Below, piece by piece: positions 1-64,000 of a stretch of 64,000 nucleotides of DNA; position 1 is the stretch's first letter, and the number at the start of each line of letters is the position of its first letter. The position numbers and the translations under genes were made by a program. The DNA is from Hygrocybe punicea (Eukaryota > Basidiomycota > Agaricomycetes > Agaricales > Hygrophoraceae), in the NCBI GenBank assembly GCA_963556145.1, contig OY744470.1, positions 4,898,001-4,962,000 on the forward strand, given 5' to 3'. The notes beneath the pieces were generated by a model, which saw only the letters and a list, made by a program, of their open reading frames with translations, did not search any database and was not told where the DNA came from.

Positions 1-1803
1 ATCAAAGAAGGCGATGAACACAAAGCTGCTTTCCTAACCCCGAAAGGTCTTTTTGAGCCAACTGTGATGTTCTTCGGGTTGAAGAATTCACCACCAACGT
101 TCCAACGGTTGATGAACCATGTCTTTCGATATGAAATTCGCGAAGGCTGGCTTTTGGTGTACATGGATGACATCTTGATCTTCTCAAAATCACTGGAAGA
201 AAATCAACGACGTACGAAACAAGTCCTGAAGATCTTTCGGGAAAACAACTTGTTCCTGAAACCCAAGAAATGTACATTCGATAAACCAAAAGTCGATTAT
301 CTCGGCCTTATCGTCGGTGAAGGACAAGTCCAAATGGATCCCGTTAAAACCAACGCAATTATGGATTGGCCAGTTCCTACTAATCTCACCGAATTGCAAC
401 GGTTTATCGGTTTTCTGAATTTCTATCGTCGTTTCGTTGAAAACTTTTCCCAAATCGCTGCTCCTCTACATAGGTTAACAGGAAAAGCAAAATGGGATTG
501 GACGGAAGAACAACAGAACGCATTCGATCGATTGAAGACAATCATCACAACTGATCCTATCCTTGTCCTACCTACACCCGATAAAAAATTCATCATCGAA
601 TGTGATGCCTCTGATTATGCCATAGGTGCTATTTTGTCACAAGAACAATCCGATGGGCTTTTCCGACCTGTCGCGTATATGTCGACAACAATGTCACCAG
701 CAGAACGTAACTATCAAATCTTCGACAAAGAATTGCTCGCGATTATACGAAGTTTTGAGGAATGGCGTCATTTCCTACTCGGAGCAAAAGAACAGGTTGA
801 TGTTTTCACCGATCATCGAAATCTTGAATATTACCGAAAACCACAAGACCTCACAAGACGACAAGCACGATGGATTGCATTCCTACAAGATTACAATTTC
901 CGCTTGTTGTATAGAAAAGGATCACAAAACAAAAAAGCCGACCTCCTTTCCCGACGTGTCGATCACAAGCCAAAAGAAATAGACAATACAGGTATGGTTG
1001 GTCTTCCTAACTCATTGTTCATCCCACCAGAACAAGCGATCCGTCAAATATTGCATACTTCTCCTACAAACGATAACATTATTGCCCTTCATCATGACAA
1101 TCCCACCGCCGGTCATCCCGGCCGTGACAAAACAATCGAGTTGATTTCACGGACAACAACATGGCCAACTATACGCGAAGATGTAGAACGTTATATCAAT
1201 GGTTGTACAGGATGTCAACAGAATAAACCACGACGTGGAAAACAACTTGGACAACTTTTCCCACATGACGTACCACCCTATAACTGGCATACAATTTCCG
1301 TCGACATGATTGGTCCCCTACCGGAGTCACATGGTTTTGACGCCATTCTAGTTGTTGTCGATAAGCGGTCGAAACATCCCATATTTGTTGCCACAAATAC
1401 GACATTGACTTCGGAAGGATGGGCACGACTATTCCGTGATCATGTCTTCAAGCGTTTCGGCATGCCACGCTTTGTCATCTCCGATCGCGGTTCTGTTTTC
1501 GTCTCACGGTTTATCACCGAATTATATTCCCTGATCGGTATCAAAGGACGCCCAACGACAGCATATCATCCACGTGCTGATGGACAAACGGAACGGATGA
1601 ACCAAGAACTCGAAATTTTCCTTCGATTTTTCACCAATTATCGACAAGACGATTGGCATGAATGGCTTGCCCTCGCAGAATTTGCATTAGCCAATCGCGA
1701 ATCTTCTGCCATCAAAACTTCCCCCTTCTTTGCAACACAAGGACAACATCCATGGACAGGTCTCATGCCTGACAAACACACACCCATCGCAAACGAGGCT
1801 TAG
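1..1803 (+). pseudogene. Ty3/gypsy pol, RT to integrase core (5' end outside window)
   Basis: The frame is open from the first base, so the gene starts left of the window. Reverse transcriptase has its YMDD box at 160-171. RNase H follows with a CDAS motif near 600 and TDHRNLEYY near 810. The integrase has an HHCC zinc finger (about 1090-1215) and a DDE core: D in SVDMIG near 1300, D in ISDRGS near 1480, and E in DGQTERMNQE near 1575. Together these copy RNA to DNA and insert it. The frame ends at TAG 1801-1803. The protein clearly resumes one base back in another frame (LAVHDF from 1800), so a single-base indel separates this part from its C-terminus and this copy is dead unless a -1 shift occurs. 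The downstream chromodomain places it among chromodomain-bearing fungal gypsy elements. Confidence 0.95.
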
Positions 1804-2822
1804 CCGTTCATGATTTCATTACACGAATGAAAACGATACAACAAAAGATCGGCGAAATAGCGGATGTCACGAAGCAAACAATGAAGGATAAGTATGACAG
1901 TCATGTCAAGAAATTTGTCTTTTCCCCTGGTGACAAAGTCTGGCTAAACGGAAAGAATTTAACCACAGATCGACCTAGCAAGAAGCTCGATAATCAACAA
2001 TTCGGTCCGTTTACCGTTCTCGACAAAATCGGTTCTTCATCGTACAAACTGAAATTACCGAAAACCTGGAAAATCTTCCCCATATTCAACATCGCTCTCC
2101 TCTCCTCTTTTCGACCTCCTTCTTCTCCCATTCAACAAAAATACCATCTTCGACCTCCCCCCGAAATCATCGACAATGATGACCATTACGAAATAGAACA
2201 TATTTTCGACTCCCGTATTCGCCGAAATAAATTATATTACTTAGTTCATTGGCTCAATTATCCCCGCGACGAAGATTCCTGGATCCCGGCATCCGAAACC
2301 ACATACTGCCAGGATCTCGTCAATGACTTCCATAGATTACATCCCAAAGCTCCATCTTTTTTATCTCTCCGTTCCCTTTTTACTCTTCCCCCTTCCGTTA
2401 TCCCCCCTTTTTCTTCTTCTTCCATCTTACTTGCTATATATCCCAAAAACGCCACCCTCATTGCCAATCGTACAAAGAACCACGAATTCCGAAAATACAT
2501 CTTCCCCAATAATATCACCCACGCCTATCTTTACGAAACCGCCCCCGTCGACGCTGTCACCGCCATCATCGAAATCGCCCCCCCAATCATTGCTCCTGCC
2601 GAAATTGCCGACGACAAAGGCATTGGCAATTCCGACTTCAACACCCGTGTCAAAGTTTGTCCGTACGCTTTCCCTATCTTACATTACTATCACCTTCCAT
2701 CACCTATCCCCTCCGCCGCCCTTTCACATGATTATGACATTTCTACTCCTCATTGTTTTTTGTTGCTTCCTTCTTCGTTCACACGCGATCACCCCGTAAA
2801 CCCCGATCACCTCGTTTATTAG
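1800..2822 (+). pseudogene. gypsy pol C-terminus: GPY/F region, chromodomain and ASCH/PUA-like domain
   Basis: This is the rest of the gypsy polyprotein in a frame shifted by one base. The integrase C-terminal GPY/F-like stretch is at about 1975-2065 (FGPF, then SSSYKLKLP). A chromodomain follows at about 2185-2330 (YEIEHIFDSR, YLVHWLNYP, DSWIPASE), expected to steer integration toward modified histones. From about 2420 to 2780 there is an additional domain. It starts LLAIYPKNATLIANRTK, has HEFRKYIFP and AYLYETAPVDAVTAIIEI, and ends with a PIPSAALSHDYDIST stretch. That order fits an ASCH/PUA-like fold (SIKP, basic EFR, YxYxTxPV, a late PI...L...Y segment), a family linked to RNA or nucleotide binding. 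The ASCH call is by eye; the chromodomain is clear. Confidence 0.8.
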
Positions 2823-2903
2823 TTGTACCGGCCCTAATCTTCCCTTTCGTATATATCGTCTGTTCTCTTTTATTTCCTTTTTTCGCTCTTTGCCTTCTTC
2901 CCC

Positions 2904-3668
2904 ATGTCTGCCTCTGACGTTTATCTCCCTTCTTCCCCTTATTACCGTCTTCTTCCTCCTCGCTTTCGCATCCCTCGCTCGAAACGCCGCCTCTGCGATC
3001 GTAGTGTTCGCTTCGCTGTTGACCTCATGCGACCCTCTTCCTTCGGCTCCGTTCATCCAACGACGGCCATTGCCCATCTTGGCGTTGACCCGTTCTTCGC
3101 CCCACGTTCCTTCTACTCCGTGCGTCCCATTGGGCCTCCCCCTCCTGCTGTCCCTCCCACCGTTCCTGTCTGGTTCACCGATGATCCCGTGGATCCCTAC
3201 CGCGAATTCATCGACTGCGCTGCCGTGTATGATTCCGTTTTCCCTCCGGTTAATCGGGACGATTCCCCTTGTTCCGGGGGTATTGTTACGTTTTACCCCG
3301 ATTTAACCCCCGCTTCCGACCCCGACGTCCCTGACTCAACGTCACAAGACAACATCATAACCTGGGTCCGGAACATCGTCGAAGACAACCAACGACGGTA
3401 TCCCAATCCCCGTGATTACCCTCATCAACCGATCACCGCCGATACATCATACACGTTGATTCAAGCACTCAATAACACCGCGCAACACAATCATCGGATC
3501 AGCTGTCTGCTGACACCGGACCTGCAACACAGCCGTTGGCCACCTCGTTGGCACCCCAAAACGCATAGACCACGAAGCCAAGCAAGACGCCGTTCATCCC
3601 GGAGCTTATCCTCCACGCAGCCACGCATGACGAAGAAGCCGGCCCTGAAGTTGTTCACTAGTATATAA
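2904..3668 (+). CDS. possible extra ORF 3' of gypsy pol, running into the LTR
   Basis: A 254-codon frame opens after pol. It is rich in Pro, Arg and Ser and includes VWFTDDPVDPYREFID, which does not look random. The last 128 codons lie inside the LTR that begins at 3284, so at most the first half is specific to the internal region. I recognise no domain. It may be an element-encoded accessory ORF or chance coding in C-rich DNA. Confidence 0.25.
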   Translation: MSASDVYLPSSPYYRLLPPRFRIPRSKRRLCDRSVRFAVDLMRPSSFGSVHPTTAIAHLGVDPFFAPRSFYSVRPIGPPPPAVPPTVPVWFTDDPVDPYREFIDCAAVYDSVFPPVNRDDSPCSGGIVTFYPDLTPASDPDVPDSTSQDNIITWVRNIVEDNQRRYPNPRDYPHQPITADTSYTLIQALNNTAQHNHRISCLLTPDLQHSRWPPRWHPKTHRPRSQARRRSSRSLSSTQPRMTKKPALKLFTSI

Positions 3669-3849
3669 TCATTGACATTCGTAGTCAATAACTTTAAGTT
3701 TAGTATAGCTACTCTTCCCCCGATCGCTACCACGAAATCCAGATACCTCTCCTCTCCTATCCGTTTGTACTTGCTTTTCTCTATACACGCATCCTTGTTT
3801 GGTTTATTGTTGCCGGAGTTCGCCGCTATACGAACAGCGATCCGTAACA
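3284..3849 (+). repeat. 3' LTR of the gypsy element
   Basis: The 566-bp stretch starts TGTTACG and ends CGTAACA, a perfect 7-bp terminal inverted repeat with the TG..CA ends of LTRs. It is preceded by a short purine tract (GGGGG at 3276-3280) that could be the plus-strand primer. The following base is where copia integrase coding on the other strand resumes, which fixes the junction at 3849/3850. The likely 5-bp duplication (3850-3854) cannot be confirmed because the 5' LTR lies outside the window. Confidence 0.8.
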
Positions 3850-5842
3850 CCATCCAATGCAGAAGTAGGTGTCCTATTGCTGGTGTGCACAAATGCTGCC
3901 ACAGCTAGCTTCCAGAAGGAGGGAGGGAGTTTTGCCTGAACCAGGAGTGCAGTAGCAGCACCAGCGACATCACGATTGGCACGCTCTGCAACTCCATTCT
4001 GATGGGGTTCATTGGGTTCAGTGTGTTGGCATTTGATTCCCTCACTGGCACAGAAGTCAACATATTCATGGCCAATGTATTCACCTCCTTTGTCATCCCT
4101 GGTAGACCGGATTTTTCTACCAGTCTGGTTCTCTGCATCTGCCTTGAACAGCTTGAATGAAGCCAATGCATCACTCTTTTTCTTGAGGAAAGCAACAGTT
4201 TTCCAGCGTGACTTGTCATCAATGAACAGTTCCCAATAGCGATAACCCTCTGCTGTTTGCACAGGCAGTGGGCCCTTCAGATCCATGTGGATGAGATCAA
4301 GAATCTGAGTACGACGAGTGGCTGTTTTGGGAATGTCATGACGGTGTTGCTTTCCAAAGATGCATGGTTCACAGATGGGATCAGGAGTAGACTGAGACTT
4401 GATCACCATCCCTGTGACGAGCTTGTTCTTGCGCATGAGTTCCACATCAGCAAAGTTGAGATGGGAACAACGACGATGCCAGAGAGTGAGATCCAGGGGA
4501 CAAGTGCTAACTGCATGAGCAGACTGAGACTGGGGCACAATGACTTTGCCGTCCAAGTACCCGACGTTGTGAATGTCAACAGTGGCAGTAAAACGAAGTT
4601 GGTTCTGCTGCTGGAACAGAACCCTGTCATCCTCAATGGCTATTTTGAAGCCTTTCTGACGTGTGAGGTGAAACAGAGAGAGTAGATTACTGCCAAGATC
4701 AGGTACATGAAGGACGTCATGGAATACAACAGGATACAGGGGTATACTCCTAGCGACTGGTTGAAACTCAACAGATCCCATCCCAGCCGAGTAGATGATT
4801 GAATCATTGGCAAGGCGAATTGGGACAATGTGAGGGAAATAGGAGCGAAACCAGTGTCGGTGGGGTGTCATATGTGATGTGGCACCTGTATCCGGGTTCC
4901 AGTCAGTGCATGCTCGAGATTGCAGCCAATTGCTGTGGTGAGAAGGAGGAAGATAACTTGCATTGCCCGCAAACTCAACAACAGCAATATTGCTGGCTTG
5001 CACAGGAGCGCTCTCAGGAATGTCTTGGGAGGCCTCCTTTGCATTTTGTCTGCGCTTCCAAGCCCGTTGGTTTCCCTGACCCTGCTTGTTGCCACCCTGC
5101 TTTTTGGCCTCAGCTGAGGCTTTCTGCTTGATTGAGCAGTCCCTCTCAACATGGCCTTCTTTTCCACAAAAATAGCAGGTGACTTTTGAAGCAAATGAGG
5201 CAAGGTGGGATGACGAACCAAGGGTGCGCGCAAGACGTTGGCTTTCTTCATTTTGGAATGCAGATTTGAGTTTGTCGAGGTCAAGAGTGTCGAGGAGGAG
5301 TAGAGATAATGCAAAGTTATCGAATTCGGAGGGGAGAGCGAGGATGAGACTCATGGAAAGGAGTTCTTTGTCAAGGTCGTCGAGGGTGAATCCAGGTGGA
5401 TGCAGGGCTTGAATGTCCTGCATGGCCTTGTCAGCACAAGCCATGAGCTCAGTGAGTGTCTCATTGTCGTCTTTGCGAGTGCTGAACAGGATTTTGTAGG
5501 CGTTGAAACGAGCGCCTGGCCGTTTTTGCAGGTGGACTGCCTCCAAGGCCTTCCACATCGCAACAGGATTCCCCTTTGAGACTTTCACGTGCACTTTCTG
5601 GTTGTCCTCCAGTGCAAGCCAAATCTCCCCACTAGCCTTTGCAGCTTTCCTCTTCCACTCAGCAAGCTCTTTCTTCTCAGCAGCAGTAGGATGTGCAGCA
5701 TCAGCTGGCACAGGCTGGGGTGTAGAACCATCAACGTATTCCCAAAGCTCCTTGGTGGCTAAATAAGCCTCCATGTTGTCAGACCACTGACCCCAATTGG
5801 AGCTAGAAGAGCGCGGAATGTACGTTTAGTGTCAGAAGACAT
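3850..5842 (-). pseudogene. Ty1/copia gag-pol, gag to integrase, cut by the gypsy insertion
   Basis: Read on the minus strand, this has gag, then a CCHC knuckle (CYFCGKEGHVERDC, near 5170-5130). An aspartic protease motif DTGATSHMT follows near 4875, then a pre-integrase zinc finger (H and H near 4470-4455, CEPC near 4380). The integrase core has D in HMDLKGP, D in RDDKGGEY and E in QNGVAERANRDV. Coding stops being copia-like after NRTPTSALDGVT (about 3850), exactly where the gypsy LTR begins. The missing reverse transcriptase should lie left of the window. The long open frame starts at Met 5774, but the likelier native start is Met 5842 (MSSDTKRTF), joined to the long frame only through a frameshift near 5780-5790. 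Confidence 0.9.
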
Positions 5843-5936
5843 GATGGTGCTCAATATACGACTCTAGTTAGATGTGGGGGGCGTGGTAGGAAGTGAAGCT
5901 GGAAACAGTCTCCTTAAAGCAGAGAGATTACCAGTC

Positions 5937-6550
5937 TGTTCTCAATCAGACGAAATCGGCTCAGGACAGCAGTAGTTGAAAATGGAGAGTCTTCAGAGCA
6001 AAATCTGAAGGGTAGGCAACTGAATACCCGCCAGCCCAATCTCCCTACATGCTGTACCACAGTGAGAGGTGCAGAGGCAACTGGGGTAACACTCCAGAGG
6101 AGGCCCAGGGAAGTAGCACTTCACTATGACTTGGCCTTGTTCTAGTCCTTTCTCAACAGACCAATAACCACTCCCAACAGGTAGAACTGTCAGAAAAGAT
6201 GGATGCACACCCCACACACCTATTTGAGACGAAAACAAGCCTAACCCAAGCCCAAAAAGCGGCCTACAATGACCTCACACAACCATAGTAGCCCAAAACC
6301 CAAATAGACTCAGAAACAGCAATAAACTGTTCTGAAGTTACTAACACAGGCGAAGTAAATTGACTGCGGACGACGAAGCGCTAAGACGAGGATGTTGTAC
6401 TGTTGCTAGGGCAAAGTATACGTGCCGAAGCAAGCACTGACAACGATTCGAGTTGGTCCGATGGGTAGTTGTTGAAAACAGGGGTCGATCTCGGGAACGG
6501 CGAGGTTTTAGCGTACAATAGTTGTTCCCAATCAATTCGGCATAGTAACA
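5937..6550 (-). repeat. candidate 5' LTR of the copia element
   Basis: On the minus strand the interval begins TGTTACTATG and ends GAGAACA, giving TGTT..AACA ends, and lies just upstream of copia gag. Next inward is TGGTAATCTCTC (about 5932-5921), a plausible but imperfect primer-binding site. The partner LTR would be outside the window, so the ends are not verified by comparison. Confidence 0.4.
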
Positions 6551-6623
6551 AACGGTTTGGGCGAAGGGGGGGTGGTTATTCGTTAAGCTAGAGCGCAGGG
6601 CTCATAACCTGTGAAGAAAATAG

Positions 6624-6696
6624 TGGCCACACCAGGGTTTGAACCGGGGACCTCCCCAACACATGAGGGTAGCTCTACCAACTGAGCTATGTGACC
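6624..6696 (-). tRNA. tRNA-like gene, anticodon uncertain
   Basis: On the minus strand the 73-nt stretch has a 7-bp acceptor stem (GGTCACA with TGTGGCC) and discriminator A. The A box TAGCTCAGTTGG is perfect, the D stem is GCTC/GAGC, and a good B box (GGTTCAAACCC) lies in a T arm with one mismatch. The anticodon arm is poor: standard numbering gives loop CATGTGT without U33, and shifting the register gives GTG with a mismatched outer pair. It could be a decayed tRNA, an unusual isoacceptor, or a tRNA-derived SINE head. Confidence 0.45.
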
Positions 6697-6730
6697 GGTT
6701 GTAACCACAATGGGAGTTAGGATATCTAAC

Positions 6731-6846
6731 ATATATATATTTTTTTTTTTTTTTTTTTTTGGTAGGAGGTCACTGTGAATACTGATATATTGTGTGATAC
6801 AAAACTACACTACTTACCTGGTAGGAGGTCACTGTGAATACTGAGG
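6731..6846. repeat. TA tract, 21-base T run and a 59-bp direct duplication
   Basis: A short (TA)n run passes into about 21 consecutive T (6740-6760). Immediately after, a segment starting GGTAGGAGGTCACTGTGAAT occurs at 6761 and again at 6820. A T run next to a duplicated segment suggests retroposition or slippage. I see no gene in 6697-6970. Confidence 0.7.
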
Positions 6847-6970
6847 ATACACAGTGAGCTCCCCACCAGGTTTGACCGCTTTGGGACAAATAGATACAAA
6901 CAATCAGCCACAATCTTCGAAATCTACTAAGTCCATACTCTCTTGTGGTAGAGTGGCTCATCACAACCTA

Positions 6971-7777
6971 ACACCCTCACCTCTGTCGTGATCTGATGTC
7001 CTCCTTCTTGTTGTTGCCATCGCTGTTGCTGTGGATGATGGCGTGGGTGTTGGTGTGGGTATGGGTGTTGGCATTGTCGTTGGCCGGCATGTAATGTAGT
7101 GTTAGTTGTGTTTATTAATGAGTAAAAACTTATGATTGGGCAGCGGGGATGGGTGCACCATTCCCCACTGCTTTCTTTCTCTCATTTGCCAGTGATTTGT
7201 TGGTAATGACACACCGCTTTGGCTGCCAGGCAGTTGTTGAGCGGTTGCCGCACAGGCACTGCTGCCACCGCCACTGGTGCTGGTGCTTGTGCTGGGTGCT
7301 TGCATGGTACGCTCACATCATCATTTGTCATGTCTTGTGTCCTTTGACTTCGCATGTTGGGTTCCGGTGACGGCACATGGTGGTGGCAGTAGGGGTCTAT
7401 CTAGAAAAGTAATAGTAAAAATAAATCAAGAATGAAATCAAGAACTTACTGAGTTTCTTCAAACGCAAGTGTTCGAGGCTCTTGTTGAAGTTGTCTTAGC
7501 CACGGCTAAGATAAAGTTTGGAACCTAAAATGGAAAATTGCCGGAATCGGCGAGTAAGTAAAACAAAACTAACAGCAAAATTTACATGACCTACAGACAT
7601 CAGTTTGGCGGTTCTGAACTGCTCGTGAACCGTTTAGACAACCTGGGGGTTGCCTGAACCCTGAACCAGACCTGGGGTTCAGTTTAGCCCAAGGTGCTGG
7701 ACTGAACCGAACTTCCGGTTCGGTTTGGAGTCCGAACGGGGTTCAGATCGGTTCTAAATCAAACTTTGGCAGCACTA
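6971..7777 (+). mobile_element. truncated hAT-like non-autonomous element
   Basis: This closely matches 31735-32520, the right half of the complete element at 31041-32520, including GTTCAG-rich sequence near the end and the terminal TTTGGCAGCACTA. The left half is missing; homology begins abruptly at about 6971. Short ORFs here are compositional and their counterparts in the other copy do not form a gene. Confidence 0.75.
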
Positions 7778-8795
7778 TGTGATGTAGCAATATTTAATAT
7801 GCACTTTGAAATCATTAACAATGCAAGCAGTGCTTACTCATTTAACAGGTAGAACAATGTATCAGAAAGCATTCAGCAAGCTTCCCAGGTATAATATGGT
7901 CTTCTAGCTTCAATGCTGGGCAATACCATTGTACAAACAGTAGTATGACCTGTATATTGGATGGGTCTGTACTATTGCTATATAACCTTGTAATGCACAT
8001 CATACTTAATACATTCTCAATACAGGTACAATAGGCTGAATGGTTTTCAGCAAATCATTGGGCCAGTGACTCAGGCACAGTATGCAGCATTGCAGTGCAA
8101 TAGACACTGTCTGTTCCATAAATTCCATGCATGCATGCCACACCTATCTTGATCATGTGTGCTGGAAATGGTTCAGGTGTCCAATACTCATCAAACTGTT
8201 TGACAAGAACATTGCCTCACCAATTTCCCAGCTTCATTTAATCTGCAGCATTGCCAGTGTACACAAGCTGAACCAGTCATATTGTTGATTCCGGTACTCA
8301 TCAAAACCAGCAATCTTATCAAAGTGATTCCAATAGCAGTGCAATTGGTATCATTGTGCATGGGATTATTTCTACAGTACTCACAGGAGGTTGTTCCTGA
8401 CCTGACAAATAATTCAGATACTTAGCATTTCTGGATATACTTACTATACATTCTGTAAAATCTTCAGAGTAACTATGACTAATAATAAAGTAGCAAGGTA
8501 GTTAGTTATACATCTGCCAACTTGAACACTGCAAACTTTATATGAAATATGTCAATTTGGGATCTGATATTGGGTCATGACAAATTAGAAGGAACAGGAT
8601 ATAATCAATTAATATCATTGTAGTATGGTATCAGAATGGTATCTGACTAGCATCAGTATGTAATAATAAAGGAAATATCAATAACTTCGCAAATATTTAT
8701 TATCATAGAAGGGTAATAATACTGTATTATTTGTATACTCTCATTACTAAAAAGGGATGAGTAACCTGCCATGCAAAGCAATGGCCCACACCCCA
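7778..8795. other. no gene recognised
   Basis: AT-rich sequence with many stops in all frames. About 8767-8795 (minus strand GTGGGCCATTGCTTTGCATGG) resembles the GGCCCAC terminus of the X repeat family described below, so an old X end may abut cassette gene 1. I see nothing else to support. Confidence 0.5.
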
Positions 8796-10570
8796 CTAGT
8801 CTTCACCATCATCAGTTAACTGGACATATCCCACATTACATTTGATATTAATCCTTGTCATTGTATTGAGAGAAGGGTGAGGTGTCTTGATTCAACTTAT
8901 CATCGCATTCTGTGTATACATTAGTTATTATTCATTGAATTGATATGTTTGTTACCTCAGTAAACTCACTGTTGACCAGCGCTAATGAGCGCATATTGAG
9001 AATCATCTTGAATTGGTCATTCTAAACTGGAACTGCTGATACTGTTATCTGGATTTCTACAATGTCACCAATCCTGAAGCAAGTCGGACTGGCAGGTACA
9101 AAGCTATCATCTATGTCATTATTGATAGCCAAACTATTGTTGTGCTGAGCACTCACCAATGCCGTCCTCCATCTGATGTCAACTTGAAATAAAGGACCTC
9201 ATTGTATGTCCCATGGAAGTTTTGACTATTGCTCATAGATGACAGTAGGCCTTTTGGATTGACATTGTGTTTGAATGGAATATTGTATGAAACTTTGTCA
9301 TGTCGGTGGTCAGTGAAATATCGGGTGCCAATAGATAATGCAGTGCATTCAATATAGGTGGTTGACGTGAAGTCCACCATGGCACATTCTGGGAAATGAT
9401 GGCCAAGTTTCTGGTGTAAGATTCGGAGGTTGTCAATATATGATTTGAATAATGGTATGTTGAGGCCTGTGATAAGGATGCTTTGACAGAGAAATGGTGT
9501 TTGACGTTCGGGCGGTCTGAAAAACATATGTATATTAATTGTCTATGATTCTATATGTTGAAATAATCTACCTGCTGATGACCGGTGGTAGGTCTTTGGC
9601 CACCAATATCACCTGTAAGCTTAAGACAAGCTCTTCATGCTCAGTGGTATCGGTGCTCAGCCATGTAAGTTTCCAGCAATGCGGTGAGTCATTGTGCACT
9701 ACATTGATATTCAAAATCTGCAAATATAATGAAACACAGTGTACATCATAAGAATTGAACATACATTTGTAGAATTGGCAAGTTGGCTGTCATTGTTGTC
9801 CATCTGTGTAGATATGAGATTGCTTAAATGTTCAGCTGTAAAGTAGAGTTGAATATATGAATGCCTTTAGTGGTATATGTACTGACATGCAGTTTTGAAA
9901 TCGTAATAGGTGTCCATTTGCCAAGTAGAAGTAGGAGGTGTAATTCATGCACCATTTCTGACTGTTATATCATGAATTGTTTGTGATCATTATTGATATT
10001 ATGACAGTGCATCATGTTTATTCTCCATGAACTTGTGATGTTTGTATGGTGTTTGCATTCTTGTGTTGCAGATCTTCTCAATAGATTCCTATTGTTTTCC
10101 TCCATTTTTATAGGACATGATATACATCCACAGCTATCCGCAGTGCTTGACCTCCTTATTGTACAGCATTAAAAGGAAACCCCTATCCATTCAGAATGTT
10201 TCTTTCTGATGCAAGTGTCAGTATAGTTGATCCAATGTTTGTATTTGTTTGGCAATGAGTATATATGTCAGATAAATTTCTATTTTCTGTTTGGCGGTGT
10301 TATGATCTTATGATCCGCTCCATGTGGTGACAGCTGTTCTACATTCCCAAACCCTAATTAGACTTAGTGTTTGATTATTTTGCATACCAGTAATCCATAT
10401 CCATGTTGTTGGATGACACTGAGCGTAACAGCTGGTCAATCATCACTTCTATATCATGAGGAATGTCCCTGATTTTTTGCATTTTTATGGTGCTATGATC
10501 CAAATAGTTCTCCTTCAAACCATCAGCAGATGTAGTCTTTGTACCTGTTGGTGTGATATCTATAAACAAC
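8796..10570 (-). pseudogene. cassette gene 1, copy L (conserved multi-exon family, function unknown)
   Basis: Minus-strand exons match gene 1 of copy R in order. They are an exon ending MDTYYDFKT (near 9905); 9762-9568 with HEELVLSLQVILVAKDLPP; 9527-9153 with the hallmark IGTRYFTDHRHD and NPKGLLSSMSNSQNFHG; one ending MRSLALVNSEFTE near 8960; and a last exon ending at TAG 8798-8796. The frame is kept through the main exons, so the family was selected as protein. The 5' exons are hard to match and no start is certain, hence the pseudogene label. Next to last is a segment resembling an OB-fold strand set in copy R. It is divergent from gene 2. Confidence 0.6.
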
Positions 10571-10696
10571 TTCTTTATTGTTTTTGATCTGTCTCAGTGT
10601 ACTTAAATAGCGTTGAGAGCAAAATGGTATCATCCACATCTGACCCTTTATATCTCACACAGATTTGTTTCTCACCTTAAAGCTCTTATCTTTGCA
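10571..10696. promoter_or_regulatory. shared promoter interval of genes 1 and 2, copy L
   Basis: This lies between the 5' part of gene 1 (minus) and the likely start of gene 2 (plus). In copy R the same interval is only about 87 bp, so the two genes are probably driven by one short bidirectional promoter. I see no recognisable operator. Confidence 0.4.
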
Positions 10697-13600
10697 CTGG
10701 CCCCTAAGAAGTCTGTGAATGTGAAGACTCACTCCAAAGCTAGATCAAGTGCCATTTCATATGTATATTTGTTTTCATGTAGTGCTGTTCGTTCTGAACA
10801 GAGGTCATACTGTTGTTTCTAGGAAGGGTAAGAAGGTCACCCCCACCAAGCTTGTCGATGAAGAAGTGTATGTGTCTATTCCAATATTTTGAGTCATCCA
10901 CTGTGACTAAACTCCCAGCAGTATTCCCAACTCCAAAGACAAAGACATTATTAGTGTTCATAGCACTGCTAGCATTGCCACACCCATCTCATCTATGAGG
11001 TGTGTCTCATCAATTCTATTTTTCAGATACCATTGATTTACTTCAGTAATATAGGCAGTCCAGGAAGCCCATCAATAGAGCAATGCTTGCAAGTTTAATT
11101 TATATGGTTCATGTGATCTAATATTCTTTATATTCAGCAGGATAAAGCGGTATGCTTCAGAGGAAGATGATGACAGGTTAGTAGCTCTAAATAATGTTTT
11201 TTATATTTGTGTATTCTTTAATCATTTTATCTAGTAAATTCTCTTCTCCATCGAAGAAGACAAAGTCAAACCAGCATCAATTACACAATGAGGATGACGA
11301 CAGTGACGAAATATTCATGTGAGTGGGCAATGGAATACCTGGTCATATGTTAGACATCATGTTGCAGGCCTATCGCAAAACTCGAATTCGGTTCTAAGAA
11401 ATCAAATGCAGATAATGGTCTTCGGTATGGTACTTCATATGATTCATGTCCTTCATATATTAATAAATCATCAGTAACTCTGATACAGCTGTCAAAATGT
11501 TGAAGGTGATTTCGTCCAAAGTCACAAAGACTACCCGCATTCGTGATATCAGCAACAACAACATGTCCAGTAGTGATGATGAAGCTGTGACATATGCACA
11601 AAACCAAATCACCAGGTACATTACATCTCTCTATTATTTATTTAATTGATGTCCTTGCTTTAGCATACACCCTCCAAACATGTATGAGTCCGACATTGGT
11701 ACAAGAGACCCTCAGTTGGTCGATACATATAAGGACTGTGTCAACATTAAGTAACTAATTGGTTTTATCTTCTTAATCAATGCTAAATATTGAATAGGGC
11801 AGCGGCCATGGTAACTTGGTCTAGTGCTATAGAGAATGGCAATCCTCAGTACAGCGATGTCATCAGCAACATTCGCAAGGTCAACCAAAAGTAAGCTGCC
11901 ATCTAGGACTTTACTGTGAAAGACAATTCACATTGCATAACAGTTTGCTGTTCTCCGCAGTGACCTTTGTTTGATCTGGCAAGTACTCAAATCTTTCTCG
12001 TGACGATCCCACCAATATCTCTACTGGAGCGTTTGGGCGTACTTTCTTTCACTCCATTGCTGGTGCCATCTCAACGATCTTCACTTCTGTCATTCTAGTC
12101 AATTCATGTTTCCTTGATGAGCCAAAAGTTGGTGGGAACATGAAACTGATCTAAGTCATCCATGGGGCTTTACTTTTAGGAAAATGGGAGCGATATGTTG
12201 GCGCCATTGGAATGGTCACTGGCGAGGCAGAATTTCGTGCACAACTATATAAGGACTTTTTGTCCTTCTCCACGATGGCAGCAAGTGGGATGGATGCTTC
12301 TCCTAGCAGTGAGTATACTGTCAATCCTTACTCATATTCACTAGAAGCGTCATCTTTGAAATTTGTGCAGTCTAGTCCTCTTACTCGATGTCCTGCTCCA
12401 TCTTACCAAAAGACTGCACTTTCACTTGTTTAGTGGGCCAGTGCTGTGCATGGCATGAACGAGTTCTTTTTTCCCCCTTCTCACTTCCATGATGAAGTAA
12501 ACAATAACATTAAATTGCATAAAGCATGTTACATGTGGTATAAGACATATAGCATATGTTGTGTATTGATAAGCCCACCTCTCATCATAGCAACATACAA
12601 AGTAGAAAAAATAAAACTACATAGTGTGTCTTGAGTGTTCTGTACTGCATCATTATGCAATATTCTCAATCAAAAGAGAGAGCAATAGGACAACTGTCAA
12701 ATACAACTGCCCCTAAACAGTATAATAACAATTGACTTACATTTGCTCAACCCTACTTCTCTATAACCTTGAATGCTGCACAACAGATGATAACATGAAG
12801 ATAGCTGTGCTTGAGTGGGCCAATGTTGCATATGGCATGAACAAAGTCTTGTTTTCACATTGGATTTTTATTTGTATGATTGTTATTATAAACATCGACA
12901 AGTGATGTTGCTTGAAATATATAATTAGCATGAAAGATAATGTCTGTACGATAATATCACATTGAATTTTATGTTTTATTGCTGTTTTCAAAATGCATGA
13001 CTTTTGTTGAAAAATAAATCTAAAGAATTGCTGAATATGTACAGCCCTCATTGATCTCCTCTTGTCATCCAACATTGACTCAAGTAAACACTTACCAGTG
13101 CTACCATATATAGAAACTTTCTCAAGATTATGATCCTTTGTGCTTTGAAAGATTTATATATATATCTGAGTTAAGCTTATTTGTACTTATATAGCTGATA
13201 TTTCCATATACAGTAACAGTGATTACATGTAAGTATGACTCATGTGATCAGCTCAAAATTTAGCATATATGGTATAAAATTACCTTATATGGTTAGACTA
13301 GTCACATGTGACTGTCACTATTACGATCAGCAAAAAATTTGCTATACAATATCAAAAATTACTTTATATGGTTAGAGCAGTCATATGTGACTGTCACACC
13401 TGCCTGAAATGGTTATATTAGTCAGCAGTTCAATTTTCAGCTGATTCTGATAAGAATTGAGACCAGTATGAATATTTTGAATATAATTGGAAGGTAATTT
13501 GTCTTTTCTGAGGCAACCCATATTTGGATGCTTATGTAAGCTTGTCCACACATGGCTAGGACCACATGTTATTTTTCAGTATTGTTAAACAAGTAGAATC

Positions 13601-14009
13601 ATATCTTTTGCCCAAAAAAAAAGTCCCCTACATACGATCAACTTCATTAATTAATTAATTACGAACCCTCACTGAACCAGGTCTGATAAAGAACGAGTCT
13701 TTTAATAAATTAAAAGAACTCGTAATTCCATGACATTGGTTAGTTTTATTTTCTCTCTCACAAAGGTGCTTGGTTTCGTTTTTGATGTTTGTATTCATAG
13801 TCCCAATCTATGATGGCCGGAAAGTTAAAACCGACTTTACTGACTCCCTCAAAATACTTTAGCAACTCCCCCACTTTCCAGGTGATGTCCCTGCAGAATC
13901 CTGCATTGTGGTCGGTCACACAATCAATATGTTCAAACACTCTGATGATTTGTTGAAGAGTATTTCCCTAAATGTGCAGTGGGTGATTGTATTGGGCATC
14001 TCTCATTAA
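10697..14009 (+). pseudogene. cassette gene 2, copy L, interrupted by X1
   Basis: The predicted start reads CTG-GCC-CCT-AAG-AAG where copy R has ATG-CCT-CCC-AAG-AAG, so the start codon appears lost. Short basic and acidic exons follow at 11140-11890. The conserved core runs about 11965-12310 and includes NISTGAFGRTFFHS, CFLDEPKVGG and QLYKDFLSFSTMAASGMD. In-frame TGA 11972-11974 and TAA 12152-12154 break it relative to copy R. A further exon ends near 12420, where X1 is inserted. The last exon (about 13795-14009) encodes VPIYDGRKVKTDF in copy R's register and VVGHTINMFK, ending at TAA 14007-14009. The products resemble nuclear proteins only in the basic N-terminus; function unknown. Confidence 0.6.
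12424..13724 (-). mobile_element. X-family repeat X1 (hairpin-ended)
   Basis: 1,301 bp inserted in gene 2. In its own orientation (minus) it starts TACGAGTTCTTTTAAT with an immediate stem-loop and ends CACTAAACAAGT. Comparison with copy R puts it directly after ...AAT with no clear target duplication. The inner part has repeated GTCACATGTGAC palindromes, shared with X2. A second internal copy of the GGCCCAC terminus lies near 12815. It encodes no protein I recognise. Confidence 0.7.
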
Positions 14010-14193
14010 CTTGTTGTCTAGCTCGTCATCAACCTAGTGTGCCATGCTGTGTGGATTATTGCCTAGTTCTTGTATGTTGTCCTGAATTTGTAATGCGTTT
14101 TCTATCAGAATCAAAGTATTTGTTGCTTCTCCAAAATGAGTTCAGATTTGTGACATTTAAAAGTTGACTAATGTACAGGTCTAATTGTGAAGT

Positions 14194-17100
14194 TCAAAAA
14201 TATGAGTATGGATTTGTAATATCTACAAGCCATTTATAAAATACAGTCGAAAATGTGTCCACAAAAGAACCGATTGGTGCCCGACGAGTGGATTTCGCAC
14301 CTTGCACAGGGTGCACAGTAGCATACCATGTCACACAGTATCTTGAAAGTACTTGACAAGTATACTAAATATCATTACCAGAACTTTCAGCATGGTATTG
14401 TAACAGTATTCAGATATAAACTACAATACTTGTGCTCAAATTCATCTGAAAGTATGAAGGAAAATGAGACTTATACCTTTTCAATAACATCAAGCCTTTT
14501 GTTTCACTACTTTTACTGTATTTACAGCAAAGTGCTGTATAGTTTGGATAGAATACTTGCAGCCTAAGATGAATCAAAGTATTAAACCAGTAAGGAAGTT
14601 GGGGCACTTTTACTATTAGGATACCTTTTGAATCCTATCAAGATACAGGATGAAATAGTATAGTACTGTTGCCATATTTTGGATTTAAGATACTTTGTCA
14701 ATACTTTTAAGATACTATTTCAATACTTTTAAGGTACTCTTTCAACGCATCTAAGATACTGTTTCAATATCCTTAAAGAACTTTGAAAAATAGTATAGTA
14801 CTGCTTCAATACTGTTCAGATACTTTGCAAAATGGTATTGGACAGTTATTTAATGCTAAAACCCAGGGAAATATGGGGCTGGGAATTAGGATTCTGAAGT
14901 TCTGGGAATTCTGAGAGTTGGAATTGCAATACTGGGAATGCTAGGATTGGGCATTTCAAAGTGCAGGCTTTGGGATTCTGAGAATTGTAATTCCAAGTGT
15001 TTGAGAAGTTTGGAAAGTAGAATTCTGAAATTGTGGGAGATTAGGGATTTGGAATTCAACAATTATGAGAATTGAAATCCTGGAAATGTGCATATTAATG
15101 AAAATTCCAAGAATGGGAATCCAAATTCAGGAAATTGGGAATCCAGATTCAGGAGATTGGGAATCCAGATGCGGGGAATTGGGAATCCATTCCATACAAT
15201 TACGTGCAATTCCTCGGTCCAAGAGTGGCTCAGCTGTATTTGTGTCGACTGCAGCAAGCTCAAAAGACAATTCCGTGCAAATTCCAACCAATTCCAACCA
15301 ATTCCGTGCAATTCCTCGGTCCACGAGTGGCTCAGCAGTATTTGTGTCGACTGCAGCAAGCTCAAAAGACAATTCCGTGCAAATTCCAACCAATTCCCAA
15401 CAATTCCATGCAATTCCTTGCTCTCCGAGTGGCTCAGCTGTATTTGTGATGTGTCCTGTGAGCTCAAAAGACAATTCCGTGCAAATTCCAACCAATTCCC
15501 AACAATTTCGTGCAATTCCTCGGTCCACGAGTGGCTCAGCTGTATTTGTGTCGACTGCAGCAAGCTCAAAAGACAATTCCGTGCAAATTCCAACCAATTC
15601 CAAACAATTCCATGCAATTCCTTGCTCTCCAAGTGGCTCAGCTGTATTTGTGATGTGTCCTGTGAGCTCAAAAGACAATTCCGTGCAAATTCCAACCAAT
15701 TCCAAACAATTCCATGCAATTCCTAGGTCCACGAGTGGCTCAGCAGTATTTGTGTCGACTGCAGCAAGCTCAAAAGACAATTCCGTGCAAATTCCAACCA
15801 ATTCCAAACAATTCCATGCAATTCCTCGGTCCTCGAGTGGCTGAGCAGTATTCGTGATGAGTCGTGTGAGCTCAAAGGACAATTCCGTTCAAATTCCAAC
15901 CAATTTCAAACAATTCCGTGCAATTCCTCGATCCACGAGTGGCTCAGCAGTATTTGTGATGTGTCCTGTGAGCTCAAAAGAGAATTCCATGCAAATTCCA
16001 ACCAATTCCAAACAATTCCATGCAATTCCTCGATCTGTCTTCTGAGCTCACTGCAGTCGACACAAATACTGCTGAGTCACTCGTGGACTGAGGAATTGCA
16101 CAGAATTGTTTGGAATTGGTTGGAATTTGCACGGAATTGTCTTTTGAGCTTGCTGCAGTCGTCACAAATACTGCTGAGCCACTCGTGGACCGAGGAATTG
16201 CACGGAATTGTTTGGAATTGGTTGGAATTTGCATGGAATTCTCTTTTGAGCTCACAGGACACATCACAAATACTGCTGAGCCACTCGTGGATCGAGGAAT
16301 TGCACGGAATTGTTTGAAATTGGTTGGAATTTGAACGGAATTGTCCTTTGAGCTCACACGACTCATCACGAATACTGCTCAGCCACTCGAGGACCGAGGA
16401 ATTGCATGGAATTGTTTGGAATGGATTCCCAATTCCCCGCATCTGGATTCCCAATCTGCTGAATCTGGATTCCCAATTTCCTGCATTTGGATTCCCAATC
16501 TTGGAATTTGCATTAATATGCACATTTTCAGGATTTCAATTCTCATCATTGTTGACTTCCAAATCCCTAATCTCCCAAAATTTCAGAATTCTACTTTCCA
16601 AACTTCTCAAACTCTTGGAATTACAATTCTCAGAATCCCAAAGCCTGCACTTTGAAATGCTCATTCCTAGCATTCCCAGTATTGCAATTCCAATTCTCAG
16701 AATTCCCAGAACTTCAGAATCCTAATTCCCAGCCCCATATTTCCCTGGGTTTTAGTATTAAATAACTGTCCAATACCATTTTGCAAAGTATCTGAACAGT
16801 ATTGAAGCAGTACTATACTATTTTTCAAAGTTCTTTAAGGATATTGAAACAGTATCTTAGATGCGTTGAAAGAGTACCTTAAAAGTATTGAAATAGTATC
16901 TTAAAAGTATTGACAAAGTATCTTAAATCCAAAATATGGCAACAGTACTATACTATTTCATCCTGTATCTTGATAGGATTCAAAAGGTATCCTAATAGTA
17001 AAAGTGCCCCAACTTCCTTACTGGTTTAATACTTTGATTCATCTTAGGCTGCAAGTATTCTATCCAAACTATACAGCACTTTGCTGTAAATACAGTAAAA

Positions 17101-18999
17101 GTAGTGAAACAAAAGGCTTGATGTTATTGAAAAGGTATAAGTCTCATTTTCCTTCATACTTTCAGATGAATTTGAGCACAAGTATTGTAGTTTATATCTG
17201 AATACTGTTACAATACCATGCTGAAAGTTCTGGTAATGATATTTAGTATACTTGTCAAGTACTTTCAAGATACTGTGTGACATGGTATGCTACTGTGCAC
17301 CCTGTGTTGCTTCATGTTGGACCACAAGCTGCAGGTGTGATACCATTCAATCTCATTCATGAAGTAATGGACATTGTTGGTGTTTGAATCAACAATGAGC
17401 AAAACGTCCATGTGACAAAATACACTCATTGAAGGTTTCCCACCAATCAATGTTGACTCTATGGCATACAGCCCCTCATAGGTGTCTCGTACGAAGCCGA
17501 AGAATTGCTGTCTTGCTTGATCTCGAATTGCAATGGAGCCGTGATCTGGATTGCAAAGATCAGTCTTCATGAGCACTCTCTGTGCTTGGAACAATCTTGG
17601 AAAATGCGAAAAACCCATGAACATGTAACATGAGATGGGAAACATCTGCTTACCTCAATTCATCTAAAGTATAGAAAGTCGTCACAATATCCCACCTCCA
17701 TGATTTGCTCTCTTCGTTGTAATGTGTATGAACCATGTAAATGTCTCTGCCACCTAACAAAAACACCCACCATTCTCCAATCTTGGCCAGTGGCTCAACA
17801 TAGGTTTGACCGAACCAACGTGAACTGGGACCTCGCAGTTCAGGCACATATAGTCCCAATTCCATCTTGGATCACCCAGGAATAGCACATGGTGGCTGGT
17901 GTCACTATGTGTTCGCTTCAAAACAATGTTTGGTGGAAACGGTTCACCGTCCTTCAGCAGTCTCGATTATGGACGCATCATATGTGTCCTTGACAATGCA
18001 ACATGGAGCAGGTTTTGCATCTGTGTCCATTTCAAATGCACAGTGTTCATTTGTTTCAGTGGTGGCCCCACCTGAACCATTCGACACAGCTCGTCAATTC
18101 CAGCCAAGAACATTGACACGTTTTCCACCATTATACCATATTGATTACTACCATAGAGGAAATTTAAAAGAAACTTGACAAAAACATTTGACATGCTCAC
18201 ATATAGGACATTCCCATGTCCACACCACCAAATACACAATTGGTGGATCTGAATTTGTTCCATGTTATATTTGACCCTGGTGAGTTGAGCATGGCATGGG
18301 TGAACTCTGGCCAAAACATGTATTCAACAGTGAATCAGCATATTGCACTGTTGGGTTCATCACACCACCAGTGGTGCATTCACATAGCAACATAAACCTG
18401 GAATTGAAAGGTATTCTTTAGTGATAATATTCCATACACTTTTAAAATATACAAACCCATTCCTGCATGCAAAGAAAATATCGTGTCTTGTGTGCCTTGA
18501 TATTGTGAATATAACCATTGAGGTGCAAAATGGATTTGTATTCGTCTTGTGAAACCGTAATGTTGACAAATGCAAGATCATTGGTTGTGGCAGCTTTACT
18601 TGTAATGTGGGTGGTGGGATCAAGAACAAAGATTATGTGGAAAACGGGATCATTCCTGATGGTCTGTGTAATCGTGCTCATCGGTGCATCCTCCATCTCA
18701 ACATTGGAAGTTGGATCTGGTGAATTGGACGCCATCGATGGCAACAATGTGAGTCCCTCTTCAGTAGTATTTTGAACACCCATGGAATTTTCTGCACCCT
18801 TCTGTCTAATACAGATGGATAGTGGACAGGTACTGGATGCGATGCAATTTGGATGCTTGCTTGCAGATCCACAATGGCGCTGACAGGAACTTCCTTCCCT
18901 TTTCCAGAGGATGGTTTGTGTCTGCATTGAGATGCAGTTTCATCCTGGACAGATGTGGCAGCACACTTCATAGCCAACTTCCTTGTGAGATTTGGGCAT
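14194..18999 (-). pseudogene. cassette gene 3, copy L, interrupted by a CACTA-like foldback
   Basis: Starts at ATG 18999-18997 (MPKSHKEVGYEV). The Cys-rich N-terminus is broken by TGA 18941-18939 where copy R has Arg. Other exons match copy R: 18927-18442 with DPTTHITSKAAT; 18314-17967; one with WFGQTYVEPLAKIGEWWVF (about 17830-17650); and 17645-17310 with CNPDHGSIAIRDQ and GGKPSMSVFCHMD. Coding is cut after YHTCSLWSNMK at 17307 by the 14305-17306 element. It resumes at 14304-14194 with RRAPIGSFVDTF, ending PYSYF. The C-terminal half looks ATP-grasp-like (see copy R). Convergent with gene 2, divergent from gene 4. Confidence 0.65.
14305..17306. mobile_element. 3.0-kb CACTA-like foldback element
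   Basis: Ends are CACAGGGTGCACAGTAGC and its inverse, continuing as inverted arms of nearly 900 bp (about 14305-15190 and 16420-17306). It is flanked by the 3-bp duplication TTG (14302-14304 and 17307-17309); copy R of gene 3 shows the empty site. CAC ends plus 3-bp duplication fit the CACTA/EnSpm superfamily. The centre is a tandem array of about 108-bp AATTCC-rich units, about eight in one orientation (15200-16050) and three inverted (16060-16400). It has no transposase; long ORFs on both strands come from the repeats. Confidence 0.8.
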
Positions 19000-19209
19000 A
19001 TTGAAAATCTAAAAGATCACATTATGTTAGTGTGTCAATTTGATGGAGTCAGAAATGGTACTGTGATATACCAGTATGTATTCTATAACTCGGGATGTGT
19101 TGTGAGATAGTGGTTGTCAAGGAGAAGAAGAGTTAATCAAGTTTGGATAATCCTTTTGACTATTAATGATATCTGATTCGTGTCAGGTGACAGCAGTGAC
19201 AATGATGCA

Positions 19210-19860
19210 AGACTTCTCTGGTTGGATCGGCAAGTGTTCGACAAGCCTTATCTAAGTTAATATATAAAGTGAAACATATATTAGCTAAGATAAAGCTTGT
19301 CGGACACTTGTCTAACAGTGTTTGGCCTGTTCAACAAGTGTTTGACAAGCCTTATCTAAGTTGATATATGAAGTGAAATATTTATTAGCTTAGATAAAGC
19401 TTGTTGAACACTTGTTGAACACTTGTTGAACACTTGTCGAACAGTGTTCGGCCTGTTTGACAAGTGTTTGACAAGCTTTATCTAAGTTAATATATGAAGT
19501 GAAATATTTATTAGCTTAGATAAAGTAGAATATATATTAGCTCAGATAAAGCTTGTCGAACAGGCCGAACACTGTTTGACAAGTGTTTGACAAGCTTTAT
19601 CTAAGCTAATAAATAAATATTTCACCGCATATATTAACTTAGATAAGGCTTGTCAAACACTTGTCAAACAGGCTGAACACTGTTCGACAAGTGTTCAACA
19701 ACCTTTATCTAAGCTAATAAATATTTCACTTTATATATTAACTTAGATAAGGCTTGTCGAACACTTATGGAACAGGCCAAACACCGTTTGACAAGTGTTC
19801 GACAAGTCATCTCTATGTTAATAAGCATACAATTATATATATTAACATGAAGCATGTTCG
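19210..19860. repeat. palindromic repeat array between genes 3 and 4, copy L
   Basis: It sits in the 1.15-kb divergent interval 19000-20154. Units alternate GTTCGACAAGTGTTCGACAA with TTATCTAAGTTAATATA and their inverses, forming palindromes of about 80 bp. Orientation flips around 19530, so the whole array is roughly mirror-symmetric. Recurrent cores are TGTTCGG, CAAGTGTTCGACAAG and CTTATCTAAG. Copy R has a different array in the same place. It could bind a cassette protein or act as an origin-like or hairpin structure; no function is shown. I see no gene in the interval. Confidence 0.8.
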
Positions 19861-21559
19861 GCGTCTTTGATGTGTAATGAGTTAAGAATATACTTTTGTA
19901 TAGCTACATGACAAATACTACTTATCGACATTTTAAGGATGTATTACGGCAAAACTGAAGAATCATGTTTGGTTGTATGTATTTGTATACTGCGTGTCCG
20001 ATCAATGTATGCAATGCCAAACATGTGTTGTTGACAGGTCATCTGACCTGCCCAGTTCCTTCATAGGCTAGAGCATCAACCCTGACAATCAACATTTTCT
20101 GTTCCCCTCATTTTTACCCTCAGACACCCACCAAAAGCTTCTACTTCATCTACAATGTCGTTGCCTGTCATCAAAACCTCGACTCCTGCTGTCAATCCTG
20201 CAGCATTCAAATACTGGCCAGATGCACTGCACAAGAAGCTGCTGGAATTGCATCGCATTTTCCAAATTCAATACATGGTTCCACGCAACATTCTGGCACC
20301 CAACATGGAATCCGGCACCATCCCCATCTACTTGCATAATCTCTATGCACTGAAGACCCACCCGCACGATGCCACCACTCATGGCGAGTTATGGCGCAAG
20401 ATGCCAGAGCGATATGAAGAACCGCTCCATCGAATCATATATCAGATGGACTTATACATTTACACGACCTCAGCAATTGCCTACAACAAGGTGCCACAGT
20501 ACTCACCGGAATATGTCAAAAACGATAAAGAAGGCACTGAAACACTTCGCGATTACCTCAAATATACAGACACCACCATGGACCCAATATGGGCAGAGGT
20601 TTTGGTGGCAAAACAAGCAAATGACGTTAACTGTGATTGGCAAAGCAAGATCTTTGATGATTGGCTCCTCAAGGAATACCATGTTGGCAAACATTCTCTG
20701 TCTGCACTAATTCAACATAGCACCGTGAACACCAAGACCATGTCAGAGGACCTCAGTGAGTACATGCATGTATTGTGAGTCAAACCAATTATCATGTCTG
20801 GGATCATAGATTGGGTGAAGTACGACGAATCTGTGTCCAGCATGGCACAGCAGAACATCTGCAAATTGGTCATTTGGTGGGCTACCAGAGGCCACAAAGC
20901 TCAAAATCATTGGACAGGTCATTGCATGGTGCAAAGGACATAGCGTCCTTGTCGATGCCGATGTGGCCGAAGACGATGAAGGTATGATCTACAATTTCAT
21001 ATGGCATTGTGCTAATAATATAATACATTTGGCAGAGGAGCCGGTTCCACAGGGCAAGGGCAAGGGCAAAGCAAAGCCCAAGTCAGCCAGAAAACAGAAG
21101 GTGTCTTCCGTTCCCATTGGTCTGTACAATTCTTCAACAATATCAGTGGATATATATATATATATATTGAATATTCAGGTGGTACAGACAATTTGTCCGA
21201 ACAGGCTAAAAGCAAGTCCAAGGCCAATTGGGCCATGTCCAGTAAGTAATTTAATCATCGGTGATTGTTGCACAAGGTAATGCCTCATCGTCACAGAATG
21301 CACAGTGAAGTCCAAAGCCGATGATGACGATGAGGGTAAGATATTATATTCTAAATATCAGGACTATGACCCATACCATTCATTCATGGATAGATGACAT
21401 AAAGATGGAGGAGGAGGACAAAGCCCCGGTAAAGAAGAAGCGTTCCAAGGCTCAAATGGGTATGTTTCTCACTTTGGTCTGATTAATGTACTAAAGTCTA
21501 TGTAGTCGGTGTTGAAATTGGGCTGTCACGCAGATCCAAGAAATTGGCATGCGAGAAAT

Positions 21560-22597
21560 TACGAGTTCTTTTAATAAATTAAAAGACTCATTCTTTATGA
21601 GACCTGGTTCAGTGAGGGTTCGTAATTAATTAATTAATTAATGTTCGTGCATCGCCTATAGAGAAAATTTTTTTGGGCAAGAGATATGATTCTACTTCTG
21701 ATACTGGAAAGTCAGATACAGTTGGGGCCATGTGTGGACAAGCTTACATAAGCATCCAAATATAGGTTGTTGCAAAAAAGACAAATTACCTTCCAATTAT
21801 ATTCAAAATATTCATACTGGTCTCAATTCTTATCAGAATCAGCTGAAAATTGAACTGCTGACTAATATTATCATTTCGGATCAGGTGTGACAGTGACATG
21901 TGACCAATCTAACCATATAAGGCAATTTTTGATATTATATAGCAAATTTTTTGCTGATCGCAATGGTGACAGTCACATGTGACCAGTCTAACCATATAAG
22001 GCAATTTTACACCATATATGCTAAATTTTGAGGTAATCACAGGAGTCATAGTCACATGTGACCGCTGTTACTATATATGGAAGTATCAGCCATATAAGCA
22101 GAAATCAGTGTAACTCAGATGATATAATGTTATTTTTACTTAAAACATATACTTCAATGTGATATCACTGTATATATTATATGCCAATTATATATTTCAA
22201 GCAAAATCACTTATCGATGTTCATAATAATCATATGAATAAAAATCTAATGACAGAAACAAGACTTTGTTCATGCCATATGCAACTTTAGTCCACTTAAG
22301 CACAGCTAGCTATCTTTATGTTATCATTGGTTGTGCAGCAAGGTTATGGAGAAGTAGGGTGGAGCAAATGTAAGTCAATTGTTATTATACTGTTTAAAGA
22401 TATATTATTTTACAGTTGACGTGTTGCTCTCTTTTTTGGCTGAGAATAGTACATAATGATGAAGCAAATAACACGCTATGCAGTTTTATTGTTTCTACTT
22501 TTTATGTTGCTACGGTGAGAGGTTGCTATAATGAAAGTGAGGAGGAGAAAAAAAGAACTCGTTCATGCCATGCGCAGCACTGGCCCACTAAACAAGT
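21560..22597 (+). mobile_element. X-family repeat X2
   Basis: 1,038 bp, starting TACGAGTTCTTTTAAT with a terminal stem-loop and ending CACTAAACAAGT. Left flank GAGAAAT and right flank TGACAGTGG join exactly as in copy R (GAGAAATTGACAATGG), so it inserted after AAAT with no duplication I can define. The body shares GTCACATGTGAC palindromes and a second GGCCCAC-like internal end (near 22270) with X1. Non-coding. Confidence 0.75.
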
Positions 22598-22621
22598 TGA
22601 CAGTGGAGGTTCAGCCACCGG

Positions 22622-22778
22622 TGGAGTAGTAGCGAGGGCTGGGTCACGTGACTCAGTTCTCACGGTTCGAGTTGTTTGTCGGTTCCCAAAGTAGCTAGAG
22701 ACCAACCCAACCAATCCACGAGCTTCCAGACTCGAGACTCAGTTCCTCGTTAGACGCCCAAGACTTCGGACCACTCCA
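22622..22778 (+). repeat. 5' LTR of the 22.6-29.0 kb element
   Basis: 157 bp with perfect ends TGGAGT..ACTCCA. It matches the 28812 copy with about ten scattered differences over its length, so the insertion is not recent. Confidence 0.85.
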
Positions 22779-22944
22779 ATGTGGTGATGAGAGTGGCATT
22801 CGACCTCTACACCCAATAGACCCACCACAGACCCAAGAAGAGCACGCGACCTGAGACCCGAGACCAGAGCACAGAGACCAGACCCAATCACCGAAACCTA
22901 AATACCAATACACCAAGTCGTCGTACCTACACCCATACATTCCC

Positions 22945-24494
22945 ATGCGAGATCTTCATAGATCGTTCATCTCAAACCATTCCCGAGATGAACGAGGTAG
23001 ATTCACAAGCAGTTCAACCTCCCTATCGAGCTCACGAACAACAACTCCAACCCCGGAATCATCCATCACCACCTCATCCAACAACTCAGAATTCTCCAAC
23101 TGCAGCGCACCAGACACACCACCCACATCACCAACCGCACAACAACACAATCCACCACCCCGACCAAAAATGGGCGAATCAGGATCCCTACGTTGGGATG
23201 GGGGACCTGATGAAAAGTTAGCGCTGGGGCAATTTATGTGCGAAATCAAAATCAAGATCGAGGACAAAGAGTACACTACCGACAAAAAGAAAATAGAATA
23301 CTTCCAAAACAACCTTGAATACGCAGGAATAGCGGATCAGTGGTTCGATAAACTCGTAAACGACACGAAAACGGACTGGGACAAATTAGTCAAGGAATTC
23401 GAGAAGGAATGGCCGAAGAATGCAATCCCGAAACCAACAAAAACCAAGCGAATCCGCACCCTCAAAGAGTGGATCATAACCACAGACGAGCTGGGGAGGA
23501 AAATGATAATGACGGGGTCAATAGGGTGTGGACACACGTGAAGTGGGCGAACGGACTAGCCGCCAAAGCAAAAGACGCAGAAGATATGGCTGGCCTACTA
23601 ATACAAGACGTATTCGACAATTTACCAGCACCAGTTCGCGAACTTATACGACACAAAACACATACCAACTACGAAGAACTCGCCGAAGCCATACGCACTC
23701 TCAACGCCCTTGATTTATGTGAGGTTGTTGACAAATACAAAAAGGACGAGGAAACTGCTCGACTCGCCTGCATCCCAAACTCCCCGACGAAGAGCCTTCG
23801 CGACTCGCTGGCAAACACCCACCTCCCAACGCCTGCAGGCCCATGTCACCAATACCGCGACGATGCCCCCTGACCCTACCAAAACCATTCTACACGAGAT
23901 GCCGCCCACGACCCTTTTAGTGCAAATTTATTCGCAAGCCGAGGGTCCATACGGCCACATCGAGGTGCAGGCCCAGGTGCATTGGGCATGGGCAGAGAAC
24001 CAACCGCCCCATTGATCATTCCCATTGCCAGAAACAGACCTATCACCGTTAGACACAACGACCTACCAAATTTCGCCATACAACAACACCCCAACACCAA
24101 AGTGGGACACACAGCATACAAGGCCCAGGTCGATGCATGGCATCGTGCCAATCCTGACGGCCAACAAGACGAACTACGCCCATTCCCGTTGACGCCGGGA
24201 ACCGCTCCACTTGGTTCTCGCGAATGCTGGGAATGTGGATACGCCGGTCACAGAGCCGGAGCACCCATTTGCTCAGGGAACACCCTTCCAGAATTAGAAC
24301 ACACCTGGCGCCGGGTCGCCAGTTACATTACCTGCGAAGCATCGAAGGAACGTCAAGGACCCAGTGTCAACTACGTCAACTACGGACATCAGGGATACGG
24401 AGGTTACAACGACTACAACCAACATTACGGAGGACACAACTACATGGACAAAGTAGACAACATCCAGGGAAATGGAGGAGGGCCGTCTGCGTAG
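22945..24494 (+). pseudogene. gag region of the gypsy-like element
   Basis: 22945-23541 encodes a Ser/Thr/Pro-rich start, then a capsid-like segment (LRWDGGPDEKLALGQFM, YFQNNLEYAGIADQWF). The frame shifts near 23520 and continues in 23409-23873 (WTHVKWANGLAAKAKDAED, HTNYEELAEAIRTLNALDL). 23982-24494 has a nucleocapsid knuckle CWECGYAGHRAGAPIC, where the usual H-C spacing is altered. At least two frameshifts make it non-functional as read. Confidence 0.7.
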
Positions 24495-24719
24495 ACGCAG
24501 GTCGGGTGGCCTGGGAAAATCAAAAGATGGTGAACATATCGGTCCCCAACCAGCGTATGGGATGGGTCGGGGACGTGCACTTAGACCCTCCCAACATCGA
24601 TTCACGTACGGACATAAAGTGTTTAGTCAGTAAAGATCTACTACCCCATACCCCTAAACATGAAACGTTTGACATGTATACGACGACAGAGGATCTACCA
24701 GCACCACAAAGAAACTGAG

Positions 24720-25101
24720 GAAGACCGTTCATACACACCGTAGGGCTCTGCGGCCACATGGGCACTTGCCAATACTTAAAAGGACTGTTCGACGATGGAT
24801 CTATGGTAAACTCCATCTGTGCATCGACATACCGGAAACACCGACACCAACTCAGCAATCTTTCCCCATCGCAAACAACCCTATGCATGGCAAACAGAGC
24901 GGGCATACCCTCGCAGGGCCGTTGGGTAGGCAACATTGAGCTTGGCGGCCTACGCAAAAATGCTGTGTTCGAAGTGTTCCCAAGCGGAGGTAACTGGTCA
25001 CTCCTGTTCGGAAAACTGCTGCTGCAACAATACAAAGCCGTTCACGACTACAGCGACGACACACTATGCAACCCTACAACAACAGGTGGCAAACCCTGCT
25101 A
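24720..25101 (+). pseudogene. aspartic protease region
   Basis: The frame from 24758 has LFDDGSMVNSI, corresponding to the D-[ST/D]-G-S motif of gypsy proteases whose second residue varies, followed by a compact beta-rich segment ending near 25100. It stands between gag and reverse transcriptase as expected. Frames on either side do not connect. Confidence 0.55.
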
Positions 25102-25830
25102 AATGAAAGCCAGGAACCGACACCGAACCCCCCCGCAATACCAAGTCGCATCCTGTGCAACGCTATCACAACACCAAAACCCATCGCTGCCGGTGTTGGA
25201 CTGTCATGGCGACGCGAGTGTAAATCCCCGAAGGAGCTGTGGGACATAGTAAACGAAGAAAACATTGACACTACGCCCCCACACAAAGAAGGGAACACCT
25301 GCAACTCATTCGCCGCACTTGCCAGCCTCAAAGACACCATACGAGGCAACACACTCGATAGATTCAACAACCGAGAGCTGTACCTCGAACCACCCCCCCA
25401 AGGATACCAAGTCCCAAGACACCCAGCCAGTAATCCCAGCAGGAATCAACTCGACATCGACGGCGTGGAACCCTGCCCAATCACCACGAGCAAGCACAGG
25501 GGCCGCCACCACAGGGAGCGACGGAAAAGCAAAGGAACGCCAGGCACAACCCCAAGCCCGCAGTATGACTCGCAACCGCAGGACCCATGTCACACGGCAC
25601 CAGTTTGGGTGGTCCAGGACGACACGCCAGGCGACGACAATGACATCGGTGACGCCCAACCAGAAATTGAGCTCAATGCCGACCACTCGATTTTCACAAG
25701 GAAAACGGAACCTTTCAAACCACAATGAGTCAACACTGTCCTCGACAAAGTCACCATTGGACCTGACCTCACCACAGAGCAATGGAAACAAGTACAGGAT
25801 CTACTGCGCGAGTACGCAGATTGCTTCGCA

Positions 25831-26998
25831 TTGTCAGTAAGTGAGGTAAACGCTGTACCGGGGGCCGAACACCACATACACGTACCACCAGACACAATGT
25901 TCCCCAAACGAGTGCCCCGACAATGTCAGTTCACAGCGGCACAACACGAATTTTTGAGCAAAACCATCAACGAACTACTGGCAGCTGACATAATAGAACC
26001 CATCCGACCGGAAGACGTCAAATGCACCTCACCAATCGCCCTCGGCCAACAGCCACACGACAACCCCGGCCTTCCAATAGAAGAGCTCTGTCATCGCGTC
26101 AACGACGAATGTATAGCCCACGGATTCCCACCAGCCCACAACATGGAACCATGCCCAACACCAACCGGCCCCAACAAGGAAGAACAGCACCTGGCGAAAT
26201 GGTGGTTCTGCCAAAACTACAACATTCTCAACAGGGTCACCCAAGTTTTCCCAATGCCCCAGGGTGACATACGGATGAAGCAGAGATGCCTAAGTGGTGG
26301 AGTAGTGGGACCTGCCAGTCACATGACCAGGCTCCCACGGTTGACCTAGTTAGTAGCCTTCCCGATGTAGTAGTCAGTCCATCATCCTATCCATCCCGTC
26401 TTACCTCTCGAGTCCTGCGTGAGCCCCCGGAGAGGTACCTCGGTACCTCTCCAGTGGCCACAGGTGGGTCCACAGATTCGATTTCGCCTCAGGCTTCTAC
26501 GCTGTCATGATACCACAAGACACCCGGCCGTACCTCGCATTCTACATCGAGGGCAGAGGATTTTTCACACAGAAGCGAATGTCTTTCGGCCTCACTGGTG
26601 CCCCCTCCATGTTTGCACACGTCACCACACAAGCACTCGGCGACATACTTACCACTCTGCAACTCAAGCTATTCGTGGATGACGGAGGCATGGCAGGGGA
26701 CGAGTTCGAAGACATGCTCAATCGCACGAGATGCTTCTTCCAGAGGGTCCGGGAAGCTGGCCTGTCCCTCTCAGCCAAGAAATCGAAGTTTTTCATGTCA
26801 GAAATGATATTCGCAGGATCCAAGGTTGGGCTGGACAGCGTTCAAGCAGACGAAGCCAAGCTAACCGCAGTCATTGGCTGGCGGAGACCCCCCGACCTCT
26901 TAGGCCTATCTGGCTTTCTGGGGTTAACAGGCTACTTTAGGGATCTAATCCACGGATACGCCAAGCTGGCCCAGCCACTGTCCGACCTCCTATGATCC
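25831..26998 (+). pseudogene. reverse transcriptase, interrupted by a solo LTR
   Basis: The N-terminal part (25831-26293) ends in FPMPQGDIRMKQRCLSG. The solo LTR at 26298-26453 intervenes, and coding resumes with VHRFDFASGFYAV and then YLAFYIEGRGFFTQKRMSFGLTGAPSMF. The catalytic box reads FVDDGG (near 26672), then the thumb AGLSLSAKKSKFF and the connection GFLGLTGYFRDLI. A stop at 26993-26995 precedes RNase H. Confidence 0.8.
26298..26453 (+). mobile_element. solo LTR inside the reverse transcriptase
   Basis: 156 bp beginning TGGAGTAGTGGGACCTG and ending CTCTCCA. It is flanked by the 4-bp duplication GTGG (26294-26297, 26454-26457). Its ends match those of the LTRs around it, so it belongs to the same broad LTR group, and it independently supports a 4-bp target duplication for that group. 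Confidence 0.8.
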
Positions 26999-27131
26999 GT
27001 CAACATACCCAAGCACGCCAGGAAGGTGGCATACTGGGCAGCATTGCGGAAGGTCAAATTGGCTGATAAGTGGACCGAAAAACACCAAAAATGTTTCCTC
27101 GACCTGAAAACCGCTCTCATGACCAACCCTG

Positions 27132-27545
27132 GTGGCTCCTCGATTTGATGGCACCCCGTTCATCATAACCACTGACGGCTGTAAGGAAGGATTCGGCGGT
27201 GTTCTATCCCAGCGCATCGTGGTAACACAACCCGGCGGCAAAGTGGTCAGCAAGTTGCACCCCATAGCATACACCTCGAAGCGCACCTCCACAGCGGAGG
27301 AACGCTACAAACCTTTCCTCCTAGAATTCGCGGCCCTCAAGTTCACATTGGACAAATTTGACGACATCGTGTGGGGTTTCCCGGTTGAGCTGGAAACCGA
27401 CTGCCAAGCCCTCTGTGACGTATTACTCAGCCTGGATCTCAATGCAACACACACCCACTGGTGGGACGGGGTCTTGGCCCACCAGATTATCGACATCCGC
27501 CATATACCAGGGAAAACCAACCTGGTCGGAGATGCCCTGAGTTGA
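27132..27545 (+). pseudogene. RNase H region
   Basis: Frame with FIITTDGCKEGFGGVLSQ (first catalytic Asp), YTSKRTSTAEERYKPFLLEF (Glu), and LETDCQALCDVL (Asp), ending IPGKTNLVGDALS then TGA. This is the expected D-E-D order. The TGA after ALS stands where gypsy polyproteins normally read SR. Confidence 0.75.
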
Positions 27546-27635
27546 AAAGACGAGGAACTTCCCCACATCCCGAATGATGGTAGCGATTGGTCGGTTTCCC
27601 CAGACTGGGAGACAGCACGTGGCCTGGAATATGAC

Positions 27636-28797
27636 ATGTTCACAGTGGGCGAATCTGCTTCTGAATTACACAGGTCATTACGGGATCACTTCCAGGACGA
27701 ACACGTCTTTGTAGAAGTTGTCAATGCCCTTGTAGGCATACCAGATGACGCCCCAGAACGCAATCGACAGTGTGTGGCCCATCATGCAAAAGATTTCCTC
27801 ATCGACGACAGATGCTTGTGGAAACTTGGAGACATCACACCGGCATGGGCAGCATCACGCAGGGAGTGTATAACCAAAACAGAAGACGTCGCACTCGCTA
27901 AAGTCGAGCACAAAAAAACTCACATGGGCTGTGACGCCATCAAGATGCAGCTATTGGACAGGATATGTAGCCCCTTTTTAGACGCATCAATCACGAAAGC
28001 GATCTGTGAGTGCAGCCGCTGCAAAGATTTCGGCAACACGCACCTACACGCACTGCTCCAACCCATAGTTCAACGCCGGCCGTTCGAGCTCCTGGTGGGG
28101 GATTACACTTCCATGCTGACGGGAAAAGGGGGTTTCACAAAAATTGGATTATACGCTGACGTCTTCTCTAGGAAATTGTTCATGTTCAAAGTGAAGTCCA
28201 CTCAAATTCTGTCCGAATGAATTACTGCTGGGACTCATCGCAAACACACAAGGCGCCGGCGAACCAGAAACAATACCCATTCCCTCCGATGCCAACATAG
28301 CAATCCACCTCGCATACGCTGACCAAACGCGACTCGATGGCCTAGCCTGCGCTGTGGACAACGCAGCGAACCACAAAGCCTCATTTGACGCCAAAGTCCT
28401 TAGGAGGGCACCCAGAGAAGTTATATTTAAAACTGGACAACTCGTACAAGTCTATCGAAGCAATCTGATTAATGTCTTTTCCAGTGAACGGAAGTTGGTC
28501 CCTCTGTGGTCCGTACCCTGGCGTGTGGTGTCCTGCCTGCGCAACTCATATGTTTTGGAGACACTCGACGGCGTACCACTAGCTGGCGTTTTTAATGCAC
28601 GCCGCCTCCAATCATTTGAGCCACGAGATGGAACGAAAATGGCCCAAGCAGAGCATGATCGTCTGCTTGCTGACGATACCACACCCACAAATGACCACGG
28701 CAAAGGGATGGAGGTTGCGGACGATGAGGATAGAGAGCTGGCATCGGGAGATGGCATTGAGGCTGACGACGACATAGCGACAAGGGCGTCGCTATGA
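27636..28797 (+). pseudogene. integrase region
   Basis: 27636-28220 has the HHCC zinc finger (HKKTHMGCDAIK, CECSRCKDFG) and the first core Asp in LLVGDYTSML. A TGA at 28218 breaks it, and the second Asp is not evident in sequence. 28354-28797 resumes with AVDNAANHKASFDAKVLRR and an integrase C-terminal-like stretch (VYRSNLINVFSSERKLVPLW, NSYVLETLDGVPLAGVFNAR). Core partly deleted or frameshifted. Confidence 0.7.
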
Positions 28798-28811
28798 AGA
28801 AAGGGGGCACT

Positions 28812-28967
28812 TGGAGTAGTAGCAAGGGCTGGGTCACGTGACTCAGTTCTCACAGTTCAAGTTGTTTGTGGTTCCCAAAGTAGCCAGAGACCAACCCAAC
28901 CAATCCACGACCTTCCAGACTCAAGACTCAGTTCCTCGTTAGATGCCCAAGACTCCGGACCACTCCA
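28812..28967 (+). repeat. 3' LTR of the 22.6-29.0 kb element
   Basis: 156 bp, TGGAGT..ACTCCA, directly after the purine tract and followed by CCGG. Partner of 22622-22778. Confidence 0.85.
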
Positions 28968-29001
28968 CCGGTCACCTCTGAGCTGGATGTTGTGCCACCG
29001 G

Positions 29002-30774
29002 TGGAGTGGTCCCGAGGGACCTCTCGGGATCAGGGACGGAATCGCACGGAAAGGTCAAGGTGGATGGGATAGAAGTCTGTCTACTACATCCAGAACTGGC
29101 TACTGACTAAGGTCCAGGTCACGTGACATGACAGGCACAACTACTACAAGTGCCCCTCCTCTCTGTAGCGACGCCCTCGTCGCTAACAAAAGAGGAAAAC
29201 AAAAAACAAAAAACAAAAAACAAAAAACAAAACAAAAAACAAAAAGCAAAAAACAAGACAGGAAAGAAAAAGGCAAAACAGCGACCAGAGGAACAAGAAG
29301 GGCCTAGTCTACTCCATGGGGGTCTAAGAACGAGGAGCCCTGCACTGGGTGAGAAGGAAACTGGGATAATGTGCTAAAAAATGGGAAAATGGTGGTGGAA
29401 TGGGGAAAGGGACGCGGAAAAAGACGGCACGGAGTCAGTGAATGGGTCGTTGGCCATGGGTCGACGCGGGGGGACGTGGGGCCACCATATGATGCGTGGG
29501 CGAGGCCGCGAACGCGTCCGTTTGGGGTACGGCCGTCGTGGTACGTCGCGTGGGTGGGGCCGTGGCCATGGGGGCGGGGCGGATGGATTCGCGTCGTTGG
29601 GTATGCGGATGGGGGTGGTCGTATCGCGGGGATGGGCCGTTGTGGTGGTGCGTGAACGTGTAGGGGTGTGGGATGCGGGGCCGCGCGTGTGTGGACGGGG
29701 TATGGAGGAGCGGGGTGTGCCGTTCGCGTTGGGATGGGCCGTGGACGCGCGGGGGTGGTCGATGGTGCTGGGAACGGGCGTGTGGGGCCGTGAAACGAGC
29801 CGGCGTGGGGCTCGCGGTTTCTCACGTGGGTGTGTGGTTGGGAGGTGTGTTGCCGAGTTGCGCTGGGTGGGGCCAGACGCGTCGTTCGCGTGGGCATGGG
29901 CTGTTGGGGCCATGCTGGTGTTGTACGCGCGAGACGGTCGACGCGGGCGTGTTGCGCTGAGCCCATGGGGTCGAGGAAGAAGGTGCCGGCATGTGCGAGG
30001 GGTGCCAGTCGACACGGTGACGTGGTGGTTGGGCGACGTGGCAGGAGATGGGTAGGCGTGACGATGGTGAGATTGAAGACGGGGAAGGTGGTGGGGTGGT
30101 TCGTGGGGTTGCTGTACAAACGCGGGAGGGGCTCGAGTGTCTGTGTGTTCAACAGAGCACCTGTGGGTGTCCTAATGAAAAATGGTAAGTCGAACACGGG
30201 AACGGTGATGTCGAGGGCGCGTCTGGCTGCGCGACGGCGTTGTTGGATACGTCGTCCGGCTCGACAGCCTCGTGGGGGTCTTGTAAGGAACGTGGAGTGC
30301 CGCGGTTGGGCGTGGTTGGTCGAGTTTTTGGTGGGCGAAGCGGGTGACGTGGCTGCGCGAGGTGGCTGTGCGGAATGTTGAGGTTGCGCGAAAAGTCGTG
30401 AGGATGGTCGCGGGGCGTGTAGCAGGATGCGGACGAAGCGCTTGGGCATTCGGAGACTGTTTTTGGTAGGGTTTTGCATGGGTTTGCTGCGTGGAATCGC
30501 GCGGGTGGGCTCTCGGGGTGTTCTCTGTGCTCGAAGATGTGTTGCTCTGTACTGAAAATCGACATATGAGTGGAATGGGGTGGTCTCGTCTAGCTGCGTG
30601 GGTCGAATCGCGCTCTCATCACCACGATGGAGTGGTCCCGAGGGACCTCTCGGGATCAGGGACGGAATCGCACGGAAAGGTCAAGGTGGATGGGATAGAA
30701 GTCTGTCTACTACATCCAGAACTGGCTACTGACTAAGGTCCAGGTCACGTGACATGACAGGCACAACTACTACA
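29002..30774 (+). mobile_element. non-autonomous LTR element with identical LTRs and GC-rich cargo
   Basis: Two 147-bp LTRs (29002-29148 and 30628-30774; TGGAGTGGTCCCG..CAACTACTACA) look identical base for base. The 4-bp duplication is CCGG (28998-29001, 30775-30778). It sits in the same gene 4 exon only about 30 bp of host sequence from the previous element, again right after GCCACCGG. The 1,479-bp interior has no gag or pol. It holds an A-rich tract and a G-rich segment (29380-30480) whose long ORFs on both strands are compositional. Enzymes must be supplied in trans. Identical LTRs imply a recent insertion. Confidence 0.85.
29195..29265 (+). repeat. (AAAAAAC)n tract
   Basis: About 70 bp of nearly uninterrupted A with single C at 6-7 base spacing, just inside the left LTR of the non-autonomous element. 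Confidence 0.9.
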
Positions 30775-31040
30775 CCGGAATCCATGAAGTTGGACGTCAT
30801 ACACCAGAGCCCGTAAGGCAGGAGCTGGGTTTGTTGGGTCTTGATGACAATGTAGTCATGCATGACGACAATGGACCTCCTGAACCCAAACAAGAGTCTC
30901 TCAGTGATGGTCACGAGGACGGTGAGACAGCAAAGAGGAGGAAACTGGATGTTGCTTCAGACCAAGTGAGCATCATTGCAGAGACGCTCAAACCAGTGAA
31001 GCCACTGAAGAAGTCTCCAACTCTGGGTATGTATTTCAAC

Positions 31041-32520
31041 TAGTGCTACCGAAGTTCAGTTCAGTCCAGTTCAGACCCATCTTGGCTGAACCCTGAACTG
31101 AACCCGGAGTTCAGTTCAGGATTTCATGTGAACTGAACCTGAACCGCCCTGAACTGTTTGGATCTTTTTTTCAGGGCCTGAACCGGGTTCATGAATGGTT
31201 CAGACACTCAATTTTAGTATTATCACGCATTTTACAAAAGAAAATTCACAATATATTATTGTACCTATCTGATCTATCTAGGAAACTCATTATCTTATGG
31301 TAAATATTTATGGTAAATATTTAAATTGTATCCACGGGTATCGCCTTGCGTTGGTGAGGCACCCACCCCTCTATAACCTCGCGAACATAGCCCCAACATC
31401 AATTGACGCCGGGCTGCATGGTCGCGAGGTGTTCACTGGGGGTGGGGACCTGGTCCCTGCCACTGGTGGTGACCCCGTGGCTTCGCCGTTCACTTTTTTG
31501 TGTAGTCAGTACTAGATAATAAAATGAATATACCTAGCGCAGCGGGAGGATGCACGGCTCCCGCTGCTCCCCTCACCTCCATTGTGATCCGTCGTTGCCA
31601 TTGCCATTGCCGTTGCTGTAGACGACGGTATGCGCATTTGCATGGTTGGGGCGTTCGCAGTGCTGTCGACACTGTTGCTGCCGGTGCTGCTGTTGGTGCT
31701 GGTGACACTGTTGGTGCTGGTGCTGCTGGTCCGCTGCTCCCCTCACCTCCGTCGTGATCTGATGTCCTCCTTCTTGTCGTTGCCATCGCTGTTGCTGTGG
31801 ATGATGGCGTGGGTGTTGGTGTGGGTATGGGTGTTGGCATTGTCGTTGGCCGGCATGTAATGTAGTGTTAGTTGTGTTTATTAATGAGTAAAAACTTACG
31901 ATTGGGCAGTGGGGATGGGTGCACCATTCCCCGCTGCTTTCTTTCTCTCATTTGCCAGTGGTTTGTTGGTAATGACGCGCCGCTTTGGCTGCCAGGCAGT
32001 TGTTGAGCGGTTGCCGCACAGGCACTGCTGCCACCGCCACTGGTGCTGGTGCTTGTGCTGGGTGCTTGCATGGTATGCTCACATCGTCATTTGTCATGTC
32101 TTGTGTCCTTTGACTTCGCGTGTTGGGTTCCTGTGGCGGCACATGGTGGTGGCAGTAGGGATCTATCTAGAAAAGTAATAGTAAAAATAAATCAAGAATG
32201 AAATCAAGAACTTACCGAGTTTCTTCGAACGCAAGTGTTCGAGGCTCTTGTTGAAGTTGTCTTAGCCACAGCTAAGATAAAGTTTGGAACCTAAAATGGA
32301 AAATTGCCGGAATCGGCGAGTAAGTAAAACAAAACTAGCAGCAAAATTTACACGACCTACAGACATTGATTTGGCGGTTCTGAACTGCTCGTGAACCGTT
32401 TAGACAACCTGGGGGTTGCCTGAACCCTGAACCAGACCCGTGGTTCAGTTCAGCCCAAGGTGCTGGACTGAACCGAACTTCTGGTTCGGTTCGGTTCTGA
32501 ACCAAACTTTGGCAGCACTA
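31041..32520 (+). mobile_element. hAT-like non-autonomous element
   Basis: 1,480 bp with inverted ends TAGTGCTACCGAAGTT and TAGTGCTGCCAAAGTT. It is flanked by a perfect 8-bp duplication ATTTCAAC (31033-31040, 32521-32528). Copy R of gene 4 has the single ATTTCAAC empty site. An 8-bp duplication is the hAT signature. The interior has GTTCAG-rich subterminal repeats at both sides and GCTG-rich runs near 31650-31730; no transposase. Confidence 0.9.
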
Positions 32521-33219
32521 ATTTCAACATCACATCATAGGCTGTATATATTCCAATTCTGATGTTCTCAACATCCTAGAATTCCATCCCAATATGCATG
32601 CATCATCACGCCACCAGTCATCAACCCCTGCTGATCCTGGTACATCATCAATGGATGTGGATTGGAGCAATATCGTCCCTCCAGAAATCCTACTTTCAAT
32701 TCCTCTGAGTCAAACAAGGGCTTCAACTCCCAAGGTGTCGACATCCAAGCTGGATCCCGGTCCTTAATTTAGGGTGCAGTGAGTTCTACTCTTGTGGAGT
32801 ATTGATTATATCTGACTAAAAAATACTTTATCTCAGTCGTTGATTTCTGGTGACTTGTTGACAATCTGTGCCCTCAAGGTCCTCCTCATGTACTGCTACT
32901 ATTACATTTGTACAGTATCTATATATATTTCTGTTTGCTCTGTTAAAAATGGCTTGTGTTACTTTCCTATGACAATAACAATTGAGCAAGATAGTAAGCA
33001 TACACAGATACCACATAAGACATCAATCTTGGTGCCTGAAAATCTGTTTGTTCTGTTAAATGTATTAAGTTTACTTCAGGTTGTCATAAAACAGCTACCA
33101 CAGCTAACATGAGAAGGACAATCTTAGATCACTATCACTTGAGCTAATGAACATTCAAATTGAATATATGTAAGAAACCATAATTGCCAACTTTATGAAC
33201 CTATATACACACAAGAGAT

Positions 33220-33494
33220 GGATGAGGATTTTTTGCTATCAAATAATATTGAGATATCCACTCAAATATTGAAATTATTTTTGTTGTTATCATACATCTG
33301 AAAATATTGTAAAACGTAAGGTTATCTAGATGCAGTATCCACACCAAAGATTTACCTGCACTATCGTTGGTGTGAATACTGCATTTAGATAACCTTATGT
33401 TTTACAACATTATCGGACTTATGATAACAACAACAATAATTTCAATATTTGAGTGGATATCTCAATATTACTCGATAGCAAAAAATCCTCATCC
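33220..33494. mobile_element. 275-bp near-perfect hairpin (MITE-like)
   Basis: Starts GGATGAGGATTTTTTGCTAT and ends with its inverse. The arms stay paired nearly to a centre at about 33355. It is absent from copy R, so it is an insertion. I cannot define a target duplication. Confidence 0.8.
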
Positions 33495-34139
33495 GACCCC
33501 TGTGACAACTGTAACAAATTACGAGTTCTTCCATTTATGGAAAACTCGTTCTTATAAACCCGGTTTTCAGCCATTGAGGTGATTCATTCATTCATCTCAG
33601 GGACTGAGGGAAAATTGCATCCCAATATGGCAACTGAGTTCAAAATCCCGTTTGACTGGTTTCATTCCAGAATTCAGGGCCTCTATTGACTTGCACACTG
33701 CATAGACTGTCACCAGATTTGACGAGGAGGATGTCATGGGGACTGTCCTGCTGGAAAAAAAATATGGAGGGGATCTGGTATGATTTGGGCTCTCTGTGAG
33801 CCATTCTTTGCCAAGGAAATGAGTATAGATGCAATAACTAATGTTATACTGCCAATAAAAATGTGGTAATTTCTAACTGTATTTTAGTGTATGTCTGGGT
33901 CACTTTTGTCCACTGAAGGCAGTTGTAAAATGTGATATCTGAGTCTCTAGAATGCAAACAAGCAAGAGTGGTCCGGAGTTGTGGCTGAAATTAGAGCGGA
34001 GTCTTAAATATACAGTGAGAGCTTTCGAGCTCAGATGAATGCACAAACCTTCTGTTGCTCAACAGCAACATCGTCGAGGGGGTGGTGTAACAGAGGTATG
34101 GACGTAGTTTTATTGTCCTTGGTCTAGTACTGATGTCTG

Positions 34140-35520
34140 TACCCCCCGCAACCCGTTTCCATCGAAAACCAGGGGTCGGGAGGTCTGAGGACCTCACATT
34201 CCCGCCTTGTGCCCAACCAGCGCCCCCCAACGTTTTCAACCACCAGGACGCCCCACCCAGCCCTATGTTCGACCATCCCCGGCCAGTCTAGACCCCCCGC
34301 ACCTCGTTCCCGTTGAAAACGAGGAGTCTGGGGGTCCCAGGCCCTCGCGATCCAGCTATCTGCCCAACAACCAACATCCCCCTTTTTCAACCACCAGGAC
34401 GCCCCACCCCGCCGCGTTTTCGACCATCCCCGGCCAGGCTACACCCCCCGGACCTCGTTCGCGTTGAAAACGCGCGAGTGGGGGGTCTCAAAACCTCGCG
34501 ATCCGGCTGTCTGCCCCACCACCACCACCCGCCCTTTTTCTACCAACAGGACACCCGGTCCAGCCCCGTTGTCGACCATCCCCGGCCAGTCTAGATCCCC
34601 CGCACCTCGTTCCCGTTGAAAACGAGTAGTCGGGGGGTCTCCGGCCCTCGCATTCCGCCTGTCTGCCCAGCCAGCAACACCCCCCCCTTTTTCATCCCCC
34701 TGGACAGCCCGTCCCGCGACTTTTTCGACCACCCCCGGCTAGGCTACACCCCCCGCACCTCGTTCCCGTTGAAAACGAGAAGTCGGGGGGTCTCAGGCCC
34801 TCGCGATCCGGCTGTCTGCCCTACCACCACCACCCTCCCTTTTTCTACCAACAGGACACCCGGTCCAGCCCCGTTGTCGACCATCCCTGGCCAGTCTAGA
34901 TCCCCCGCACCTCGTTCCCGTTGAAAACGAGTAGTCGGGGGGTCTCCGGCCCTCGCATTCCACCTGTCTGCCCAGCCAGCAACACCCCCCCTTTTTCATC
35001 CCCCAGGACAGCCCGTCCCGCGACTTTTTCGACCACCCCCGGCTAGGCTACACCCCCCGCACCTCGTTCGCGTCGAAAACGAGGGGTCGGAGGGTCTCCG
35101 GCCCTCGCATTCCGGCTGTCTGCCCAACCAGCAACCCCCCCTTTTTTCATCCCCCGGGGACGCCCCATCCCGTCCGGTTTTCGATCACCCCCGGCTAGGT
35201 TACACCCCCCGCACCTCGTTCGCGTCGACCACGAGGGGTCGGGGGGTCTCAGGCCCTCGCGATCCGGCATTCTGCCCAACCACCACCACCCTCCCTTTTT
35301 CTACCAACAGGACACCCGTTTTCGACCACCCCCGGCCAGTCTACACCCCCCGGACCTCGTTCGCGTTGAAAATGAGGGGTCGGGGGGGTCTCAGGCCCTC
35401 GGATTCCGGCTGTCTGCCCAACCACCCCCCCCCCGTTTTCACTCACCATGTCACCCCGTCCCACACCCCTCATCTAGATCCCCGTACCCTGTTTCTCTTG
35501 AAAACGCGAAGTTGGGGGTG
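34140..35520 (+). repeat. C-rich tandem array, about 150-bp units
   Basis: About nine units, each with ACCTCGTTCSCGTTGAAAAC, a GGGGGTCTC block, GCCCTCGCRWTCC, CTGTCTGCCC and CGACCACCCCCGGC. Neighbouring units differ mildly and some are nearly identical (for example around 34590 and 34890). Runs of C on plus mean G-runs on minus. A related, more diverged array is at 46730-47340 in X5. Confidence 0.85.
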
Positions 35521-35983
35521 TCAGGCCTTTCATTTTTGACTCATATATTTACTTATATTTAATTATTAAATAGAAATTAAATATTATATAATCAATTTCC
35601 AAATTTATCTTTGAAATCTAAATGCTACACTTGTGACACATCATCTGCTAGTGCATAACATGCTATTCTACTGTGTTGTGTTCCTACTGCTCCTGCTGTT
35701 CCCCATTCCCTCTAGTCTCAACAGTTCTCATGTCTGTTTTACAGTTCCTTTCTTGTTGTCAGTGACACATTCTGACCATTCATTTAACTTGTGTTGCATG
35801 ACAGGCCAATGTGAATGCCAATGCATCATTGCATATGTGATTTCTTCACAAAGACGGGTTGGTTTATCTGACCATTGATTGAAGCACCAGAAATCTCTGG
35901 TGGCCTTGTTTACATGGTACACGTCTCGGTCCACTATGTAATGTTTCAATTATCTGTACCATATACTATACAAAACACCTGAG

Positions 35984-36271
35984 TTGCTGGTATTAGAATA
36001 TCCCAACATAAACATGATTACCAGCCATCAAATAACTGTAAATGTAAATGACAAGTCAGTAAATTTGTATCTAAGAGGTATTGTATATGTTGGAGGATAT
36101 CACTCTACATCTCAATTCATATCAGAAGATGGCACAATTTGGTATCATGATGGTATGACAACTGGAGCAACATGTAAGCAAGATGGTCACATTGGTATCA
36201 TGTCAGATGATGGTTTTAAAAGATATGAAGATAAAATTCTTGTGCTAGCAGTTTATGCTCAAAACCAGTAA
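35984..36271 (+). CDS. 95-codon ORF resembling the end of a ubiquitin-hydrolase-type protease
   Basis: Encodes LRGIVYVGGYHSTSQFISED followed by GTIWYHDGMTTG, then a short helix-like stretch and ILVLAVYAQNQ. The GG-H-x(3)-F...W-Y-x-D pattern is what the catalytic-His part of UCH/USP-type peptidases looks like. Such protease fragments occur next to transposon proteins in fungi and in some Helentrons. It has no catalytic Cys in range, so at best a fragment or C-terminal exon. The family call is tentative. Confidence 0.4.
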   Translation: MLVLEYPNINMITSHQITVNVNDKSVNLYLRGIVYVGGYHSTSQFISEDGTIWYHDGMTTGATCKQDGHIGIMSDDGFKRYEDKILVLAVYAQNQ

Positions 36272-36731
36272 TTTAATATAATTGAGGACTATTGGGTGGG
36301 AAAGTGGGACATTCAAAATTTTCACCATTTGTAAATTCATATTGGACATCAAAATTGAAGGAAATCTTCAGAGTGGGAAAGTGGGCCATTAAATATAGGA
36401 ATGTTATAAATACATTACATGATGTCAAACACTTAAGTTCTTATTGTTACTTATTGCCCGAGCACTGATAAGTAATGGTAACAGTGGTAGTGGTAAATGC
36501 CAGGATAAACTGTTGTATAACTGACATTCAGTCCACTCCAATGTTAGTTGACTATTGATATACAAGTATAGCAGGAACAAGTGTAAATAAGATTGTCCAA
36601 GAGATTTGTAGTCTCTTGATCAAAGGTCCCAACTGCAGACAAATAGTACATTGTCATTAACAGAACAGATCATCCTTGTTATAAATTACACAAACAAATT
36701 ATTGCAGATTATGTAGAATAAATAATGTATG

Positions 36732-37529
36732 TTACAGCTGATTTCATAAACATGCGGAAAAGTTAAAAAAAAAATTGAGGTGTAAAAATTTTGGACTTGG
36801 TGAAATTTCTCTTGTATCTCATGGAATACTGCATGGATTGAGATGGTTATAGAGGGAAAGTTGTACTATTTCTTAAGGGCTTTCTACTCCTGTAATTACA
36901 TTTGGATAATATTTAGTGTATGGTGAGTTGTAGATGAAATAACAGGGAAACCAGCACTTTTTGAGACTCAAAATGATATTGTCAAATTATGGCATCAAAT
37001 GAGCTCCTATGAACAAGATTGTAGGGGGGAAATTGTTCATTTTTTCAAGGGCTAGAAGTACATATACCGTGTTTTCCTTTATTTTTGTGTTTTGAGCCAA
37101 TATTACATCTGTACTATTTTTGATTGCATTGGGATCAAAATACCACAAGAATTATAAATATTGGCTCAAAACACAAAAATACAGGAAAACACGGTATATG
37201 TACTTCTAGCCCTTGAAAAAATAAACAATTTCCCCCCTACAATCTTGTTCATAGGAGCTCATTTGATGCCATAATTTGACAATATCATTTTGGGTCTCAA
37301 AAAGTGCTGGTTTCCCTGTTATTTCATCTACAACTCACCATACACTAAATATTATCCAAATATAATCACAGGAGTAGAAAGCCCTTAAGAAATAGTACAA
37401 CTTTCCCTCTATAACCATCTCAATCCATGCAGTATTCCATGAGATACAAGAGAAATTTCACCAAGTCCAGAATTTTTACACCTCAATTTTTTTTTCAACT
37501 TTTCCACATGTTTATGAAATCAGCTGTAA
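36732..37529. mobile_element. 798-bp palindromic foldback element
   Basis: Begins TTACAGCTGATTTCATAAAC and ends with its inverse. Arms match over almost the entire length with a short loop near 37130, so it would fold into a long hairpin. It lies near the end of X3. A shorter relative is at 62752-63307. Non-coding. Confidence 0.85.
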
Positions 37530-37680
37530 ATGATTGAATAGAACCCAGAAGAACTCGTTCATGCCACGCTTGCGATGGCCCACTTCCCCAAGTCCCCCTG
37601 TTGTGCTGGCAAGCATAACCATCACTTCAAGGAAAGCCATGACTACTGAGTACTGGAATATTAGGTATGTTACAAAAACA

Positions 37681-38465
37681 TCCAATGGAATAAAAAGATC
37701 ATAAAGCTTCAGGCATACCTTATGGTGTTTGTGGAAGAGCTTACAAATAATATGATGTCATATGATCAATCCAATTGTGTTAATTGTTATTCATGATCTG
37801 AACCACTTAACTAGTTAAATAGATACATAGGCGGTGCTTTCTCTTACTGTCACCAATCCATGTGAATCTCCATGATATCATCCCCGTCTGTATTGCAGTT
37901 TTGACTTATCTACATTCCTTGCAAATACAACAATATTTCCACAACTATGCCAAGACCAACTCATGTATATCTCTCTTGAAGCAATTTCCATTCTTTTGAT
38001 ATCGACCTTGGCCCAAGAACTGGGTGTTTTTCAAAGAAAACTCATAGAACATGAGTTTGCCCCAGATCAGGGCGATGCAACAATACTGATGCAAATAAAT
38101 GCAACACAATGTGTAAAGTTCAATGAAATAACGAAAAATAACTTGACACTCAATGCATTATTCATTTGGACTACATTTAAAGATAGCACGTTCAAAATGC
38201 AATTGTGTTCTATTCAATATACCAGAACATATCTTCTACCTCCTAAATATCTCTTTGCTTTGTATTGTCTTATCAAACCCATCACTGTCCAATGTCATTG
38301 TCAAATGATCAAAGCATTACTCATGCGACCACTATTGAGATGACATGATTTCAGATCATATTCATTTCATTGTATTACTAGTTCTCTAACACATGCAACA
38401 TTGCTGTGGATCACACTATGTTTCATAATACGACATAGTCATTCAAACATAATTGTGTTCAATTT
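37681..38465. other. tail of cassette homology and unassigned sequence
   Basis: 37681-37815 still matches copy R (for example AGAGCTTACAAATAATAT and ATTCATGATCTGAACCAC). Beyond that there is no match in the window. A 126-codon ORF at 37963-38343 shows no recognisable motif and I do not call it a gene. Confidence 0.5.
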
Positions 38466-38592
38466 GAATTTATTCAGAAACCTATTTATTGCTCTTTTCA
38501 AATATAATGACATTCTGCAAAAAATAAATCTTTCTAAGAGCGAGGGGGGTAGCCATGGGAACATTGCCTCTCAAGCTTATTATCGATGTACA

Positions 38593-39655
38593 ATGGGCAA
38601 TTGCAAGATCAGTAATGATCTAAAGGCAGCTGCCCTTCATCTCCGTGCTCGGGGGACTCTGACAAAGAAGTTTGCCATATTTTCCAGTTTTCACTCTCCA
38701 CTCTTGCCCGCCTTCGCCAACGTTACCGCTTGACAGGGAATGTTGCCAATGCTGCTGCAATAGGTCAGGGATGGCCACAATGTCTCCTCATTGCTGACTG
38801 CTGCTACCTGCTTGTGTTGGCTTGGCATAACCCTACTCTTTTCCTTGATGAGTATGCCAAAAGACTGCGGAAATGGCGTTATTTGCCCACATCCCTGGCA
38901 ACCCTCCACTGTTCCTTCAAAAGGGCTGGGCTTTGGGTCAAACAGGTCCAGAAGCTTGCAGCAGAATGAGATCCCATCAAATGAGCAGACTTTGTGCATC
39001 GTATTGGGCAGTATCTAGCACCATGTTTGGTTTTTTTGGACAAAGTGTCAAAGGATGACAGAACATATGCTAGGCTTTGGGGTCGAGCACCAGCAGGTAT
39101 CAGAGTAGAGAGGCATGACCCCTTCATGAGGAAACAGCGTCTTTCTATGCTGGCTGCAATAGCATTGGATTGTGGGATAATCGCATCGTGTGTCTTGGAA
39201 GGATCATTTACATGAGCGGCATTCTTGGAGTATCTTCGTGATGACTTGATAAGTCATCTTCTGATTGGGAACACTGGTTTCTGATATTAGACAACAACAG
39301 CTACCCCTCACTACTCCCTATCCTGGTCCTTGAAGTGTACTCGTATTGGATAATGCCCAAATTCATCACTCTGACAAAGTAGAACAAATGGTGCAAGGTT
39401 ACGGTTGAGTGCTATGTTATCTTCTTTCACTCAAGCTAACTATCTTGACAGGCTGTCATATTGAATACCTACCCCCTTACTCCCCTGACTATAATCCTAT
39501 CGAGCAGGTATTTTCTATCATCAAGTGTCATCTCCATTGTCTCGGTCTCAGTTTGTATCATGATTACGCATTGTATTATGAGATGTACCATATGTGTGAA
39601 GTGATCATGCCAGAAATGACTTGGGGTTTCTTTTCACATGCTGGCTACTTGTAGT
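38593..39655 (+). pseudogene. Y2 transposase remnant (DDE, Tc1/mariner/IS630 type)
   Basis: Fragments in shifting frames: a helix-turn-helix start (NDLKAAALHLRARG), LARLRQRYRLTGN, then VFLDKVSKDDRTYARLWGRAPAG with LSMLAAIALDCGI. Near 39340 is the second-Asp region (LDNAQIHH in one frame). Near 39450 comes EYLPPYSPDYNPIEQVFSIIK with the catalytic Glu, ending SHAGYL. Several frameshifts and stops; the gene is dead. Confidence 0.75.
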
Positions 39656-39771
39656 ATTTTCTGATTTTGTTTATGTTGCATAATGTACATGGCATGGTTT
39701 TACTGCTGAACATTTGAGACAAATGAAGCAAATTATATTATGAATAACTGTGGTCTAATCTCCTTCACATC

Positions 39772-41029
39772 TCATTCATCCAGCGCTCTGGCATCTCGAA
39801 CACTTGCAAGTTGACCCAAATCAAGACCAGCTTCCTGGCAAAGTGCACCATCATCTACCAGGTGGAGAAGGTGGGGGCCATTGATGTTGATGTAGCACAG
39901 CTTGTCCTCAATGTCTGGAGATAAATCAAATTGAGCACAGAAGTTGTGGATAGACATTTTGGGTGAGGGCTGACGATGACCAGGGATTGGAGCTTTCGCA
40001 GGTTGTTGATTTCTGAAGGCAGGATTGAGTTGTTTGATAACATCAGCAAGTCCTTCGAAATTTACAGTTGTCGGGGTCACTATGTTCTGGCTTTGCAGCT
40101 GCAAGGCCAGATGGCACTTGCTCAGAGCATTTGCATCAGTGAGGTTGCTGCAGTATGTTGTATCAAATAATTTGACATTGGGTGGGGTTTTCTTGTCAAC
40201 ACCAGCCTCCTTCGCCTCCTAGATACCAGTTAGTTTGGAAATGCGCGTGAAAATTGTGATGCTCACCAAAGCAGCAGACCAAGTGCATAAGTGCATGTGT
40301 CAAGTGAATGTGCTTAGCATTCTCGCCATCTGGCCAGCAGAAGTCATAGGAACACTTCCAATCTTCACAACAACACAAAGCTTGAAGTTCAGCGATAATT
40401 TTGTCTTATGCAATTTCTTCTGCTGATGGTCCTTTTGTCTTCTTCTTTGCTGGTCCTTCTTCCTCCCCATCAACACCACCCTCAGAATCACCATTGTCCT
40501 CATCCATGACCTACATGAAACAATCAGGACAGAGGTTCCACACAATCAATAAGCTCACCTTCTTTTCCACCATACAAAGTACCAATGCTGGTCAAGCTTT
40601 CATTGTTGCCTCCTGCATCATCATAGCATAATCCTCAGTATTCTGGAGTTCAACATTCTTAGAAGCTGTGCAAGCAAGTGTGTAACGTAGATCGAAAGGT
40701 GCTTGATTGATCTCTCCTTGAATGATTTCCAGCTCCTGAAAGAGATCTTGGCGCTTGAGCTGGATGATAGCCTTTGTGATCATGTCATGCAGTCCCATGG
40801 TTTCATGAATAAATATTATCTTTGACACCGGCTTCAGAACTGCATTCTTCTGGCGCTTTTCACCAGCCTTTGGGAGGGCAGTAAATTGGATGGTAAACGA
40901 AATCCCTTTGCTATCATTGTATGTGCTGTGACCCCCTGTGAGATTGTCAGTACTCATATCTATATAGCGGTCATGCTACTTACATCCATTGTTGATACCA
41001 TCCTCATTGGGGGGATTTTCATTGGCCAT
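39772..41029 (-). pseudogene. Y2 accessory gene
   Basis: Starts MANENPPNEDGINN at 41029 with a splice donor just after. The next exon (about 40957-40592) has FTALPKAGEKRQKNAVLKPV, a conserved strand-rich segment (SKIIFIHETMGLHDMITKAI), and QAPFDLRYTLACTASKNVEL. Later exons give CAQFDLSPDIEDKLCYININ and DARALDE near the end (39772). The same architecture appears in Y1's accessory gene. Likely binds the transposase, DNA or protein partners; role unknown. Confidence 0.55.
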
Positions 41030-41332
41030 GGTGAGGATAAGCTGATTTTCCCATGGCTACCCCCTTGTTCTTAGAAAGATTTATTTTTTGTGGAATGTCA
41101 TTATATTTGAAAATAGCAATAAATCTTTACATATAAATTCCATTCATAGATATCACTACATTGGTGGTGGTAAATGAATACCAACATTCAAGTTTAACTT
41201 TCTTCAATCTTTCATGCTACCATAAAATAATATCAACCATGATTCTGACATATTATTCAAATATGTGGGGCATGTTGATCGACAGACAGCCAACATTTTA
41301 TATGGAGATAGAAAAAAATATTTGTGTGTTAA

Positions 41333-41953
41333 ATGCCTTTGCATGAACTTCTGCCAAAGTTGATGGTGAAGAATATTGGAGAAATAACAACAATACATGG
41401 TATATATTTGTCAAAGACATTGCGAAGATTACATGGACAAGATCTAGTTGCTACATTAATGAGGCATAATTGTTCAGCTTGTGATACTCATGTTTCTATT
41501 TTTCATGTGCATGATATTAAATCACATAAAGATCTGTGTAAACAGTGGTACAAAAGACAACAACTGACAGAAACATCTAAGTGTAGAAAAGAAGAATCTC
41601 AGACTAAAATAAAAGGAGATTTGGACAAGTCAGATGAGCAATCATTTCCTCCTCCTCCACCATCTATTGAATTGAAAGAAACCATAATCCACAACTGGTG
41701 CAGAGATACATCACCTGAATGTTTTCAAGAAAGTGGGTGTGTCATGTGTAGTCAATTGGTTGCATTGAAAAAGATGTCTTTATTGTCAAAGACGAAGGTT
41801 AATCTGAAAATATTAACTAGAGACAATATGGGAATCACAAGATGTGAACGATACCATTGTTCTGATCCAATAGAAGATATTAAAGGTCCAGTGCTAGATG
41901 ATACATGTGAATGGATATGCAAACCATATGTGCTCAGTCTGAATAAAGGCTAA
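41333..41953 (+). pseudogene. Helitron N-terminal fragment 1
   Basis: Encodes a SAP-like start (SKTLRRLHGQDLVATLMRHN), C-x2-C near 41480, then SFPPPPPSIELKETIIHNWC and SPECFQESGCVMCSQLVALK. The latter aligns with fragment 2 downstream (FPPLPPSQSLQHTIVSNFC, FTEAGCAVCGRLT). So it is the N-terminal region of a Helitron RepHel protein. The frame stops at 41951 just before X4. Confidence 0.6.
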
Positions 41954-42399
41954 ACTTCCAAATTACGAGTTCTTCCATTTATGGAAGACTCGTTCTTATG
42001 AGTCCAGGATATATGGCAGTTCGTCAGTAATTAATTAATGTTTGAAATCAACCATAGAGCCAAAGTCTGCATTTTGGACCATTTTTTTTTGATAAAAATC
42101 AGAAATAAACTAGATTTTCTGAATTTTGTCCTCAAATATTTTCATGAATATAGGATTTATGTTGAGTTCATAAAAAATCACAAACCATACTGAAGGATGA
42201 GAAAAAGAATTTGTACGATACGGAATTTGATCCAAAAAGGTAATTGTCACAGTCAGTCACAGAGTCTTCCTCAGCATTCCTCCAGTCTCAGATCTCTACT
42301 GCTGGATCATGGACAACAAAACTGAGTGAGGAGCAGTCATGTAGGAGCAACTGGACTGTAAGTACACCCCCACAAGTGGTCTGATGTGTCCTGTTGAGT

Positions 42400-43240
42400 T
42401 GTACTGACCCTCTCCTCCTCATGCCCCCCAAACCAGATCTCTACCCCCGAAGTTGGACGACCACACCACTTGAGGAGCAGTTGGAGGGGACCCAATGGAC
42501 TGTAAGTACACCATCAGAAGTGGTCCGATGTGTCCCGCTGAGTCGTACTGACTGCCTTCTCCTCCTGCCCCCCCCCATACACCAGATCTCTATCCCCCGA
42601 AGTCGGACCACCACACCACTTGAGGAGCGGATGGGGGGGACCCAATGGACTGTAAGTACACCCCCGAACATCGTCCGATGTCTCCCATTCAACCACACTT
42701 ACCCCCTCCTCCTCCTGCCCCCCCATACACCAGATCTCCACCCCCCGCAGTCGGACAACCACACCACTTGGGGACCGGTTTGGGGGGACCAAATGAACTG
42801 TAAGCACACCCCCACAAGTGGTCCGATGTGTCCCGTTGAGTCGTACTGACTGCCTTCTCCTGCCCCCCCAATACACCAGATCTCTATCCCCCGAAGTCGG
42901 ACCACCACACCACTTGAGGAGCAGTTGGAGGGGACCCAATGGACTGTAAGTACACCCCCAGACATCGTCCGATATCTCCCATTCAACCACACTGACCCCC
43001 TCCTCCTCATGCCCCCCCATACACCAGATCTCTACCCCCCGAATTCGGACCACCACACCACTTGAGGAGCGGATGGGGGGGACCAAATGGACTGTACATA
43101 CACCCTTACAAGTTGTCTGATGTGTCCCATTGCGTTGTACTGACCCCCTCCTCCTCATGCCCCCCATACACGAGATCTCTATCCCCTGCAGCTGGACGGG
43201 CAAACCAAGTGGGGACCAGTTAGGGGGGACCCCCTTTACC
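42400..43240 (+). repeat. tandem array of about 148-bp units, 6 copies
   Basis: Units carry CACCAGATCTCTATCCCC, a ACCACACCACTTGAGGAGC block, GGGGGGACCCAATGGACTGT and AAGTACACCCCC. The 247-codon minus-strand ORF across it repeats with the same period and is an artefact. Confidence 0.9.
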
Positions 43241-43379
43241 TCATTTGTGTCCACCATGAGGGCTCAGTGGATCCTGTCCTCTGTGTTCATGCCTCGTGCA
43301 CCGCCACTCAGTTTATCACAACCAGAGGTCAGTACTGACATGTAGTTTCATTAGTTTCCTTAGTTTTCCTAGCTGCGTA

Positions 43380-43880
43380 GCATAGAAGGGTGGCTATCTG
43401 AGCCATGGAAGGTGTGATTGTGTAGTCTGTGCATGATTCCCTTTCACCCTTCTGAAATCAACGGAGGGGGATGGCTGTCTGGGCCATGGAGGGTGTGGTT
43501 GTGCAGTCTGTGCACAGCCCTCCTTCAGTCCCCAATATAAGCAGAGGGGGCAATCTGTGCCATGGGAGTTGTAATTGTGCAGTCTGTGCATCATTCACTT
43601 CCATCCTCTGGATGTGTGGTTTTGAGGACAGTCTCACTGGACCCTTCGATGACTCGAGACTGGGACTTCATCGAACCTCCCTTGAGACTTGTCTAGAGGG
43701 GCAATGAGTAAAATTAAAAATAATGACGGTCTCTCTGGACCCTTTGATGACTCGAGACTGGGACTTCGTCAGACCTCCCTTGAGACTTGTCCAGAAGGAC
43801 ACTCAGTAAAATTAAAAATAATGACGGTCTCTCTGGACCCTTTGAGGACATGACACTATGACTTTGTTGGATGTCCCTTG
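43380..43880 (+). repeat. two further short tandem arrays
   Basis: 43380-43610 holds about three 80-bp units (GAGCCATGGAAGGTGTGATT and variants). 43615-43880 holds three units of about 100 bp (ACTGGACCCTT..GACTCGAGACTGGGACTT, then AGTAAAATTAAAAATAAT). Non-coding. Confidence 0.8.
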
Positions 43881-43935
43881 AGACTTGCTATATTTGTGTA
43901 AATAATGTTTTTTATTATTAAATCAGCTACAAAAT

Positions 43936-46109
43936 ATAGCAGCTGTGCAAAGATATAACATGGAACATCCTGAAAAACACCAGCAACAAAATAATGCAGC
44001 TGTTCAAAAATATAAATTGGACCATCCTGAGAAACATCAGCAACAAAATATTGTAGCTGTAAACAGATATAAATCAGAACATCCAGATAAATACCAGCAA
44101 CAGAATCTTGCAGCAGTTCAAAAATATTGCTTGGAACATCCAGAGAGATATCAGCAAAAAAACCTAGCAGCTGTTCAAAGATCTTTTTCTAAAGATTCAG
44201 AAAAATATAAACATTTTAATCATAAAGCAGTTCAAAATTTTCATGGTAACAATTCTGACAGATGCAAACAGCAAAATCAAATTGCAGCCCAGTCATACAG
44301 AGACAAAGTATAATTTCCTCCTTTACCTCCATCTCAATCCTTACAACACACTATTGTATCAAATTTTTGTAGAGAAAGTAGCCCTAACAGATTTACAGAA
44401 GCAGGATGTGCAGTTTGTGGACGATTAACAACTGTACATCAATTAACAAATCTTTCTTCCCTTGATTTGGATTTGAATTTGTTAACACAAGCTTCAGCTA
44501 CTCAACAAGAAAGATTTTCAGTTGATGATCCAGTGCAATGCATTGATAAGCCCATTTTGATTGATAATTCAGATAACATATGCAAATCATGTCACAAATC
44601 ATTGAAGAATGGAAAACGACCTCTTCACACATTTGCAAATCGTCTGTGGATTGGTGATGTGCCAGCAGCTTTACAAATTTTATCATATGCTGAATAGTTG
44701 ATGATTGCAAGGGTCAGACACAATAGATGCATTGTCAGAGTCTCTTCAGGTATGCACAAGATGAGGGCCAATGTAATCACATTTACGAATCCAGTTCCCA
44801 AACTATATGATATTTTGCCACCTCCAGTTGATGAATTAGATGAAGTTCTGGCCTTTATTTACACTGGTCCATGCAAACCAACCAAGTCTGACTTTGAAAG
44901 AACACCTCTGCTTGTCAGAAGAAACAAAGTAGCAATTGCTTTGAATTGGCTAAAGTTAAACCACTGTGATTACTTTGACTTGGAAATATCGCAAGAGAAT
45001 TTAAATCAATATCCTGAAAATGATATACCAGTGGTTGTTGATTACCGCCAGTCATTCACCAACAAAAGTCCAGAATCAACTGCAGTCCATGATATGGAAA
45101 CTGAAGAAGGAACAGAAACTAGCAAATGTCCATTTGTTGTTCATGGCTTGACTGGTGAGGAATATTCAACCAAGAGTGTCAAAGCATTAAAGGCTATTGC
45201 TTTGAAACATTTGAAGAGCAACCGCATGGTGCTTGCTATTGGACATGACAAAGATCCACAGTCAATCTATGGCAACCCACAGTTATTTCCACAAATGATG
45301 CCTTGACTGTTTCCATATGGACTTGGTGGTATTGGAAATAATATAAAGCAAGGATCTTTGTCTGATATTGCACATAAAAGACATTTGTTAATGTATTATG
45401 ACAAGCGCTTTCAGAGAGACCCACACTTTCCATTGATTTCAATCATGAACAAATCAAGCAGGAAACTACTGGAGGCTACTTGTTGGCTGAGAAAGCAAAA
45501 TTTGATCAGATATCCCAGAGACTAATGGATCTTGATGTTGGTGTTCTTAATTATATCTCCAGGAAGATGAAAGAGGGTGAACATGTCAAACCTGACACTG
45601 ATGAGGAAAAGCTTTGTTTCCAGGTGATCAAAGACATTGACCATGTTGGAAGTCATATACAAGGATCATTGACAAATAAGAAATATATGAGAAATGAAAT
45701 CTGGGCACTGATGTCATTCTGTGGGGCCCCATCTTGGTTTATCACCTTTTCACCTGCAGATATCATGCATCTACTATGTTTATATTTTGCTGACACCAAA
45801 GAGGAGTTTTCCCCAAACTTGCGAGACTATGATGAGAGATACAGACTTATTGCCCAAAATCCTGTCACTGGTGCAAGATTCTTTCATTTTATGGTCAAGT
45901 TTTTTATCAAACATGTACTTGGAGTTGGCTCAAATCACTCTGGATTTTATGGAGATACAAATGCATATTATGGTGCTGTTGAACAGCAAGGACGATTAAC
46001 TCTTCATATGCATATGATGTTATGGCTCAAAGCATGCTTGTCACCACAAGAGATCAGTGATAGAATCATGGATCCTAACTTAGACTTCCAACAAAGATTT
46101 GTTAAATAT
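43936..46109 (+). pseudogene. Helitron RepHel N-terminal half, fragment 2
   Basis: Begins with a tandem peptide repeat of about 20 residues (EHPEKHQQQN..AAVQKY, six to seven copies, 43945-44290). A Cys-rich segment follows (ICKSCHKSLKNGKRP), then a conserved region with ANRLWIGDVPAAL and NPVPKLYDILPPPVDELDEV. The Helitron_like_N part (45480-46109) has WFITFSPADIMHLL and the HUH motif LTLHMHMMLWL near 46000, the metal-binding site of rolling-circle nucleases. Stops: TAA 44311-44313; TAG 44695-44697 where Gln is expected; TGA 45304-45306 where Trp is expected; and a frameshift near 45475. X5 cuts it before the Tyr motif and helicase. Confidence 0.85.
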
Positions 46110-47423
46110 TATGAGTTCTTCCATTTATGGAAAACTCGTTCTTATAAACCCGGTTTTCAGCCATTGAGGTGATTCATTCATCTCAGGGACTGAGGGAAAA
46201 ATGTGTCCAAATATAGAAACTGAGTTCAAAATCCCTGTTGACTGGTTTCATTCTGTAATTCAGAGCCTTTATCCACTTTCACACATCATGGATTCTCATG
46301 AAAATAGACAAGGAGTATGTGATTGACACTGTCATGCTGGAAAAAAATTATGGAGTGGATATGGTATAATTTGGGCTACCTATGAGCTATTTTGTGCAAG
46401 GGAAATGAGAATAGATTCAATAACTAGTGTAATACTGCAATGTAAAATGTGGTAATTTCTAGCCATATTCTATGGCATGTATGGTACACTTTTGTCCACA
46501 TAAGGCACCTGGGGAACATCATATCTGAGTCTCTAGAATGCAAACAAGTGAGGGTGGTCCGGAGTTGTGGCTGAAATTCAAGCGGAGTCCGAAATGAACA
46601 GGAGAGCTTTCAAGCTCAGTTAAGTGCAAAACCTTCTGTGGCTCAACAGCAAGATTGTCGGGCAGTGGTGTACACCAAGGTAAGTACATAGTTTATTTTC
46701 TTGGTTTGGTACTGATGTCTGCACCCCCTGCACCTCATCTGTGCTGAAAACGAGGGGTTGGGGGGTCTCAGGACCATGCGCTCCCATCATTTGCCCAACC
46801 ACTGCCCCCTCCTTTGGTCCACCACCAGGACACCCCACCCTGCTCTATGTTCAACCACCCACAGCTCGTGTACACCCCCCGGCCTTCATTTGCATTGAAA
46901 ATGAGCAGGCAGGGGGTCTCAAGCCCTCACGTTCATGCTGTCTGCCCCAGCACCACCTCCGCCCTGGTTTGAACCACCAGGACACCCATCCCACCCCATT
47001 TGTGTCCACCCCTGGATCGTGTATGCCCCCTGCAACCCATTTCCATTGAAACTGAAGGGTCTGGAGGTCTCAGGGCCTTGCGCGCCTGCCATCTGTCCAA
47101 CCCACCCCACCCCCATTTTTTTAACATCCACAGCACCCCTTTCCCACCTGTTTTCGACCACCCCCGACTTGAATAGACCCCCTGTGTCCCCTCCACACCT
47201 CATTGTGGTTGAAAACGAGAGGTTGGGGGGTCTCAGGATGTTGCGCTCCTGCCATCTGTCCAACCACCAGCATCAGCCTGTTTGTGCCCATTGGGCCACC
47301 CCACCCAGCTGGTTTTCGACCACCCCCAGCTTATGTATATAGCGGCCCCGGCCCAGCCTCTCTTTCTCAAGACCTGCCAGCATAAACCATTTGGTAACAT
47401 TTAGAACGAATCAATTTAATTTA
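46110..47423 (+). mobile_element. X-family repeat X5 with C-rich array
   Basis: Starts TATGAGTTCTTCCATTTATG after TTAAATAT. The first about 600 bp follow X3 closely (GATTCATTCATCTCAGGGAC; CTTTTGTCCACATAAGGCA). A diverged C-rich array with about 150-bp units follows at 46730-47340 (ACCTCATTGTGGTTGAAAAC; GGGGGGTCTCAGG). The right end is not visible because Y1 begins at 47424. Confidence 0.6.
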
Positions 47424-47922
47424 ATTTATTGTGTTTTGCATGTGACTTTGCCAACATCACAGTCACACTTCATTTTGAGCGCCCAACTCAAAATTGCCAT
47501 AACTCATGTAATACTCAACGTACAGCTTAGCAGTTTGAAATATGAGAGTTCGAATATAATGTCTGGATGTTCACAGTGTAAAAAGTCCCAAAAACGGTCA
47601 CACAAAAAACCAAATTTTTCGGTGCAACCCCCCCATGTGCAACACCTCCAGAAGCTTCGGGAGTCCACCAGGCGGTGGAAAACTTCACATGCATGCTCCC
47701 AAGCAGTCCATCTTAATGCTGGGAGCTGTATTATTATTATTAATAAAAGGGACCGTTCATGCACAGCAGGTTTCAATGAGAATATTTTGGTATATTGGGG
47801 CAGGACAACTTGTAGCGACAGGCAAAAATAAAGAGCGTAGAAATATGAAATTGGGCCGCACACACCTCGAAAAGACAACAGAGGATGTGTGATTGGCTTA
47901 GCATTGTGTTTCCAACTGGATT

Positions 47923-49835
47923 TTAAGCCGTGTCAATGTCAGACATGATCTGGAAGACTCCGGCCTTTATCAGTGCAACATCTTCCTCGGCATAACGAAT
48001 GAGCAGATCTGCTGTGCCCCGTCCAATGTTAATCCATTCTGCAAGCTTCTCCACAGTAATCCGATCCCCAGTAAGTTGGTGAACTCGACGGAAACCTTCT
48101 TTGTCAAAATTTGGCAGAAGTTGACTGAATTCCTCGCCGGAATGGTCAGAACGCTTGTCACAGTAATCCAGCCAGGTAGATATAAGGGGGTACTCGACTG
48201 GGGCAGCTGGGCCAGTGGTTGGCATGGCTGGATTTGGCATGAGAGGCGCTGAGTTGGTATTGTGTGCGAGTTCAGCCACAGGTTGAGGACGCAAGTGAGA
48301 ATTCCCTGTTTGAAAGGACTTGGGGTGGTAACTGTGCTGCGCCACGGCTGACTGTGCTCATAAGTGCTGAGCTGGGGCCCTTGTGCGGGGACCATTGGCA
48401 TAGATATTAAGTTCCGGAGGGACTTTATCAACTGGACATTGATTCGGTTGCCTTAGCTGTGCAGGATTACTAAATTGGCTTGCAAATGGCACGTAAAAAG
48501 AATAATCTTACATGCAATGTCGCCCATAAATTGAGGTTCTGCTCTGTGATTGGATAACAGAGGCCCGTGTGGGGATCATTGTAGCATGGAACAGGATTTC
48601 CAGGAAGGCTATGGACATTGCACTGGAAGGTGTTAATAATTTGGGTACGTGCTTGCACTTTCCATTCGTGATAATGGTCTGCATCTGTTTTTGGCCTATC
48701 CTGATCAATGACCACCGGCTTCCCAACTGACTTTCCTGTACTGCTGCTCTTCATTGAAACGTTGGATTAATGCAAAGAGTTATTAAATAATAATGTGGTA
48801 CTCACTTTACCATCCCTGACAAGTGCCGGATCATCACCTTTATTGAAAATTTGAACCACAACAGGTTTTATTTGACGAGTTGAACGATGGCCATTGGCAA
48901 GGATTGGTGGAACCACAAGTGGCCGAAGAAGTGAAATCATGGTATTAAGATGAACTTGTGAGGTAAGGTCGAGTGGGAGGGACTGTTTGTTGTCTGTGCT
49001 GAAACGATACTGAGCATGGAGAGACGTAGGGTATATATTGAACATTTCAGCCAATTTTTGCTGAAGTCCGAACCACGTAGTCGTTGAATTCAACATCTCA
49101 ATTAACCGCGTCTGTGTTGTTCTGTTGTTTACCTCAATGGTGTACGTAAACAAGTCTGGCATAGAATGAGCAATGACAAAACATTCATGAGCAGATATAA
49201 TCACCATCCATGAGATCACTGTCACTATCCTCAGACAGGGTAGTTGGCGGAGCCTTTTTCTTTGTCTTGGCAATGGCTTTTTTGCGGGCTGGCTCCTTCG
49301 GTGCCTCTTCAACCACCTCGACCTCCTCAGAATATATTTCCCTGTCTGTGTACTCCAGTTCCTCCTCCTCCTTTTCAGCTGTGTTTTCTCCCACATCAGA
49401 TTCGTGTTCATCCCTGGTTTGCTTGTTGAGGAGGTCTACTGCCATGCGATGGAATAAGGCCCTGACTGGGTTCGAAGCTGCACGAGTTGGCTGAGCTGAG
49501 GTGAGTTTCTGGTTGTCAGATGATGGCTTTGACGCAGCAGAGTCATCTGCATCGGAACTGAATGTCGATGCGGCTGATTTCAAGAAGGTGCCGGTTCTCG
49601 CAGGATTGGAACCATTTGTGGAAGCAGAACGAGTTGAATGGGTTCGAGTTGACATGGTTACTCTGTCAGTGCACCCCTTTTTGTTAGGATCAGTTACAGC
49701 TGATTCCCGAGGTGCTTCATCAGCAGAGGGAGCAGGGGTGACAGTTTGGGGATTCGCTGCTGCTTTTGCTTCCTGGACGGCCTTCCGTTTGGCTTTCGCT
49801 GCTTCTTGTCGTCTTTTCACAGCCCCTTGGGCCAT
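47923..49835 (-). CDS. Y1 accessory gene
   Basis: Likely starts MAQGAVKRRQEAAKAKRKAV at 49835: a basic coiled-coil-like start, a Ser/Thr/Pro stretch, and an acidic run ending about 49191. Later exons encode LFTYTIEVNNRTTQTRLIEM with STTTWFGLQQKLAEMFNIYP, a possible ubiquitin-like fold. Then come a Cys/His segment (FQCNVHSLPGNPVPCYNDPH, NLNLWATLHV) and a C-terminal helical part near 48180-47925 (GFRRVHQLTGDRITVEKLAE, GTADLLIRYAEEDVALI). The gene recurs in Y2, so it travels with the transposase. Mechanistic role unknown. Confidence 0.6.
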
Positions 49836-50012
49836 AGCAGGAGGAACAGCTGTGAGTATGAGCCATTTAGTGTCAGCGTTTGTAAACACTAAAAGATCAG
49901 ACAGACTCTGGCTTTTCAAGGTCGAATCTTCAGTACTCTGGTGCCAGGAACAACGTAAAATTTTATTTCGTACATCAACAATTACTCATGCAACCAAACA
50001 GCTCACGCAAAC

Positions 50013-50672
50013 CATGGCTCTTGTCCCACCCCCCAATGCTGTGGGAGTGATCCCTCCGCCCCTCACTGCTAATCCACCCGCCCTTGCGGATATCACAAAT
50101 GCGAAGGACTATGTGGAAAAGCTCTCACACTCCAAATGTCAGTATGAGAAGATTTTTGCTGTGAGAACTCTACTGATTGTTCATGATAGTGGCAGGACAT
50201 CCCCTCCATGCCACTGACACAGAAATTGGATCCGCTGAACTCTACAAGAATTCAGTTACTTTCTCCCATAATCCAGGGGGAAATGCCGCTTCACCCTGGT
50301 TGGTGAACCTCACCGCAACGGTCAACCGAATCGATGATAATGTCGCGTTGCTGCTTCAACGGTCAGATGAACTTCCCATTCTCCTTTACAACAGCCAATC
50401 AGGACCTCGAGGGCCCCTCCGTAACCCAACTGTAGTTGCCAATGGTGTTCACCCGCTAATGGGAGTGCCTAATCCTCGAACCCGGGATGAACTTGTACTA
50501 TTCACAGGTGAGATCATTCTGCTATCCTGTTCCAAGCTTGTTACCTAATTCTTCTCAGTTCAAGAGTGTATTGCATCCGCGAATGTGCTGGGTTTACCTG
50601 CCTTGCCGGCTAATTCCACTGTTATAGAAAGGAGGCGACAAATTGCTGTTCGAATTGGGGTTGCGATTGAGT
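50013..50672 (+). CDS. Y1 small gene, possible SAP-like C-terminus
   Basis: Exon 1 from 50013 (MALVPPPNAVGVIPPPL, then a helix with KDYVEKLSHSKCQYEKIFAV). The middle exon is at about 50216-50506 (FSHNPGGNAASPWLVNLTAT, RIDDNVALLLQ, ending RTRDELVLFT). The last exon is about 50561-50672 (ANVLGLPALPANSTVIERRR, then IAVRIGV), stop TAG at 50671-50673. The end resembles a SAP-type DNA-binding helix pair. Opposite strand to its neighbours. Confidence 0.5.
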
Positions 50673-50880
50673 AGTTGTTAGGTTTTTTGATAAAACAGTC
50701 TGCCGGTGATCAAGCTTCGATTACCTAGGTGTGGTGACCCCGTGTATTTTGTACATTTACAATATGAAAACTGTTCTTTGCCACGTATTCTAATTCCCTG
50801 ACCAGCAAGTCACAGATCACATTTACAACAAAGGGTATACATATATTGTACAGGAATGGTGGAGGGGGGGACAGGACAAG

Positions 50881-52147
50881 CTACACATAACCACAGTGCC
50901 TAAACCAACCAAATACATCCGCAGGGCTAATCTCATAGAGGGGTTTGAGTAACACACAATAAATATCCATTAAAGTCAATTCTGTCATAGCCATATGGAC
51001 GTATTCGCCATTGCGGCGGAGGGAATATTTCATTGCAGAGAATGCCAGTTCGATGGGATTGTAGTCAGGCGAATACGGTGGTAGAAATTCACACCGCATG
51101 CCTCTGAATAATGACATGGTTGTCACAAAATTGAAGATAATATAAATCAAAACTTACCGAGATTCGATGAGCTCCAAAATTTCAGGGTGCTTGTGAATTC
51201 GGCAATTATCCATGACAATAACTGATTTTGGGGCGGGGAATGGTTGCATTTGATCAAGGAGATGGTTTATGAATGAATAAAAAAGATTTGTGTCAAAAGC
51301 GCCTTCAACAATTTCGCAGTGGATGATGCCATCTTCGAGGGCCAAAGCGGGAAGAACAGAAAACCTAGACATATAGCAGCATTGTCAATGAATGGAGGAC
51401 TGAAATGTGAGCGAACATACCGTCGTCCGCGGCAAAAGAAGGCTTTGCGAGTTGCTTTTCGGCCATGGATGGCCCAGGCTCTTCCACGATACGTTGTTCG
51501 ACGATCCACAGCACTTTCATCGACAAAAACTAGTTGTTCAGCCTCATATGTGCCAATGCGAGCGGCAAACATGCTTCATTTCTCTTCACTTCGTTCGATC
51601 GCGACATGGGAGAGCTGACAATTGATTAGTTGAATAATTATGAAATAGTGTGCAAAGTGTACCTTTTTCATGGTATAACCACCCTTTACGAGGGTTCTCC
51701 ATATCATCAAAATTGATACTGAGGTACCACAAGTCTCCTGGAGCTCCATTCGCAGTTCGTCGAGATACAGATCAGGGCATTCATTCAACCTGCGATGCAT
51801 ATACTGCATATCGAAAGTTTGTGGAGAATGAGTGCACAAGATGTAATGCTACACACCTCAATATCATAGTTACACAGAATTCGATGCACTTTTGGCCTTT
51901 CGCACTCAGGGACATTGATTCGGCCAGAACGCTTGAAGTATGCCAGTATCTTCTGAATGGAACAACTAGAGACATTGGTGTACATGGCAATGTCCTCCTC
52001 CGTCATGGTTGTGCCGAGTCGTACAATTATCCACTGAACAACTGACACAATCGCCTTGCCTTGAACCATGGGTGGTTGTTGATAGTGTTGAACTGCCAAG
52101 TTTTCATTGAATTCCCAATTTAGGCGGTTATCATCAATTTCCCTCAC
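50881..52147 (-). pseudogene. Y1 transposase, DD34E
   Basis: Exons from 52147: a helix-turn-helix part (LGTTMTEEDIAMYTNVSSCS), a linker exon with LNECPDLYLDELRMELQETC, then the catalytic domain. Asp 1 is in LVFVDESAVDRRT, Asp 2 in VIVMDNCRIHKHP, and Glu in PPYSPDYNPIELAFSAMKYS. Counting gives 34 residues between the second Asp and Glu, as in Tc1-like enzymes. Introns are 45-65 nt with GT..AG ends. The only lesion I see is in-frame TGA 51578-51576 shortly before Asp 1, where the family has a basic residue. So this copy is nearly intact but probably dead. Confidence 0.8.
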
Positions 52148-52689
52148 CTTGGAATTGAATCATTGACAAGAAAGTAACAGTGATTGACTAGCACATTGAT
52201 AGGTTACCAGAGGTCATGCATGTGAAGTTTGGTGCAGATTGATGTACTCCAAAAGCTTCTGGAGGTGTTGCACGTGGGGGGGTTGCACTGAAAAATTTGG
52301 TTTTTTGTGTGACCATTTTCGGGACTTTTTACACTGTGAACATCTAGACATTATATTCGAACTCTCATATTTCAAACTGCTAAGCTGTACGTTGAGTATT
52401 ACATGAGTTATGGCAATTTTGAGTTGGGCGCTCAAAATGAAGCGTGACTGTGACGTTGGCAAAGTCACATGCAAAACACAATAAATAGTTGAGTGGTTCG
52501 GATCATGAATAACAATTAACACAATGGGATTGACCATATGACATTATATTATTTGTAAGCTCTTCCCAAAACACCATAAGGTGTACCTGAATCTTTAGAA
52601 AGCTGTGTTTACTTTTTTTGTTCCATTGCATGTTCCCATTACATACCTTGATACAGGCCAAAAAAATGCATCTGTACTATGAATAGCTG

Positions 52690-53480
52690 CCTTATGATCT
52701 TAATTAGGGGTCTGGCTGACAAGACATTGATCAAACCAACTGAGAAGAACAATGGTACCCGCTTTAAAGATATTTTGTGGATTTAATCTTCAGAGTCTCA
52801 GTGATATTTCTAGCTTGCTCAACAGACAAAACAGGTATTGAACCATGCTGTTTGACAACTGTGCATGTTTGACAACTGATTGGTAACTCGTGGAAATTAT
52901 CATTGCTCTTCATCCTTGTCAGAAATACATTGTCATCTTTTTGGAGCTGTATGTATCATTCCCACACAAGTATACTGTATTATTCCGGTACCAAATAGTT
53001 AGAGCTCCCCTTGGAGTGATAGTTATATCTTCCACTACAAAAGGGGGATTTGTTACTCTTGTATCATTGTATCCTCATTTAATAGGTCCATAAAGTTCGT
53101 GATTCTGGTTTCTTACATATATTCATTTTGAATTTTCATCAGCCCGAATGAGAGTAATCTAAAGTTGTCCTTCTCAAGTTGAGTGTGTAGGTGGTTGTAC
53201 GACTGAACTGAAAGTAATGCATTCACCAGGATATATTTTAGACAAACAGATTTTCAGTCAACAAGATTGATGCCTTACGCTGTATCTATGCTTACTATCA
53301 TGCTCAATTCTTATGGTCATAGGACAGTAACACAAGCCATTTTTAACGGAGCAAAAAGAAATACATATATAGAAACTGTACAAATGTTAATAGTAGCGAT
53401 GTATGAGGAGGACATTTGAGGGCACAGATTGTCACCAAGTTTCCAGAGATCAACGACTGGGATACAGTCAAATATAATGA
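52690..53480 (-). pseudogene. cassette gene 5, copy R (remnant)
   Basis: Minus-strand pieces: VSICISFCSVKNGLCYCP (about 53380-53330); NDTRVTNPPFVVEDITITPR then ALTIWYRNN (53070-52970); and FLTRMKSNDNFHELPISCQT followed by VLSVEQARNITETLK (about 52950-52790). The pieces shared with copy L keep similar peptides, but stops fall between them. Whether they are exons or decay is unclear. It follows gene 4 on the same strand. Confidence 0.4.
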
Positions 53481-53514
53481 ATACTCCACAAAAGAAGAAC
53501 TTACTCCTCCGAAA

Positions 53515-55445
53515 TTAAGGCCCAGGATCAAGTTTGGATGTTGACGGCTTGGGAGATGAAGGCCTTGTTTGGCTCGGAGGAATTGAGAGTAGGATTTCGG
53601 GTGGAACGATGTTGCTCCAATCCACGTCCATCGATGAAGCGCTGGGCTCCGCAGGGGTCGACGACTGGTGGCGTGACGATGCACGCGTATTGGGACGGAA
53701 TCCTAGGACATGGAGAAGATCAGAATTGGAATATATATAGCCTATGATGTAATGTTGAAATACATACCTGGAGTCGGAGACTTCTTTGGTGGCTTCACCA
53801 GGTTGAGCTTCTCTGCAATAATGCCCGCTTGCTCCAAAGCAACATCCAATTTCCTCCTCTTTGCCATCTCACCGTCCTCGTGACCATTGCTGGGAGACAC
53901 CTTTTCGGGTTCAGGAGGTCCATCGTCGTTGTCCATGGGTATATCATTATCAACATCCAACAACCCCACCCACTCTGGTCCTAAAATGTCCAACTTCGCG
54001 GATTCCGGTGCCACAACATCCGGCTTGGGGGCGATGGATGGCTTAATCTCCATTGTCAATTTCTCCAATGCCGATTGCCGGGTTGTGCGCGACGACCCAA
54101 TTTCAACAGCGACTGCGAGATGTCAGTGCATTAATCATAACAAGGTGAGCAACATACGCATTTGGGCCTTGGACCGCTTCTTCATTACTGGGGCTACGTC
54201 CTCCTCCATCTTTATGTCGTCTATACATGAATAAATGTGTTGGATTATCATTTTGATATTCGGAATTCAATAACTCACCCTCAACATCGTCCTCAGCTTT
54301 GGACTTGATTGTGTGTTCTGTCATGATGAAGGGTTTGCATGTATGACAATCACAGACAATGAAAGTACTTACTGGACTTGGGCTTGGGCTTGGGCTTGGG
54401 CTTCTTTTGTCCTTCTCGGACGAATTGTCAGCGCCACCTGAATATTCAATGCATCTATACACTGCTATGGTTGAAAATTTGTACAAACCAGCGGAAGATG
54501 CCATCTGTTTTTTGACCGATTTTGACTTGGCTTTGCCCTTGCCCTTGCCCTGGGGAACCGGCTGCTCTGCAAATGTATTATATCATTAGCACAATCACAC
54601 ATGTAATTCTAGATCACACCTTCATCATCGTTGGCCACATCAGCATCGACAAGGACACTATGTCCTTTACACCAAGCAATAACATGACTGATGATTTCGA
54701 GCTTTGTGGCGTCCGGAAGCCCACCAAACGACCAATTTGCAGAGGTTCCGCTGTGCCATGCTGGCACAGATTCGTCATATTTTGTCCAATCTATGATCCC
54801 AGACGTGTGAATTCATTTGGCCAGAAATGCATATATATACTCACCTAGGTCCTCGGGCTTGATCTCGGTGTTCACGGCGCCATGTTGAATCAAAGCCGAT
54901 GGAGAATGTTTCCCGACATAAAATTCTTTCAGGAGCCAATCGTCGAAGATCTTGCTTTGCCAGTCACGGGTAACCTCATTTGCCCATTTCGCCACCAAGA
55001 CTTCTGCCCAAATTTCATCCATGACGGTGTCGGTATACTTGAGGTAATCCTGAAGTGAATCGGTCCCTTCCTTATCATTTTTGACGTAGTCTGGCGAGTA
55101 GTGGGGTGCCTTGTTGTATGTGATGGCAGCTGTCGCGTAGATGTACATATCCATTTGATAAATCAAGCGACGGAGCGGTTCCTCGTATCGTTCAGGCATT
55201 TCGCGCCATAACTCGCCTCGGGCAGTGGCATCGTGGGGGTGTGTCTTCAGTACATAGAGATTACGAGAAGATATGGGAACGGTGCCAGATTCCTTGTTGG
55301 GTGCCGGAATCTTGGGTGGGACCATGTACTGGATTTGGAAGATGTGATGGAGCTCCTGCAGCTTTTTGGGCGGCGCATCAGGCCAGTACTTGAAGCCTGC
55401 AGGATTGATGGCAGGAGTCGAGGTTTTGATGATGGGCAAGGACAT
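53515..55445 (-). CDS. cassette gene 4, copy R (conserved nuclear-type protein)
   Basis: I choose Met 55445 (MSLPIIKTSTPAINPAGFKY) because copy L starts there too; the frame extends upstream to 55523. Exon 1 (55445 to about 54845) is a conserved domain with HHIFQIQYMVPP, LKTHPHDATARGELWREMPE, ERYEEPLRRLIYQMDMYIYA, and IFDDWLLKEFYVGKHSPSAL. Exon 2 (54790-54620) has DWTKYDESVPAWHSGTSANW and VIAWCKGHSVLVDADVA. Small exons are Lys/Pro/Ser-rich (a PSPSPSPSP run near 54390). Exon 54110-53764 has an acidic patch and AKRRKLDVA, a possible nuclear signal. The last exon ends SIPPSQTRPSSPKPSTSKLD, stop TAA 53517-53515. No clear lesion in the main exons. Function unknown. Confidence 0.65.
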
Positions 55446-55739
55446 GGTAGATGAAATAAAAGTTTTTGGTCGATGTGTGAGACAATTTGAGGGCAAAAGA
55501 AAAAGGGCGGATTTATTACTCAACGCTCCAGACTATGAATACAGATGTCACGACCACATGACCAGATCAATCGACACATGTTCGACCTCATGTTCGGCTT
55601 GTTTGCATTACCAGATCTATTTATATATGTTTTTGTGTGGCGTGAGCTTAGAAGTTGTCCAGTGCTAGTACTTGCACGCAGACAAACCCACATGTAACAT
55701 ATTGAATATCTTTCATGATAAGGTGATGTATTGAGTTAT

Positions 55740-56600
55740 GTTGTTTGATGAATATGGATTGGGTTATGTTCAGTGGATGTCTGTCAACCGGTGTGACTAG
55801 ATATATTACACTGAACACATCGAACATGTTCGGTGTGTTCGGTGGAGATGTTCGGTGGATGTCTGTCAACCAGTGTGACTAGATATATTACACCGAACAC
55901 ATCGAACATGTTCGGTGTGTTCGGTGGAGATGTTCGGTGGATGTCAAACAACGGTTGTGACTAGATATACTACACCGAACACATCGAACATGTTCGGTGT
56001 GTTCGGTGGAGATGTTTGGTGGATGTCAACCAACCGTTATGAGGAGATGTATTACACCGAATACATCGAACATGTTCGGTGTGTTCGGTGGACATGTTCG
56101 GTGGATGTCTGTCAACCGGTGTGGCTAGATATACTACACTGAACACATCGAACATGTTTGATGTGTTTGGTGGACATGTTTGGTGTAGTATACCTAGCTG
56201 TATCAATCCAACAACGCCCACCAAACATGTCCACCAAACAATCCGAACATGTTCGATGTGTTCGGTTTAGTATATCTCCTCAAAATGGTTGGTTGACATC
56301 CACCAAACATGTCCACCGAACACACCAAACATGTCCGATGTGTTCGGTGTAATATATCTAGTCTTAACGGTTGGTTGACATCCACCGAACATGTCCACCG
56401 AACACATCAAACATGTTCGATGTGTTTGGTGTAGTATATCTAGTCACAACCGTTGGTTGACATCCACCGAACATCTCCACCAAACACACCGAACATGTTC
56501 GATGTGTTCAGTGTAGTATATCTCCTCATAATGGTTGGTTGACATTTACAGAACATCTCCACCGAACACACCGAACACGTCTGATCTGTTCAGTAGATAT
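55740..56600. repeat. palindromic repeat array between genes 3 and 4, copy R
   Basis: About eight units of roughly 95-110 bp lie in the divergent interval 55446-56848. Four in the left half read GTGACTAGATATATTACACC, GAACACATCGAACATGTTCG, GTGTGTTCGGTGGAGATG and ATGTCTGTCAACCGG. Four in the right half are inverted, the flip being near 56200. Core CGAACATGTTCG is itself a palindrome. It occupies the same place as the copy L array but has different monomers. Remaining sequence of the interval shows nothing recognisable. Confidence 0.85.
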
Positions 56601-56848
56601 TGCTCTTTCAAGACATTTAAATGATTCCATTGCTGATCAATGTGTTTGGCACATGTTTGTTGTTTTATCATTGCCACTCTTGTCAGGTGACATAATTCCG
56701 ACGTCTTATAATTAGAAGGTTTGTGGAATTGTCACCACCCTCCATCAACCACCCTGAAAGTAATCAATTATTAAGGTATTGATGTATTAATTATATCCCT
56801 GTCTGTTCCTCATACCACCCATCCGAAATCCTGCCTAGGTCCACAAAC

Positions 56849-58671
56849 ATGCCATATAAGAAGGAACTTGGTTATGAACTTTGCATGCACATCTGCCCTG
56901 GTCGAAAATGCAACTCTCCGAAAACGAAATCTCTTTTGTGGAAGAAAGAAGGCAACTCCTGCCAAAGACATGCCGGATTCGCAAAGCAACATCCCAAATG
57001 CGTTTTGTCTGGAATCTGTCCGCAATCGGTATGTCTTGGTTGCAACATACGTGAAAATTGGCAGGGTGTCTGCAATGCGATGGCCGCCAAACTCGATCTC
57101 CTTCCACGCAAAATGCTATCATCCAACTCTGAGATGGAAACATCATCTGACTGTGAAATGGAACCACCAACCACTGTAAGCAACAATGAACGCCGTATAA
57201 CCACATTAAGCAACAATGACGGCCGTGTTTTCAAAATGCTCTTTATCCTTGACCCAATGACTCGTATCACGAGCAAAGCTGCAGCCGTTAATGATCTTGC
57301 CTTCGTCACCACGACCATTTCCGAAATTGAACTCGAAACCATTTCCCATCTTGATGGTTACGTCCATATCATCAAATCATACAAGAGTCGCTATTCAGCA
57401 TGTATTCCAGAATGGGTAATGTCTATTGTTTAATTTGTGGATTGTTGATACTGAAATGCATTTCACAACAAACAGGTTTATATCGGTATGCGACTACATC
57501 ATGAGGATGGAGCCCGGCGCTTCAATGTCAAATACATATTTTGGCCCAAGTTCCTTCACGCAATACTTCGCTATCAAGACAAAGGCGATACGTGGCAAAA
57601 GTTCACATCGGCAGATTGTGTATTTGGTGGTGTGGATATGGGAATGTCATACATGTATGTTTGTCATCGCTTTAATTAATTCTGCTCCGTTTTCGCTGCA
57701 TTATACTGATGTCTTGACAGCAGTAACCAATACGGATTGACACTGGAAAATGTGTCAATTTTCATGACTGGCATGGACGAACTCTGTCAAACGGTACACA
57801 TCTGGCCGCCTCCGAAGCAGATGAACACGGTCCATTCAAAATGGATACAAAATCAAAACTTGCTTCATGTCGCTTTGAACGTAACGCATACGATACGCCC
57901 CCAAGCAAAATTATTAAACGATGGCGACCAATTCCCACCGAATATTGTCTTGAAATGGACACACAGCGACACCAGTCATCACGTCCTATTACCTGGTGAC
58001 CCCAAGTGAAATTGGGAATACATGCGTAATAACTGTGAAGTTCCAGGTTCACGTTGGTTTGGGCAAACATACATCGAACCACTGAGCAAGATGGGCGAAT
58101 GGCGTGTTTTTCTAGTTGGTGGAAAGGTCGTGTATACAGTGCACACACTGTACAACAAGGAAAGCAAGTCTTGGAAGTGGGATATTGTCTCGAGTTTCTA
58201 TACCTTGGACGAATTAAGGTGAGTGGCCTACACCTTCATTTGTCATATCATTTTCATGATTATCTTAACTTTCTCAGAATATTTCAAATGCAGGGGACTC
58301 TATTGAAGATGGTCACTTGCAATCCAGACAGGGGCACCATTTCTATTCGAGAGCAAGGCAGAAATGAGTTCTTCGATTTTGTCCAAAAGACCTACAAAGG
58401 GCTTTATGCGATCGAGTCCAATATGGTTGGTGGAAAACCATCGATGAGTGTCTTTTACCATATGGACATATCGCTCATTGTAGATTCCAAAACGGACACT
58501 GTGTCGTATTTCGTGAACGAGGTGGAACGTTATCACACATGCAGCCTCTGGTCGAACATGAAGTCAGGTCCGAAATCCATTCGAGCACCCATTGGCTCAT
58601 TGGCAGACACTTTTGCAGGAGTTTTTTATAAATGGTTGGTTGACATCAAAGGTCCATACTCATATTTGTAA
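56849..58671 (+). pseudogene. cassette gene 3, copy R (Cys-rich, ATP-grasp-like)
   Basis: Exon 1 (56849-57415) has a zinc-ribbon-like N-terminus with about nine Cys (CMHICPGRKC, HPKC, SGICPQSVCLGC), then IFILDP-type strands (LFILDPMTRITSKAAAVNDL). Exon 2 (57476-57654) has VKYIFWPKFLHAILRYQDKG. Exon 3 from about 57719 leads to IVLKWTHSDTSHHVLLPGDP, then SRWFGQTYIEPLSKMGEWRV and FLVGGKVVYTVHT. The last exon (about 58278-58671) has GGKPSMSVFYHMDISLIVD. The K-x-S-x-HV...GEWRVF-VGG series is what an ATP-grasp nucleotide site looks like. TGA 58007-58009 stands where copy L has TGG, so this copy is disabled. Confidence 0.65.
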
Positions 58672-58759
58672 TATTATCTGTACAGTCAATGGAATGGTTC
58701 GCTTTTATTCACAAGACAGATGTAAGATACAAAAATATAAATGATGCTAAGTGAAGCAA

Positions 58760-60781
58760 TCATTTCGGCACTCCCAAGACCATGACCCATTGCACATTGA
58801 GTGAAATGCTCTTCATCATGTCATCTACACGCTTGAATGTATTGATGGTATGTCCAACAATGACACAGGATCCTGCAGGGATATTGTGCGGGAAGATGGG
58901 TAGTTGCTGGAGCGATATGAGAGTGGACGTGAAGTCCGCTTTGACTTTGCGTGCATCATAGATGGGCACTGACAACACATACTTAAGATATCATTTTATA
59001 TTAGACGACCGAATGCTTACCAATATCGTAAAATGATAGAGCGGCCTTATTATAAGATGGAGTGGGTCAACGAGTGAATAGACTAAGTTGTACATTTTTG
59101 GATGTTGATGCCTCTATGAAAATTGATTAAAAATTACAACTAGAAAAGATTAATGCACATACTGGGAGATGTATCCATTCCACTTGCTGTGGTCATTGAG
59201 AAGGACACATAGTCCTTATACAGTTGGGCCTGAAATTTGGACTTGCAAATCACCATTCCAATAGCACCGACATATCGCTCCCATTCTCCTTGAAGTGGTG
59301 CACCCTGTATAACCTTGACCAGCTTTGTATTGCCACCAATCTTGGGCTCATCGAGAAAGCAGGACTCCACTATGATGACCGATGTAAAGATTGTCGGCAT
59401 TCCACCTCTGACTGCATGAAAGAAGTTGCGACCGAATGCACCAGTGGAGATATGGGCAGGGTTATCACGAGAGAGATTAGAGTACCTCTCAGATCTAGCA
59501 AAGGTAATGGCGGAAAGCAATAACCTATATTATATCAAATGAATTGACTGGATCAACCTCAAATTGTCGTTGAAATAACGTACTTTCTGTTGATCTTGTA
59601 GATGTCAGTGATAATATCACTGAACTGTGGGTTGCCATTTCCAATTGCACTGGACCAAGATACCATTGCTGCAGCCCTAAATGGTTATGAGTAAACGACA
59701 AATGTATGACTGTGATTGCATACTTGATGTTGACGCAGTCTTGGTAGGTGTCAACAAGTTGAGGATCCCTCGTGCCAATATCGGACTCATCAACGTTCGG
59801 AGATGGTAAGCTAGATTCACAACATCTACATCAAACACCACGGTGTAATAACATCCAACACACCTGGTGATCTGCATCAGCGCATAGGTCAGATCTCCTT
59901 CATCGCCACTGGAGCCTTTATCATCGTCGGTATCATTGAGCATGATGGCCTTTGTGGACTTGGACTTCTTGGATGGCATATTAGAAACACTGTTACGATT
60001 AATGAATGGGAATATTCATATCTGCACGTAAGATACACATGAAATTGGCTTATCGGGGTTCTTCATTAAGGCTACTTTGCGACGATGCCTAAACAGTCAA
60101 ACGATTTGTTTGAACAAATGGATGTGTCTATGATAACCGAACAACTCACTTAGAACCGTAATCCTCTTCCGTCTCATGATTGATTAGATGCAGCTTTCAA
60201 TTTCTTGGAGGGGGAAGGCGTTTTACTATGTATAACTTGTCAATAATGAAACAACACCTATGAGAAATATTTACACAGCGTCGTCATTGTCTGTGACATT
60301 GGGAGATGACATTTGACGCTTCTTCCCACTGTAACAAATTGGTATCATGTTAGATATGTTTGCGATTGAAACACTAACATGGCTTTAATGTTGCGGAGCT
60401 TGACGGAATGCCTAGGATATCGATATTTGTTAACTCATGTCAAATGACAAATGATGTGTGATTATATAGATACCTTGTGAGTGTTGATGGTGCCATTACA
60501 CTGCCTGTGCTTTGAATACTGATGGCATCATCACTAGCATCAGACAAAGCCACACTGTCAATTGGTCAAAAGTAGATAACGATTAAAATGATAACACATA
60601 CATATCATCATCAGCCCAAGTCTTGATGACCTTCTTTCGCTTCTCGATTGTTGCAGAAGGCCGTCTTTAGTGCATGCAATAGAAACTTCAGTAATACCGA
60701 GTAAAATAGGTAAACATACATGGTGGCCTTGGGTTTTGCTTTCGAGTTTGATTTCATGGCAGTGGACTTCTTGGGAGGCAT
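58760..60781 (-). pseudogene. cassette gene 2, copy R
   Basis: Starts MPPKKSTAMKSNSKAKPKAT at 60781. Many small basic/acidic exons to about 59680 follow (KKSKSTKAIMLNDTDDDK, DVVNLAYHLRTLMSPILARG). The core exon (59520 to about 59165) has SRDNPAHISTGAFGRNFFHA, CFLDEPKIGGNTKLVKVIQG, GEWERYVGAIGM and QLYKDYVSFSMTTASGMD. The next exon carries TGA 59069-59067 where copy L has TGT. The last (58978-58760) has VPIYDARKVKADFTSTLISL and VIVGHTINTFKRVDDMMKSI, stop TGA 58762-58760. It may bind DNA given the basic tail; no known domain. Convergent with gene 3. Confidence 0.65.
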
Positions 60782-60868
60782 TGGAGAGCGGTCAAAGTTG
60801 ATGGAATAGTGGATGTCATCTCCACTCACACTTTAAATCACTCGAAAACAATAAGATATAAATTTAAG
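60782..60868. promoter_or_regulatory. 87-bp shared promoter of genes 1 and 2, copy R
   Basis: The start codons of gene 2 (60781, minus) and gene 1 (60869, plus) are only 87 bp apart. Any promoter must therefore be bidirectional and very compact. An AAGATATAAATTTAAG stretch near 60850 is AT-rich and TATA-like. Confidence 0.45.
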
Positions 60869-62709
60869 ATGAATTGGTGGATCCAAAATTTCAACAATAA
60901 CATCAGAGGATCCACCATTGGCATATGCTTGTATACCAAACAAGGCGTCTTGGGCCATGTACTCTATGCAAAGTGCAAAGGTATGCATGAAAAACCGATG
61001 ACTGTCCACATGATATTCACCACAAATTTATACTGATAGGTTTCATGAATTGTTGACAAGCTCAATTAAAGTTAGGAATGGAGACTAAACAAAAAGGGGT
61101 ATTCATGAAACAAAATTGCATAATGCCAAATTAAGCAACATGGGGTATACTAACAGATATTGATGAATAATGGATAGGGGTTAATTCCAATGCTGTGCAT
61201 ACATATCCTGTGATGCAGAATTAATGCGGAAAAGCTGGAGTACATGCTTGACTATACCATATCCAAACCAGGCAGCTGACAACCAACATTATATGCAGCA
61301 TTTGAAAGAAATGGAAAGGATCCGTATTATGCAAAATGACGCAAACTTCAATATTCAAGAATGCAAAACAAAAACAAAAAACAAAACAGATCCTGAAAAG
61401 CTAACATCACATCCACATCAAAAACCAATATGGATATGATCGGTGTGAGGATGATGGCCGAAGATAAAATCCACAAAGTGAACGGAAATGTGCCACACAA
61501 TATACATCTCACCACTGCTTTGTACGTGATGGACAACTATTACAACTTCAAGGGTGCATGTTAGCAATATCCACCATATATATACTGGCTAGTATTTGAC
61601 ACCAAATTGACAGCTGAACATCTACAGGAAGTCATATCTGCACGCTTAGATGATGATGAAAGTCAGCTTGCGAAGACCACAAATGTAAGTCATTGGATTT
61701 GAAAAGGTATATCATATTGACCGCATTGCCAGATTTCAAATGTCAATATTGTGCATGTCGACTCTTCAAATTGCTGGAAGTTTACACTTCCAACCAATGA
61801 TGAATCCGAACATCAAGAATTGGTATTAAGTTTGCAAGCGATTTTGGTGGCAAAAGATCTTCCACCCATAACAATCAGGTATGTGCTAAATTCGTATCCA
61901 TTCCTTGAATACCATTCTGATGAACCACTGTAATAGTCAACCGGAACGCCGAATGCCCTTCATACGTCAAAGCATAGTCGTAACTGGCCTTGATACAATG
62001 GGCTTTCAATCCTATATCAATAACCTTCGGATTCTGCACCAGAAACTGGCTCGTCAATTTCCTGACAAAGCAATGCAAGCTTTTACGCCTTCTACATACA
62101 TAGATTACATGGCACTCACAATAGGAACCCGATATTTCACTGATCGCCGACACGACAACTCTTCCCCTCACATTCCATTCGAGCATGCCATCAATCCAAA
62201 AGGCATATTAACCTCACTTGCGAATTCCCACTACTTTCATGGCCAGGACAATTGCGTACTTTATTACAAGTTGAAGTCTGATAGAAATCGACATTGGTGA
62301 GTGACAATGAATTGGAATCATATCCCTACTGATGGAAATATTCATTAGCTTCATTCCAACAAACCCAACTTGCTTTAGAATCGGTGATATAGTGGAGGTT
62401 CAGTTTACAATATCGGCAGTTCCGGTAAAGAAGAATAAATTCAAGATGATTCTGAATCTACGGTCATTGGCACTGGTAGACAGTGACTTCACAGAGGTAA
62501 CACTTCAATACATCAAGAATTAAACGAATACTGATGTATATTCTCAGGAAGCAACTACGATTCGCAACAAGACAGCTTTGCCTACACTAACTACACAGCC
62601 CAAAATAGCGATCAAACAACATGTTGGTTATGTGGAAGAGGGTAATGATGCAGAGGGTGTTGTGGAAACAAGGCAACGCTTCTATAATATGAATATAGAC
62701 CAATGCTAA
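60869..62709 (+). CDS. cassette gene 1, copy R (possible OB-fold C-terminus)
   Basis: Exon 1 starts MNWWIQNFNNNIRGSTIGIC. Following exons are partly unclear (61230-61440). Then come DKIHKVNGNVPHNIHLTTAL and VMDNYYNFK; NVNIVHVDSSNCWKFTLPTN with ELVLSLQAILVAKDLPP; and 61935-62297 with LRILHQKLARQFPDKAMQAF, TIGTRYFTDRRHD, HIPFEHAINPKGIL and DNCVLYYKLKSDRN. The next exon (FRIGDIVEVQFTISAVPVKK, FKMILNLRSLALVDSDFTE) has the strand pattern of an OB fold. The last exon ends at TAA 62707-62709. Main exons are open in both copies. An upstream stop in the 61.2-61.4 kb exon region in some frames leaves integrity uncertain. Possibly a nucleic-acid-binding protein. Confidence 0.6.
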
Positions 62710-62751
62710 TGTATAATATTGTATGTACTCAAACTGTTGATATGTTACAGC

Positions 62752-63307
62752 TGTTTTGCCATCTGATGGCAGCAACTGCACTGTTTTGAATCAATTGAGA
62801 AATTTGGACTTGGTAGAATTTTGGGTGCTGTGTTTTGTATCTTATGAAATACTATTTGGATTAAGATGTTTATACAGGGAAAGTTGTACTATGTTTTGAG
62901 GACTATCTATGCCCGTAATTACATTTGGACTATTTAGGATATAGTGAGTTGTTGATGAAATAAAAGGTAGACCAGTACTTTTTGACACCCAAAATGATAC
63001 TGTCAAATTATGACATCGAAAGAGCTCATATGAAGAAGACTGGAGGGAGAAAGTTGTTCATCTTTTCAAGGCCTAGAAGTACATATACCATATTCTTCTC
63101 TATTTTTGTCCTTTGAGCCGTCATTGCCTCTGTACTATGTTTGTCTGTCATTAGGCTCGAAATACAACCTGAATCACAAACTGTATAACCATCTTGATCC
63201 AAACAGTATTTCATGAGATACAAAACACAGCACTCAAAATTCTACCAAGTCCAAATTTCTCAATTGATTCAAAAAGGTGCAGTTACTGCCATCAGATAGT
63301 AAAACGA
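62752..63307. mobile_element. 556-bp foldback element related to the 798-bp palindrome
   Basis: Left end GTTTTGCCATCTGATGGCAG and right end its near inverse. Both arms continue TTGAATCAATTGAGAAATTT. The body (GGAAAGTTGTACTA, GTACATATACC) matches one arm of 36732-37529 with many differences. Non-coding. Confidence 0.8.
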
Positions 63308-64000
63308 CGGTAAACCATTGAAAGTTGTAAATCACGATGATACATGGAACCATTCTGAATACATCAATTTACTATGAAATGTGTCTTCTATATACTGTAA
63401 TTGAAATTTGGCTATTGATTCAGGCATCTAGCATTGATGACACATATGTGACATGTCCTGATATTGTATTCTTCAATCATTGTTACTGTGACTCTGCAAT
63501 TTGAGGATCCACAATATGCAAGAGGTGTATCTTCTTGCTGAAAAGATGAGAATGAGCTATTGAAAATTCATTATCTACCTATACTCCAGATGTAATGTTT
63601 GCATATTCTCTTGATAGCTAACTATATCCATTGTTCAATGTGTACTCATCACATATGACAATAGTAAACTGAACATATTGACCGAACACATTGACCGAAC
63701 ACACCGAACATGTCCAATATGTTTGGTTTGTGGTCCATGAAACTGAATTACAATTCATTGTACAAATTCAATCAAACTACCTTTACTTCTCATATGTGAT
63801 GCATAACCTTTTGTTCAAAGACGTGTCATATTAACTGGACGAAATCTACAGGTGCAACAAGCATATTTACTCCTTTATATCTAAATTGATGACAAAATTC
63901 ACTGCTGTACTGAGAAGCCTATGTTGCTATGTTCCTGCATTGATACCATTGGATTGCATCTTGGCCCAACCTTCACTTTTTCCCATCCTGCCATAAATAT
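63308..64000. other. unassigned sequence with one CGAACA repeat cluster
   Basis: AT-rich, no supportable ORF. At about 63668-63730 there is a short cluster ATTGACCGAACACATTGACC, then GAACACACCGAACATGTCC. It has the same core as the copy R array but lies outside the cassette as I bound it. Confidence 0.5.

Follow-up and report, generated by a model that had tools for sequence, protein, structure and literature searches.

The cassette of genes that stands twice, in inverted orientation, in this stretch of the Hygrocybe punicea genome is best explained as accessory genes at the 5' side of a giant, autonomous Helitron that measures about 19.3-21.5 kb, a reading to which we give a probability of roughly 93%. 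The element opens at its 5' end with a terminal hairpin starting TTACGAGTCCC. Genes A (minus strand) and B (plus strand) follow as one back-to-back pair and genes C (minus) and D (plus) as another, the latter flanking a repeat array rich in CGAACA; then come a RepHel encoded as one long gene, an inverted, subterminal repeat of the element's 5' end, and a final CTAG. By the window we mean the whole 64,000-nt stretch analysed (contig OY744470.1, positions 4,898,001-4,962,000, forward strand). Comparisons beyond it cover this one fungal genome (92.2 Mb, 42 contigs) and single protein matches in other species.

Two decayed copies in the window

Comparing the window with itself by blastn bore out the inverted duplication described in an earlier, sequence-only reading: nine collinear inverted blocks with 65-91% DNA identity join 8.95-37.8 kb with 52.5-62.5 kb, and the two copies are ~15 kb apart. 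The blocks pair 8950-9917 with 61529-62502 (65%), 11661-12427 with 59031-59813 (68%), 13799-13996 with 58773-58970 (71%), 14198-14302 with 58566-58667 (73%), 17310-18645 with 57227-58563 (67%), 20095-21560 with 54058-55503 (78%), 30773-31040 with 53754-54010 (78%), 32521-33204 with 53082-53761 (81%) and 37702-37817 with 52482-52597 (91%). A translated comparison of the left and right copies matched the same exons. Both copies are decayed pieces of the giant Helitron.

The right copy (52482..64000, minus strand) is 90-94% identical to a young element. It ends at the start of RepHel, and its 5' end lies ~0.9 kb outside the window; in the alignment, reference position 1574 corresponds to window position 64000 and reference 12476 to window 52482. 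Gene A of this copy (61529..62709, plus strand) is modelled as six exons encoding 305 aa, with ~93% protein identity to the young element copy. Gene B (58760..60781, minus strand), which may be one gene or two, comprises an N-terminal basic part and a 319-aa core with one internal stop. Gene C (56849..58671, plus strand) has four exons encoding 545 aa, with one internal stop, and gene D (53515..55445, minus strand) has eight exons, as in the young copy, where it is a single 514-aa gene. The C/D promoter region, which is divergent, holds an array (55766..56594) of inverted and tandem 82-bp units rich in CGAACA.

The left copy is more broken up. Gene A (8824..9917, minus strand) has five stops in 246 aligned codons, the core of gene B (11515..13996, plus strand) is decayed, and so is gene C (14198..19002, minus strand), whose last part is interrupted at ~14305-17306 by a large inserted inverted repeat (arms of 1271 bp at 95% identity around a 102-bp tandem array). 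An array of 104 and 126 bp units (19231..19846) separates C from gene D (20155..33204, plus strand), which survives as pieces at 20155-21560, 30773-31040 and 32521-33204 with insertions between them. The RepHel gene follows in pieces at 37832..46115 (plus strand), covering residues 4-1006 of the young RepHel, with Pfam matches to DUF6570 at 44698-45303 and Helitron_like_N at 45402-46169, both on the plus strand. Stops are now present in left-copy A, B, C and RepHel.

These models confirm that a repeat array occupies the same place, between C and D, in both copies, and they revise the count of five genes to four main genes, with D being one gene and B one or two. The limits first drawn for the unit (8.8-37.7 kb) prove too small, with the left copy running via the broken RepHel gene to 46115 and the right copy extending beyond the window edge at 64000. 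Position 8796, once taken as the start, is not a cassette end; it adjoins the 3' end (8799) of another related Helitron (8620..8799, plus strand) that retains the last residues of a RepHel C-terminal tail and the terminus ..CCCCACTAG. Rather than a free-standing cassette, the genes make up the 5' half of a Helitron; its RepHel gene, just downstream, had been overlooked. The foreign Helitron end adjoins the left copy head to tail, with CTAG followed directly by TCTTCACC, and this junction near 8800 is possibly a tandem or self-insertion.

The window also contains other repeats. Remains of yet another Helitron family are seen at 35972-36265 (99 residues that align with the C-terminal tail of RepHel at 34%), and related ~150 bp tandem repeats lie beside two Helitron remnants at 34141-35462 and 46717-47331. 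Foldback elements of one family occur near both copies (36732-37529 and 62745-63313), the first being a 95% self-palindrome. Retrotransposon pieces at 1773-2819, 3807-5825 and 22855-26992 carry Tf2-type SH3 and chromodomain, copia gag and integrase core, and Ty3 capsid and reverse transcriptase domains. A 755-bp direct repeat with 96% identity (31740-32494 and 6974-7728) possibly represents LTRs of one retrotransposon family, and a tRNA-His gene lies at 6623-6696 on the minus strand.

Copy number, ends and insertion sites

Two collinear inverted copies ~15 kb apart could have arisen if a cluster of host genes had simply been duplicated as a segment and inverted within the region. Against this, A, B and C are each present in at least 150 copies in the genome, and so is D (exon 1, the best 150 of 242 candidates scored), with D exon 1 stop-free in 123 of the 150 matches listed. 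The single scattered copies that would have spoken against a mobile unit are thereby not what the genome holds. The two window copies moreover belong to different families, with left A having 86% DNA identity to the type we call A2 and 65% to A1, and right A being 96% identical in DNA to A1. Given also the sharp common ends, the ten different flanks and the empty sites described below, we regard segmental duplication as extremely unlikely.

The order of A-D and their orientation relative to RepHel are fixed. Among the 150 D matches listed, 94 have A upstream on the opposite strand and 110 have RepHel downstream on the same strand, with both at the expected side and strand in 75 (shifted controls, 0-2). 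The 56 D matches that lack a listed A, and the 40 that lack a listed RepHel, could reflect unlisted neighbours, element truncation, or both. Likewise, 122 of the 150 A matches listed are accompanied by B, 120 by C and 109 by both (controls, 0-1).

We took as a reference sample ten plus-strand places of 17.9 kb each from the top identical-score D matches. The downstream half of one of them (L031) is matched by all nine other places over 7.6-9.2 kb at 98.7-99.8% identity; five of the nine match its upstream half over at least 8.1 kb, and the other four over 0.4-6.5 kb. The upstream border common to copies is TTACGAGTCCCTATAAGGGA, with 38 of 39 other places starting no more than 6 bases from it. 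The 3' border is ..GGGACGAGTAACATGCCATGCAAAGCAATGGCCCACACCCCACTAG, and 24 other places, counted by eye, end at it or within 11 bases. Runs of 200 Ns lie inside or beside two element copies (L051 and L052), and a third (L033) has a 200-base break in its match. All three are probably assembly gaps at near-identical repeats, and copy numbers may therefore be underestimated.

Searching the whole genome for the ends, with up to 2 mismatches, returned 367 5' ends and 362 3' ends, and no hits with reversed-pattern controls in either case. Contigs C1-C3 hold 67 exact 5' ends, of which 57 can be paired with a like-oriented 3' end no more than 60 kb away, compared with 10 in a flipped control. Of these end-to-end lengths, 25 fall at 17.7-22.9 kb, and 11 pairs fall at 1.6-5.1 kb (control, 0 within 6 kb). 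The latter, known from their paired ends, look like non-autonomous relatives. At one place on C3 (G000:C3:7321114 and 7321135), two 5' ends are 21 bases apart, which suggests insertion into, or duplication of, an end.

Ten complete elements, defined as those with both ends among the matches listed, were read through both flanks. All span TTACGAGTCCC to CTAG, and their ten different flanks speak against the single flanking context that a copied host segment would share. The base before TTACGAG is a purine in 13 of 13 reads (6 A and 7 G, three further copies included), TT precedes ACGAG in all 13, and T follows CTAG in 11 of 11 reads (one further copy included). The proposal that aligned copies would reveal common ends and target duplications is borne out for the ends; no target-site duplication was found when the flanks of the ten elements were compared, the longest match being 1-3 bases, which we take as chance.

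Empty sites point to the same borders. One element sits in a Gypsy-like repeat, and its flanks, when joined, match uninterrupted sequence at all 40 places scored, most matches covering all 163 bases. They also match inside the window at 2280-2442, and a second, weaker empty site lies in the window array. Insertion in TT or TTTT|T is the Helitron2/Helentron pattern, and TT does precede ACGAG, but the uninterrupted sites are one base shorter than a join between two Ts would give. They thus favour an element that starts with TTACGAG and is inserted between a purine and T over the T|T target assumed at first.

A hairpin forms at the 5' end (z -3.52); at the 3' end the predicted hairpin (z -0.51) does not outdo shuffled sequences. 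The 5' end is repeated in inverted form near the 3' end, with 9 of 11 bases matching, and this 3' copy is subterminal, 35 bases inside the end. From what holds for the Helitron family, RepHel would nick one strand at the 5' end, the nicked strand would peel off as a circle, and the circle would insert between a purine and T.

RepHel, classification and the proteins A-D

D is followed by a single long open frame in which Pfam matches DUF6570 (1.8e-43), Helitron_like_N (1.3e-32) and PIF1 (3.8e-9), and the frame is therefore a Helitron RepHel. HxH, two-tyrosine, Walker A and Walker B motifs are present, and we presume that they have the roles assigned to them. An open frame of 2588-2610 aa is seen in 35 of the 150 RepHel places listed (counted by eye); that of L031 has 2200 codons. 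After the helicase comes a Cys-containing C-terminal region with WSCAYDS and later His and Asp. This tail has no match to a known protease in Pfam or PDB, and its protease nature is for that reason a guess from motifs. Pfam listed no endonuclease domain for the first 1808 residues of the RepHel ORF or for the tail.

The earlier suggestion of an uncharacterised large mobile element holds as to a large mobile element, but the class is a known one. The element has the Helitron combination of a Rep (HUH, two tyrosines) with a PIF1-type helicase, and it inserts without target-site duplication. It departs from canonical Helitron1 in starting with TTACGAG rather than TC, in inserting between a purine and T rather than between A and T, and in its weak 3' hairpin, although its 3' CTAG fits the Helitron1 CTRR. 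As in Helitron2/Helentron elements, it has asymmetric terminal inverted repeats (9 of 11 bases) and a 5' hairpin, with the 3' hairpin unsupported.

Several described systems resemble it in part. In Pleurotus ostreatus, the HELPO1 Helitrons carry the captured genes capA-capF. They too are basidiomycete RepHel elements, their 3' end is CT[A/T]G and they hold one to four additional genes without known function, but they are 1.5-13.7 kb long, start T[C/G] and insert between A and T. Their cap genes lie downstream of RepHel, whereas A-D lie upstream, and the element described here differs further in its size of ~20 kb, its fixed set of about four genes and their measured selection (PMC4289320). The Helitron2-like FoHelis of Fusarium oxysporum (PMC5148889) share an asymmetric terminal inverted repeat, a 5' hairpin and the lack of a TC start, and FoHeli3 has one extra ORF upstream of the transposase gene on the opposite strand; FoHelis are, however, ~5-11 kb long and end ATTTT or CTCCTGT, in contrast to the CTAG end and purine-T site here. 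Helentrons with deubiquitinase domains (PMC9741609) offer a parallel in the Cys-containing C-terminal region after the helicase, but the RepHel tail here is without Pfam or PDB match.

Published fungal Helitrons thus already include some that carry extra genes of unknown function (PMC4289320) and some that have asymmetric terminal repeats (PMC5148889). The element described here is a new form of this known type, a 20-kb Helitron whose accessory genes, about four in number, are selected and keep a constant order, and which is present in many near-identical copies. A limited literature search found no paper on a Helitron with an ATP-grasp or on Agaricomycetes Helitron cargo, and earlier print is possible.

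The four accessory proteins have few relatives. Protein searches gave two matches for A, namely P0001 (Piloderma croceum, 19 member sequences) and P0002 (Infundibulicybe gibba), one for C (P0003) and one for D (P0004). When the A-D models from the window were searched against Pfam, no credible match turned up at E values as high as 1, and no A-D protein reaches the Pfam cut-off. The view that none of the four is a recognisable transposase stands. For A and B there was no usable match for function. C has a Cys-rich N-terminus and, in its second half, a weak ATP-grasp likeness, seen in below-cut-off Pfam matches (RimK, E=0.018 for P0003; GSH-S_ATP, E=0.036 for C). The window copy of C gave no RimK or GSH-S_ATP match, and a PDB search with a profile of C returned unrelated weak matches, none of them to an ATP-grasp. 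From these likenesses, an ATP-grasp in the C-terminal part of C is possible. D has basic stretches that, by eye, resemble nuclear localisation signals. AlphaFold models of P0003 and D exon 1 are of low confidence (mean pLDDT 38.1 and 41.9), and viral-contig scans with D and with P0003 found no relative.

Selection, element types and a possible role for A-D

Comparing the left copy with a young copy gave pN/pS values of 0.35 for A, 0.25 for B, 0.38 for C, 0.26 for D and 0.40 for RepHel, which are approximate, as they share a splicing weakness with the right-copy value for B. That value (0.69) was discarded as a splicing artefact, an exon-by-exon comparison giving 0.32. Right-copy A has a pN/pS of 0.56, on 33 changes only, and a right A exon has 1.60 with a very wide interval; these high values are as expected of a decaying copy and are not evidence of selection. 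Two element types were also compared over pieces read without stops, with the A2 type represented by three pieces of one element. Between them, pS and pN are 0.85 and 0.18 for an A exon (pN/pS 0.21), 0.22 and 0.02 for D exon 1, and 0.036 and 0 for a piece of RepHel. These substitution patterns indicate that A-D evolved under purifying selection, which, with the kept gene order, upholds the idea of a co-inherited, formerly selected unit.

The contrast between A (pS 0.85) and RepHel (0.036) means that A genes which have diverged deeply are found together with nearly the same RepHel. This unequal divergence, with D in between at 0.22, indicates that the two halves have partly separate histories, and it could be read to mean that A-D are a separate, unknown mobile element, with an unrelated Helitron landing in it or next to it and the composite moving by Helitron ends. 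In the ten elements checked, however, both halves lie within a single pair of ends, the left window copy, which is much older, shows this arrangement too, and no further terminal repeats around A-D came to light in the comparisons made; we consider a composite very unlikely.

The types combine unevenly. B1 is present in all 91 A1 copies with a listed B and B2 in all 31 A2 copies with a listed B; C1 is present in all 88 A1 copies, and among 32 A2 copies C1 is found in 17 and C2 in 15. As these counts are of copies and not of independent events, one old exchange could explain the mixing of C, and the simplest reading is that A and B stay together while sequence is exchanged close to the border of B and C.

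Helitrons have mostly been described as a RepHel plus accidental gene fragments, and capture of host genes has often been reported for them. A-D might accordingly be passengers, captured host genes that the Helitron does not need and that were selected in the host before capture or benefit the host now. Short elements, which would lack the cassette, seem to move by means of these ends too, as passengers would allow. The Pleurotus Helitrons with capA-capF offer a precedent (PMC4289320). Set against these points are purifying selection between element types in one genome, with A exons at saturated synonymous change in two intact types, an order fixed in the left copy, type 1 and type 2, and the absence of any accepted host-protein domain in A-D. 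Among the matches listed, which were not chosen with host loci in mind, none was noticed as a solo copy at a host locus. We hold the passenger explanation to be possible but doubtful.

We favour instead accessory genes that would act for the element rather than the host. The most likely role of A-D, by analogy, would be an element-encoded self-regulation or anti-silencing system, with the D or C protein binding the array. The anti-silencing hypothesis comes from the parallel between the array and the targets of VANC proteins. The VANC proteins of plant VANDAL transposons are anti-silencing proteins that bind tandem motifs, and their targets are often tandem repeats that vary between related elements (PMC5735166). 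The likeness lies in tandem arrays that differ between related elements together with an element-encoded accessory protein, seen here as the array and the conserved genes, but VANDALs are another transposon class.

A more tentative extension, which we consider possible but less likely than not, is that these are modular Helitrons. RepHel and the ends would be a conserved engine common to all, and co-adapted, interchangeable modules (a strictly matched A-B pair, and a C-D pair plus the array as its own binding sites) would be swapped between families and provide the transposon with type-specific anti-silencing or immunity. If so, a eukaryotic rolling-circle element would have a functional accessory operon, comparable to the cargo modules of phages. 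Two cassette types on nearly the same RepHel form a natural system in which to ask which extra functions a rolling-circle transposon needs and whether the element fights host silencing, and four protein families without an accepted domain gain a cellular context.

From one family to the other, the array changes in the sequence and the length of its units (82 bp as against 104 and 126 bp). Common to both arrays is CGAACA, with 8 and 31 occurrences (highest shared shuffle count, 5), and TCGAACA occurs 6 and 8 times (shuffles, 3). The control was a plain base shuffle, and a tandem array inflates the counts of any word it holds; because the array multiplies whatever it contains, this sharing is suggestive only. 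In a young element, 22 of the 32 CGAACA-type sites lie in the array, and 4 more lie ~1 kb from the 5' end.
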